Below, piece by piece: positions 1-64,000 of a stretch of 64,000 nt of DNA. The stretch covers positions 19,120,699 through 19,184,698 of the forward strand of contig CM057133.1 of assembly GCA_029964075.1 (NCBI GenBank). The letters are read 5' to 3'. The notes below the pieces were generated by a model. That model ran no database searches, was not told the origin of the DNA, and saw only the letters and a program-made list of their open reading frames with translations. The position numbers were made by a program, and so were the translations under genes. This DNA comes from Patiria pectinifera (lineage: Eukaryota; Echinodermata; Asteroidea; Valvatida; Asterinidae). Each line of letters starts with the position of its first letter. Within the stretch, counting starts at the first letter, position 1.

Positions 1-2790
1 AAATGACATTTTTGGCATGTTTTCTTCAGCAAAACCCATAAATACATTAATAATAACATTTATTATAATGGAGAAACTCTCAACCAAATACAATAGTGCT
101 CACTTGCCTCAAAAATCTTTGCAAACCCTTCCGGAAGGCAAATTTTAGGTGAAAATGACCCATGAACTTTGACCTCAGGTCAAGGTCACTAAAGGTCAAT
201 GGAAAAAATGGCAACATCAATTTTCTTGTTCTCGGGACTCATAAGATTACATTTATAATGGTTGCCATAAATTAACATGAAATTTCCACGGGAACCCAAA
301 TCTGTACATTGGCCCCCCTACTACATCCTGGTAAGAGTGTAACATGTTGAAAATTAAAGTGTGCAATAACCTTACACGGTAAAAAAAAGTTTGGGAAAAC
401 ACTGTCGAGCAAAGTTATTTGGCCATCGTTAGTGTGAAATCAGTTATTAGGAACAGATTGACCAATTGTTCGTAAAATTTGCCAGAGAATGTGGGCAGTT
501 GGTCTTTCGACCAACAATGGGCAAAATAACCCAGTTCCCAACCCTTTTTGAGTGCAATGATATTTTTTTTATTATGAAAACATAATACACATGAATAAAT
601 AATACACTTGTTAATAACAAGCACGTCCCGAAATGTCCCTGCCCACCATAAAAAAAATTATCAATCGAAATTATACTGAAAAAGTACAGGGTTTTCGAGG
701 GGAAAGTGTGTTTTGCCCCCCCCCCCCTTAGAAAAAATCCTGGCGACGCCCATGCTCTTATGCATTTGTTAAGGGAAGTTTTAAGTCCGAAAACCATTTC
801 GTTACCAACTGACGCATGCGCATTATATATACTAGGTTGCAGAAAAGTGATGGAGGTGTCATGAAAATTCGACTCCTATGAAAATCGGACTCCTTTTTCC
901 TATTATTGGTTAATCACTCACACGTGACAAGTGACTGTCCTATATATATGCCTATAAATAGGCAATTACCATACTTACGCATGGGCGATACTACCAATGA
1001 GTCTATATTTCATGGAGTCAGATATTCACGCTACACCGGCCCGGAATGGGATTTTTACAGCTGTTATTTTTAGATCTGGTTTCCAAGATCGAGCACAATG
1101 GCAAAATAAAATCGGGAATTTCCGAAGCACCATCACCGTCCGCGAGGGATCCAATAGTCTTAGCCCAAGACGCTTGTGATCGATAGTGGACGGTGCATAG
1201 TGCGCCCTCTAATAGCACAAGAATTAGACCAGCGGGCCTACTCGCACTACTAACATCTTGGCCATTTCGTATCAGCGGCTTCACTTTTTCTTTATCTTCT
1301 CCGTAGGCTTTCCTATGAAACCAATCGGCAATCGAGACATAAGTGGTTCAATGGCTCGCCCGGCGGTTGTAAACGTACGGGCTTGGCTATACGTGCGGTA
1401 AGGCCCAACATCATATCGCTTTCCAAGGGAACCAATCAGCGATTGGAAACTGCGGCAAATGGGAACCGCCGTTTTGTTCGAATTTTTTTTGTAGACGGTC
1501 CTTTTTACATAAAATGGCTATGCCCCAATTGCTACAAAATTATCAAGACGTTAGTGAGAGCACGTAAAAAATCAGTTATGCAAGGGCGCTACAGAACATT
1601 GCAACTATCGCTCTTGATCACTGCCGTCTTGGGCCAAGGCTAAGGATCCGACCAATCAGCTGCACGCACAAATTGCATTGAACAGGTACAGGTCCACCGA
1701 TTCGCAGAGTTTTTCTGTAATGTGTTTAGGGCTGGTGTATCTGATTCCCGTCCAAAAGATTGAAACTGTTTAAGGGATACAGTGAGCATCAAACGGTCAT
1801 CACGGAGCCATGACTACTCCACGTTGCTCAATTTACGTTGGGTTACCCCGAACCGAGGCGACTAAAAATAAACTGTCCATAATTCCAGATAAATTATGGA
1901 TCTATTTTCAAAGGAAACAAGTCAGTAACAGTTGCGACGTCGACATTGTTTCGATCGTACCGTCCGACAGAGGTGACAATATATGGATGAAAGTTACTTT
2001 CTGCGAACCGTCCGGTAAGTGACCTGAACTTGACAACGACCTTTTTTCACTGAATGTTCCTGCTTGCCTTAGCTTGAATCTTTAGCGCGGTCGCCTGGTA
2101 TGCTAGCCCCGTCCAGAGCATGTAGCTGCAGCGGTCCGTCCCCGCTAAGGCCCGGCTGCCTCCCAGCACAGATAATTCCATACGTAAACCGCAGTACTTC
2201 AGCTTCGCTAGTACGCACAGCCATTTAACAGGGCTCTGGGAAAAGCTGATTTCTTTTGGATGCAGTATGACGTAATTTCCTCGAGCCCTCATTGGATAGA
2301 ATTTGTTTAAACAATAACACGGGTCACCTCTTCCGCCGGCGTATGACACGTGCGAACAGAATGTGCGCCGTTTATCGTATAAATCGAGGATACACACGTG
2401 CAACATCATCGATGAATTGAGGACAGAAACCGAATCGAGGACGACCTCGATTAGAAAACGTGTACAAAACCAGTGCGAGCTGTTGCCAAAAAAAAAAAGG
2501 AAAAGAAAAAGGAACAACAGAAAATCACCATAAACACCATTAACAAACGTGCGAGTACGAGCATCGAGACAGTTAGCTCCCCACAACGCTGTGCGAGCCG
2601 GAATTTCCTTCTCAAAATTTTGTTCGGGATAGCCTCTCCTATCCCAGCGCCCTATTTGGGCGGTGGATACGAGCTGTCGTGAAAGTCCAATCGAATGTGC
2701 CCAAAATGAACTTTGGCTACGCCACACCACGTAGCTCGAACTGTGGTGTGCACGGTGCGGTACACTCGCTGGTCCCGTCCAGCCGCTGTC
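1..2790. other. non-coding stretch, no supported gene
   Basis: I see no gene here. The longest open frame (minus, 2730-2047) has no recognisable domain and runs through a low-complexity Leu/Phe stretch made by an A-rich tract near 2490-2520. There is a C homopolymer near 716-727 and several CCAAT-like words between 1310 and 1660, but no associated coding signal. The only repeat I can tie to the rest of the window is the element at about 845-1000. Confidence 0.5.
845..1000 (+). repeat. MITE-like repeat, copy 1 (inverted relative to 16195-16330)
   Basis: The segment with GGTGTCAT, then GAAAATCGGACTC, then TATTGGTTAA and CACGTGAC matches the reverse complement of about 16195-16330 in the same order and spacing, with many substitutions. 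The modules at 13880-14075 and 22140-22250 have a similar layout (GTCACA, GGACTCCTA, ATTGGTTGAACGTTCAC), so they may be distant relatives. There is no coding capacity. This is probably a short non-autonomous DNA transposon; the ends are not defined. Confidence 0.45.
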
Positions 2791-3007
2791 TCATCGTATT
2801 GGGCCATATTCATGAAACCTTACTAACTTAGCAGCCAACTAGCTTTAGGGCTTAGTAGGATACTAAAATGCCTAGTGGTTTACTATGGAGTTGACAACTA
2901 AATTGCAATTCAGGAAACCTTACTTAGAACCTTGTTAACTAGTTACCTACTACGGGAATTTAGTTGCATATGTGAGTAACTGGAATTCGGTGCTTTTGGG
3001 AGGACTG

Positions 3008-3130
3008 CACCCGATTTCACGAAACTCATCGTAACTTACGATTCATCGCAGCGCTGCGACGCATCGTATCCCTACGATGCGTCGCAGCTGCGACGCGTTC
3101 TGCGATCCATTTCACAAAACACGTCGTAAG
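3008..3130. repeat. short inverted-repeat element with a perfect 16-bp hairpin
   Basis: A perfect inverted repeat (3053-3068 with 3073-3088, arm GCTGCGACGCATCGTA, 4-base loop) lies inside a looser pair of outer arms: TTTCACGAAACTCATCGTAA on the left and TTTCACAAAACACGTCGTAA on the right. It looks like a small foldback MITE. It abuts the start of the truncated Penelope-like fragment, and the first methionine of that open frame (3077) lies within this hairpin region, so it is not a genuine start. Confidence 0.5.
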
Positions 3131-3901
3131 TTCCTCAACTTGAGGAACAACTTGGTGGCCAGGGGTCACAGCTCTCGCCAAGTTCATCGTGCCATTGCCA
3201 GAGCTAAAGCTATCCCAAGAAATCTAGCCCTCACGGGAAAGGCCCCTGATGCCATGGCCAAACCCATGATTCCCTTGGTTACCACGTTTCACCCCAATCT
3301 CCCTCCCCTTCGCAAAATCACAAATGACAATCATCATATCCTCCATACTTCAGATCGCCTTGCCCGCGCCATCCCCAACGGCCCCACATTGGCTTACAGG
3401 CGTCCTCGAAATCTACGGGACCTGATTGTTCGAGCTGAAGTCCCATCCTTAGATGCATCCCCTCCCACCCAGCATGGTACTTTCAAGTGCAGTTCCAGAT
3501 GTGTTGTCTGCCAGATTCATATCCAGGAGTCTGACTCCTTTTCTGGCCACTCTTCTGTCACTACCCACAGAACCATTGGTAACATCACTTGTAACACCTC
3601 TAATGTCATATATCTCATTTCTTGCAGGGTCTGTGGAGTGCAGTATGTAGGTGAGACTAAGAATACGCTCAAGAAGCGTTTCTATGCCCACCGGTCAACG
3701 GTCAACACCAAGAAACTAGACACCCCTGTTGGTCATCACTTCAACCTGCCTAACCACTCCATTTCTGATATGATTTTGCAGGGCATTGAATCTCTTGGCC
3801 ATCGCAAGGACTCAGTTCGCCTCAGCAGAGAGAAAGTGTGGATGAATCGTCTTCGAACTATTCAACCACATGGTCTCAACATCCAACTAGGGAATGATTA
3901 A
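3077..3901 (+). CDS. Penelope-like retroelement C-terminal part with GIY-YIG endonuclease (5'-truncated)
   Basis: The open frame of 274 codons is the C-terminal end of a Penelope-like element polyprotein, which normally has reverse transcriptase followed by a GIY-YIG endonuclease that nicks target DNA. Visible are a Cys cluster (C138, C142, C145), the paired GIY-YIG strands as VIY (177-179) and YVG (190-192), the following catalytic-type Arg (R201 in KKRFYAH), and a downstream Glu (E252 in REKVWMN). The whole RT is missing, so this is a 5'-truncated, dead copy. True element sequence seems to start near codon 15 (about 3120); earlier codons come from the adjacent hairpin repeat. The frame has no internal stop, which suggests a fairly young copy. 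Confidence 0.82.
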   Translation: MRRSCDAFCDPFHKTRRKFLNLRNNLVARGHSSRQVHRAIARAKAIPRNLALTGKAPDAMAKPMIPLVTTFHPNLPPLRKITNDNHHILHTSDRLARAIPNGPTLAYRRPRNLRDLIVRAEVPSLDASPPTQHGTFKCSSRCVVCQIHIQESDSFSGHSSVTTHRTIGNITCNTSNVIYLISCRVCGVQYVGETKNTLKKRFYAHRSTVNTKKLDTPVGHHFNLPNHSISDMILQGIESLGHRKDSVRLSREKVWMNRLRTIQPHGLNIQLGND

Positions 3902-4223
3902 TCCTTTTCTTCCTCCATTGTCTTCTGTTACAGATAATCCACCTGGTCTTCCTTGTTTGTGTTTACCCATCTTCCCCCATCTTTCATCCCTTTCCACCCC
4001 CATACTGTTCCCCCCCCCCCATCATCATCACTCTCACACTCTTTTGTCCGTTCCCACTCCCTGTGACCTTTGATCCTTCCCCTTTCTGATCCCTCCCCTG
4101 TTTACACCAGACCCCTTGTGGTTTGCCATCTCCCTTTGTTCCTTTGTTCTCTCATCCACCCTCCCCTGCATCTTTCCACACCTTTCCCACCTAATCCTCC
4201 TTTTGTGTTTCTTCTTTCAGCCC
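3120..4223 (+). mobile_element. Penelope-like element remnant, cut at its 3' end
   Basis: This covers the endonuclease frame plus about 320 bp of C/T-rich 3' untranslated sequence (3902-4223). The element stops abruptly at CTTTCAGCCC, exactly where the LTR of the Ty3/gypsy element begins. The sequence beyond the other LTR (from 13407) does not look like its continuation, so the far end was lost or displaced. Confidence 0.6.
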
Positions 4224-4524
4224 TACAAACATGATAAGCTTAGACTTAATATAGGATATATCTAAACTAAGGTATAAAGTACAGTTAAATAAGAAATGAA
4301 AATAATCAAACAGTCATTACCTGTAGCACGAAGACAAAAATGTACATGTTGTCAGTTCTTCGCATGACAAGGTAATGACGAAGCCCGCGAAAATAATTTA
4401 ACAAGGCGGAACCGCCGAGGGCGCTACACAAAAGCTACATTGCGTAACAAGTCAACACAAAAGAATTAAAGGGGGGTATCTTAAACTCAATTACATTTAA
4501 AGGAACATATGTACACTTGTCACA
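4224..4524 (-). repeat. 3' LTR of the Ty3/gypsy element
   Basis: This is a 301-bp direct repeat of 13106-13406. On the element strand it begins TGTGACAAGTG and ends ATCATGTTTGTA, so the end is TA rather than the usual CA. The single difference from the other LTR is AAGG here against AGGG there (near 4280). Confidence 0.93.
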
Positions 4525-4538
4525 TTCTTCCCCCTTTT
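4525..4538 (-). promoter_or_regulatory. polypurine tract
   Basis: On the element strand the sequence AAAAGGGGGAAGAA lies immediately before the TGTGAC start of the 3' LTR. This is the expected place and composition for the plus-strand DNA priming site, and it also confirms that LTR edge. Confidence 0.8.
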
Positions 4539-4970
4539 GGGAAAAAATTGTCGTCCTCGACAATTGCGATAAAGAAAAGTTATTTATACATTATCTACAA
4601 AAAGCGATAACACATTTCTTGGATTAGGTGATCTCTTACTGTCATATCTTATAATTACAATACGTTGACTCTTCAGATAAAATTAATAAACCGGCGCCTG
4701 GCATCATAATAATCATCAAGTCAAATAATCTTAAAATGATTCAAGATAATGTTCGTGGTTAAATCCATAGAAATTAGGTATATGTAATCATCTCCATTAC
4801 AGCAAGAAGAAACAAATAGATAATTATAATCTTATTTATTTAATATCACGTGTTTTCGTGAAGTCGTTTCCTTGCTGATTACAAACATTTTAGACAAACA
4901 AATTACGTTTTATGCAATTAACTACCTCAAAAAAAAAAAAAAAAAACACAGTACAACTGTCTATTAAGTT
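4539..4970 (-). other. pol 3' untranslated region of the retrotransposon
   Basis: AT-rich, with an A homopolymer near 4929-4945. It lies between the pol stop codon and the polypurine tract. No env-like third frame is visible. Confidence 0.6.
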
Positions 4971-7900
4971 TTATGTACAGAATTCAAAGTCAGTCTTTTG
5001 TTGTGATAGGAATCTTAGACCAATTTTCTTTCTAGCTTCGGCCATGTGGGGACTTTTGAACTTGGCCAATAACTTCTTTCCTTTTTCAAGCTTTTTGTTG
5101 TACAGATCTTTTACTGCTTGGTCCTGTGTCACTATTTGTTGTTTTGTTTGACCAAGGAAGTCATACGTGAGCCTTTGAACTGGTTTTCGGATTCTTTTGG
5201 GTCTGCTGGGTTGAGACTGGTCAAGTTCATGTTCTGATGGAGACTCGTCTATGACGGGCATCGAAGGTTCGACTTGTTCTGGTTCATCCTTGGCTGGCGG
5301 TGAGATTTCTGAAGGAGAATCTATCGAAACCTCAGTTTCGTCTTGGTTCAGGATTGGAGGGAGAGACACTGGTGACAGATTGGGGATGTCTTGTTGAATG
5401 GGGACAAAGACAATATCAGCGTCTTCATCACTCGAGGTATCCTGTTCAACGTAGTGCTCTTCAGTTTTCTCTGCGGGGACAGCTGATTCCTTGTGTTCAA
5501 GATGGATATTTTCCTCTTTGTTTTCATCGGAGGTTTCTGCGTCATTGGTCGAATTTGATGTTAATTCTGCCTCATCCTTTAGTTCTAATGGCAGAAACAT
5601 GCAAGGGGTGAGGAGATTACGATGCAGAGTTCTTTCTTTGCCGGTTTCAAGAGAGCTGACCACATAGACGGGGATGTTTGGTTGTTTTGAGACGACGATG
5701 TATGGTGAAGGCTCCCATCTGTCTGCGAGTTTCTGAGTTCCTAGAATATGCTTGTGTTGTACTAGGACTCTGTCACCGAGACGAAGGGGTGCTTCACGAC
5801 TATTTCTGTCATACAAACGTTTCTGCCTCTTCTTTGCCTTTTCAGCGAGCTCACTGGCTGTTTTGTAGGAGGATTTCAGCTTGTCTCGAAGTTCTTCGAC
5901 GTATTGGTCTTGTGAGACAAGTGACCTTTCGTCGTCTTCCTTCAGGCCGAACATGATGTCTATTGGGAGATTGGGATGTCTTCCAAACATGAGGTAAAAC
6001 GGTGCATATCCAGTGGAGTCATGCCGGGTAGAATTGTATGCGTGTGTCATCGCGCCTGTATATGTTTTCCAATCCTTTTTCTGATTTGCCTCCAGTGTTC
6101 CTAGCATATTGAGCAATGTGTGATTGAATCTTTCTGTCTGGCCATTGCACTGCGGGTGATAAGGCGTTGTGCGGCTTTTCTTGATACCGCACACCTTGCA
6201 AAGCTCTCTGATTAAGGAACTCTCAAAGTTGCGGCCTTGATCTGCATGTATCCTGACTGGAAAACCATAATGTTGAATAAAATTCTCCCACAGGATCTTG
6301 GCAACGGTTTCAGCTTTTTGATCTCTTGTTGGATGTGCCTGGGCATACTTAGTGAAGTGATCGGTGATGATGAGTATGTTTTCGTAGCCTCCTTTTGATC
6401 TCTCTAACTTCAAGAAGTCAATACACACTAGTTCCAGGGGCTCAGATGACTGGATACTGACGAGTGGAACTTTGGTTTTAGATGGCTTGGTCTTTCGAAG
6501 ACAGCATCGTTTGCACTGTTCACACCAAACCTTGATATCATGCGATATCTTGGGCCAATAGAATCGACTCCTGACCATGTCTAGCGTCCTTTCAAAACCC
6601 AGATGACCTAGGTCGTTGTGTAGAGCAGACATGGCAGTTGTTCTGTACTCGACCGGTAGGACCAACTGCTGCGTCATGTAACCTTCAGGCGTCCTTCTTT
6701 GTCGATACAAAATGTTGTCTCGCAGGCACAGTTTATCCCACTGACGAAAGAAGGCAGAACATTCAGCTGGTTCCCGTGCTCTTTCTCTTCTGTTTGGTCT
6801 TCTTTTCTGTTCGATATAGAACATGACGCGGGATATGACCGGGTCGTCTCGCTGTGATATAGCAATTTCTCGCTTGGATACCCTCGGAAGTCCATCGTCA
6901 CTCGCTTGAAGCTTTGGTGGATCGGCTACGTTGGTTTCGCTTCGAGTTGTAACTTGACAATTAGCAGATGGGGCTTCCATAAATGGTTGTGAAGAAGATG
7001 GATGCCCAGCACAGATTGCTTGCACAACTTCAGCGGGGAGAGTGATAGCCTCCTTCTTGAATTCTAAGGATGACCTGGTCGCTTCTTGATGGGGCTTCCT
7101 GGATAGTGCATCTGCAGCAGCATTGCTCTTACCGGGTCTATACTTGATGCTGAAGTCAAACTGAGACAAGGCTGCGACCCGTCTTTGTCCTGTGGCGTCT
7201 AGTTTGGCCGATGAAGTCACGTATAGCAGAGGATTGTTATCTGTTAAGACTGTGAATTTGTTTCCAAGTAAGTAGTCGCGTAGCTTGTCGGTAACTGCCC
7301 ATTTTAGCGCAAGAAACTCTAACTTATGAGCTGGGTATCGCGACTCTGCAGGATTCAAACATCTGCTCGCGTAGGCTATCACACGCTCGTTGCCGTCTTG
7401 TATTTGGCTGAGTACCGCCCCGAGTCCAACACCGGACGCGTCAGTCTGGAGGATGAAAGGAGCCGTGTAGTCGGCGTAAGCGAGTATTGGAGCCGATGTT
7501 AGGTACTCTTTCAAAACATCCACCGCTTGTTGACATCCTTCAGTCCAGATGAAGGGGGGTGGAGGGACACGGGGCTTTTTTCGTCCTTTCTTCTTCTGAC
7601 GGGGGTTGCCGGTGGTCAGTTTGTACAGGGGTGCCACGATGTTGGAATATCCCTTGATAAACCGCCTGTAGTAGCCAGTAAATCCCAAGAATTGCTGGAG
7701 CTCTTTACGATTGGTAGGAGTTTTCCAATTCTTCACTTGTGATGTCTTCTCTGGATCCGTGGATATACCCTTCTCAGAGACTATGTGACCTAGATACTTG
7801 ACTTCTTTCTGTAGTAAGTGGCATTTCGATGGCTTGAGCTTAAGTCCATGTTGACGGAGACATGACAATACCTTTCTCAGACGTTCTATATGCTCATCAA

Positions 7901-9671
7901 ATGTCGACGAAAAGACAATGATGTCATCTAAGTATAGAAGGACCGTCGAATAATTCTGGTCACCTAGGCATGTCAACATCAAGCGTTGGAAGGTGGCCGG
8001 GGCATTTTGAAGACCGAATGGCATGCGGTTACATTCGTAGAGTCCCATGGGGGTGGTAAAGGCCGTTTTTGCTTTGTCACTCTCTTCGACTTCAACTTGC
8101 CAGTAACCCGACGTGAGATCTAGAGTTGTGAATAACGTGGCCTTACCGAGTGCGTCAAGGGCTTCCTCAATGCGGGGTAGAGGAAAAGCATCTCTCACGG
8201 TTTTGCTATTTAACTGTCTGTAGTCCACGCAGATTCTGAGAGAGCCGTCTTTCTTATAAACAATGACCATCGGAGAGACGTAGGGAGAACAACTTTTGCG
8301 GATGACTCGAGACTCTTCCATGCCTTTGAGATGTTCTCTGACGGCCTGATATTGAGAGGGTGGTATACGTCTGTGTGGAAGACGGAAGGGTTGATTGTCA
8401 ATAAGCGGAATCGTGTGTTTGATAGTGCAGGTGTGACCATAATCTAAGGAGTTAACGGAGAAGACATCTGCGTACTCGTGAAGGAGAGTGTCAAGCTTTC
8501 TCTTCTCTTCATCATTCTCTATTGCAGCATTTGTCAAATCTAAGGACGGGATGATGGGGCTCGGCTCTTCGACAGCAGTCTGGTGTCTGACTTTGCCAAC
8601 CAGTGGAGTTTGAAGGAGACATTTACGACGTAGACTATCATCAGGTTCAGGTCGACACGGAGGTTCTCCTTGGTCACTTTGGGTAGTTGTCATTGTAGGC
8701 TTGAGTGGTATCTCGGCCATATGTAGGATGGAGGACACCTTGGCCAGCTTGCAGTTACGGGTAATTGTTATGGGTTTGGCGGAGATGTTGCACATACGGA
8801 CGGGGACTCGACGGTTTGAACCAACATCAGCGACGAGGTTTTTAACTTTGAGATATGATGGGCTCCGTGAAAAGCTCTCCACGACTGCTGTGTAGGTTTG
8901 ACCTCCCTGACATCGTGGTGCCTCGCAGAGTACTTCGACTTCATCTCCGGGTGGGATCGTTCTTGGGAATCTGCCAACATATCTGGCGTAGCCTATTCTC
9001 CCTTTCTGATCACCTAGGTCAGAAGCTGTCGTGTTGATATACGCTGCGTGCCATACAGTGCTCTCGGATTTTATCTCATCTAAGTAGTGCTGGCCTCTGG
9101 CTAAATGTTGGTCTCTCTGTGATGTTCTGATGACATTTGTGCCGACTAGAACTGGTACTCTAACCCTGTAGCTGTCAGTTGGAACAACAAATACCGGCAC
9201 ATCGTCATAGGTAACACCAAGGATGCTTATAGAAACTGGCAAAACTCCAAGATATGGGACTTTTTTACCACTAGCACCTTCGATGGAGACTGCGGCTAAT
9301 GATAATTCGATACTTTGAAGTTGAGGGTGAGATTTCCATAAGTCTTCGGTGATGGAGGTAACTTGAGAGCCAGTATCAATGAGCGCAAGATAATTCTCGC
9401 CGTTTATGGTCACAGTTTCTTCGTTGTTTGGCCCAATGAGTTGTTGGTGATCTGGTGTGGAGCTGTTGGGATGGACGGTGTAGGACTGGTGGGTAGCTGT
9501 GTCATCTTTGTTCTCTAGTGTTGGGCGTGGTTTCCGGCCTCTGACGGCTTGCCCTCCAGCCGCGGGCCTTGGTAGTTTACCGGTAGGTTCCGGCAGCCTC
9601 TTGCTATATGTCCCTCCTGACCACAGCGGTGACAGACAAATACCCTTGGTGTTGCAGAGGTGGCGACCTGG
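4971..9671 (-). CDS. pol: Ty3/gypsy Pol polyprotein (protease, RT, RNase H, integrase)
   Basis: The frame is open from 9671 and overlaps gag by about 155 nt. It lies in the -1 frame relative to gag, so it is probably made as Gag-Pol by -1 frameshifting; I did not find a classical slippery heptamer. In order: protease with DTG near 9369-9377; RT with VDYRQLN, the SGYWQVE region and active-site YLDD at 7923-7934; RNase H with TDASG at 7432-7449; integrase with an HHCC zinc finger (about 6500-6640) and catalytic Asp at 6417-6419, Asp at 6240-6242 and Glu at 6132-6134, the last two with the typical 35-residue spacing; a basic GPY-like module near 5770; and a long acidic Ser/Glu-rich tail ending in a basic segment. 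All catalytic residues are present and there is no stop, so the protein looks functional. Confidence 0.93.
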   Translation of the reverse strand, partial: PGRHLCNTKGICLSPLWSGGTYSKRLPEPTGKLPRPAAGGQAVRGRKPRPTLENKDDTATHQSYTVHPNSSTPDHQQLIGPNNEETVTINGENYLALIDTGSQVTSITEDLWKSHPQLQSIELSLAAVSIEGASGKKVPYLGVLPVSISILGVTYDDVPVFVVPTDSYRVRVPVLVGTNVIRTSQRDQHLARGQHYLDEIKSESTVWHAAYINTTASDLGDQKGRIGYARYVGRFPRTIPPGDEVEVLCEAPRCQGGQTYTAVVESFSRSPSYLKVKNLVADVGSNRRVPVRMCNISAKPITITRNCKLAKVSSILHMAEIPLKPTMTTTQSDQGEPPCRPEPDDSLRRKCLLQTPLVGKVRHQTAVEEPSPIIPSLDLTNAAIENDEEKRKLDTLLHEYADVFSVNSLDYGHTCTIKHTIPLIDNQPFRLPHRRIPPSQYQAVREHLKGMEESRVIRKSCSPYVSPMVIVYKKDGSLRICVDYRQLNSKTVRDAFPLPRIEEALDALGKATLFTTLDLTSGYWQVEVEESDKAKTAFTTPMGLYECNRMPFGLQNAPATFQRLMLTCLGDQNYSTVLLYLDDIIVFSSTFDEHIERLRKVLSCLRQHGLKLKPSKCHLLQKEVKYLGHIVSEKGISTDPEKTSQVKNWKTPTNRKELQQFLGFTGYYRRFIKGYSNIVAPLYKLTTGNPRQKKKGRKKPRVPPPPFIWTEGCQQAVDVLKEYLTSAPILAYADYTAPFILQTDASGVGLGAVLSQIQDGNERVIAYASRCLNPAESRYPAHKLEFLALKWAVTDKLRDYLLGNKFTVLTDNNPLLYVTSSAKLDATGQRRVAALSQFDFSIKYRPGKSNAAADALSRKPHQEATRSSLEFKKEAITLPAEVVQAICAGHPSSSQPFMEAPSANCQVTTRSETNVADPPKLQASDDGLPRVSKREIAISQRDDPVISRVMFYIEQKRRPNRRERAREPAECSAFFRQWDKLCLRDNILYRQRRTPEGYMTQQLVLPVEYRTTAMSALHNDLGHLGFERTLDMVRSRFYWPKISHDIKVWCEQCKRCCLRKTKPSKTKVPLVSIQSSEPLELVCIDFLKLERSKGGYENILIITDHFTKYAQAHPTRDQKAETVAKILWENFIQHYGFPVRIHADQGRNFESSLIRELCKVCGIKKSRTTPYHPQCNGQTERFNHTLLNMLGTLEANQKKDWKTYTGAMTHAYNSTRHDSTGYAPFYLMFGRHPNLPIDIMFGLKEDDERSLVSQDQYVEELRDKLKSSYKTASELAEKAKKRQKRLYDRNSREAPLRLGDRVLVQHKHILGTQKLADRWEPSPYIVVSKQPNIPVYVVSSLETGKERTLHRNLLTPCMFLPLELKDEAELTSNSTNDAETSDENKEENIHLEHKESAVPAEKTEEHYVEQDTSSDEDADIVFVPIQQDIPNLSPVSLPPILNQDETEVSIDSPSEISPPAKDEPEQVEPSMPVIDESPSEHELDQSQPSRPKRIRKPVQRLTYDFLGQTKQQIVTQDQAVKDLYNKKLEKGKKLLAKFKSPHMAEARKKIGLRFLSQQKTDFEFCT

Positions 9672-10828
9672 TCAGACGTAGAAGCTTGAGAGCTCTGCTT
9701 CCGAGAATAGTTTCTTCCAGGCTTTATGTTCAACTGTTCCACCTTCTGGGCGAGTAGCTGTACTGTTTGAAGTAGATTCCTCAGGACGTCGTCGTTGGAG
9801 GAAGTTGGTTTTGTAGGCTGGCTGGCTGAAGGTATTGGCGGGGTAGTCTGTGTTGTTGAGGAACTCTGTTGATACGGTTTCGCTTGATGTGGTTGAGCTT
9901 GGGCCTTTGAGGTAGACACCAATGAAGCAGACACTCTGGATTCTCGTTCGATCTGTCTGAGCTCGACTTGTAGTTCTCTGAAGAGCATCTCTCGGGGTTT
10001 CATTGGAGCCAGTCTATTGGTAATCTTTTCGTCTCGGACGCCCCTCATGAACTGTTGTGTCAGCATAGCGTTACGGTTGCTCCAAGGGAGTTTCTTGTTC
10101 AAACGTTCCTCGATCTCACGAAGGGTTGCTTCAAGTTCCACTGCATAGATGCTTGCAGATTCCTTCGGTAGTCTGATGCGTTCGTAGAACTCTGCAAGCG
10201 GATCACCAGATGTCAGACTGTCCCCAAACTGCGCTTTCAACTCTGCAAAGGTGTTCTGTGGGGTCTGTAAGTGCGGTGGTAAGTTAAGAACAAGTTTGCG
10301 AGCCGCTCCTCCGAGGTACCGTACAATTGTGGGGAACTGCATTTCGGTAGGCATCGAAGTAGATTCAATCAGGTATCGTGTGTCCCGAATCCAGTCTTCG
10401 ACGTAGATACTTCCTCCTTCACGGCCGGTGAAGATTGGGACACTCTTTATCTGATGGGAGGGCACCACATGGACTGGGGGTGATGGAGATGAGTGCCTAG
10501 GTGTTGGATAGTGGTGATACACCGGTACAGGGGAGCGTCGTCTGGGAATTTCCTCGGCTATACCAGCCGGTGAGGAATGGGCCCGGTGTTGTAGGAAGGG
10601 GGAGATATCCGAGAGTCGGCGTTCCAAGGCTGCAACATCGGCAAGAATCTGCTCCGTGGTTGGTTTTGGGGCCTGGAAGTGAAGATTCTCTTGATATGAT
10701 GTGTGTGGATTCTGGAGTGGCTGTTTCGGACGTACACCAGTGTCTGGATGCGGTGTCAAATTAGGCATGCCTCTGGTTGTTGTAGGTGTGGGGTAAATGC
10801 GTTCAGCTTTCTTTCTGGAGGTCGCCAT
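9515..10828 (-). CDS. gag: Ty3/gypsy Gag (capsid and nucleocapsid)
   Basis: The 437-codon frame is the Gag of the same element. I chose the ATG at 10828 (MATSRKKAER) because its context CACCATGG is an excellent Kozak match; the same frame opens 33 codons earlier at 10927 with a hydrophobic leader that is less likely to be used. Visible are a Pro-rich N-terminal part, a capsid-like middle with PTIVRYLGGAARKLVLNLPP and FYERIRLPKE, a Gln/Ser/Thr-rich linker, and one zinc knuckle (CHRCGQEGHIARGC, pattern C-X2-C-X4-H-X4-C) close to the C-terminus, which binds genomic RNA. It ends inside the open pol frame. Confidence 0.9.
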   Translation of the reverse strand: MATSRKKAERIYPTPTTTRGMPNLTPHPDTGVRPKQPLQNPHTSYQENLHFQAPKPTTEQILADVAALERRLSDISPFLQHRAHSSPAGIAEEIPRRRSPVPVYHHYPTPRHSSPSPPVHVVPSHQIKSVPIFTGREGGSIYVEDWIRDTRYLIESTSMPTEMQFPTIVRYLGGAARKLVLNLPPHLQTPQNTFAELKAQFGDSLTSGDPLAEFYERIRLPKESASIYAVELEATLREIEERLNKKLPWSNRNAMLTQQFMRGVRDEKITNRLAPMKPREMLFRELQVELRQIERESRVSASLVSTSKAQAQPHQAKPYQQSSSTTQTTPPIPSASQPTKPTSSNDDVLRNLLQTVQLLAQKVEQLNIKPGRNYSRKQSSQASTSDQVATSATPRVFVCHRCGQEGHIARGCRNLPVNYQGPRLEGKPSEAGNHAQH

Positions 10829-11259
10829 GGTGTATGATGGACAATTAAGGAGTACGGCTAAAAGTTGTAGAAGCACAGCTATATTCACAATTGAAAGTGT
10901 CAAGTACATCAAACCAGAAATTATCAAATGTCAATGTCAAATGGAAAATGTATCACAATTCAGCAATATATTACAAACACAATGTAATCAAAATATCAAT
11001 GAAAACAATGTAATGAGCAACCATTGGCATCAAATACAAACATTCACATGGCATTCAGTCAGAGGCAAATTGATAATGCAACTCGATCGATAACAGACAG
11101 ATGATATTGTGCAATCAAATTCAATGTACCATCAATGGAATATCAAAAAAAAGGAGTATCACAATGATCAGATCAACCAAAGTATGAGCACAATTCAAAC
11201 ACTTTTAGGGTTATGTTCCAATAGGACCTAAAGTGTGACTGATAGTAACACACGATGCA

Positions 11260-11567
11260 CAAGGGCGGATCCAGAACACAATTTTTGGGGGGGCCAAAAA
11301 AATTTTTGGTCCCCCAAAAAAGTGGGTCAAAAAATTACGGCGTGGGGTTCGGGGCCCGCTTAAGGGCCCCGAAAAAAATTTGGATTCTAGATGCTCTGTG
11401 GTGCGATCTGAGGCAATTTCTGACCACTTTAACCAATGTTTTTTTGAGGAAAAGATGGTGGTGTACTCATTGCCTGCCTTTATTGCGATGTCACATAAAA
11501 AAAAAAAAAATGGTTTCGTTTTTGGGGGGGCCATGGCCCCCTTTGGCCCCCCCTGGATCCGCCCTTG
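11260..11567. mobile_element. hAT-type MITE, 308 bp, with 8-bp target duplication
   Basis: The terminal inverted repeats CAAGGGCGGATCCAG and CTGGATCCGCCCTTG are perfect over 15 bases. They resemble the CAGGGGCGGATCC-like ends common in hAT transposons. Flanking ACGATGCA occurs at 11252-11259 and 11568-11575, an 8-bp duplication diagnostic of hAT insertion. G- and C-runs lie just inside each end. It has no transposase, so it was mobilised in trans. It is nested inside the leader of the LTR retrotransposon. Confidence 0.87.
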
Positions 11568-12630
11568 ACGATGCAAGGATATCAGGAAGAATTTCCTTAC
11601 GTTTGCAATGAACAACTAATCCACAACAGTACACCAGCAAAATACACAGTAGCAAGTGGGGGATTAAGAGTACTGAGGCGTTAAGTATTTCTGTTGTGGA
11701 TTTCCCTATTGTGCATGTACAGTAATTGGTTAACAATAGAGTACACGCAATCAAAGCCCTTGACTATTTTGGTGGGAGGTGGTGGAATTCCCGTTACTTA
11801 ACGAAAGCAAAATAACTCAGGCTTAAATTGCTTTAAGAATACAATCGATTGGGTAAGCAGATGTTTAGTTCTTCCAAGAGGTTAACAATAAGTTACAATA
11901 CCATCTTGAGTCTTGTTCCAGTTACCAGCGTAGTACGTGTTGAATCTTGAGATCGAGACCGTTTGTTGATCAGTGTCAATGCTCACTGAAAATCGCGTTT
12001 GGATGTGCATTTAGGATATACAAGTCCAGTTCAAAAGGTCCGGTCAAGGAGTTCTTGCACCGACGAGATACAAAGTTCGACGAAGTCAGCAATCCTTGGG
12101 CTGGAATTCAGATGGTAACTGTAATCGGCCCGGGAACTGCTGCGTATCGCGGGTATCAGACCGCGATCAAACATGTAGGCGATTGAGGTGCCACAGCTTT
12201 GGAGGACGCAGAGATCCGTCAGCGCAGTTCGTGGGATCGGTCAGCACGGCTCTTTGGGGAACGGTGAAGTCGTCTTCGCTGGAAGGGACGGTGATCAAGC
12301 ATGGCTCATCAGATGCAGGACTGAGTCGGGGGTTGGTTGGATCAGCTCGGAGCGAAGAATCTCACCAGGGGCCGCAGCTGTGTTGCTCGATATCGGCGAA
12401 TCAGGTCCGGTATGCGGCGATGAGGGATGGATACCTTGGACTGTCGCTGTAGGACCGCTGAGCTCAGGGAGTCGCCCTGGAGTGCAGTACAGGATCGCCC
12501 GGCGAAATTTTGCCGTTTGAAGACCCTCACTACCCGGATCTTCCACCAATGTGACGGGTCGTTTTATTGAAACTATTGAGGGAACGGCAACTGGATGGAC
12601 GACTTCTTATTCAAATAGTGATTTATTTGA

Positions 12631-12689
12631 TACCTGTAGCACGAAGACAAAAATGTACATGTTGTCAGTTCTTCGCATGACAAGGTAAT
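12631..12689 (-). repeat. third copy of an internal LTR segment
   Basis: These 59 bp are identical to 4318-4376 and 13200-13258 inside the two LTRs. The segment contains short stems (CGAAGA with TCTTCG; TTGTCA with TGACAA) and, on the element strand, ends CTACAGGTA, which resembles a splice donor. Only this block is repeated, not the flanking LTR sequence. Confidence 0.8.
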
Positions 12690-13105
12690 CAATAAACGAA
12701 ACAAGGTTTAGACTTTAAATCAAAAACTTAACGTTTGACATTAAGTTAATAATCTAGTAATGCGAATTAGGCTATTTACACAATTTACAAGCAGGTCGAA
12801 ATAATATAAATGTAAATGAAGACTTGAAAATCCCGCCCAAACTGTTCTTGGGACCGCCATCTTGCATTTGCCCCGAGTAATTAAATCAAACAAAGTAACG
12901 GAAATGTCACTGTAACAAATCAAGGAACATCAAACTTACACTTAATTAATTGAGTCGCTAAAAGGAAAATGGGAATAAAGTATAATCTGAAACTACAACA
13001 TTTATCGGTGTCGGACCTAATGTTTTGGAATTGACTCATCGGAGATCGTTGTTTTCTGAGCAAAATATCTGCTCTCTAAGTTATCATTGTACATGACGAA
13101 ATCAT

Positions 13106-13406
13106 TACAAACATGATAAGCTTAGACTTAATATAGGATATATCTAAACTAGGGTATAAAGTACAGTTAAATAAGAAATGAAAATAATCAAACAGTCATT
13201 ACCTGTAGCACGAAGACAAAAATGTACATGTTGTCAGTTCTTCGCATGACAAGGTAATGACGAAGCCCGCGAAAATAATTTAACAAGGCGGAACCGCCGA
13301 GGGCGCTACACAAAAGCTACATTGCGTAACAAGTCAACACAAAAGAATTAAAGGGGGGTATCTTAAACTCAATTACATTTAAAGGAACATATGTACACTT
13401 GTCACA
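13106..13406 (-). repeat. 5' LTR of the Ty3/gypsy element
   Basis: This is a 301-bp direct repeat of 4224-4524 with one mismatch. It should carry the element promoter. The shared sequence stops at GTCACAT on the right (13407 onward is unrelated) and at TACAAAC on the left. Confidence 0.93.
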
Positions 13407-14284
13407 TAATGTTATGTCACATTTGAGACTTTGGTGCATTTTTATGAAAAATGATCTGAAATAAAATGTGCATGTCCTTGAAATCTTTTCCGAAGCCTCT
13501 GGACGCCTGTACACTTCTTGGAAAAAATAAACCGGTGTTCCCATCAAAGATATGGTAACTAGTGTTTCGGAGTCATACATAAGACCCACAATGCCTTCCC
13601 AGTCTGGCATACAGCCATTACTGAGTACAATTCTAAGAAAACAGAACTTGTGGAAACAGAGCTGTTCAAAATACACTTGGAAATGAAAATAATACAGTTT
13701 ACAATGAATTTCTTGATCGGATAAAATTACCATCTTTGTTTGAACGAAAAAATGATTTACTTGTAAATTTAGGAACTTTTGAAACCAAACCGTCATAGTC
13801 GCATCAACCTTCCAAAGGCTGATCCCAATTCTAGACTTTTGCCTAACAGGTTTAAAGATGATTCATGAATTCCTAAGACATGCAGTTTATCCATTCCAAT
13901 TGGTCGAGCGCCCGTCTTAAACGGATGATAAAGACCGGCAGGCTGGTCTTAACACTTTTCCAGCGTCACATTAAATTTGGACTCCTACGAAATCCGGTGC
14001 CTTTTAACGTTTTATTGGTTGAACGTTCACAAAGCATGCGCAATACTACCAGTGATATTGCGCAATACCACCAGGAACTCCATCTTCGTCATATTGAGTA
14101 AACTGTTTTGTTAGAATGTTTGTTGCGTGTAACTCAGTAGTACCTATAGAGCAGACGATTAACTGTACATGTACATAGATTATTGTTATTTAATTGTTGA
14201 TTGGATCTTTGAATAAAACAGAAAAAAAGTATTTCATAGTCCTAAATTCACAACGCACTCACCACCATAAAAATATATGTAGGT
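13407..14284. other. AT-rich non-coding DNA with a MITE-like block
   Basis: There is no recognisable gene. About 13880-14075 matches, with divergence, the module at 22045-22250 and the reverse complement of 21050-21250: TTGGTCGAG, then AAACGGATGATAAAGAC, then CTGGTCTTAA, ACACTTTTCCAG, and ATTGGTTGAACGTTCAC. This is a fragment of the foldback family annotated at 20699-22495. Confidence 0.5.
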
Positions 14285-14661
14285 GGACGGCAACAAGGAG
14301 GCCGGCCCTCTTGTTAAAGAGGACGAGCACCAGGGGCAGAATACTACAAGGATAAGAAGCAGAGGCAAAATGAAGGTCACTCTGAGAAGCTGACTTTAGT
14401 TAACAGACGATTGGCACTTTCATTTACTCCAACTCCAAGATGTACCGGAATGAAATAAACCCCCATTGACTGAAATAAACGAAACACAATACAACTCGGT
14501 AAAGAAATGCACACATTATAGGCCTTAAGTACGATACGACTGTACACAATACACACAAGTACATAATACATGGTAAACTACACGCACTGGCCGTTGAGCA
14601 CGTCACAAACACGTGAGGGACTTTTACGTTAAACCAACTTCTCTTTCTGTTATAATTCCTA
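14285..14661 (+). repeat. repeat X, left half (right half at 19930-20044)
   Basis: It matches 26693-27068 closely (GGACGGCAACAAGGAGGCCG through TTATAATTCC). At 14661 the match stops, and TAGTCAGGTGGC, the terminal repeat of a foldback element, begins. The remaining half of repeat X is found 5.2 kb away at 19930-20044, so copy X here was split by insertion. Function unknown. Confidence 0.75.
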
Positions 14662-14844
14662 CTAGTCAGGTGGCTTAGACCCAATATTTGACAAGATCGT
14701 GACCAACTGGTCCAAAGCACCAAACTGAGCAAATATGTTGTTATAGCCTTAGAGAAGATATTTTGAAGGGGTGACACCTGAAATTCTTTTGGGAAGGGTG
14801 CCTAATTTGCATAAATCGTTAATCCCTAATGTGTAATACATAAT

Positions 14845-15010
14845 CAGTGGCGTAGCCAGGAATTTTTCATGGGGGCTGCAACATATCATGGGGGGGTGTC
14901 ATGTAGATAAATGATATTTTTTTTAGAAACTCAAAATCTCAGTGGGGGGGGGGGGGGCGACTGGGGGCGACAAGGTTTCATGGGGCCCCCGGCCCCCAGC
15001 TACGCCACTG
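14845..15010. mobile_element. hAT-type MITE, 166 bp
   Basis: Perfect 12-base terminal inverted repeats CAGTGGCGTAGC and GCTACGCCACTG bound a G-rich interior. The flanking octamers TACATAAT (14837-14844) and TACGTAAT (15011-15018) differ at one base, consistent with an aged 8-bp target duplication. No coding capacity. Confidence 0.8.
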
Positions 15011-15233
15011 TACGTAATGAAGTTGGTCCACCCTCATCTGTGCAAGTTGGCACATACAGATATGTTGTTTTCACTTGCTTTCCTCGTATGAGTTGACATA
15101 ATTCAATGATGATGATGCCACTTCAAGGTCGAGGGGAGGCATGTGACATGTATCGATAATACTTAAAAAAAACAAAAAAAACAGCAAAGATGGGAGTTAC
15201 ATGACATACGGAATTAGTCACATGACAGGAACG

Positions 15234-15560
15234 GAATTTAAGAGGAAACATCAAACACATCCAAATTTATTTCCGTTTATTTTACCCATGCACTTGGCCC
15301 TTTCTACAGTTTTGTTTTCTCATACAAAGCCAGCCGCAAAGAGGTCAGTAATGACACAAACATAATTTAAGGGGAAACATCAAACACATCAAAACTTATT
15401 TCCGTTTATTTAACCCACACTTGGTTCTTTCTACAGTTTTGTTTTCTCATACAAAGCTAGCCGCAAACAGGTCAGTGATGACACAAACAGAATTTAAGGG
15501 GAAACATCAAACACATCAAAACTTATTTCCGTTTATTTTACCCACACTTGGTCCTCTCCA
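15234..15560. repeat. tandem repeat, about 127-129 bp x 2.6
   Basis: Copies start at about 15235, 15364 and 15491 (AATTTAAG(A/G)GGAAACATCAA then TTATTTCCGTTTATTT and CTACAGTTTTGTTTTCTCAT). The third copy ends after CCCACACTTGGTCCT. No open frame is conserved. Confidence 0.85.
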
Positions 15561-16770
15561 AATGTCTTTTTTCCCCTCATAATTATCCGTGATAAAGTAC
15601 CGTACATCGAAATGTCTCGTATATTACTAATATCGTTTGTTAAAGGTATATATCATTTGCATTTATCCGAAAAGTAAATACCGACTAATTATCGACAAGC
15701 TTACTAAGTCTTGGATTATAGACTAGTACCGCACACCCCGTGAAATTTATCGTAGGTGAATCCCAACGATCAGTTAATATTAACTGAAAAAAGAGTGCTA
15801 TTGACAAAATCGTGTGTCGCGATCATGTGTATTGTTTTTGTTTTCTCGAAAAGTGTACTATCCACTGAGCTGAAACTTCGACAGAATTTGAGTGGTGTTA
15901 CCCGTTTCATTATTGGAAACAACCAATATGCATGAAAAGCAAATGACCCTATAGGCTTTTTATAAGTCCATGCACACCCTGCCTATGGGGAAGAAAGATT
16001 CGAGCGTGGAAACCAGAGTCCGAACAAGCAACCTTGCTGAGGAGGGTGGGCGGGGCAAAAAAAACCACCAGGCGACCTTTTATGTCCAAACTCGAGAGGA
16101 TAAAACTTAAATCTCCTTTACCTTACCGCTTCTGCTTCACCTCACGGTTCATCCCTGCCACAGCCGGTGCAGCATGAATTTAGGTTTTATGAAATACGGA
16201 CTTATTGGTGATATTGCTCATGCTCATGCATAGATAATTAGGAGGGGGACCGGTCACGTGAGAGGGTTTAACCAATAAAAGGGAAAAAAGAGTCCGATTT
16301 TAATACGAGCCCGATTTTTATATGACACCGGATTAAACTTCTGATGTATACTCGTCCGCCCTCTACGTCGCTAGCGGTGCAAATAGGTTGAAAATACCAA
16401 AAGCGAGTCATGTAGGCCTACATCATCATCTAGCGGTCGCAACCGGGATCTCGTTCGCAACGCCTCGCCACAGTTTGCTTTATTTATTCGCATGCATGCA
16501 CATGTGCTGCAGGAGTCTGCGTGTGCGTTGTTGATTTGATTTTCTCAATACATGCACATGTTTTTGATAAAACCGGAATTCAAGGGAGTAACGACCCACA
16601 CCAGTTGAAACGATATTTGCGCAGTGATCGTGGGGCACAACGTTGTCGGTTTGTGCTGCCGCGGTTTGCGTCGGTTAATGAGAAGCGGTCACAATCAGTT
16701 AAAATAATTATGTAACGTTGTAATGGCATATAGTTGTCTCTAGGCTCGGTACTTCCCTGGCACCGCATTT
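15561..16770. other. non-coding DNA
   Basis: No gene is recognised. About 16195-16330 is a diverged inverted copy of the MITE-like repeat at 845-1000. The remainder shows no repeat I can match within the window. Confidence 0.45.
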
Positions 16771-17259
16771 ACATTATTATTATTATTATTATTTATTCGA
16801 CCTCAACAGAACAGCAGCAAGCAATCAAAACGGCACAAAATGTAAACAATTAAATGACAAAAGAACGAATAACCGAATACAACGAATAGCCAAAAGGGCA
16901 AAAACAGAACAAATGAGCGGAGGGCAGCCAGACGAGCATGGAGAACGGATTCAGTGAAAAAAAACGAGGTGGGTATAAGAAGGTAAGAGAGGGGGCATGC
17001 AAGTAAAGGGGCTGAATCTTAGGAAGGACACAATGAATAAACTGCCACAAAAAAAACAACAGTATTATGCGGGTCAGGGACAACAAAAGTAAACTAAATT
17101 ACTGTTGCTCGGAACGTGTTGTCCCAGACATAATACGACAAGGACGAGAAATAGCACACAAATTAACACAGAGTCGAGGGGAGGGGGAAGGACCAGTTCC
17201 TACACTTGCATGCTCCCTGTCAAAACCGGGAGGATAAAATTAAATCATGGCAAACAAAA

Positions 17260-18030
17260 TCAGACGTTTAAACAGACATCTTTCAGTTGGCGGAGAAATG
17301 TTGTCAGAGGACAGATCACAGCAGCATCCCGGATGTGAGATGGAATATTATCCCACAACCTTGGGAATCGACGGGAAGGAGAATGAAGCAGCGAATCTGT
17401 GCGCGCAGGACGATGGCGGAATGTGAGAGAGTCAATGTGATGAGTGTTAATAACAATGTTGCTTCTAAGGGATTCACATGTTGAAAGACCGTACAAAACC
17501 TTAAAAACAAAGGAACATAACAAATAGTTACGTCTCAGGGTTAAGGGGTGCCAGTTAAGCCGGTGCAATCTGTCCTCGTACGACATTTCCCCTCGCCTTT
17601 GACCAAGAGCAAGACGAGTAGCTGTCCGCTGGACTTTCTCAAGCTTACGTCGTAGAATTGAGGTGTGCGGGTGCCATGCTGGCAAACCATACTCAAGGAT
17701 GGGGAGGACTAGTGATTTGTATAAAGCGAAAATAGCTTTAGGGGAGGATCCTCTTGCAACTGTTCTTATAAACCCTAAAAGGCGATTGGCTCTAGCTACG
17801 ATACAGGAAATGTGAGTTGTCCAGCTGAGATTAGCATCTATAGTGAGGCCTAGATATTGATAAGAGTTGGTAGTGATGAGTGGGGTGTTTCCTAGTTTAT
17901 AGACTGGAGGATTGACATGGCGGCTTCTAGTGATATGCATAACTATGGTTTTGCTAGTATTGAAAGTCATATCGTTTAGGTCACACCAGTGATTAAGACT
18001 ATTTAAATCTAACTGAAGTTCTACCTGATC
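17260..18030 (-). CDS. LINE ORF2 C-terminal fragment (RT thumb and beyond)
   Basis: The frame is open upstream of its first ATG (17970): codons 18030-17971 read QVELQLDLNSLNHWCDLND, which joins in frame to MTFNTSKTIVMHITRS. This is the usual end of LINE reverse transcriptase, followed by YLGLTIDANLSWTTHI and the ILEYGLPAWHP region typical of CR1/Jockey-group ORF2 proteins. No YADD catalytic box remains because it lies 5' of the truncation. The frame ends at a stop without internal disruption, so the copy is young but incapable of retrotransposition by itself. Confidence 0.8.
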   Translation of the reverse strand, partial: DQVELQLDLNSLNHWCDLNDMTFNTSKTIVMHITRSRHVNPPVYKLGNTPLITTNSYQYLGLTIDANLSWTTHISCIVARANRLLGFIRTVARGSSPKAIFALYKSLVLPILEYGLPAWHPHTSILRRKLEKVQRTATRLALGQRRGEMSYEDRLHRLNWHPLTLRRNYLLCSFVFKVLYGLSTCESLRSNIVINTHHIDSLTFRHRPARTDSLLHSPSRRFPRLWDNIPSHIRDAAVICPLTTFLRQLKDVCLNV

Positions 18031-18050
18031 ATTGGGACATGATCAGGTAG
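18021..18050. repeat. 11-bp inverted repeat at the LINE 5' junction
   Basis: CTACCTGATCA (18021-18031) is followed after 8 bases by its exact reverse complement TGATCAGGTAG (18040-18050). It sits exactly where LINE homology ends. It could be a snap-back product of abortive reverse transcription. Confidence 0.75.
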
Positions 18051-18543
18051 CACATGTACCCGGTTCAAAATAACCTGGGACCATTTTTTGTTATTATAAA
18101 TTGATAAACAATATCAAAACTTTACAAATTTAGTAAATCATGATAAGCTTTTTGCCATTTATGATTAAAATCATTTACGCCCGGTATCATTAAAATCATT
18201 TACGCCCGGTATACTAATATTACGTGAGTATAAACGCAAATACGTTTTACGATTTAAGAATGTATGTGTTGTCTTTTACCTCGCTTTCTTCTTGCAAGAA
18301 CCAAGACAATGCTGTCACCAAAGTATGCACAGTTTCTAATAATGTGCGCTTCCATGTACTATTCATCGGGTGATGATTGCCCTATCCGAGGACCGATTTC
18401 TCTTCTAAACTTACAAAATTATATTCAAATATTGGACCGAGCGAGCACAGATTATACACCGTCTGGGACTCTCCAAAGCTAAGCATGTGTCAAAGTGTGC
18501 GTCTGTATTTTCGACTTTCCTGCCTATTCTTTTCCCCTCATGA
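18051..18543. other. AT-rich spacer with a short tandem duplication
   Basis: A 26-27-bp unit containing AAAATCATTTACGCCCGGTAT is duplicated at about 18163-18214. Nothing else is recognised. Confidence 0.5.
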
Positions 18544-19929
18544 TAGTCAGGTGGCTTAGGCCAAAAAAAAGTCTCCGGTTTCTGGTATGGAGCTTGCCCA
18601 AAAAGTGGTGCGGCGACGCGGCTTTTTTTTTTTTTTACCTGATTTTTTTGCTTCAAATGTCGGCTGATGACTGCAAATGGTGCCCGACTAAACTGAGTGC
18701 AAATATATTGGAGTCCAGAGAGGCATCATAAAGTTTATTCTCGACCATAACCCCATCTAAAAACACGTTAAAATTGTGCAGCAGCAGGATTCCAGTCAAA
18801 CCAGTGAGTTTGGCGGTTTTGAGACATCATCTTTCATTGAAAAACGGCTACGGCGACGCGCGCGCATACCAGAAACCGGAGACTTTTTTTTTGGCCTTAG
18901 ACCCAATTTTTGATAAGATCGTGACCAACTGGTCCAAAGCACCAAACTTGGCAGATATGTTGTTATAGCCTTAGAGAAGATATTTTGAAGGGGTGACCCT
19001 GAAATTCTTTTGGGAAGAGTGCCTAATTTGCTTAAATCATTAATCCCTATCGTGTAATACATTTATTCCCACATTTGAGTACATCTTTGTTTTGTTTTTT
19101 TGAAAAGTATATTTTGGGGATTACACATTCTTACTTCAATAACATGTTCTAAAGCATTTAAGGCTGACTGGATAATTATGAGGACATAGTAACGATTCAA
19201 AATGGCTACTATTATACTCTAAAGTTGCGCTCATTAACCTTGTCTCCAGATATAATCAAGTAGTCTTGCCAAATAGTGTTGATGAGCTTCAAATTCACCA
19301 GTTGCTTACTGGCACAGTTACTCGATTAAGACTTCATGGAAAATCATGTGGACAACAACATTGTGATATTTAGCCCAGAACACAAAAATGGGGAGCTTGA
19401 TCAAGTCCTCCACGTCAGGCTCCAAGTAATTTTTAGCCCAATTTACGGACACCTAATTTTTCCCCTTTTTGTTTTTGTGGGCTAAATATCAAGATGATTA
19501 ATTTTCACATGATTTCCCATTTATTTTTGTTAGGATCACTGTGTCATTAAGTAACTTTGTGAATTTGAAGTTCATCAATACTGAGGTTTGGCAAGCTTCT
19601 TGATAATATCTGAGGGAAAAGGAAATGTATCTTTATTATGTCCTCATAATCTTCAAGTCTCCGATATACTTTAGAAAATGTTATTTAAGTAAGGATATGT
19701 AAGTAAATTCCCAAAATATACTTTTCAAAAATAAAAAAATCTACCCAAATATGGGAATAGATATATTACATGACAGGGATTAACGCTTTATGCAAATTAG
19801 GCACTCTTCCCAAAAGAATTTCAGGTGTCACCCCTTCTAAATATCTTCTCTGGGGCAATAAGAATCTATCTGCCAAGTTTGGTGCTTTGGACCAGTCGGT
19901 CACGATTCCAACCGTATGCAACCTGACTA
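18544..19929. mobile_element. foldback element with long diverged arms
   Basis: The left arm (18544 to about 19400) is matched in reverse complement by the right arm (about 19430-19929). Examples are GGTCCAAAGCACCAAACTTGG against CCAAGTTTGGTGCTTTGGACC, AAAATTCTTTTGGGAAG-type blocks, and TATTTTGGGGATT against AATTCCCAAAATA. The arms are clearly diverged. Both ends carry TAGTCAGGT. No transposase is visible. The left arm is interrupted by the MITE at 18559-18896. The same left arm without that MITE occurs at 14663-14844. Confidence 0.7.
18559..18896. mobile_element. Harbinger-like MITE, 338 bp, TTA target duplication
   Basis: The terminal inverted repeats start GGCCAAAAAAAAGTCTCCGG on the left and are mirrored on the right over about 30 bases (18867-18896), ending in TTGGCC. 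TTA flanks both sides (18556-18558 and 18897-18899), the usual PIF/Harbinger target. The paralogous arm at 14671-14690 reads GGTGGCTTAGACCC without the insert, a natural empty site. Confidence 0.85.
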
Positions 19930-20044
19930 TACAAATATAACATTATTAAACTCACTGAGGGTTTCTTAGGAAAATGCTCTACCTCACATGGCCGTCATGG
20001 CAAAGCAATGCTAGCGCACGAAAATGATGAAAAACGAGACAGAA
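19930..20044 (+). repeat. repeat X, right half
   Basis: It matches about 27069-27186 (AATATRACATTATT, GGGTTTCTTA, AAAATGCTCTACC, GCTAGCGCACGAAAATGAT). It continues the left half that stops at 14661. Confidence 0.72.
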
Positions 20045-20698
20045 GAGTGGCTGTGAATGTGTTCGGTTGAAGAATATTCCAGAAAAAGACCGAGAAAGGT
20101 ATACATCTCGAGGAGCTGCCTGATCTCGTCTGAATATTTATACGCAAGGGTAAACTCGAGTCAACCAGACAATGAAACTACGAGCAAAAATATTGGAATA
20201 CATGTATAAAATATTTGAATGGGCAGTATAAAATTATACAATAATAATCCCAAATTAAATTGTGAAAGATGGACCTAAGGACTAGCTTCTCATGTTGTTG
20301 AAGACGAATGTAAATCGTCCTTGCACGGGAAGCACAAAGGTCACCAACAAGGTAATGTTCCATATAGAAACATGCAATTCAGATACGTCATCTTCATAAT
20401 AATATTGGAAAGGACTAGGTCGCCCTTGCTAAGGCACGGTTTCCTTCACTTCCCTTCATTAAAAGCATGCGCCTTCGAATTGTCTAATTATGAACTAATA
20501 GGGGGACCAACACGTTCACATAAATGGTGTCATATCTATTAGAAACATATAGAATCAACATGGCATTTTATCACAATCTCCTGAACATTATTTATGTCTT
20601 GAATCGGCCAGCAATGCACAAAATGACAATGTGAAGGGTTTACATTAATAGCCGGTTATATCTCATACTGATACACAAACACGACTTTTTATCACCCA
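20045..20698. other. AT-rich DNA without recognised features
   Basis: No gene or repeat is recognised in this stretch on either strand. Confidence 0.4.
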
Positions 20699-22495
20699 AT
20701 TATCACCCATCCAGACACCCACCCACCGGTCTTAAACAGAGTGTTTAATACCGACCGAACACATATTTATTCCCATTCATAAATACCTTTGCGGTAAAAA
20801 CAAAAACAAATCTTTTCGGTCCAAAAGTTAAAAAAGTCACAAACTGGACGTTGCCAACCATTTTATTCAAGAGTTTTACTTCATGTTTTACGAAACACCC
20901 CTCTGACTATAATATGGAATGCCCCTCCACAACTCGTTACCTCATAAGGACATTGGCGTGCGCGTCGCGCGTACTGCGCAATGTCGCGCAAAACGCAGCC
21001 AGGCTGGTGTAGTGTGAATTTCGGACCATGGAATACTGATTCATTGGTAGTATTTGCGCATGCATACGTGAGGTATGTGAACGTTCAACCAATGAAACGT
21101 TGAAAGGCACTGTATTTCATGGGGGTCCAAATTTCATGGGACACTGGAAAAGTGTTTAAGACCAGCTAGCCATGTCTTTATCATCCGTTTAAGACCGGCC
21201 ACGTGACGGGCTCTCGACCAATAGGAATGCGTAAACTGTCTAAGGTAATTACGAATAAGGGAATAACGGTGTGAGGAGCCGGTCTTCACTGCGTGATAAT
21301 GACCGGGTGTGGGGGTGACCGCTGTTAATGGACCTCGACTTCGTTGTGAAGACCGGATCCTCACACTAACGAAATAAACAGTTAAAATGCTCCAATTTTG
21401 TGACTTTTTTCCGGCGATATTTCCAGACTTTTTTGTGTTCATGTTCATGGGCCATATTTTAGCTGAACAGCTATAACGACGTAAACTCAACAGAAACTGC
21501 TGCCGTAGCGAAACAAATTACAACAATGTTTTCATATCTTTACCTGATGGAGGAAGCTGAAATCTCGTTTAGACATTCCTTGTGTTCGGAATTACAAAGA
21601 TGCTTGGTTTAGGAAAGGTAAATATGTCGGTGGGTGAAGTGTTCAAAGAAAATAAATCGTAGATCTACGCTTTCGTCGTAAACATCCTCAGTATATACTG
21701 CACTGCTGTACGATGTCGTTTCAAAACTTCCTTACGCGCGCGCACGCACGCATCCCTAGCAACTGTGTTGCGTACGCGCGCGTCAGTCTCACGCGATGGG
21801 GGTTGAGCGCATGTGCAGTGCTCTATTGTTACAAGCTACCGCAGGACTGTTACTATATTTTGACCAATCATTAGCTTGCATGGGGCTGAACGGGGCTTGA
21901 TCAATGCTGGTTCAGAGGGCATTTATTCGCTTGATCTTTGAAGCCGGTCCATTATCACCGTTAATGCCCGGCCACGTGATCGAGTCTCGACCAATCAGAA
22001 ACCATCAACTCTCCAAGGTATTTATTAATAGGTATTCATAAATACCTAAGACAGTTTACGCATTCCTATTGGTCGAGAGCCCGTCACGTGGCCGGTCTTA
22101 AACGGATGATAAAGACATGGCTAGCTGGTCTTAAACACTTTTCCAGTGTCACAATAAAATGTGGACTCCTACAAAATCCAGTGCCTCTTATCGTTTCATT
22201 GGTTGAACGTTCACAATCCTCACGTAGGCATGCGCAACACTACCAGGGAGTCAGAATTTTATAGTTCTAAATTCAAAACACAACGCGCCAGGTGCGTTCT
22301 GCGCGACATCTCCATTATTTTGCAAGAGGGATGTTTCAAAAAGCATAAAGTGAATTTGTTGAACAAAATCGGGATGTTTTGAACGAATTATATGATTTTT
22401 TCTTACCGAAAAAGTATTTATGAATGGGAATAAATATGTGTTCCGTCGGTATTTATCACTCTGTTTAAGACCATTTAGAGTCTGGGTGCTGATAA
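20699..22495. mobile_element. 1.8-kb foldback element
   Basis: The left arm (about 20699-21260) and right arm (about 22010-22495) are inverted copies. Shared blocks in order include CCGGTCTTAAACAGAGTG, AATATGTGTTC(C/G)GTCGGTAT, GAATGGGAATAAATATGTG, CATTGGTTGAACGTTCAC, and GGTCGAGAGCCCGTCACGTG. The outer ends read TATCACCCATCCAGAC on the left and GTCTGGGTGCTGATAAT on the right. The spacer (21261-22009) has no recognisable transposase. Fragments of the family occur at 13880-14075, 22521-22625, 29140-29332 with 29608-29660, and 32599-32770. Confidence 0.7.
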
Positions 22496-22574
22496 TTACC
22501 CTCGCCTCCGGAGGAGGAGGAGGCGAGGGTAATTATCAGCACCCAGACTCTAAGTGGTCTTAAACAGAGTGATA
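22454..22574. repeat. near-perfect palindrome at a head-to-head element junction
   Basis: About 55-bp arms (TATCACTCTGTTTAAGACC and its complement at the far end) meet at CCTCC/GGAGG around 22509-22520, with one or two mismatches. It is formed by the right end of the foldback element and the start of another copy pointing the opposite way. Confidence 0.85.
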
Positions 22575-22625
22575 CAAACCTCCGAAGCACACATTTATTC
22601 CCTTAATAAATACCCCTTTTACAAG

Positions 22626-23924
22626 TTATCCAACTATTTGTAGCCTATAAATACATTTGTTGATAAATCAAACTGCCTTACAGTCATAAGTATTGAACAA
22701 ATCCTTACCCTACAAGAACAATCACTGTAATTCACATATCATAACAAATATCAAATCCAGTGTTGTCAAACATTGTACACATTGCACACATGGTGCTAGT
22801 GATGCATAAACCGAGCAAGCCAGCAATATTTTGTTGAAGTCCCCAATACATGCTTACAGTAGTCTGCCACTGACTGCAAAATGACCAGTCTAATTTGTTT
22901 CCTCTAAATACAAACAAGATAGTTTCCAATTGGACAAAACCTCGGTCTCTGAATAGAATGATTGTAACTGAATTCCTAGATCATACATGTGCACTCTTAT
23001 CAATGGAGTGTACCTGATAAAATTTCAATGACCCACTTCCTTTGGGAAACTTAATACAAGTACAGTATCAAAAATGTAACAACTTGCACAATACCCAAAC
23101 ACTTTTCAAAAATAGAACACTCATGATACACAGTTGTCAAAGTGTAAACAAATGGCAAGTGGATATATTTTTCCCCAAATAACGGACCAAAACTTGGATC
23201 CTACTAACACTAACTTTTCTGTAATCGGGCATTTATGGTCAAGTTTACACTCATACAGAAAATATGAAAAAGTGTCTGGATTAGATAAAAATATATAATA
23301 CATTTTATAGATGCATATATGCATATAGACTCCTGCATTGGGAGTCAAAACACCACAAATAAAAGAGTATCTCGAGGTGGCGAACCATGACCAACACTAA
23401 TGTGAAGCGGTATCCTCAAGCAAAATTAACACCTTCTCATACAATTGTGATGAAACACATGGTTCAAATGGAACCTTTCAGTGCAGTGAATTTCTGCTTA
23501 TCTGTATGTCATTGGACACAATTTAGGCAATGGCATTTGGCCAGAGACCCACATGTTTCCTTTTCATCATGTGGTGCTTCGCCAGTCTGTGAGCCGGCAA
23601 TACTGTTGGCCATATCTCAAACGCACAAAGATGAAATGTGAGGGTGCCCAGTCACGGTTCCCTACTTTTTCCCCTGCCTTTCCGTTTGGCAATTGCAGTG
23701 ATGGGTGACATTCCAAAACTAAATTGAGCCTTTTCTCAAAAGGAGGCAGTAAAACATGTGATGAAGAATATAATCAGGGGATACATCACATTCCTGCGGT
23801 TTGCAACTTAAAATCGACTTATTTTTCAAGTCATCACAAACGGGTGCAAACACAACACTGGGCTCTAACACAGGCCTTTCATCAACAACCTCATGGTGAT
23901 CAGAAACTTCCACACAGTGTTGAA
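22626..23924. other. AT-rich DNA without recognised features
   Basis: Only short, non-conserved open frames occur, none with recognisable protein content. No tandem or inverted repeat was noticed. Confidence 0.4.
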
Positions 23925-24003
23925 GTACTCGTGCTCGGTACTCGTACTCGAGTACTACTCGAGTACTTGTTTGGAGTACTCGTACTCGAATAGCGGTACT
24001 CGA
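23925..24003. repeat. degenerate GTACTC hexanucleotide repeat
   Basis: This is a mixed-orientation run of GTACTC and GAGTAC units. It is related to the longer tract at 25045-25272. Confidence 0.85.
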
Positions 24004-25044
24004 TAAAAAAAAAATGCAGTATATCACTTATGTTACCACGACCTTATTTTATCGATACTTTCAGTTTCAAATGATCAATTGCATGCAGAGAAATCGAAAT
24101 GGTCTCTACTCTACGCACGTCCAGACAAACACAATTAACAGCTATAGCCTGACTGGGTCTGTTTGTAGGTCTGACTGGGCCTGGGCCAATTACGCACAGA
24201 GACCCATTTGCCGTATGTGGGCACAATGGCCAATCATTGTACACTCTGTACGCCGAGGTGTTCATCAAAATGGTTGCACTTGGGTGACTGGAGCAAAGCC
24301 GTTTTCTGAACCCCGGATTCGGTCCTATAATACGGGTCCAGCCCCAATGCCAATCTGCATGACTGGAGAAAGAGACACAGCCGAAGCCGAGGTTTGAAGA
24401 ACGGCCCCTAGTCTGGTTACGGCAGCAGGTCCACAGCGGCCTAGCTTCATACAGAGGGTTATGAATGGGAAGCAGAATAAAAGCGTAGACACCAAGAACG
24501 CGAATCTGTTATTTTTTGCATGCACGTTGCATGTGTACTTTGTTCGTGTACGTGTACCGTCAGCGTTCGCTTAATATGCTTGCCTGTGTGATTGATTTTG
24601 TCCGAAAGAACACCTTGGCTCAGAGTGTATGCTTGCATAGGATGGTTGAAGGAATTAAAAAGATTTTTGTAAGAACAACTTTTGTAAGAACACTAAGAAC
24701 AGTGGTTGAAACTAAGTAGAAATAAGAAATCTTTTCTCAGCCATTTTAATGCTTGTTGTACTTGTGGTTTTATTAGTCTGAAGAATAAGAACCCGAAAAT
24801 ACAAGAATAATAATGCACAGCATCGTAGATTGATTTTATTAAATGACAGTTGACCTAAACTTTCATGTCTGTATCTCAGCTGTGTGGCATTTCCTTGAAA
24901 AATACTTCCTGCTGTTGCCGATTAAAAAAAAAAATATTCCAAATAATTTAAAAAGCTTACAAAGACGAACCCTAGTTTGTATCACAAGTGATTAACAATA
25001 GGCTACAAGCATAATAATGTACCCGGTGCCGTATTCGGAAATAC
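24004..25044. other. non-coding spacer between hexamer repeats
   Basis: The short open frames here show no domain or repeat relationship that I recognise. Confidence 0.4.
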
Positions 25045-25272
25045 AAGTACTAGTACTCGGAATACAAGTACTTGTACTCGTACTCGTACTGTGCAAGTAC
25101 TCGCACTCGTGCTCGTACGTGGAAGTACTCGTACTCGTACTCGTACTCGGGCGTTCAAGTACTCGTATTCGGAGACCTGACTTGTACTCGGAAGTACTCG
25201 TACTCGTACTCGTACTCGTACTCGACAACCTAGGTACTCAGCTGTACTCGGTACTCGGAAAAAAAGTACTCG
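25045..25272. repeat. GTACTC hexanucleotide repeat tract
   Basis: Degenerate (GTACTC)n runs for about 230 bp. Translated frames give Thr-Ser or Arg-Val dipeptide strings, which are artefacts of the six-base period. Confidence 0.9.
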
Positions 25273-26467
25273 ACTGCAACACTGCTTCCTTATTACCATA
25301 AACTGGAGATATCAAAATCTGTTCTGACACCTCTACCTCTAGAACATCTGCTACATCAGTACATGCAGCGTAGGGACAATAACTACTGGCTCAGAATCAA
25401 CATTTGTCACACTAATTTCACTAGGAATATCACCAAATGGGACACCATTATCCAAAGACAAACTGTCGAGGTTTTTGACTGTTCGTCTTCACCAAACTTG
25501 AGTAAAATAGCAGCATGCTCATTGAGTGTTGTCTCTTTTGACTTAGCCACACGTAGCTTAGAACTGGAATCATCAGATTCACAAGGCTGCTCATGAAGTC
25601 AGTGGACCTCATCATGATCATCCTCCAATAAATTAAAAAAACACATTGACAATAGTTTGTGCTAAAAACTGAGGTGACTTTACAATACTGTCTGGCAAAA
25701 CCGTGGTTGTGATATAAATGACCAACTACGGCCTAAGGTGTGCATGAAAATACAAGGCTTCACGAATTTGACCAAAAATCTGTACCTACACAGATATAAC
25801 ACGGTCACAATACAGACTATTGTCAATCCTTCAAGGGATACAATGACATAACTTGTACACACAAAATCCAACCAAAAATTGCAGCCTAAATACAGACTGA
25901 ATCATGTCTAAAAAGACAAAAATGCACAGACAAAATATGAAATGCACATCATCAAACGCACGTCAAACTTCAAATGTCAATATGTCAAAATATATCAGGG
26001 TCTGCACATTAAGTCAGTAAAAATACAGTCACGCCAAACTCTACATACAAACCAACTGTGCACACACATTTGACTTCAATAAAATGTACCCCAGCTACAC
26101 ATAGGCCAATTAAAATGGCTTAATCTGTACAAACGCAGATCTACAAAAGAATGGATACTAAAGTCAAAATACATTTCACATGGAAGATAAAATTGCACAA
26201 AAGTATGTAGGTTAAAACTACAAGTGACCAATATTACACCTGCTGACGATACTACAAAAAATGCAGCCCAGTCCATCAATACAAATGGAAGAAATGGTCA
26301 TGTCCCTCAACGTAAGGTGAAACAGCTCATCACAGCCTGGTGAACATGGTGAAATATATCTGGCAGCGCGGCAGCGACAGCAAATCCCATCTTGTACGAC
26401 GCTCCATCCGGTCGAAACAACTTCCGGAGTCTGGGAGTAGAGTTCACATCACAGAAATCATGCTGGC
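25273..26467. other. non-coding DNA
   Basis: AT-rich, with no gene or repeat recognised. Confidence 0.4.
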
Positions 26468-26692
26468 ACTCAATCCTGTCTACGACGCCATTTTTTGTAG
26501 TGGATGAGTAGACAGTAGAACGTAGAACTTTGGTACAGCGAAATTTAGGGCCCAATAAGTGGTGCTCAATCCTGTCTACGACGCCATTTTTGTAGTGAAG
26601 GAGTAGACAGTTGAACGTAGAAATTTGGTACAGCGAGTAGACCCCCAAAAGTGGTGCTCAATCCTGTCTACGACGCCATTTATTTTGTAGTG
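26468..26692. repeat. tandem repeat, about 92-98 bp x 2.4
   Basis: CTCAATCCTGTCTACGACGC begins at about 26468, 26566 and 26658. Each is followed by CATTTT...GTAGTG and, in the first two, GAGTAGACAGT and TTTGGTACAGCGA. The last copy runs directly into repeat X. Confidence 0.85.
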
Positions 26693-27186
26693 GGACGGCA
26701 ACAAGGAGGCCGGCCCTCTTGTTAAAGAGGACGAGCACCAGGGGCAGAATACTACAAGGATAAGAAGCAGAGGCAAAATGAAGGTCACTCTGAGAAGCTG
26801 ACTTTAGTTAACAGACGATTGGCACTTTCATTTACTCCAACTCCAAGATGTACCGGTATGAAATAAACCCCCGTTGCCAGGAAAAAACGAAACACAATAC
26901 AGCTCGGTTAAGAAATGCACACATAATGTACGATACAACTGTACACACTACACACTGTATACTGTACATAATACATGGTAACTGTACTACATGCATTGGC
27001 CGTTCAGCATGTCACAAACACGTGAGAGACTTTTACGTTAAACAAACTTCACTCTCTGTTATAATTCCTATAAATATGACATTATTATACTGGGGTTTCT
27101 TATGAAAATGCTCTACCCTGCAGGACACATGGCCGACATGGCAACGCCATGCTAGCGCACGAAAATGATAAAAAACGAGACAGAAA
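26693..27186 (+). repeat. repeat X, intact copy
   Basis: This is the uninterrupted version of the repeat that is split at 14285-14661 and 19930-20044. The position corresponding to the split reads ATTCCTATAAATATGAC. No coding capacity is recognised. Confidence 0.75.
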
Positions 27187-29139
27187 AAAAGCAAACTAGT
27201 TTGACTCGGCTGTGCTCCGTCGTAATATACGGGTCGATGTGGCCGGCAGCCATAGCGCCTTTATGTGCCAGCGGCCCGACCAAGTTGTAGCAAGCCGCGT
27301 CCTTCGCGCAATTCAGCATACCAGCTGCAAGTAAGGATGATTAGCCTCGCTAATTATTATAATGTTCCTCTTTTCGTTCATTCGTTCATTCATTCATAAT
27401 TCATTCATTCATTCAATCATACATTCATTCATTCTTTATTTTCAACATAATTGGTCTCTAAACAAAACGGACCTGCTCCTTTGGCCTGCTCAGAATTGAC
27501 CGCTCGCTGACGTCAGCCGAGGACGACTCGAGGTTGCTGTCGGCACGACCGCCACAATTTTAATTTTAACAATTACATGAACAATTTGCATTAACACTAA
27601 ATTAACACTAAATACACACACAATAATACTCCACCCGTGGCTTCACCCTATTGTCCTACCACTCCATTATTTTGCACGAATGGAGCATTGAAGGCGATAC
27701 TTCTCCATTCGTTTGGAAGGTAATAATGCCTCCATCACTCCATTCCTACAAAATAATGGAGCGGGAAATAAAGAAACACCAAACATTACACAATTGATTT
27801 TGCAAAGTTGCAACCTTACTTCACCGTTTCTCAAATGAAATTCATGATTTGTTAAAAAAACATTTTCGTACAATGCTTTCGTAAGTCAAGACCATTTTTT
27901 TCTAATACAGAATGCTACATCATTTCTCAAATGGATTTATGCATCATTCATACGTCTACGTGAAAGTCAAGAACCAACTTTGTTCGTGTTAACACGAGAA
28001 TATAGCGCACGAACGGCAGGAGTACAACCCTTGGGTTATGCTCTCCGTCATACCGGGAGTATACTCCTGCACCGAGAGTAATGCGCACGCAACATTTTCC
28101 TACACTCCGGAGTAGCAAGACTAACACGCTCGAACGCACCCTTTTATTCTGTGGCTATCCTGATCGTTAGTAATTAAACGTCATACACGCGCGCCCACCA
28201 CTGATAACTTGCGCCAGCCTCGACTTCGTTCCTTCACTTATGATTGCGCAAGGCATAGCCTAATGGGAAACAACATGGCGCAGCAAGATCGTACCCATGG
28301 GAGTGAGGTTGAACTAGCGCCCATTGGATAAACGCTCATACTATGGTGCACCGTATGAAGTACGCATGGTTGAATTTAGATGACGTCACACTAACGAACC
28401 GGATGCTCGCCAGAAGCTGCATCTATATCTGCCTGACATCACGCAATACTCGCGACGCGCGCCATTCCTGCGAGCTGAACACTCAATTGACCTATCGCTG
28501 TAGAATCGGGTTAGAACTTAGTCGCGGAACGCGCACAATCTGAGACAAACAAAACTTAGTGTACAAAAACTCCATATAGACTTGACTCAAGTCGGAATTG
28601 CTTTAAGTCAGTATCTTAAAAAAAAGTAGCAAAATCACTTAGTTTACGTCTTTCAAGATGCCCGACAAGGTACACTTCATCGCGCGCTCCACTTCAGTGC
28701 CGTATAACAATGCGCGAACACTGTATGTACATTGTGCAACACGCGTATACACGCACATGTGTGTGCATGTATTGCAGAGCATGTGCATACATGTGGTGCA
28801 AAAGTTGGGTTGCTGCATCACTTGAAAATAACATGTACATGTACGGTTTTAACATGATGGTCCGGATTCGACGCATGAGGGCGCGCGTTATGTACTGTAA
28901 AGACGTATGCTATATGCGCTGTGAGTGGATTTACTATAGGCACAGACCGAGCGCAGTTAGACTTGGCCAAGTCTAACTCCATAGGGTTGTCGAAGGGGCG
29001 TGGCTAACTCGCAAACTGCGATAGGTCAATTATGTAGCTACTGGTGTGTTTCGAAAAAAAAACATGCGGGAGTGAAGTGAACTTGTTGAACAGAATCGTT
29101 AGAAATTCTTAACAAACGTTTGTCTTGTTTTGACTTTTG
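27187..29139. other. non-coding DNA with an ATTC microsatellite
   Basis: (ATTC)n occupies about 27371-27440. An inverted pair around 27690-27770 (ATGGAG/CTCCAT words) is weak. No gene is recognised. Confidence 0.45.
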
Positions 29140-29660
29140 GACCGAGAAGGTTTGATTTTTTCTTTACCGAAAATGTATTTAAGAATGGGAATAGATAATG
29201 TACTTGGTCAGTATTATACCTAATGTATAAGACCGGTTAAAGTCCGGATGCTGATAACTAATTAATTAATTAATTAATTAGTTAATTAGTTAATTAATTA
29301 TCAGCATCCAGACTCTAACCTGTCTTAAAAACGGGGTCCGCTCATAAGTCCGACGCATCATAGGTCCGACGGCTCATACGTCCAACAAAATCGCATCCCC
29401 TAACCAAATAAAGGCCCATAAGTCCGACGCTTCATAGGTCTGTCGCCTCATAAGTCCGACAAATTAACCGCCTCATTTTCCGACGTCAGACTTATGAGGC
29501 GTCGGACTTGCCAGGCGTCGGACCTATGAGGAGGAATAAATAAATTATATACATCATAAGTCCGAAATTTCGGACTTAATGAGGCGTCGGACTTATGATA
29601 CGGCCCCTCTTAAACATAGTATTTAATACATCTCAAGCACTATTCCCTCATTAATGAACT
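29140..29660. mobile_element. foldback-family copies in head-to-head arrangement, interrupted
   Basis: 29140-29250 resembles 22385-22495 (TTTTTTCTTTACCGAAAA, GAATGGGAATA, AAGACC, GGATGCTGATAA). It meets an opposite copy at an (AATT)n centre (about 29257-29302), making a palindrome at 29231-29326. The second copy is interrupted at 29333 and resumes at 29608 (TCTTAAACATAGTATTTAAT). Confidence 0.65.
29333..29607. mobile_element. 275-bp MITE built from CATAAGTCCGACG repeats
   Basis: The ends are inverted (GGGGTCCGCTCATAAGTCCG against CGGACTTATGATACGGCCCC). Inside, the word CATAAGTCCGAC or its complement occurs many times in both directions. Flanks are TCTTAAAAAC on the left and TCTTAAAC on the right, compatible with an approximately 8-bp duplication with slippage in the A-run. 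Related copies of the host repeat read GTCTTAAACAGAG uninterrupted. The 8-bp size suggests hAT-type mobilisation. Confidence 0.7.
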
Positions 29661-30594
29661 ACATATAGACAGGTCGACTGATGCTTCACGCAGGACACGT
29701 GCGTCCATAGTATATAGATAATGCAGTTACTGTCTCTTACGATTATTCTACAGCCTAGAAAGGTATTTAAAATAATTTTTTCCTAGGCAAGAGTTATCAT
29801 TTATCAGACACAGATGCGGGACCTGTTTTCCTCAAGTTTAAATACATTTTAATGGACTTTATTTGAGTCCGGCAGGTAGCACAACTAGCTATTAAAGCCT
29901 TGTCCAAAAAGCCGCTAGTGCAAGCAAAGTCACGAGTCCAACAAAATAGCCTCAAGTCCGGACTCGAGTTCTCTGTCGCTTTGGAGCATATGTTCTTCTT
30001 TTAGTTAAAGTAACATAAATCTTCACAAATTGTGGCAAAAATATCCCCACATCCTTAAATCCTGCAATTATTTATCATGAACTGACGTATTTCACAGAGT
30101 TTGCACAGAGTAGCATTCCCAGGCCAAAAAAGTATAGTACACAACTTCATTACTGTTGGAGTTGTGTAAAACGCAGTACTTGTAGTTGCGAGGGAATCAT
30201 TCAGTTCCCTTCTGTCAGCACGCGTTCGTGCTTGGTGGCCATTTTGAGTCGGTTGTGTTTAAAAAAAAAAAAATCAGAACGCACATGATTCAATACCCGG
30301 GGGGGGGGGGGTGTGAAAAGATAATACGTCCCTTAAAACTTGTTGCCCCTTCCCCCCTCCCCCCTCCCCCAGGCAAAAATGCCACAGAAACGTCTATTAT
30401 GGAAACGTTTTCTGTAAAGATCAAACAAAGGCCTTCTTGTTTTCAGCACCCCGCCCCTTTCAAGAAAAACCGTACCACGACAAAAGCACAATGGATAAAA
30501 ATGCAATGACGGACGGGAACTTCAAGAACATTTCATCAAAATGGACAAATAAAGGCCAAACTGAACATCCGGGTGAAGTTTGTACACGACAGTA
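29661..30594. other. non-coding DNA with homopolymer runs
   Basis: There is a G run near 30299-30311 and a C-rich stretch near 30349-30371. No gene is recognised. Confidence 0.45.
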
Positions 30595-30652
30595 TTGCGT
30601 TATTTCGCAATAAGTATTGCGTTATTTCGTAATACATTTATTGCGTTATTTC
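30595..30652. repeat. minisatellite, left part (TATTGCGTTATTTCGCAA unit)
   Basis: Three imperfect units lie here. The same unit resumes at about 31317-31376, so a SINE has split one array. Confidence 0.8.
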
Positions 30653-31312
30653 GCTGTGGTCCAATGGTTACGGTGTTCGACTCGTTTGCCGTGGTGCATG
30701 GGTTCGAATCCTGACCGAGGGAACATGGTGCTTGTGCTCTTGAGCAAGGCACTTTACCATTATTGCTTCGTCCTTCGGATGGGACGTAAAGCCGTAGGTC
30801 CCGTGTGTTGTGTAATGCACGTTAAAGAACCCAGTAACACTGTAATGAACTGCGATAACCTGGTTTATTCTCGATTTCTTGGCTCGGCACTGGAGAGCAT
30901 ATATTTATTCAACACTGCAGTACACACTACACAACTACAGCAATGCACGTACATGTACAGAGAGAAAATGTATACACCGCGTGTGTAAATGTAACAGAGT
31001 TCTGTACGCGGGTCAGGGGTCAGGGGTCATGACAGTACACAATAACAGTTAGTAGAGTAGTCAACATGTCGATTGGCGGAATATTACAAACACTTATCGC
31101 TAAGAGAAGGGGTTTGCCCCGGTGTTTCTGGCAGTGGCTGCAATGTGCGCCGCAGCACCTTGTAAACCATTACAAGGTGCTACATAATGGGTCTCATATT
31201 TCTCATAAACTTTATTCACCTTTCTTTAATAATTGACATAATTTCCAGCGCCTTGAGTACCTAATTGTTGGTAGATACGTGCGCTATATAAGACTCCATT
31301 ATTATTGTTCTT
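30653..31312 (+). mobile_element. tRNA-derived SINE with conserved central domain
   Basis: The head has a pol III A-box-like TGGTCCAATGG and a B box GGTTCGAATCC (30701-30711). Then comes a central segment (about 30725-30835: CTTGAGCAAGGCACTTTACC, GATGGGACGTAAAGCC, CACGTTAAAGAACCC) of the type conserved across unrelated animal SINEs. A hairpin follows (ACCTTGTAA with TTACAAGGT near 31160), then a LINE-like 3' tail GCGCCTTGAG ... GCGCTATATAAGACTCC ending in (ATT)n. The interval 30845 to about 31100 may be a secondary insertion, as it separates segments usually close together (inference). Confidence 0.72.
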
Positions 31313-31376
31313 AATATTAATACTATTGCGTTATTTCGCAATACTATTGCGTTATTTCGCAATACTATTGCGTTAC
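31313..31376. repeat. minisatellite, right part
   Basis: This continues the TATTGCGTTATTTCGCAA array interrupted by the SINE. The array then runs into the TTACC-rich satellite. Confidence 0.8.
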
Positions 31377-32280
31377 CAACTGGGCATTTTACCCGATATT
31401 ACCCGGGTTGTAACGAGTAATAACGGTAGTTATTACCGGGTAACATCATACCAGTGGGTAATAACGGGGAAATAGTAGACCAATATTTCCCCGTTGCAAC
31501 CCGTTATTACCCTATTTACCCAATATTACCAGGGATATGCTACCGATATTTCCGGCATTACCCCCATTTACCCAATATTACCAGGGATAATGTAACCGAT
31601 ATTACCCCATTTACCCAATATTACCAGGGATAATGTAACCGATATTTCCGGCATTACCATGTTATTACCACCCGATATTACCCCATTTATCCAATATTAC
31701 CAGGGATAATGTAACCGATTTTTCCGGCATTGCCATGTTATTACCACCCGATATTACCCCATTTACCCAATATAACCAGGGATAATGTAACCGATATTTC
31801 CGGCATTGCCATGTTATTACCACCCGATATTACCCCATCCACCCAATATTACTAGGGATAATGTAACCGGTTTTTCCGGCATTGCCATGTTATTACCACC
31901 AGATATTACCCTATTTACCCAATATTACCAGGGATAATGCTACCGATATTTCCGGCATTACCCCCATTTACCCAATATGACCATGGATAATGCAACCGAT
32001 ATTACCCCATTTACCCAATATTACCAGAGATAATGTAACCGATATTTCCACCATTGCCATGTTATTACCACCCGATATTACCCTATTTACCCAATATTAC
32101 CAGGGATAATGCTACCGATTTTTCCGGAATTACCCCCATTTACCCAATATTACCAGGGATAATGTAACCGATATTACCCCATTTACCCAATATTACCATG
32201 GATAATGTAACCGATATTTCCGGCATTGCCATGTTATTACCACTGTATGTTGATCCGTTTTTACCCACATTACCGATTGA
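31377..32280. repeat. TTACC-rich satellite-like tandem array
   Basis: A unit containing CCATTTACCCAATATTACCA, GGATAATGTAACCGATAT and TTCCGGCATT, often extended by GCCATGTTATTACCACCCGA, is repeated about a dozen times. There are two spacings, roughly 42 and 76-78 bp. The short and long units form a higher-order pattern. No gene is present. Confidence 0.85.
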
Positions 32281-32598
32281 TATCTAAGACCATTATTACT
32301 GATATTACCTGTGGCATGTGCCCATGGTAATAACTAAACATACGTATCCGCCTGGCTATAACAAAGGAAACACTGCACACATATATATTTTTTAAAAACA
32401 TATATTTACCAAACAAACTTATACTTTTAAAATATGGTCCAAAGAAAGAACAAATTACATGTACATGACCTTGAACTCACACACTAACCAGGCAAGTATG
32501 GTGGCGCATGCGTTCTGCTGATGTAACGCATAAAGCGGCAAGTTAGGACAGAGTGAATTTGGAATCATTGGCAGTACTGCGCAAACATATCGAATGTT

Positions 32599-32770
32599 AC
32601 ACACAAGGGAACAGATATACAGTAGTCCATGTGACACCCAAAAAGTGTTAAAGACCAGCTAGCCGGTGCTTTATAACCCGTTTATGACCGGTTTATAAAG
32701 CACCGGCTAGCTGGTCTTTAACACTTTTTGGGTGTCACATGGACTACTATATATCTGTTCCCTTGTGTGT
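32599..32770. repeat. palindrome with 78-bp arms
   Basis: The arms 32599-32676 and 32692-32770 are almost perfectly complementary (ACACACAAGGGAACAGATAT on the outside, CCGGCTAGCTGGTC inside) with a 15-base loop. Its AAGACCAGCTAGCC module also occurs in the foldback element (about 21157-21171), so it is probably two fragments of that family in inverted orientation. Confidence 0.85.
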
Positions 32771-32879
32771 GATGGCTCTCGACCAATGGCTAAACTGTCT
32801 CAGTATTTATGAGTATTTAAGTACTTCACAGAGGTCATTCTCTCAATGTTAAAATGCATTCTGTACATGTATCCAAATT

Positions 32880-33028
32880 ACAAACTATCAAATAAACCCC
32901 AAGGGAAACTGACTGGGTTCAATTTTGGTGATTTTAAAGTTGAACAAAGAATTGACAGGGGCGGGACTCTAACCTGCGACCTCCGGGTTTACCGTACCAG
33001 AGCTCTACCAACTGAGCTATCCAGCCCT
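32880..33028 (-). mobile_element. tRNA-derived SINE-like element
   Basis: On the minus strand, 33028-32957 has a tRNA-like head with A box TAGCTCAGTTGG and a B-box-like GGTTAGAGTCC. One anticodon-arm base is in excess and the loop lacks T33, so it is not a working tRNA gene. A tail (about 32956-32880, with TCAACTTTAAAATCACCAAA) follows; the same tail is repeated at 33196-33300 without an intact head. Confidence 0.6.
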
Positions 33029-33412
33029 ATGTTGGTAGTGTCCCAAATTGTCAGTCATCTTTGTGATCAGAAGCCATGACACCAATACATACTGTGTAGC
33101 CAAGGATCACTAGATACATGCAGCATTAGCAATGCTGCAACTTGGGAAGCAGTAGTAGGGGATCACCGTGAAAGGATACGGCTTTTTAATATCAAATTGT
33201 CAAATAAACCACAAGGGAAACTGACTAGGTTCAATTTTGGTGATTTTAAAGTTGAACAAAGAATTGACTGGGGCGGGAAACTGACTAGGTTCAATTTTTG
33301 TAAATTACAAACTCTTAATACCACGAACAAGTTTCAAGATTCCTTAAAATCCAACTGAATGTGCCTCTTGTACATGTACAGGGTGCCCCACAGTCAAAGA
33401 CCAATTAATAAA
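33029..33412. other. spacer with a second SINE-tail copy
   Basis: About 33196-33300 repeats the tail of the neighbouring SINE-like element, partly duplicated in itself (AAACTGACTAGGTTCAATTT twice). At about 33413 the sequence switches to Helentron family F2. Confidence 0.5.
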
Positions 33413-34475
33413 AGTCTCCAAAAGTCTTTTCCAATACAACACTGATATATCTTACTGAGTAGTTCTGAAATTCGGCCGAGAATTACTATGAGAAGGAAAA
33501 AGAAATCGTATTTTATTACGTTTGCCATTTGATTGAAAATATTCCCAAGAGTCAGAATATCAAGTAATATTTTATAAACATGTTTTAGTTTAAAGGCAAA
33601 TCACGTATTTAAAGGTGCAGTTTTTCTGCAGTGGGATTTTTAACCCATTGACTTTGTACACGTTTTCAAGCCACCATTTTTATAACTTGGCGATCTGGAA
33701 TCGCAGCCATACAGCCAAGGAAGACCCTCATACAAAAATTATACCAATACTATGACGTCACGATGACGTCATCACCTATTTTTTGTGATTTTTGAAAATT
33801 TACGTGCATATTGTGAAGTCTTATATCTACAGAAATGTAAGTCCGATTGGGTTCAAACTTGGTATGTGGCTATACCAGGATGTGTTATAGATTAAAAATG
33901 AGGTGACGTCATGATGTCGTCATCCTGAGATTTATATATGAATATTTGATTTTTTGGACCTTTTAGCCATATCTCCCGAACGCAACATGCAAAATGCAAA
34001 ATTCTTTTTTGCATTTGGTCTGTTAGGTTATAGGTATTCGCACAAAACTTGAAAAATGTATGACGTCATCATGATGTCATCAAAATGCGTTTTTTCAATA
34101 CTCATATAAGGAAAGGTCCAATTGTCATGAAACTTGGTGGGTAGGTAGATAATCGTACTAGTATGCAAAGTCCGAAGTGACGTCACGATGACGTCATCAA
34201 AAATTTAAAAAAAATGTCGATTTTCAAAGTGCATTTTCGACTCTTTGCCAGTAATTCATTTAGATCACTCTTTGTCCAAGCAAAGACCTTGTACACACGC
34301 ACATACATCGTACTGCCGAGGTAAAATCCTGTCCACATCAGTGACCGTTTTAGCCGTTTTTCGGCTAACTTTGACAGATTTTATGTTCATGCATATTCAG
34401 GGCATATTATTGGTTAAAAAAAATCATAATGCGGAAAAGCCCTATGTTCTGTTGCAAACAAACATAGACCTCTAG
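33413..34475 (+). mobile_element. F2 copy, 5'-truncated
   Basis: It begins in the middle of the F2 second block and ends at the F2 3' terminus (CTAG 34472-34475). Its 5' terminus is not found anywhere to the left in the window. Confidence 0.75.
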
Positions 34476-36092
34476 TTTTTTCTTCTCCTTTTTCAGACTT
34501 TTTCTCCATAGGTTTAACACACGTTTCTTCCACCAGTCCACTTTGCCACTTTTTCAAATCCGATTAATTTCAGACTTGGTACATACTTAGACCACCACCC
34601 ACAGATGGTCCTAGAAGAAATTTGTGATCGTGACGTCATCAGGTGTCAGGTTACGTCACATTAAAGATGCATTTTTCCCCATATGTTTTGTACACGTTTT
34701 AAAACACTCCAGTTTGGCATCTTCGTAAATCCGATCGACTTTAAACTTAATTCAGACTTGGACCACCACCCACAAATGGTCCTAGACGAAATTTGTGATC
34801 GTGACGTCATCAGGTGTCAGGTTACGTCACATTAAAGATGCATTTTTCCCCTTATGTTTTGTACACGTTTTAAAACACTCCAGTTTGGCATCTTCGTAAA
34901 TCCGATCGACTTTAATTTTAATTCATACTTAGACCACCACCCACAGATGGTCCTAGAAGAAATTCGTGATCGTGACGTCATCAGGTGTCCGGTTACGTCA
35001 CATTAAAGATGCATTTTTTCCCCATATGCTTTGTACACGTTTTAAAACACTCCAGTTTGGCATCTTCGTAAATCCGATCGACTTTAAACTTAATTCAGAC
35101 TTGGACCGACACCCACAAATGGTCCTAGACGAAATTCGTGATCGTGACGTCATCAAGTGTCAGGTTACGTCACATTAAATATGTATTTTTCCCCATAGGG
35201 TTTGTACATGTTTTAAAACGCTCCATTTCGGCACTTTCGTAGATCCGATCGACGTTACACTTGGTACACACTTAGACCATCACCCGCAGATGGTCCTTGA
35301 AGAAATTCGTGATCGTGACGTCATCAGGTGTTACGTTACTTCACAATAAAGATGCACATTTTCCCTATATGTTTTCTACACGTTTTAAAACACTCCACCT
35401 TGGCACCTTCATAAATGCGATCGACCTCAGACTTAATACATACTTAGACCACCGCCCACAGATGGTCCAAGACGAAATTTGTGATCGTGGCGTCATCAGG
35501 TGTTGGGTTACGTCACATTAAAGATGCGTTTTTCCCATATGTTTTGTACACGTTTTAAAACACTCCACTTTGGCACCTTCGTAAATCCCATCGACCTCAG
35601 TCTTGATACATACTTAGACCACCACCCACAGATGGTCCTAGAAGAAATGCGCGATCGTGACGTCATCAGGTGTTGGGTTACATCACATTATAGATGCATT
35701 TTTCCCCATAGGGTTTGTACACGTTTTAAAACACTCTACTTTGGCACTTTTGTTAATTATGCGATCGACGTTAGACCTGGTACACACTTAGACTACCACC
35801 CACAGATGGTCCGAGAAGAAGTTCGTGATCGTACCAATTCCGAGATGGGTTATAGATAAAAATTTATGTGATGTCATCATCAAATGTCATGTGACGTCCC
35901 TTAAAGGGGAATTTTGTTCTTTATAGGCCTATATTTACAGACCTATATGATCGATTTGGTTATAACTTGACATGTACGTATAATGTGCTGTTATATATGA
36001 CATTTTTAGTGATGTCACTGATTGTTCATCACGTGCACAGAGTATTTCGAATATCCGAAACAGCTTGTGTTTGTCCACAAACACATCTCTGG
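34476..36092 (+). mobile_element. F1 body without visible 5' terminus
   Basis: This is an F1 interior with about eight 171-bp units, then the conserved F1 3' block (about 35850-36055) and an F1 3' terminus ending CTGG instead of CTAG. Its start is expected upstream of 33413. Confidence 0.72.
34560..35840 (+). repeat. 171-bp tandem repeat array (F1 core)
   Basis: The marker GATCGTGACGTCATCA recurs at steps of 171, 171, 172, 171, 172 and 170 bp (34631, 34802, 34973, 35145, 35316, 35488, 35658). Each unit contains TTTTGTACACGTTTTAAAAC, a CCGATCGAC-type site, ACCACCCACAGATGGTCC and usually TGACGTCA. The same units form arrays at about 36830-37380, 37950-38720, 39080-39560, 44050-44870, 46456-47560, 48060-48680, 55920-56710, 56960-57500, 58100-58660, 58830-59340, 59810-60740, 61230-61920, 62450-63130 and 63650-64000. 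Confidence 0.9.
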
Positions 36093-36655
36093 TTTATTCT
36101 TTCTTTTTGTCGCCAAAAATCCCATAGACTTTGTACAAGATTTTGCTGTGCGGCACTTTTGGTATTCATCCTTGTCATACATCTTTTAAAGTCAGCATAT
36201 GCATTAAAGACGTGACTTGAAGGGTGACGTAATGATTACGTCATCATGGGTCACGTGACGTCATCACAAACATGCATAATTTGAAGTCCTTTATCTAGAG
36301 AATTGTAAGTCCGATTTGTTAACACTTGGTATGTGGGTAGACCGGGATGTGTTGTACATAACAAAATGAGGTGACGTCATGATGACGTCATCGTGCAATT
36401 TTATATTAATTTTTGAATTTTTGGATCTTCCACAATGACAAAATGTGCATTGACAAGTGTTGTCAAGATGACGTCATTGCAGGGCATTTGGCCTCATAAA
36501 AATTATATTTTAGGAATTATTCACAGCATTTTGAACAACCTTTAACTGCATGAAACACTCTAAAAAAGTGACTGCAAAAGGACCAACAAAACATAAATAT
36601 TTGTAACATGCGAAAAAGCCCTGTGTTCTGTTTTCAAAAAGACTTACAGCTCTAG
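36093..36655 (+). mobile_element. F2 remnant
   Basis: It starts with the sequence normally just inside the F2 T-run (CTTTCTTTTTGTCGCC) and ends at a slightly diverged F2 3' terminus (CTAG 36652-36655). It lacks most of the F2 interior and its 5' hairpin. Confidence 0.7.
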
Positions 36656-36719
36656 TTAGCTGTTTCGGTGTACACACCGAAACAGCTCTTGTTTTTGTTA
36701 AGATTTTTTTTTTCTTTTT

Positions 36720-37799
36720 AGCTGTTTCGGTGTACACACCGAAACAGCTCTTGTTTTCTTTAAGATTTTTTTTTTTTCTCCTTTTTCAGACTTTTTCTCC
36801 ATAGGTTTAACACACGTTTCTTCTACCAGTCCACTTTGCCACTTTTTAAAATCCGATTGATTTAAGACTTGGTACATACTTAGACCACCACCCACAGATG
36901 GTCCTAGAAGAAATTTGTGATCATGACGTCATCAGGTGTCAGGTTACATTACGTTAAAGATGCATTTTTCCCCATATGTTTTGTACACGTTTTAAAACAC
37001 TCCAGTTTGGCATCATCGTAAATCCGATCAATTTTAAACTTAATTCATACTTAGACCACTCCCCACAGATGGTTCTAGACGAAATTCGTGATCGTGACGT
37101 CATTAGGTGTCAGGTTACGTCACATTAAAGATGTATTTTTCCCCATAGGGTTTGTACATGTATTAAAACGCTCCATTTCGGCGCTTTCGTAAATCCGATC
37201 GACGTTACACTTGGTACACACTTAGACCATCACCCACAGATGGTCCTTGAAGAAATTCGTGATCGTGACGTCATCAGGTGTCGGGTTACGTCACATTAAA
37301 GATGAGTTTTTCCCCATATGTTTTGTACACGTTTTAAAACACTCCAGTTTGGCATCTTCGTATATCCGATCGACTTTGAAAATATGAAAATATAGGTGCC
37401 GTCATTGTGACATCATCGGTTCTCATGTGAGGGCGCCCTATCTTTACATGATGTGCAGCCCCATATCTCCGCAAGTATAGGTCCGATTGGATTGAAACTT
37501 GGCATTCTCTCATATTGGGATCTGTAATACATGTATTTGATAATATAGCTGAAATCATCGTGACGTCCTTAGCTGTCATGTGAGGGCGCTCTAGCTTTGC
37601 ATCATTTGTAGCCTAATATCTCAACAATTACATGTATGCGTCCGATTGGGTTGAAACTTTGCATTCACACAAACTTGGATTACTTATACACCTGAAATTA
37701 GGTGAAGTCGAGAGTACATCATCGGTCGTCATGTGAGGGCGACTACCATGGCATGAAAAAACCGAAACAGCTTGTGTTTGTCCACAAACACATCTCTAG
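36720..37799 (+). mobile_element. F1 copy B, complete, 1080 bp
   Basis: The start hairpin is 36720-36749, followed by a T-run, 171-bp units, and then a variant 3' part (about 37375-37740) with three GTGAGGGCG motifs not seen in other F1 copies. The 3' terminus ends at CTAG 37796-37799. Confidence 0.8.
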
Positions 37800-37812
37800 T
37801 TTTTCTTTTTTT

Positions 37813-38982
37813 AGCTGTTTCGGCAATTCAGCCGAAACAGCTCTTGTTTTCGTTAAGATTTTTTTTCTTTTTTTTTCTCCTTTTTCAGACTTTTTCTCCA
37901 TAGGTTTAACACACGTTTCTTCTACCAGTCCACTTTGCCACTTTTTTATATCCGATTGATTTCAGACTTGGTATATACTTAGACCACTACCCACAGATGG
38001 TCCTAGAAGAAATTTGTGATCGTGACGTCATCAGGTGTCAGGTTACGTCACATTAAAGATGCATTTTTCCCCATATGTTTTGTACACGTTTTAAAACACT
38101 CCAGTTTGGCATCTTTGTAAATCCGATCGACTCTAAACTTAATTCATACTTAGATGACCACCCACAGATGGTTCTAGACGAAATTCGTGATCGTGACGTC
38201 ATCAACTGTCGGGTTACGTCACATTAAAGATGCATTTTTCCCCATAGGGTTTGTACATGTATTAAAACGCTCCATTTCGGCACTTTCGTAAATCCGATCA
38301 ACGTTACACTTGGTACACACTTAGACCATCACCCACAGATGGTCCTTGAAGAAATTCGTGATCGTGACTTTATCAGGTGTCACGTTACTTCACATTAAAG
38401 ATGCACATTTTCCCCATATGTTTTGTACACGTTATAAAACACTTCACCTTGGCACCTTCATAAATGCGATCGACCTCAGGCTTAATACATACTTCGACCA
38501 CCACCCACAGATGGTCCAAGAAGAAATTAGTGATCGTGGCGTCATCAGGTGTTGGGTTACGTCACATTAAAGATGCGTTTTCCCCCATATGTTTTGTACA
38601 CGTTTTAAAACACTCCACTTTGGCACCTTCGTAAATTATGCGATCGACGTTAGACCTGGTACACACTTATAGACTACCACCCACAGATGGTCCTAGAAGA
38701 AATTCGTGATCGTACCAATGCCGAGATGGGTTATAGATGATGGGTTATAAAATTCATGTGATGTCATCATCAAATGTCATGTGACGTCCCTTAAAGGGGC
38801 ATTTTGTTCTTTATAGGCCTATATTTACAGACCTATATGTTCGATTTGGAAATAACTTGACATTTATGTATAATGTGCTTTTATAGATGACATTTTTAGT
38901 GACGTCACTGATTGTTCATCGCGTGCACAGAATATTTCGAATATCCGAAACAGCTTGTGTTTGTCCACAAACACATCTCTAG
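37813..38982 (+). mobile_element. F1 copy C, complete, 1170 bp
   Basis: The start hairpin at 37813-37842 has loop CAATTCAG instead of TGTACA, with the stem kept. 171-bp units, the conserved 3' block and CTAG 38979-38982 follow. This is a good type copy for F1. Confidence 0.82.
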
Positions 38983-40047
38983 TTTTCTTTTCTTCTCCTT
39001 TTTCAGACTTTTTCTCCATAGGTTTAACACACGTTTCTTCTGGCAGTCCACTTTGCCACATTTATAAAACCGATTGATTTCAGACTTAGTACATACTTAG
39101 ACCACCACCCACAGATGGTCCTAGAAGAAATTTGTGATCGTGACGTCATCAGGTGTCAGGTTACGTCACATTAAAGATGCATTTTTCCCCGTATGTTTTG
39201 TACACGTTTTAAAACACTCCAGTTTGGCATCTTCGTAAATCCGATCAACTTTAAACTTAATTCACACTTAGACCACCACCAACAGATGGTCCTTGAAGAA
39301 ATTCCTGATCGTGACGTCATCAGGTGTTACGTTACTTCACATTAAAGATGCACATTTTCCCAATAGGTTTTGTACACGATTTAAAACGCTCCACTTTGGC
39401 ACTTTCATAAATTTGATCGACTTTATACTTAGTACACACTTAGACCACTACCCATAGATGGTCCTAAAAGAAATTCGTCATCGTGGCGTCATGAGGTGTC
39501 AGGTTACATCACATTAAAGACGCATTGTTTCCCTATTGGTTTTGTACACGTTTTTCTTCAAACTGAACTTCGGAAGTACAAGTCTGATTGGGTTAAAACT
39601 TGGTATGCATATTCACATGGATGTGTTATAGATGGAAATTGAAGTGACATCATCATCAAATGTCATGTGAAGTCCCTTAAAGGGGCATTTTATTTTTTAT
39701 AGGTCTATATCTACAGTACTAAAATGTTCGATTTGGTTGTAACTTGAGATGTACATATTATAATGTGCTGTTATAGATGACATTTATAGTGACGTCACTG
39801 ATTGTTCATCCCGTTCTCAGAGTATTTCAAATATCCGAAACAGCTTGTGTTTGTCCACAAACACATTTCTAGTTAGCTGTTTCGGTGACTCACCGAAACA
39901 GCTCTTGTTTTCGTTAAGATTTTTTAGCTGTTTCGGTTACACACCGAAACAGCTCTTGTTTTCGTTAAGATTTTTTTAGCTGTTTCGGTGTACACACCGA
40001 AACAGCTCTTGTTTTCGTTAAGATTTTTTTTTTTTTTTTTTTTTTTT

Positions 40048-43000
40048 GGCTTTTCCGCAAAGTGCGGAAAAGCCTTTGTTTTTGTTCTCATTTTTTTTCC
40101 CTTCTTCTTTTTGTCGCCTAAACCCCATAGACTTTGTGCATGTTTTTTTCTGGCCTCCACTTTTGGCATTAATCTTTGTCATACATCATTCAAAGTTTGC
40201 ATAAGCATAGTCCCTATAGCAAAGACGTGTCCCGAAGATTGACGTCATGGTGACGTCATCGACTAATTTATTATAGATTTTTGAATATTTAATTTTTCCC
40301 ATAGACTTTGTACACAGAAATTTAAAACAAATTGTCGCTTTTCAAAGGGCATTTTCGACTCTTTGCCAGTTATTCATTTACACCACTCTTTGTCCAAGCA
40401 AAGACCCTAATTCAAACAACATTGTGGAATGATGACGTCATGATGACGTCATCAGGTGTTTATTTATAGGCAAGTAAATTGTGACACTTTTAATATTTAA
40501 AAATGCATAAGAAATCAACCGTACGCGTCCGCAGCATTCTGTTGCCGGCAAGTGGTAGAGTAGGTTGAGGTCTTCATTTCATTCTGTGTGCGTGCAATCA
40601 CGTGACCTTTGCTTCCGGTCGAAAAAGGCCCAAACCGGAAGTGGCTTATTATTTGAAAATGGTAATAGAAATGAACTTGCTTTCAACGGTGTTAGTCTCT
40701 TGGCCGATAGTATTCTTCAAATCATCTACCGATGATGTCATGCAATCTTCGAGCGCCCTCTAGCGACAGGTTGAAAATTTGCAAAAATGTATTTTGAATA
40801 GATGTCTGTGGCGGAGTTTGTCGGAATCGCCTAAATATTGGTGTATATGATGACCTTGACCCACTTAAGACGTGTGCGAAGTTTTAGGCAAATGACGTCA
40901 TCAGACCGGAAGTTATAATAAAAAGACCCTTTTTCATTTGAAAATTCCTGAAAAATCAACCATGCCAGTTTTTATATATGTGTTTTTACTTTAATTGTCG
41001 ATTTAAGGGTAGGTCTAAAACATTTCAAAGTTTCGAGGCGATAAGTGAACTCGAACATACCCTGCGCACGCTTAAAACTTCACGTTGACAATACCTCTGC
41101 TTCAAAACATGCACAAGACAGGACGTCCACAATGTACATGTACATGCAAGTACGTTGTACATAGGCACATACATCGTATGTCAGTCAGCCTGCAGCGCAC
41201 GTGTGGCTGAGGCCAAATCCCGTCCACAGTGACCGTTTTAGCCGATTTTCGGCTAACTTTGACAGATTTTATGTTCATGCATGCGCATAGACAGGGACGT
41301 ATTATAGCACTTTTGGCATTAATCTTTGTCAGATATCATTGAAAGTTGGCATAAGCATAGTCCCTATAGCCAAGATGTGTCCCGAAGAGTGACGTCATGG
41401 TGACGTCAGCAAGTGATTTATTATGGATTCATGAATAATTATTTTTTCTCATAGACTTTGTACCCAGCTTTCTCCACAAGTCTTTCCCTATACAACACTG
41501 ATAGATCTTACTGAGTAGTTTTGAACTTCGGCTGAGAATTACTATGAGAAGGAAAAAAAAATCGTATTTTTTTACGACTGTCATTTGATTGAAAATATTC
41601 CCAAGAGTTAGAATAGCAAGTAATATTTTATAAAAATGTTTCAGTTTAAAGGAAAATCACGCATTTAAAGGTGCAGTTTTTCTGCTGTGGGGTTTTTAAC
41701 CTATTGACTTTGTACACGTTTTCAAGCCACCATTTTCATAACTTGGCGATCTGGAATCGTCATCAAAGTTACAGCCAAGGAAGACCCTCATACAAAAATT
41801 ATGCCAAGACTATGAGATCATGATGACGTCATCATCAAGTGATTTATAATGGATTCATGAATAATTAATTTTTCATAGACTTTGTACACAGCTTTCTCCA
41901 CAAGTCTTTTCCTATACAACACTGATATATCTTACTGAGTAGTTCTGAACTTCGGCTGAGAATTACTATGAGGAGGAAAAAGAAATCGTATTTTTTACGT
42001 TTGCCATTTGATTGAAAATATTCCCAAGAGTCAGAATATCAAGTAATATTTTATAAAAATGTTTCAGTTTAAAGGCAAATCACGTATTTAAAGGTGCAGT
42101 TTTTCTGCTGTGGTATTTTTAACCCATTGACTTTGTACACGTTTTCAAGCCACCATTTTTATAACTTGGCGATCTGGAATCGTCATCAAAGTTACAGCCA
42201 AGGAAGACCCTCATACAAAAATTATGCCAAGACTATTACGTCACGATGACGTCATCACCTAATTTTTTATTGATTTTTGAAAATTTACGTACATATTGTG
42301 CAGTCTTATATCTACAGAAATGTAAGTCCGATTGGGTATGTGGCTATACCAGGATGTGTTATAGATTAAAAATGAGAAGACGTCATGATGACGTCATCCT
42401 GAGATTTTATATGAATATTTATTTTTTTGGACCTTTTAACCATATCTCCCGAACGCAACATGCAAAATGCAAAATTCTTTTTTGCGTTTGGTCTGTTATG
42501 TAATAGCTATTCGCACAAAACTTGAAAAATGTGTGACGTCATCATGACATCATCAAAATGCGATTTTTCAAAACTCATATAAGGAAAGGTCCAATTGTCA
42601 TGAAACTTGGTGGGTAGGTAGTTAATCATACTAGTATGCACTATTCGAAGTGACGTCACGATGACGTTATCAAAAATTTAACAATATTTGTCAATTTTCA
42701 AAGTGCGTTTTCTACTCTTTGCCAGTAATTTATTTAGATCACTCTTTGTCCAAGCAAAGACCTTGTACACACGCACATACATCGTATTGTCGAGGTCAAT
42801 TCCTGTCCACAATGACCGTTTTAGCCGATTTTCGGCTAACTTTGACAGATTTCATGTTCATGCATATTCAGGGCATATTATTGATTAAAAAAACTTGGTG
42901 ACGTCATCGACTAATTTATTATAGATTTTTGAATATTTAATTTTTCCCATAGACTTTGTACACAGAAATTTAAAACAAATTGTCGCTTTTCAAAGGGCAT

Positions 43001-43980
43001 TTTCGACTCTTTGCCAATAATTCATTTACACCACTCTTTATCTAAGCAAAGACCCTAATTCAAACAACATTGTGGAATGATGACGTCATGATGACGTCAT
43101 TCTGTGTTTATTTATAGGCAATTAAATTGTGGCACTTTTAATATTTAAAAGTGCATAAGAAATCAACCGTACGCGTCCGCAGCATTCTGTTGCCGGCAAG
43201 TGGTAGAGTAGGTTGAGGTCTTTATTTCATGTCGTGTGCGGGAAATCACGTGACCCTTGCGTCCGGTCGAAAAAGGCCAAAACCGGAAGTGGCTTATTAT
43301 TTAAAAGTGGTAATAGATATGAACTTGCTTTTAACGGTGTTAGTCTCTTGGCCGATAGTTTTCTTCAAATCATCTACCGATGACGTCATGCAATCTTCGA
43401 GCGCCCTCTAGCGACAGGTTGAACATTTTCAAAAATGTATTTTGAATAGATGTCTGTGGCGAAGTTTGTCGAAATCGCCTAAATATTGGTGTATATGATG
43501 ACCTTGACCCACTTAAGACGTGTGCGAAGTTTTAGGCAGATGACGTCATCAAACCGGAAGTTATAATGAAAAGACCCTTTTTCTTTTGAAAATTCCTGAA
43601 AAATCAACCTTGGCAGTTTTTAAATAGTTTTTACTTAAATTGTCGATTTAAGGGTAGGTCTAAAACATTTCAAAGCTTCGAGGCAATAAGCCAACTCGGA
43701 CATGCCCTGCTTACGCTTAAAACTTCAAGTTGACAATACCTCTGCTTTAAAACATGTACATGTACATGTACATGCACGTACGTAGTACATCTCGTATGTC
43801 AGTCAGCCCGCAGCGCACATGTTGCTGAGGTCAAATCCTGTCCACAGTGACCGTTTTAGCCGATTTTCGGCTAACTTTGACAGATTTTATGTTCATGCAT
43901 AGTCAGGGACGTATTATTGATAAAAAAATCATAATGCGGAAAAGCCCTATGTTCTGTTGCAAACAGACATAGATCTCTAG
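40048..43980 (+). mobile_element. F2 copy with duplicated interior, 3.9 kb
   Basis: The start hairpin is 40048-40074 and the 3' terminus CTAG is 43977-43980. The interior is block alpha (about 40260-41300), two versions of block beta (about 41310-42890), and alpha again (about 42896-43900), whereas the type copy at 51976-55854 has alpha and beta once. An internal duplication of about 2.6 kb is likely. Confidence 0.75.
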
Positions 43981-44867
43981 TTTTTTTTCTTATTTTTCCA
44001 CTTTTCTCCTTAGGTTTTGTACACGTTTTTCTTCTACCAGTCCACTTTGGCACTTTCGTAAACCCGATCGACATGAGACTTGGTACATACCTAGACCACC
44101 ACCCTCAGATGTGTCTAGAAGAAATTTGTGATCGTGACGTCATCAGGTGTCGGGTTACGTCAAATTAAAGATGCATTTTCCCCATATGATTTGTACACGT
44201 TTTAAAACACTCCACTTTGGGCACTTTCGTAAATCTGATCAACTTCAGACTTGGTACATACTAAAATCACCACCAACAGATTCTCCTAAAAGAAATTCGT
44301 GATCGTACAGTCATCAGGTGTCAAGTTACATCACTTTAAAGAAGCATTTTTCCCCATTTGTTTTGTACACGTTTTACAACCCTCCAGTTTGGCATCTTCG
44401 TAAATCCAATCGACTCTAAATTTAATTCATACTTAGACCACCACCCACAGATGGTCCTAGAAGAAATTCGTGATCGTTACGTCATCAGGTGTCGGGTTAC
44501 GTCACATTAAAGATGCACATTTTCCCCCGTATGTTTTGTACACGTTTTAAAACACTCCACTTTAGGCACCGTCATAAATCTGATGGTCTTCAGACTTAAT
44601 TCATACTTAGACCACCACCCACAGATGGTCCTTAACGAAATTCATGATTGTGACGTCATCAGGTGTCAGGTTACGTCACATTAAAGATTCATTTTTCCCC
44701 ATTGGGTTTGTACACGTTTTAAAACGCTCCATTTCGGCACTTTCGTAAATCTGATCGACGTTACACTTGATACACACTTACACCACCACCCACAGATGGT
44801 CCTAGAAGAAATTCGTAATCATGACGTCATCAAGTGTCAAGTTACGTAACATTAAAGGTGCATTTTT

Positions 44868-45128
44868 TGTCCATAGGGTTTGTACACGTTCTTTTCTCCA
44901 TAGGGTTTGTACACGTTCTTTTCTCCATAGGTTTTGTACACGTTCTTTTCTCCATAGGGTTTGTACACGTACTTTTCTCCATAGGTTTTGTACACGTTCT
45001 TTTCTCCATAGGGTTTGTACACGTTCTTTTCTCCATAGGCATTGTGCACGTTGTTTTCTCCATAGGGTTTGTACACGTTCTTTTCTCCATAGGCATTGTG
45101 CACGTTGTTTTCTCCATAGGCTTTGTAC
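44868..45128 (+). repeat. 27-bp tandem repeat, about 9.5 copies
   Basis: The unit CTCCATAGGGTTTGTACACG plus TTCTTTT recurs every 27 bp, with the word CCATAGG ten times. It is a local expansion of the sequence that starts every F1 interior. Because 27 is a multiple of three, most frames are open on both strands and give periodic peptides, which I do not regard as genes. Confidence 0.92.
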
Positions 45129-46455
45129 CACCCATAGCTGGCCAGGTCCCCGTGCACTCTACGCGGTACAGTCATGATGCCACAGATTTATGCGGCTTAC
45201 GTAAATGTGACAAACTTGTAGTTGGGTATGTGAGTTGGGATAATCATGATTTATCAGAAGTTAACAACTTTAAAGAATTTCTTAAATGTTAATGTGGGAT
45301 TTTCGGGGATTTGTTCAAGTGCGCCACGTTAGGAACAATGGAAAGAATTCGATATAGGCCTAAGCCTCCACCTCTATGGGCCATGACAGGAAACGTCGAA
45401 GTATTTTTAAAGAAAATCTTGATTTTTTCCCCTCCTAAATTTCCGTTTCTTCGTCAGATTTACAACTTTTGGTACTTTTCAAGTCATATCTAAGAAAATA
45501 ACTGAGTACGTATATGGAATTCTTTCCAAGACGTTTTGTTTTCTTGTCAGACCTCGCACACAACTGTGGCACTGTTAAAGTTGTTTGCTGCCCTCTAGTG
45601 TTTTAAATGATCTACCTATAATGAAACGTTCGAGATTGTCAGGATTATATTTCGAGGGTCAAAATTACATACAATCTGAGGAATCAATGTGTGCAGTTAA
45701 AAGGAGACAGTCATGTGACGAATGCAGGGTCGGGGGTAAAAGGATATCATCAGAGAAGAGCAAAACTGGATACCAATTGATGATTTGGGCAGTCATATAC
45801 ATGTAGGCTGATAAAGTTTAAATCAGAGGTGCTTAGTAAACTACATGTAAAGAATACACAATTCACATAGAAGCACCCCCCCCCCCCCCATTGCACAACC
45901 ATACCCATTGCCTACCATGTGGGAAAAATAATCATCCTTGTTTTCAGTCAAGAAATGTGATATATAAGGGACACTTTTTATTTGGCTGAAATGTCTTTCC
46001 AGAGGATCTGAAATTCATTTTTAGAGGTCATGTGTCAATTGCTTCTGAGAAAGTACATAGAAATCAAAAGTACATGTATTTAAAGACATGTATGCCATAA
46101 AATGATTTGTAAAAAGTAATATATAAGCATACAGACACGAAAAGTGCAATTCACTTCAATTCATTAATTTTATTTGCATTTTACAATTTTAAAAAGAATT
46201 GTGATAGTAATTACCAACTTCAACCATAAATGTACACAGTTATAGTTGAACACATTTCTGATGCTACACATGTACTCTTTGGGTGAAGGAAGAAAAATGC
46301 ACTGTAATGTGACAAAGTGATCAATTTTAAAGTGTAAAACACTGATTAATTTTATCTTCAAACATGAATTTTCAATTCAGATTGGTTGATCCATAGACGG
46401 TGTGATATACATTACATGTACATTTAATAGCAATCGTACTGCGCATCAAGCTACC
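45129..46455. other. island of non-array sequence inside F1 copy F
   Basis: These 1.3 kb match neither F1 nor F2 nor any other part of the window. The island is bracketed by nearly identical 285-bp pieces of F1 array (44533-44817 and 46456-46740). A C homopolymer lies at about 45878-45891. The frame 45136-45290 reads a non-repetitive peptide ending NNFKEFLKC and stop, preceded by CCCATAG, a possible splice acceptor; it could be a captured exon, but I cannot name it. Confidence 0.6.
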
Positions 46456-49000
46456 GTTTTGTACACGTTTTAAAACACTCCACTTTAGGCACCGTCATAA
46501 ATCTGATGGTCTTGAGACTTAATTCATACTTAGACCACCACCCACAGATGGTCCTTAACGAAATTCATAATTGTGACGTCATCAAGTGTCAGGTTACGTC
46601 ACATTAAAGATTCATTTTTCCCCATTGGGTTTGTACACGTTTTAAAACGCTCCATTTCGGCACTTTCGTAAATCTGATCGACGTTACACTTGATACACAC
46701 TTACAACACCACCCACAGATGGTTCTAGAAGAAATTCGTGATCGTGACGTCACCAGGTGTCACGTTACTTCATATTAAAGATGCACATTTTACCCTTAGG
46801 TTTTGTACACGTTTTACTACACTCCAGTTTGGCATCTTCGTAAATCTGATCGACTTTAAACTTAATTCATACTTAGACCACCACCCATTGATGGTCCTAG
46901 ACGAAATTCGTGACCGTGACGTCATCAGATGTCAGATTACGTCACATTAAAGATACACTTTCCCCATAGGGTTAATGTACACATGTTAAAACGCTCCATT
47001 TCGGCACTTTCGTACATCCGATCAACGTTACACTTAGTACACACTTAGACCATCTCCCACAGATGGTCCTAGAAGAAAATCATGATCGTGACGTTATCAG
47101 GTGTCACGTTACTTCACATTAAAGATGTACATGTTTCCCTCTGGTTTTGTACATGTTTTAAAACGCTCCACTTTGGCACTTTCGTAAATTCGATCGACCT
47201 TATACTTGGTACACACTTAGACCACTACTCATAGATGGACATAGAAGGAAGTCGTCATCGTGACTTCATCAGGTTTCAGGTTACGTTACATTAAAGATGC
47301 ATTTTCCCCATAGGGTTTGTACACGTTTTAAAACACTCTACTTTGGCACTTTCGTAAATGCGATCCATGTTAGACTTGGAACACACTTAAACTACCACCC
47401 ACAGATGGTCTTAGAAGAAAGTCGTCATCATGGCGTCATGAGGCGTCAGGTTACATCACATTAAAGATGTATTGTTTCCTTATTGGTTTTGTACACATTT
47501 TTCTTCAAACTGATACACTTTTTCACTTCCATACATGTATGTCAGATTGACTTTACACTTGTCAGACACTAGTAAGACCAGCAGCCTAAGGTGGTCCACA
47601 GTGAGTTCATAACGATGACGTCATCATGTGTCACGTGACGTGACATTAAATGAGCATTTCTTCAAATCGCTATAACTTCGAAAGTACAAGTCCAATTGGA
47701 TTAAAACTTGGTATGCACATTCACAGGGATGGTTTATATATGAAAATTGAATTGACGTCATCATCAAATGTCATATGACGTCCCTTAAAGGGGCATATTA
47801 TTCTTTTATAGGTCTATATCTACAGAACTATAATGTTCGATTTGGTTCTATCTTGACATGTACATGTATGTATTATAATGTGCTGTTATATAGATGACAT
47901 TTACAGTGACATCACTGATTGTTCGTCATGTGCACAGAGTATTTCAAATATCCGAAACAGCTTGGGTTTGTCCACAAACACATTTCTAGTTTTTTTTTTC
48001 TTCTCCTTTTTCAGTCTTTTTCTCCATAGGTTTAACACACGTTTCTTCTGGCAGTCCACTTTGCCACTTTTATAAATCTGATTGATTTCAAACTTGGTAC
48101 ATACTTAGACCACCATCCACAAATGGTCCAAGAAGAAATTTGTGATCATGACGTCATCAGTTGTCAGGTTACGTCAAATTAAAGATGCATTTTTCCCCAT
48201 ATGTTTTGTACACGTTTTAAAACGCTCCAGTTTGGCATCTTCGTAAATCCGATCGACTTTATACTTGGTACACACTTAGACCATCACCCACAAATGGTCC
48301 TTGAAGAAATTCGTGATCGTGACGTCATCAGGTGTCACGTTACTTCACATTAAAGATGCACATGTTCCCCATAGGTTTTGTACACGTTTTAAAACACTCC
48401 ACTTTGGCACCTTCGTAAATCCGATCGACCTCAGACTTGATACATACTTAGACCACCACCCACAGATGGTCCTAGAAGTAATTCGTGATCGTGACGTCAT
48501 CAGGTGTTTGGTTACATCACATTAAAGATGCAATTTTTCCCATAGGGTTTGTACACGTTTTAAAACACTCTACTTTCTTGGCAGTTTGTAAATTATGCGA
48601 TCGACGTTAGACCTGGTACACACTTAGACTACCACCCACAGATAATCCTAGAAGAAATTCGTGACCATACCAATGCCGAGATGGGTTATAGTTGAAAACT
48701 CATGTGATGTCATCATCAAATGTCATGTGACGTCCCTTAAAGGGGGATTTTGTTCTTTATAAGCCTATATTTACAGACCTATACGTTCGATTTGGTTTTA
48801 ACTTGACATGTACGTATAATGTGCTGTTATAGATGACAGTTTTAGTGACGTCACTGATTGTTCATCACGTGCACAGAGTATTTCGAATATCCGAAACAGC
48901 TTGTGTTTGTCCACAAACACATTTCTAGTTTTTCTTTTTAGCTGTTTCGGCAATTCAGCCGAAACAGCTCTTGTTTTCGTTAAGTTTTTTTTTTCTTTTT

Positions 49001-51960
49001 GGCTTTTCCGCAAAAAGCGGAAAAGCCTTTCTTTTTGTTCTCATTTTTAGCTGTTTCGGTGTACACACCGAAACAGCTCTTGTTTCTGTTATTTTTTTTT
49101 TTTCTCTTTTGTTTTTCAGACTTTTTTCTCATAGGATAACACGTGTTTTCGTTCTACAGGTCACTTTTGGCTTTTTTTCAAATCCGATCGACTTCAAACC
49201 TGGCACACACTTAGACCACCATCTGAAGATGTGCACTGAAACGTTTCGTCATGTTGACGTCATCATGTGATTTATTATAGAATTTTGAATATTTAATTTT
49301 TCCCATAGACTTTGTACACAGAAATTAAAAAAGAAATGTCAATTTTCAGAGGGCATTTTCGACACTTTGCCAGTATTTCATTTACACCAATCTTTGTCCA
49401 AGCAATGACCCTAATTTAAACAACATTGTGTAATGATGACGTCATGATGACGTCATCCGGTGTTTATTTATAGGCAATTAAATTGTGACACTTTTAATAT
49501 TTAAAAATGCATAAGAAATCAACCGTACGCGTCCGCAGCATTCTGTTGCCGGCAAGTGGTAGAGTAGGTTAAGGTCTTTATTTCATTCAGTGTGCGTGAA
49601 ATCACGTGACCCTTGCTTCCGGTCGAAAAAGGCCCAAACCGGAAGTGGCTTATTATTTAAAAGTGGTAACAGATATGAACTTGCTTTTAACGGTGTTAGT
49701 CTCTTGGCTGATAGTATTCTTCAAATCATCTACCGATGACGTCATGCAATCTTCGAGCGCCCTCTAGCGACAGGTTAAAAAATTTCAAAAATGTATTTTG
49801 AATAGATGTCTGTGGCGAAGTTTGTCGGAATCGCCTAAATATTGGTGTATAGAATGACCTTGACCCACTTAAGACGTGTGCGAAGTTTAAGGTGCATGAC
49901 GTCATCAGACCGGAAGTTATAATGAAAAGACCCTTTTTCCTTAGAAAATTCCTGAAAAATCAACCATGGCAGTTTTTGTATTAGTTTTTACTTTAATTGT
50001 CTATTTAAGGGTAGGTCTAAAACATTTCAAAGCTTCGAGGCAATAAGCAAACTTGGACATGCCCTGCGCACACTTAAAACTTGAGGTTGACAATACCTCT
50101 GCTTTAAAACATGCACAGGACGTCCACAATGTGTACATAAACATGCACGTACTTTGTACATAGGCACATACATCGTATGTCAGTCAGCCTGCAGCGCACG
50201 TGTTGCTGAGGTTAAATCCTGTCCACAGTGACCGTTTTAGCCGATTTTCGGCTAACTTTGACAGATTTTATGTTCATGCATGCGCATAGACAGGGACGTA
50301 TTATAGCACTTTTGGCATTAATCTTTGTCAGACATCACTGACAGTTGGCATAAGCATAGTCCCTATAGCCAAGATGTGTCCCAAAGAGTGACGTCATGGT
50401 GACGTCATCAAGTGATTTATTATGGATTTATGAATAATTAATTTTTCTCATAGACTTTGTACACAGCTTTCTCCACAAGTCTTTCCCTATACAACACTGA
50501 TATCTTACTGAGTAGTTCTGAACTTCGGCCGAGAATTACTATGAGAAGGAAAAAGAAATCGTATTTTTTTTACGCCTGTCATTTAATTGAAAATATTCCC
50601 AAGAGTTAGAATAGCAAGTAACATTTTATAAAAATGTTTCAGTTTAAAGGCTAATCACGTATTTAAAGGTGCAGTTTTTCTGCTGTGGGATTTTTAACTT
50701 ATTGACTTTGTACACGTTTTCAAGCCACCATTTTTATAACTTGGCGATCTCGAATCGTTATCAAAGTTACAGCCAAGGAAGACCCTCATACAAAAATTAT
50801 GCCAAGACTATGACATCATGATGACGTCATCATCAAATGATTTATTATTGATTCATGAATAATTTTTTTTTCTCATAGACTTTGTACACAGCTTTCTCCA
50901 CAAGTCTTTCCCTATTCAACACTGATATATCTTACTGAGTAGTTCTGAACTTCGGCTGAGAATTACTATGAGGAGGAAAAAGAAATCGTATTTTCTTACG
51001 CCTGTCATTTGATTGAAAATATTCCCAAGAGTCAGAATATCAAGTAATATTTTATAAAAATAATTCAGTTTAAAGGCAAATCACGTATTTAAAGGTGCAG
51101 TTTTTCTGCTGTGGGATTTTTAACCTATTGACTTTGTACACGTTTTCAATTCACCATTTTTATAACTTGGCGATCTGGAATCGTCATCAAAGTTACAAAC
51201 AAGGAAGACCCTCATACAAAAATTATGCCAAGACTATGACGTCACGATGACGTCATCACCTAATTTTTTATTGATTTTTGAAAATGTACGTGCATATTGT
51301 GAAGTCTTATATCTACAGAAATGTAAGTCCTATTGGGTTGAAACTTGGTATGTGGCTATACCAGGATGTGTTATAGATTAAAAATTGAGGTGACGTCATG
51401 ATGACGTCATCCAGAGATTTTATAGGAATATTTGGTTTTTTGGACCTTTTAGCCATATCTCCCGAACGCAACATGCAAAATGCAAAATTCTTCTTTGCAT
51501 TTGGTCTGTTAGGTAATAGGTATTGGCACAAAACTTGAAAAATGTGTGACGTCATTATGACGTCATCAAAATGCGATTTTTCAAAACTCATATTAGGAAA
51601 GGTACAACTGTCATGAAACTTGGTGGGTAGGTAGATAATCGTACTAGTATGCAAAGTCCGAAGTGAGGTCACGATGATTTCATCAAAAATTAAAAAAAAA
51701 TTGTCGATTTTCAAAGTGCATTTTCGACTCTTTGCCAGTAATACATCACTCTTTGTCCAAGCAAAGACCATGTACACATGCACATACATCGTATTGCCGA
51801 GGTCAAATTCTGTCCACAGTGACCGTTTTGGCCGATTTTCGGCTTACTTTGACAGATTTTATGTTCATTCATGCGCATAGTCAGGAATGTATTATTGATA
51901 AAAAAAAAATCGTAATGCGGAAAAGCCCTGTGTTCTGTTGCAAACAGACATACAGCTCTA
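49001..51960 (+). mobile_element. F2 copy H, with recombinant 5' part
   Basis: The start hairpin is 49001-49027. The 3' terminus is diverged, ending CTCTAT instead of CTCTAG. An F1 start hairpin (49049-49078) lies in its T-run, but that F1 never ends. Its interior runs for about 180 bp and passes straight into F2 block alpha near 49260-49275. Confidence 0.7.
49049..49265 (+). mobile_element. F1 copy I, lacking its 3' end
   Basis: The start hairpin is intact and followed by diverged F1 interior. The copy then fuses with F2 around GACGTCATCATGTGATTT, a string that resembles both families, so the junction probably arose by homologous deletion. Confidence 0.65.
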
Positions 51961-52028
51961 TTTTTTTTTCTTTTTGGCTTTTCCGCAAAAAAGCGGAAAA
52001 GCCTTTCTTTTTGTTCTCATTTTTTTTC

Positions 52029-52080
52029 TTTCTTCTTCTTCTTCTTCTTCTTCTTCTTCTTCTTCTTCTTCTTCTTCTTT
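52029..52080. repeat. (TTC)n microsatellite
   Basis: Uninterrupted TTC units lie in the pyrimidine tract just inside the F2 5' hairpin. The other F2 copies have only a short CTTCTTC here. Confidence 0.93.
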
Positions 52081-53938
52081 TTGTCGCCTAAATCCCATAG
52101 ACTTTGTACACGTTTTTTCTACACGCCACTTTTGACATTTATCTTTGTCATACGTCATTCAAAGTTAGCATAGTCATAGTCCTTATAGCAGAGATGTGCC
52201 CCGAAGAGTGACGTCATGATGACGTCATCGACTAATTTATTATAGATTTTTGAATATTTAATTTTTCCCATAGACTTTGTACACAAAATTTAAAAAAAAA
52301 TTGTCGGTTTTCAAAGGACATTTTCGACTGTTTGCCAGTAATTCATTTACACCAAACTTTGTTAAAGCAAAGACCCTAATTCAAACAACATTGTGTAATG
52401 ATGACGTCATGATGACGTCATCAGGTGTTTATTTATAGGCAATTAAATTGTGACACTTTTAATATTTAAAAATGCATAAGAAATCAACAGTACGCGTCCG
52501 CAGCATTCTGTTGCCGGCAAGTGGTAGAGTAGGTCAAGGTCTTTATTTCATTCAGTGTGCGTGAAATCACGTGACCCTTGCTTCCGGTCGAAAAAGGCCC
52601 AAACCGGAAGTGGCTTATTATTTGAAAGTGGTAATAGAAATGAACTTGCTTTCAACGGTGTTAGTCTCTTGGCCAATAGTATTCTTCAAATCATCTACCA
52701 ATGACGTCATGCAATCTTCAAGCGCCCTCTAGCGACAGGTTGAAAATTAGCAAAAATGTATTTTGAATAGATGTCTGTAGCGAAGTTTGTCGGAATCGCC
52801 TAAATATTGGTGTATATAATGACCTTGACCACCTTAAGACGTGTGCGAAGTTTTAGGCGAATGACGTCATCAGAGCGGAAGTTATAATGAAAAGACCCTT
52901 TTTCATTTGAAAATTCCTGAAAAATCAACCATGGCAGTTTTTATATTTGTTTTTACTTTAATTGTTGATTGAAGGGTCGGTCTAAAACATTTCAAAGTTT
53001 CGAGGCGATAAGCGAACTCGAACATACCCTGCGCACGCTTAAAACTTCACCTTGACAATACCTCTGCTTCAAAACATGCACAGGACAGGACGTCTACAAT
53101 GTACATGTACATGTACATGCACGTACGTTGTACATAGGCACATACATCGTATGTCAGTCAGCCTGCAGCACACGTGTTGCTGAGGTCAAATCCTGTCCAC
53201 AGTGACCGTTTTAGCCGATTTTCGGCTAACTTTGACAGATTTTATGTTCATGCATGCGCATAGACAGTGACGTATTATAGCACTTTTGGCATTAATCTTT
53301 GTCAGATATCATTGAAAGTTGGCATAAGCATAGTCCCTATAGCCAAAATGTGTCCCGAAGAGTGACGTCATGGTGACGTCATCAAGTGATTTATTATGGA
53401 TTTATGAATAATTAATTTTTCTCATAGACATTGTACACAGCTTTCTCCACAAGTCTTTCCATATACAAACTGATATATCTTACTGAGTAGTTCTGAACTT
53501 CGGCTGAGAATTACTATGAGAAGGAAAAAGAAATCGTATTTTTTTACGCCTGTCATTTGATTGAAAATATTCCCAAGAGTTAGAATAGCAAGTAATATTT
53601 TATAAAAATGCTTCAGTTTAAAGGAAAATCACGCATTTAAAGGTGCAGTTTTTCTGCTGTGGGATTTTTAACCTATTGACTTTTCCCCTTTTTTAAGCCA
53701 CCATTTTCATAACTTGGCGATCTGGAATCGTCATCAAAGTTACAGCCAAGGAAGATCCTCATACAAAAATTATGCCAAGACTACGACATCATGATGACGT
53801 CATCTTCAAGTGATTTATTATGGATTCATGAATAATTAATTTTTCTCATAGACTTTGTACACAGCTTTTTCCACAAGTCTTTTCCTATACAACACTGATA
53901 TATCTTACTGAGTAGTTCTGAACTTCGGCTGAGAATTA

Positions 53939-54853
53939 TACGGAAGCTTAAAGTGACCATCCGAGTTTCCAAGTTTCCGAGATAATTTATCTCGGAACGA
54001 CGGAATACTGAGATAAAAACATGTCTTTTCGTGATATCGCATCTCGGAAAAACGTCTTTCCCGGAATTCGTATCTCAGAAAGATGTCTTTGCCCAATATC
54101 ACATCACGGAATGACATCTTTCCCAGAAATCGTATCTCAGAAAGACGTCTTTCCCTGATGTCGTATCTCGGAAAGACATCTTCTCCTGATATCGTATCTC
54201 GGAAAGACGTCTTTCCTTGATATCGTATCTCGGAAAGACGTCATTCCTGATATCGTTTCTCAGAAAGACGTCTTTCCGATATACGATATCAAGGAAAGAC
54301 GTCTTTCGAGATGATATATGAGAGAAAGACGTCTTAAGATGTTATATCAGGTGAAAACGTCTTTTCAAGATAAGATATTAGAGAAAGAACGTCTTTCCGA
54401 GATGAAAGACGTCTTTCCGAGATACAATATCAGGGGGAAACGTCTTTCTGAGATAGGATATGAGATAAAGACGTCTTTCCGCCAGGGAAAGACGTCTTTC
54501 CGGGATATCATATCAAGGAAAGACGTCTTTCTGAGATGATATCAGAGAAAGACGTCTTTCCGAGATGTTATATCAGGGAAAGACGTCTTTCAGAGATACG
54601 ATATCAAGGAAAGACGTCTTTCCGAGATGATATAAGAGAAAGACGTCTTTCCGAGATGTTATATCAGGAAAAGATGTCCTTCCGAAATGCAATATCAGTG
54701 AAAGCCGTCTTTCCGAGATACCATATCAGGGAAAGACGTCTTTCCAAGACACGATATCAGGGAAACACGTCATAAATATCTTAGTAATCCATCTTTCCGA
54801 GATAAATCATCAAAGAAACGTGGAAACTCGAATGGTCACTTTAAGCTTCCGTA
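53939..54853. mobile_element. 915-bp foldback transposon made of GAAAGACGTCTTTC repeats
   Basis: The terminal inverted repeats read TACGGAAGCTTAAAGTGACC and the mirror GGTCACTTTAAGCTTCCGTA. GAATTA flanks both sides (53933-53938 and 54854-54859). Removing the insert restores GAGAATTACTATGAG as in other F2 copies (such as 50530). The interior is an array of about 35-50-bp units, each centred on the palindrome GAAAGACGTCTTTC with CGAGATA and GATATC words. The units are in one orientation in the left third and inverted in the rest. No transposase. Confidence 0.85.
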
Positions 54854-57800
54854 GAATTACTATGAGAAGGAAAAAGAAATCGTATTTTTTTACGTTAACC
54901 ATTTGATTGAAAATATTCCCAAGAGTCAGAATATCAAGTAATTTTTTATAAAAATGTTTCAGTTTAAAGGCAAATCACGTATTTAAAGGGGCAGTTTTTC
55001 TGCTGTGGGATTTTTAACCCATTGACTTTGTACACGTTTTCAAGCCACCATTTTTATAACTTGGCGATCTGGAATCGTCATCAAAGTTACAGCCAAGGAA
55101 GACCCTGATACAAAAATTATGCCAAGACTATGACGTCACGATGACGTCATCACCTATTTTTTTTATTGATTTTTGAAAATTTACGTACATATTGTGAAGT
55201 CTTATATCTACAGAAATGTAAGTCCGATTGGGTTGAAACTTGGTATGTGGCTATACCAGGAAGTGTTATAGATAAAAAAATGAGGTGACGTCATGATGAC
55301 GTCATCCTGAGATTTTATATGAATATTTATTTTTTTGACCTTTTAGCCATATCTCCCGAATGCAACATGCAAAATGCAAAATTCTTTTTTGCATTTGGTC
55401 TGTTATGTAATAGCTATTCGTACAAAACTTGAAAAATGTGTGACGTCATCATGACGGAATCAAAATGCCATTTTTCAAAACTCATATAAGGAAAGGTCCA
55501 ATTGTCATGAAACTTGGGGGGTAGGTAGTTAATCATACTAGTATGCAAAGTTCGAAATGACGTCACGATGACGTCATCAAAAATTTAAAAATAATTGTCG
55601 ATTTTCAAAGTGCGTTTTCGACTCTTTGCCAGTAATTTATTTAGATCACTCTTTGTCCAAGCAAACACCTTGTACACACGCACATACATCGTATTGCCGA
55701 GGTGAAATCCTGTCCACAGTGACCGTTTTAGCTGATTTTTCGGCTAACTTTGACAGATTTTATGTTCATGCATATTCAGGGCATATTATTGATAAAAAAA
55801 AATCATAATGCGGAAAAGCCCTATGTTCTGTTGCAAACAGACATAGATCTCTAGTTTTTTTCTTCTCCCTTTTCAGACTTTTTCTCCATAGGTTTAACAC
55901 CCGCTTCTTCTACCAGTCCACTTTGCCACTTTTTTAAATCCGATTGATTTCAGACTTAATACATACTTAGACCACCACCCACAGATGGTCCTAGAAGAAA
56001 TTTGTGATCGTGACGTCATCAGGTGTCAGGTTACGTCACATTAAAGATGCATTTTTCCCCATATGTTTTGTACACGTATTAAAACACTCCAGTTTGGCAT
56101 CTTTGTAAATCCGATCGACTTTAAACTTAATTCACACTTAGACCATCACCCACAGATGGTCCTTGAAGAAATTCGTGTTCGTAACGTCATCAGGTGTCAC
56201 GTTACTTCACATTAAAGATGCACATTTTCCCCATATGTTTTGTACACGTTATAAAACACTTCACCTTGGCACCTTCATAAATGCGATCGACCTCAGGCTT
56301 AATACATACTTCGACCACCACCCACAGATGGTCCAAGAAGAAACTAGTGATCGTGGCGTCATCAGGTGTTGGGTTACGTCACATTAAAGATGCGTTTTTC
56401 CCCATATGTTTTGTACACGTTTTAAAACACTCCACTTTGGCACCTTCGTAAATCCGATCGATCTCAGTCTTGATACATACTTAGACCACCACCCACAGAT
56501 GGTCCTAGAAGAAATGCGCGATCGTGCCGTCATCAGGTGTTGGGTTACATCACATTAAAGATGCATTTTTTCCCATAGGGTTTGTACACGTTTTAAAACA
56601 CTCTACTTTGGCACTTTTGTAAATTTTGCGATCGACGTTAGACCTGGTACACACTTAGACTTCCACCCGCAGATGGTCCTAGAAGAAATTCGTGATCGTA
56701 CCAATGCCAAGATGGGTTATAGATGAAAATTCATGTGATGTCATCATCAAATGTCATGTGACGTTCCTTAAAGGGGCATTTTGTTCGTTATAGGCCTATA
56801 TTTACAGACCTATATGTTCGATTTGGAAATAACTTGACATTTATGTATCATGTGCTTTTATAGATGACATTTTTAGTGACGTCACTGATTGTTCATCGCG
56901 TGCACAGAATATTTTGAACACAAACACATCTCTAGTTTTTTCTTCTCCTTTTTCAGACTTTTTCTCCATAGGTTTTGTACACGTTTCTTCTACCAGTCCA
57001 CTTTGGCATCTTCGTAAATCCGATCGACTTTAGACTTAATACATACTTAAACCACCATCCACAGATGGTCCTAGACAAAATTTGTTATCGTGACGTCATC
57101 AGGTGTCAGGTTACGTCACATTAAAGATACATTTTTTTCCCATAGGGTTTGTACACGTTTTAAAACAAATCATTTCGGCAATTTCGTAAATCTGATCGAC
57201 GTTAGACTTAATACATACTTAAACCACCATCCACAGATGGTCCTAGACAAAATTTGTTATCGTGACGTCATCAAGTGTAAGGTTACGTCACGTTAAAGAT
57301 GTATTTTTCCCCATAGGGTTTGTACACGTTTTAAAACACTCCACTTTGGCACTTTCATAAATCCGATCGACGTAAGACTTGGTACACCTTTTGACTACCA
57401 CCCACAGATGGTTGTGGAAGAAATTCGTGATCGTGCTGTCATCAGGTGTTACGTAACGTTACATTAAATATGCACATTTTCCCCATAGGTTTTGTACATG
57501 TTTTTCTTCAAACCATACACTTTGGCTCTTTCACATGTCTGATTGACTTTAGACTTGGCACACACTAAGACCAGCAACCGAAGATGGTCCCTGATGATGT
57601 GTTACAGCCGATGATGTGTTACAGATGGAAATCGAAGAAACGTCATCATGACGTCATCACATTTCATGTGACGTCACATTAAAAGGGCATTTTCTTGGGC
57701 CTTTATTTACAGAACCATAGGTCTGATTGGATTGTTACTTGATATGTACACATACCAAGATGTGTTACAGATGAAAATTCAAGTGATGGCAGCATCAAAT

Positions 57801-58012
57801 GTCATGTGACGTCCATTAAAGGGGCACTTTTCTATTAAACACCTTTATCTACAGAACAGTATGCACAATTTGGTTGTAACTTGATATGTACCAATGTGCT
57901 GTTATATATGAAATTTGTAGTGACGTCACTAATTGCTCATCACGTGCACGGAGTGTTTCAAATATCCGAAACAGCTTGTGTTTGTCCACAAACACATTTC
58001 TAGTTGTTTTTT

Positions 58013-58765
58013 AGCTGTCACCGAAACAGCTCTTGTTTTCGTTCAGATTTTTTTTCTTTTCTCCTTTTTCAGACTTTTTCTCCATAGGTTTAACACACGT
58101 TTCTTCCACCAGTCCACTTTGGCACTTTTTTAAATCCGATCAATTTCAGACTTGATACATACTTAGACCACCACCCACAGATGGTCCTAGAAGAAATTCG
58201 TGACCGTGACGTCATCAGGTGTCGGGTTACGTCACATTAAAGATGTATTTTCCCCATATGTTTTGTACACGTTTTAAAACACTCCACTTTGGCCTCTTCG
58301 TAAATCCGATCGACCTCAGACTTGATACACCCTTAGACCACCGCCTACAGATGGTCCTAGAAGAAATTCATGATCGTGACATCATCAGGTGTTGAGTTAC
58401 GTCACATTAAAGATGCATTTTCCCCATATATTTTGTACACGTTTTAAAACACTCCACCTTGGCCTCTTCGTAAATCCGATCGACCTCAGACTTGATACAT
58501 ACTTAAACCATCACCAACAGATGGCCCTAGAAGAAATTTGTGACTGTGACATCATCAGGTGTAAGGTTACCTCACATTAAAGATGCATTTTCCCCATAGG
58601 TTTTGTACACGTTTTTCTTCAAACCATGTACTTTGGCACTGTATGTCTGATTGACTTTTCACTTGGCAGATGACATTCGAAGTGACTTTATCAAGTGTTC
58701 ATCACGTGCACAGAGTATTTCAAATATCCGAAACAGCTTGTGTTTGTCCACAGACACATTTCTAG
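58013..58765 (+). mobile_element. F1 copy K with shortened start hairpin
   Basis: The 5' hairpin is reduced (AGCTGTCACCGAAACAGCT, 58013-58031), having lost part of the left arm. The body holds 171-bp units, a deleted 3' block and a terminus ending CTAG 58762-58765. Confidence 0.7.
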
Positions 58766-59648
58766 TTTTTCTGTTTTTTTTCTCCTTTTTCAGACTTTTT
58801 CTCCATAGGTTTAACACACGTTTCTTCTGGCAGTCCACTTTGCCACTTTTATAAATCCGATTGATTTCAGACTTGGTACATACTTCGACCACCACCCACA
58901 GATGGTCCTAGAAGAAATTTGTGATCGTGACGTCATCAGGTGTCAGGTTACGTCACATTAAAAATGCATTTTCCCCATATGTTTTGTACACGTTTTAAAA
59001 CACTCCAGTTTGGCATCTTCGTAAATCCGATCAACTTTAAACTTAATTCATACTTAGACCACCACCCACAGATGGTCCTTGAAGAAATTCGTGATCGTGA
59101 CGTCATCAGGTGTTACGTTACTTTACATTAAAGATTCACATTTTCCCCATAGGTTTTGTACACGATTTAAAACGCTCCACTTTGGCACTTTCGTAAATTT
59201 GATCGACTTTATACTTGGTACACACTTAGACCACTACCCATAGATGGTCCTAGAAGAAATTTGTCATCGTGGCGTCATGAGGGGTCAGGTTACATCACAT
59301 TAAAGATGCATTGTTTCCCTATTGGTTTTGTACACGTTTTTCTTCAAACTGAACTTCGGAAGTACAAGTCTGATTGGGTTAAAACTTGGTATGCATATTC
59401 ACATGGATGTGTTATAGATGGAAATTGAAGTGACATCATCATCAAATTTCATGTGAAGTCCCTTAAAGGGGCATTTTATTCTTTTATAGGTCTATATCTA
59501 CAGAACTAAAATGTTCGATTTGGTTGTAACTTGACATGTACATATTATAATGTGCTGTTATAGATGACATTTACTGATTGTTCATCCCGTGCTCAGAGTA
59601 TTTCAAATATCCGAAACAGCTTGTGTTTGTCCACAAACACATTTCTAG
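58766..59648 (+). mobile_element. F1 body whose start lies outside the visible array
   Basis: It ends with a normal F1 3' terminus (CTAG 59645-59648). By bracket order it is the host of copies A, D and K, so its start hairpin should precede 36655; none is seen left of 33413. Confidence 0.6.
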
Positions 59649-59650
59649 TT

Positions 59651-62395
59651 AGCTGTTTCGGTGACACACCGAAACAGCTCTTGTTTTCGTTAAGATTTTT
59701 AGCTGTTTCAGTGTACACACCGAAACAGCTCTTGTTTTCGTTAAGATTTTTTTTTTTCTTTTTTTTTTTCTTCTTATTTTTCCACTTTTCTCCATAGGTT
59801 TTGTACACGTTTTTCTTCTACCAGTCCACTTTGGCACTTTCGTAAACACGATCGACATGAGACTTGGTACATACTTAGACCACCACCCTCAGATGTGTCT
59901 AGAAGAAATTTGTGATCGTGACGTCATCAGGGGTCGGGCTACGTCACATTAAAGATGCATTTTACCCCATATGTTTTGCACACGTTTTAAAACACTCCAC
60001 TTTGGGCACTTTCGTAAATCTGATCAACTTCAGACTTGGTACATACTAAAATCACCACCAACAAATGCTCCTAGAAGAAATTCGTGATCGTGAAGTCATC
60101 AGGTGTCAGGTTACATCACATTAAAGATGCATTTTCCCCATATGTTTTGTACACGTTTTAAAACACTCCAGTTTGGCATCTTCGTAAATCCGATCGACTT
60201 TAAACTTAATTCATACTTAGACCACCACCCACAGATGGTCCTAGACGAAATTCGTGATCGTGACGTCATCAAGTGTCAGGTTACGTTACATTAAAGATGC
60301 ATTTTTTCCCATAGGGTTTGTACATGTTTTAAAACGCTCCATTTCGACACTTTCGTAAATCCGATCGACGTTACACTTGGTACACACTTAGACCATCACC
60401 CACAGATGTTCCTAGAAGAAATTCTTGATCGTGACGTCATCAGGTGTCACGTTACTTCACAGTAAATATGTACATTTTCCAAATAGGTTTTGTACATGTT
60501 TTAAAACGCTCCACTTTGGCACTTTAAATTTGATCGATTTTATACTAGGTACACACTTAGACCACTACCAATAGATGGTCATAGAAGAAAGTCGTCATCG
60601 TGACGTCATAATATTTCAGGTTACGTTACATTAAAGATGCATTTTCCCCATAGGGTTTGTACACGTTTTAAAACACTCTACTTTGGCACTTTCGTTAAGG
60701 TGATTCATGTTAGACTTGGAACACTTACACTGTCTGATTGACTTTACACTTGTCAGACACTAGTAAGACCAGCAGCCTAAGGTGGTCCCCAGTGAGTTCA
60801 TAACGATGACGTCATTATGTGTCACGTGACGTGACATTAAATGAGCATTTCTTCAAATCGCTATAACTTCGAAAGTACAAGTCCGATTGGATTAAAACTT
60901 GGTATGCACATTCACAGGGATGGTTTATAGATGAAAATTGAAGTGACGTCATCATCAAATGTCCTGTGACGTCCCTTAAAGGGGCATTTTATTCTTTTAT
61001 AGGCCTATATCTACAGAACTATAATGTTCGATTTGGTTTTACTTGACATGTACGTAATATAATGTGCTGTTGTAATAGATGACATTTACAGTGACGTCAC
61101 TGATTGTTCGTCACGTGCACAGAGTATTTCAAATATCCGTAACAGCTTGTGTATGTCCACAAACACATTTCTAGTTTCTTATTTTTTTTCTCCGTTTTCA
61201 GACTTTTTCTCCATAGGTTTCACACACGTTTCTTCTACCAGTCCACTTTGCCACTTTTTCAAATCCGATCGATTTCAGACTTCGTACAAACTTAGACCAC
61301 CACCCATAGATGGTCCTAGAAGAAATTCGTGACCGTGACCTCATCAGGTGTCGGGATAAGTCACATTAAAGATGCATTTTCCTCCATATATTTGTACACG
61401 TTTTAAAACACTCCAGTTTGGCCTCTTCGTAAATCCGATCGACCTCAGACTTGATACATACTTAGACCACCACCCACAGATGGTCCTAGAAGAAATTCGT
61501 GACCGTGACGTCATCAGGTGTCGGGTTACGTCACATTAAAGATGCGTTTTTCCCCATATATTTGTACACGTTTTAAAACACTCCAGTTTGGCATCTTCGT
61601 AAATCCGATCGACTTTAGATTTAATTCATACCTAGACCACTACCCACCGATGGTCCTAGACGAAATTCGTGATCGTGACATCATCAGGTGTCAGGTTACG
61701 TCACATTAAAGATATATTTTTCCCCCTAGGGTTTGTACACGTTTTAAAACGCTCCATTTTGGCACTTTCTAAGATCCGATCGACGTTACACTTGGTACAC
61801 ACTTAGACAACTAATTACAGATGGTCAATGAAGAAATTCGTGATCGTGACGTCATCGGGTGTCATATTACTTCACATTAAAGATGCACATTTTCCCTACT
61901 GGTTTTGTACACGTTTTTCTTCAAACCATACACTTTTCCACTTCTTTATGCCTGATTGACTTTACACTTGTCAGACACTAGTAAAACCAGCAGCCTAAGA
62001 TGGTCCTCAGTGAGTTCGTAATGATGACGTCATCACGTGTCACGTGACGTGACATTAAATGAGCATTTCTTGGAATCGCTATAACTTCGGAAGTACAGGT
62101 ACAAGTCTGATTGGATTAAAACTTGGTATGCACATTCACAGGGACGTGTTATAGATGAAAATTGAAGTGACGTCATCATCAAATGTCATGTGACGTCCCT
62201 TAAAGGGGCATTTTATTCTTTAGTAGGCCTATATCCACAGAACTATAATGTTTTCGATTTGGTTGTAACTTGTACGTATTATAATGTGCTGTTATAGATG
62301 ACATTTACAGTGACGTCACTGATTGTTCGTTACGTGCACAGAGTATTTCAAATATATCCGAAACAGCTTGTGTTTGTCCAAAAACACATTTCTAG
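59651..62395 (+). mobile_element. F1 copy L (hosts M)
   Basis: The start hairpin is 59651-59679. Its T-run contains copy M (59701-61174). Its own body is 61175-62395. Confidence 0.72.
59701..61174 (+). mobile_element. F1 copy M, complete, 1474 bp
   Basis: The start hairpin is 59701-59730 with one mismatch (CAG for CGG). 171-bp units, the conserved 3' block and CTAG 61171-61174 follow. Confidence 0.78.
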
Positions 62396-63606
62396 TTTTT
62401 TTTTTTCTCCTTTTCCAAACTTTTTCTCCATAGGTTTAACACACGTTTCTTCTACCAGTCCACTTTGCCACTTTTAAAAATCCGATCGATTTCAGACTTG
62501 GTACAAACCTAAACCACTAACCATAGATGGTCCTAGAAGAAATTCGTGACCGTGACGTCATCAGGTGTCGGGTTACGTCACATTAAAGATGCATTTTCCC
62601 CCATATATTTGTACACGTTTTAAAACACTCCACTTTGGCCTCTTCGTAAATCCGATCGACCTCAGACTTGATACATACTTAGACCACCACCCACAGATGG
62701 TCCTAGAAGAAATTCGTGACCGTGACGTCATCAGGTGTCGGGTTACGTCACATTAAAGATGCATTTTTCCCCATATATTTGTACACGTTTTAAAACACTC
62801 CAGTTTGGCATCTTCGTAAATCCGATCGACTTTAGATTTAATTCATACCTAGACCACTACCCACCGATGGTCCTAGACGAAATTCGTGATCGTGACATCA
62901 TCAGGTGTCAGGTTACGTCACATTAAAGATATATATTTATTTTTTGTACACGTTTTAAAACGCTCCATTTTGGCCCTTTCGTAAATCCGATCGACGTTAC
63001 ACTTGGTACACACTTAGACAACCAATTACAGATGGTCAATGAAGAAATTCGTGATCGTGACGTCATCAGGTGTCATATTACTTCACATTAAAGATGCACA
63101 TTTTCCCTACTGGTTTTGTACACGTTTTTCTTCAAACCATACACTTTTCCACTTCTATATGCCTGTTTGACTTTACACTTGTCAGACACTAGTAAAACCA
63201 GCAGCCTAAGATGGTCCTCAGTGAGTTCGTAATGATGACGTCATCACGTGTCACGTGACGTGACATTAAATGAGCATTTCTTGGAATCGCTATAACTTCG
63301 GAAGTACAGGTATAAGTCTGATTGGATTAAAACTTGGTATGCACATTCACAGGGACGTGTTATAGATGAAAATTGAAGTGACGTCATCATCAAATGTCAT
63401 GTAACGTCCCTTAAAGGGGCATTTTATTCTTTTGTAGGCCTATATCCACAGAACTATAATGTTTTCGATTTGGTTGTAACTTGTACGTATTATAATGTGC
63501 TGTTATAGATGACATTTACAGTGACGTCAATGATTGTTCGTTACGTGCACAGAGTATTTCAAATATATCCGAAACAGCTTGTGTTTGTCCACAAACACAT
63601 TTCTAG
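62396..63606 (+). mobile_element. F1 body, start not in window array
   Basis: It closely duplicates 61175-62395 (including a shared AATATATCCGAAACAGC variant and shared CACTAGTAAAACCAGCAGCC). It ends CTAG 63603-63606. Another F1 body follows to the window end. Confidence 0.65.
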
Positions 63607-64000
63607 TGTTTTTTTTTCCTCCATTTCCAAACTTTTTCTCCATAGGTTTAACACACGTTTCTTCTACCAGTCCACTTTGCCTCTTTTTAAAATCCGATTG
63701 ATTTCAGACTTGGTACAAACTTAGACCACCACCCACAGATGATCCTAGAAGAAATTTGTGATCATGACGTCATCAGGTGTCAGGTTACATCACATTAAAG
63801 ATGATTTTTCCCCATATGTTTTGTACACGTTTTAAAACACACCAGTTTGGCATCTTCGTAAATCCAATCGACTTTAAACTTGTTTCATACTTAGACCACC
63901 ATCCCCAGATGGTTCTAGACGAAATTCGTGACGTCATCAAGTGTCAGGTTACGTCACATTAAAGATGCATTTTTCCCCATAGGGTTTGTACATGTATTAA
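63607..64000 (+). mobile_element. F1 body, continues beyond the window
   Basis: The interior starts after a T-run (TTTTTTTTTTCCTCC) and contains 171-bp units cut by the window edge. Confidence 0.65.

Follow-up and report, generated by a model that had tools for sequence, protein, structure and literature searches.

The repeat array described here from the starfish Patiria pectinifera consists, very probably, of non-autonomous Helentrons (HINEs) that form a nested tower, successive copies having been inserted into the T-rich pad of earlier ones. The anatomy of the copies, their bias in insertion site and orientation, the rejoining of split copies and the order in which interrupted copies resume were all observed directly. 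The window is a stretch of 64,000 nucleotides (GCA_029964075.1, CM057133.1, 19,120,699–19,184,698, forward strand), with the array at positions 33413–64000. Eleven F1 and three F2 starts, together with 13 F1 and five F2 ends, were called, all on the + strand, which reproduced the counts, coordinates and single orientation (14 starts, 18 ends) given in a preliminary description. Four of these termini are degenerate, namely one start (58011) and three ends (56935, 36656 and 51961). An isolated F1 arm at 10720, of only 10 bases, was not counted as a head. Five element queries found no element homology in positions 1–33412; on the other side, the array continues beyond 64000, with related sequence to at least 75669. 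Further ends without matching heads lie to the right of the window. The longest stop-to-stop frame listed within 33413–64000 is 176 aa, indicating no coding capacity. In the 613.5-Mb assembly, PF14214 gave 148 matches, some of them within open frames, the longest of 3564 aa; these are candidates for the autonomous partner (Rep/helicase plus endonuclease, same ends) expected of HINEs, but none was recognized as a partner bearing the ends of these families.

Each copy is composed of a short head, a T-rich pad and a tail. The head is a palindromic terminal repeat plus a tail of about 45–50 bases, and the pad lies about 45 bases inside the 5' end. The tail of the copy begins at an inner boundary and runs through a body, often of 171-base repeats, to the 3' terminal repeat, the 3' hairpin and CTAG. 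Families F1, F2 and F3 occur in the window and F4 in towers at other loci, and the head type agreed with the inner-boundary type in all 23 typed unsplit copies (24 unsplit in all). The definition of HINEs includes a palindromic subterminal inverted repeat 2–4 nt from the 5' end (PMC4067079), and this was found: the F1 5' end is T/TTA followed by GCTGTTTCGG-loop-CCGAAACAGC, and F2 is alike. Counted on the motif, the 3' subterminal repeat of F1 extends from 38 to 28 nt before the CTAG end, and that of F2 stops about 34 nt before the end, compared with about 38–60 bp for HINEs. The letters also show a 3' palindrome as in HINEs, TGTGTTTGTCCACAAACACA, about 7 nt upstream of where F1 ends. Heads come after T tracts, in line with HINEs, which insert into T-rich sequence or between T's without duplicating the target. 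Where a site with an insert was compared with its unsplit counterpart, the difference was the inner copy plus the length of a T or TTC tract, a comparison in which a target duplication of T only would be invisible.

All copies in the window lie on the + strand. At the left, an F2 tail truncated on its left side and lacking a head (33413–34474, end 34429–34474) is followed by a headless F1 tail (34475–36092, inner boundary typed I1, end found) and a headless F2 tail (36093–36656, typed I2, degenerate end with 2 mismatches). The F1 copy 36657–39872, with head and end, has its pad split by two later F1 copies and shows an I1 resumption under the open F1 head. These two, 36719–37799 and 37812–38982 (loop CAATTCAG), are unsplit according to head, end and inner boundary calls, the second also by comparison within the window. 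Then, an F1 copy with 17 kb between head and tail (39874–58003) encloses the F1 copy 39925–48928, both recognized by termini, boundary and resumed family. Inside follow a C-subtype F1 copy split by F2 (39977–47989) and the F2 copy 40048–43981 (head, end, inner boundary), the deepest of four levels. The tail of 39977–47989 also contains an unrelated insert at 44891–46455.

The F1 copy 48939–56935, again with loop CAATTCAG, is split by F2 and F3 copies. By terminus and boundary calls, the F2 copy 49001–51961 has head and end and has lost its inner boundary. An F3 head and body without 3' end (49048–50281) runs into F2, its right border not being fixed. The F2 copy 51976–55854, identified by its termini, is unsplit and carries a foldback at 53934–54858. 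Further right are an F1 copy with a truncated head (58011–58765, start and end calls), a headless B-subtype F1 tail (58766–59648), and the F1 copy 59650–62395 (termini, boundary, resumed family), split by the unsplit C-subtype F1 copy 59700–61174 (termini, boundary, comparison within the window). Next come a headless F1 tail (62396–63606, end call), nearest in tail similarity to the one ending at 62395, and the beginning of an F1 tail (63607–64000, boundary and end calls), the end of which lies at 64875. Five ends had been reported as lacking starts, and matching headless tails indeed end at 34474, 36092, 36656, 59648 and 63606; such tails are present at many loci, eight F1 ones being found in the C10 array.

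The start at 49049 had been described as lacking an end, and its reading as an F1 copy that lost its F1 end was replaced by an F3 copy. The F1 label was dropped since the head at 49048 continues GTTTCTGTTATTT and the body matches F3: 49037–50281 is 93.6% identical to this third family, of which contig C152 has a complete copy ending in the F3 terminus. A hybrid family with an F1 head and an F2 end, considered for 49048 and for locus C2rev, was not adopted, since F3 and F4 ends exist elsewhere; F4 ends were not found at C2rev, where the hybrid reading may still apply.

Copies that rejoin once the insert is removed support the view that later copies were inserted serially into earlier ones. At C470, removal of the inner copy leaves an outer copy that matches 51976–55854, the unsplit copy of the window, at 98.37% identity over 3793 aligned bases and with gaps not exceeding 31. 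At C6, the inner copy and the rejoined outer copy are each 3334 bases long and differ by 14 substitutions and 6 gap columns. Weaker evidence comes from two comparisons within the window: the rejoined start of 39977–47989 is 95.5% identical over 485 bases to the unsplit 59700 copy, and rejoined 48939–56935 is 91.6% identical over 1136 bases to 37811–38982. In addition, head loop and tail subfamily agree across the inserted copy at C10 and C470.

The resumed families support serial insertion as well. In 17 of 19 events, the resumed copy belonged to the family whose head had been opened last, the mismatches being C14rev 17324 and C152 8326. Permutation gave a mean of 7.4 matches and reached 17 in 0 of 100000 trials, a result that is inflated because families cluster by locus; where stacks were mixed, in eight events, the last head fitted six, against an average of 3.67 for a random open head (P = 0.075). 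Resumption at the inner boundary had been claimed after every end, and this held for 11 of the 18 window ends, whereas the other seven adjoin another start. Of the five levels proposed, four have both head and end (39874 > 39925 > 39977 > 40048), and the fifth relies on the headless copy ending at 59648.

The position of heads is biased. Among 63 recognized heads, 37 directly adjoin a preceding head, 20 adjoin a preceding end and six lie elsewhere, and none lies within an intact body. The tail interiors in the window amount to 26324 bases, including 3213 TT and 128 runs of at least five T's, and contain none of the 14 window heads. The head at C10 4720 was considered as an insertion into a 3' hairpin; a small deletion is more likely, since the remainder of the hairpin does not follow its end.

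The order of starts and ends alone is nearly uninformative. The claim that no pair crosses stands only if 49049 is dropped, whereas a plain stack for each family gives 14 pairs with one crossing. The non-crossing maximum in the window is 13 pairs; 187 of 2000 shuffles reached at least 13 non-crossing pairs, and in 305 of 20000 there were 13 or more pairs of which none crossed. With a single family, the absence of crossing is a tautology. Given these shuffles, bracket order was rejected as proof of nesting.

Among other explanations, it is conceivable, if rather unlikely, that head stacks travel as composites, transposition running from an outer head to the first end so that several heads share one tail. 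This is the published Fusarium model for multiple 5' termini (PMC5148889), and the window and C152 alike have an F2 head standing immediately ahead of an F3 head. The ten heads at C14 form an unbalanced stack, with no F1 or F2 end found in the 40.9 kb to their right; this imbalance, like the headless tails, also counts against the nested tower. Where checked, however, outer heads own tails further right, and composites can only add to nesting, because they presuppose it.

That T tracts served as points of recombination or template switching, shuffling head and tail modules into an only apparent nesting, is improbable. Borders do always fall at T tracts, the F3 copy running into F2 does show recombination, and the chance-like bracket order would suit it. 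Against this, split copies rejoin within their own subfamily over 3.8 kb at C470 and with equal length at C6, loops and tail subfamilies agree at C10 and C470, and resumed families follow the last open head. At C470 and C6, shuffling is thus largely refuted.

Still less probable is an origin of most of the array by tandem duplication, unequal crossing-over or rolling-circle concatemers, although missed termination is the published account of tandem Helitrons (PMC4067079). Runs of headless tails occur, the neighboring tails ending at 62395 and 63606 are 92–99% alike in 150-column steps, and C470a 3500 and 4844 are mutual nearest relatives. Whole copies in head-tail-head-tail order, as in tandem Helitrons, were nevertheless not what was found: heads directly following heads are not given by simple tandem copies, ends often meet an inner boundary, and most neighboring F2 tails are not nearest relatives in the tree. 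Within the two B-head-C blocks, 38983–47989 and 58766–61174, the B tails are about 96–99% alike and the C parts mostly 83–98%. A single segmental duplication of these blocks was not adopted, since similarity begins at a module border and the B and C tails differ in divergence; F1 B tails are 59–70% alike before the inner boundary and 96–99% after it, switching exactly there (96–99% in 150-column steps for 58766–59648 against 38983–39872). Misassembly of a repeat-rich region is the least probable, since, even if the order was read from the assembly alone and C152 and C470 are small contigs (11.6 and 40.4 kb), stacks of two or more heads are seen at 10 of 14 loci and on nine contigs, seven of the latter over 15 Mb, and misjoins would not repeatedly give exact rejoining at T tracts.

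Relative ages gave a mixed result. Inner copies were expected to be younger, which agreed with F2, where 6 of 14 inner/outer pairs differed at P < 0.05 with the inner younger in all six, but not with F1, where 11 pairs in and just beyond the window included one with the inner younger and two with the inner significantly more diverged.

In the nested LTR retrotransposons of grasses, later copies also lie within earlier ones and can be read as a time order, with insertion sites scattered through the host copy. In the starfish towers, by contrast, sites are confined to one small pad and orientation is fixed. No description of such towers was recognized among the open-licence papers searched, and an exact scan for the F1 end in viral and genome contig collections returned 0 matches. 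HINEs/DINE-1 (PMC4067079) share with the tower copies palindromic subterminal repeats, a 3' palindrome, T-rich or TT insertion, border T's, tandem repeats in the body and lack of coding capacity. Their clusters and tandem arrays are attributed there to missed termination or nearby insertion, and no ordered towers built through an internal 5' T pad appear in that account, unlike the window. In the Cg_HINE of the Pacific oyster (PMC7492417), which targets oligo-T, the left module is made up of a subterminal repeat, an inverted repeat and a microsatellite and is followed by a satellite-like array and a right module with a palindrome. The starfish copies share this layout, with the T pad in place of the microsatellite. 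The word "nested" is absent from the main text of that paper, and a later review mentions oyster loci at which one element sits inside another (PMC12628747). Self-insertion is also described for the Helitrons of Fusarium (PMC5148889) and maize (PMC3288121), which acquire several 5' or 3' termini through nesting and have led to a composite model; these descriptions concern single or few nested cases, without repeated use of one internal pad. Nesting is already known, and it is towers so regular and self-targeted that are unusual.

In the nested-tower model, newcomers would insert between T's, their site being nearly always an existing copy's pad or a pad remnant beside an earlier insert, and the head and tail of the split host would come to flank the newcomer. 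As only one strand of the pad is T-rich, every insert would share the orientation of its host, and each newcomer would bring a fresh pad, hence the repeated hits. Heads would thus accumulate on the left, and tails would close on the right in reverse order. A rolling-circle transposase acting in trans presumably carried out the insertions, and later deletion or recombination may have removed the missing heads and ends. The model explains head stacks and split tails that could otherwise be read as fragments, and nesting order would serve as a relative transposition clock, testable against divergence. More tentatively, these HINEs may be self-targeting, the microsatellite slot behind the 5' hairpin having become a T-rich pad strongly preferred by their own insertion machinery. 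If so, one insertion would seed a growing, orientation-locked, stack-ordered tower, it would be possible to read the order of transposition from such towers, and head stacks might travel as composites. An element carrying its own target near its own end would then offer a simple route to long, directional, satellite-rich arrays without unequal crossing-over.

Both strands of the window were scanned with two terminus families. This gave 11 F1 and 3 F2 heads (5′ starts), together with 13 F1 and 5 F2 ends spanning 34474 to 63606, all on the forward strand, in agreement with the 14 starts and 18 ends in one orientation counted in the preliminary description. The F1 head is TAGCTGTTTCGG-loop-CCGAAACAGCTCTTGTTTTCGTTAAGA, the loop being the spacer between the palindrome arms, followed by T's; the F1 end consists of CCGAAACAGC, the palindrome TGTGTTTGTCCACAAACACA and TYTCTAG. 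The F2 head is GGCTTTTCCGC-loop-GCGGAAAAGCC, and the matching arm precedes CTCTAG at the F2 end. The head is followed by a T-rich pad and then by a family-typical inner boundary. Repeats of 171 bases make up most of the F1 bodies, and the longest stop-to-stop frame listed in 33413–64000 is 176 aa. This anatomy agrees with that given for HINEs, the non-autonomous Helentrons, in the consulted sections of PMC4067079, and the elements show most of the HINE features tested.

The window lies at C5:19120699–19184698 of an assembly of 613.5 Mb in 1020 contigs. A 1088-base F2 query against this assembly raised 3885 first-look candidates; scoring 40 of them gave 104 matches. Sequence was taken from the 40 kb that follow the window on its right and from 16 other 10-kb stretches picked by F2 similarity, plus 60 kb beside two of these and three short stretches (one unused). 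These represent 14 loci on 12 contigs, and 10 of the 14 loci carry at least two adjacent heads. Two additional families were found in them: F3, with an F1-like head containing GTTTCTGTTATTT, an F2-like middle and its own end starting with TCGAAACAGCTCAGTG, and F4, with head GCTGTTCCCAATTTCAATTGGGAACAGC and end GGGAACAGCTCTGTGGTTGTTCACAACCACAATTTCTAG. The start at 49049, previously described as lacking an end, is not an F1 start: 49048 is an F3 head, and 49037–50281 matches the F3 copy on contig C152 at 93.6% identity. This copy has no end of its own and continues as F2. F2 and F3 have about 1.05 kb in common, and the F3 end was likely lost through recombination between them.

Serial insertion into earlier copies, as originally proposed, is supported by split copies that rejoin when the inner copy is omitted. 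The F2 head at C470:31320 (loop CAAAAAAG) stands before a complete F2 copy that belongs to another subfamily (loop CATTGTTG), and an F2 tail comes after that copy. The rejoined head and tail are 98.37% identical to the uninterrupted window copy 51976–55854 over 3793 aligned bases, with gaps of at most 31, while the inner copy matches a complete C152 copy at 97.3% over 2927 aligned bases, one 424-base gap aside. On contig C6, the inner and the rejoined outer copy are both 3334 bases long, and their alignment shows 14 substitutions with 6 gap columns. Two window copies were rejoined as well: the F1 copy split as 39977/43982 is 95.5% identical to the start of 59700–61174 over 485 bases, and 48939/55855–56935 is 91.6% identical to 37811–38982 over 1136 bases; among the heads of the window, the CAATTCAG loop occurs only in these last two copies. 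Contig C10 shows the linkage too: a CAAAGTTG copy has been inserted there, and beyond it comes the inner boundary that belongs to loop CAAAAAAG; identity to the window copy is 96.7% over the first 929 aligned bases and only 77% over the full length. Two further separated F2 heads, at C14rev 7143 and C5_920k 400, are uninformative on this linkage, since their variant loops have no fixed partner in unsplit copies.

The copy 51976–55854 contains a 925-base foldback of palindromic units of about 31 bases (53934–54858). Since the alignment with the rejoined C470 copy runs across this foldback and shows no large gap there, the foldback is a trait of this F2 subfamily and not a private insert. Elsewhere, about 1.57 kb of unrelated sequence (44891–46455) breaks the F1 tail ending at 47989. 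Its flanks, 44531–44890 and 46451–46800, are 96–98% alike over about 300 bases, as if part of the repeat array had been doubled around the insert.

Head placement was restricted. Among 63 recognised heads, 37 stand right behind another head, 20 right behind an end and 6 elsewhere, and none lies inside an intact tail interior; all 14 window heads stand behind a head or an end. The six comprise one in a truncated end (C10), one behind a degenerate end (C9) and four in host-like DNA, taken as tower bases. The tail interiors of the window amount to 26324 bases with 3213 TT dinucleotides, and with these available a preference for TT alone would not give the head placement. A preference for long T tracts would, because few of the 128 interior T-runs of at least five bases are long (34 reach six bases and 3 reach eight). 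The pad may be favoured either for its T's only or for the adjoining hairpin too. The single orientation follows from the T's lying on one strand.

Of the 24 unsplit copies, 23 could be typed, and in every one of these the head and the inner boundary are of the same type. Resumption was tested at ends followed by an inner boundary with a head still open, leaving aside the C14 forward stack and heads missed by the detector (58011 in the window and one in C6). The resumed family matched the last open head in 17 of the 19 events, all except C14rev 17324 and C152 8326, and matched the first open head in 13. When the resumed families were permuted 100000 times, the mean was 7.4 and 17 was never reached, a result inflated by the clustering of families by locus. 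In the eight mixed-stack events, the last head agrees in 6 and the first in 2, against a mean of 3.67 for an open head drawn at random (P = 0.075). For 36 of the 55 typed resumptions the stretch taken contains no open head, in part because these stretches start within towers; another 9 were untypable.

The bracket order itself, read earlier as pairs that never cross, is suggestive and not decisive. A stack parser cannot produce crossings within a single family, which leaves the interleaving of F1 with F2 and the count of unpaired tokens as the only informative features. At most 13 non-crossing pairs are possible in the window; on the real order, a plain per-family stack makes 14 pairs, with a single crossing. 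When the 32 tokens were shuffled, at least 13 non-crossing pairs arose in 187 of 2000 trials, and at least 13 pairs with zero crossings by the per-family stack in 305 of 20000.

The expectation that inner copies are younger finds support in F2, with a mixed outcome in the window. Copy-private differences in 14 F2 pairs (three from one trio; outer head out of view in eight) were lower in the inner copy in 10, higher in 3 and tied in 1. Six pairs had P < 0.05, all with the inner lower, although in two the outer copy is F4, for which few relatives were available, and its age may be overestimated. Among 11 F1 pairs from the window and the sequence next to it, the inner copy was lower in 6 and higher in 5. 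One significant pair agrees (47989 in 48928, P = 0.033) and two are contrary (58003 and 58765 in 59648, P = 0.0017 and 0.027). In both the outer tail has no head, and the private count of the inner copies is an upper bound since their nearest relatives among the available sequences are 12% and 8% away.

An F2 copy is cut at the left edge, 33413, and five element queries found no homology in 1–33412. Such a cut would remove all the stacked outer heads in one step and could in this way account for the tails without heads that follow it (34474, 36092, 36656, 59648 and 63606, and further on 64875, 68484, 70696 and 74195). Ends are lost too: at C14:24080645–24081200, about 0.5 kb holds a stack of ten palindromic heads from two or more families, and no F1 or F2 end, the only ends searched for, was found in the 40.9 kb to their right. 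The most similar neighbouring tails, 62395/63606 and C470a 3500/4844, may have been made by local duplication.

A short way left of the tower, at 31506–32243, ATTACC-rich units form tandem repeats with periods of about 76 and 172 bases. Further left lie a minus-strand retrotransposon (4971–10930), with protease, reverse transcriptase, RNase H and integrase in one 1566 aa open frame and a sub-threshold zinc knuckle in a second frame, and a plus-strand open frame of 288 aa (3035–3901) with a GIY-YIG domain match. Of the 148 Helitron_like_N (PF14214) matches listed for the genome, about 86 (counted by hand) fall on a single one of the 1020 contigs, C7, and with one exception they lie within its first 23 Mb; C7 may be a chromosome where autonomous Helitrons accumulate.

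In the sections consulted, Helitron clusters are attributed to missed termination or close insertion (PMC4067079), one nested case and multiple 5′ termini in Fusarium are described with a self-insertion model (PMC5148889), nested Helitrons are reported in maize (PMC3288121), and a review mentions oyster loci with elements inside other elements (PMC12628747). No description of ordered towers via repeated insertion at a 5′ T pad was recognised in the literature searches.
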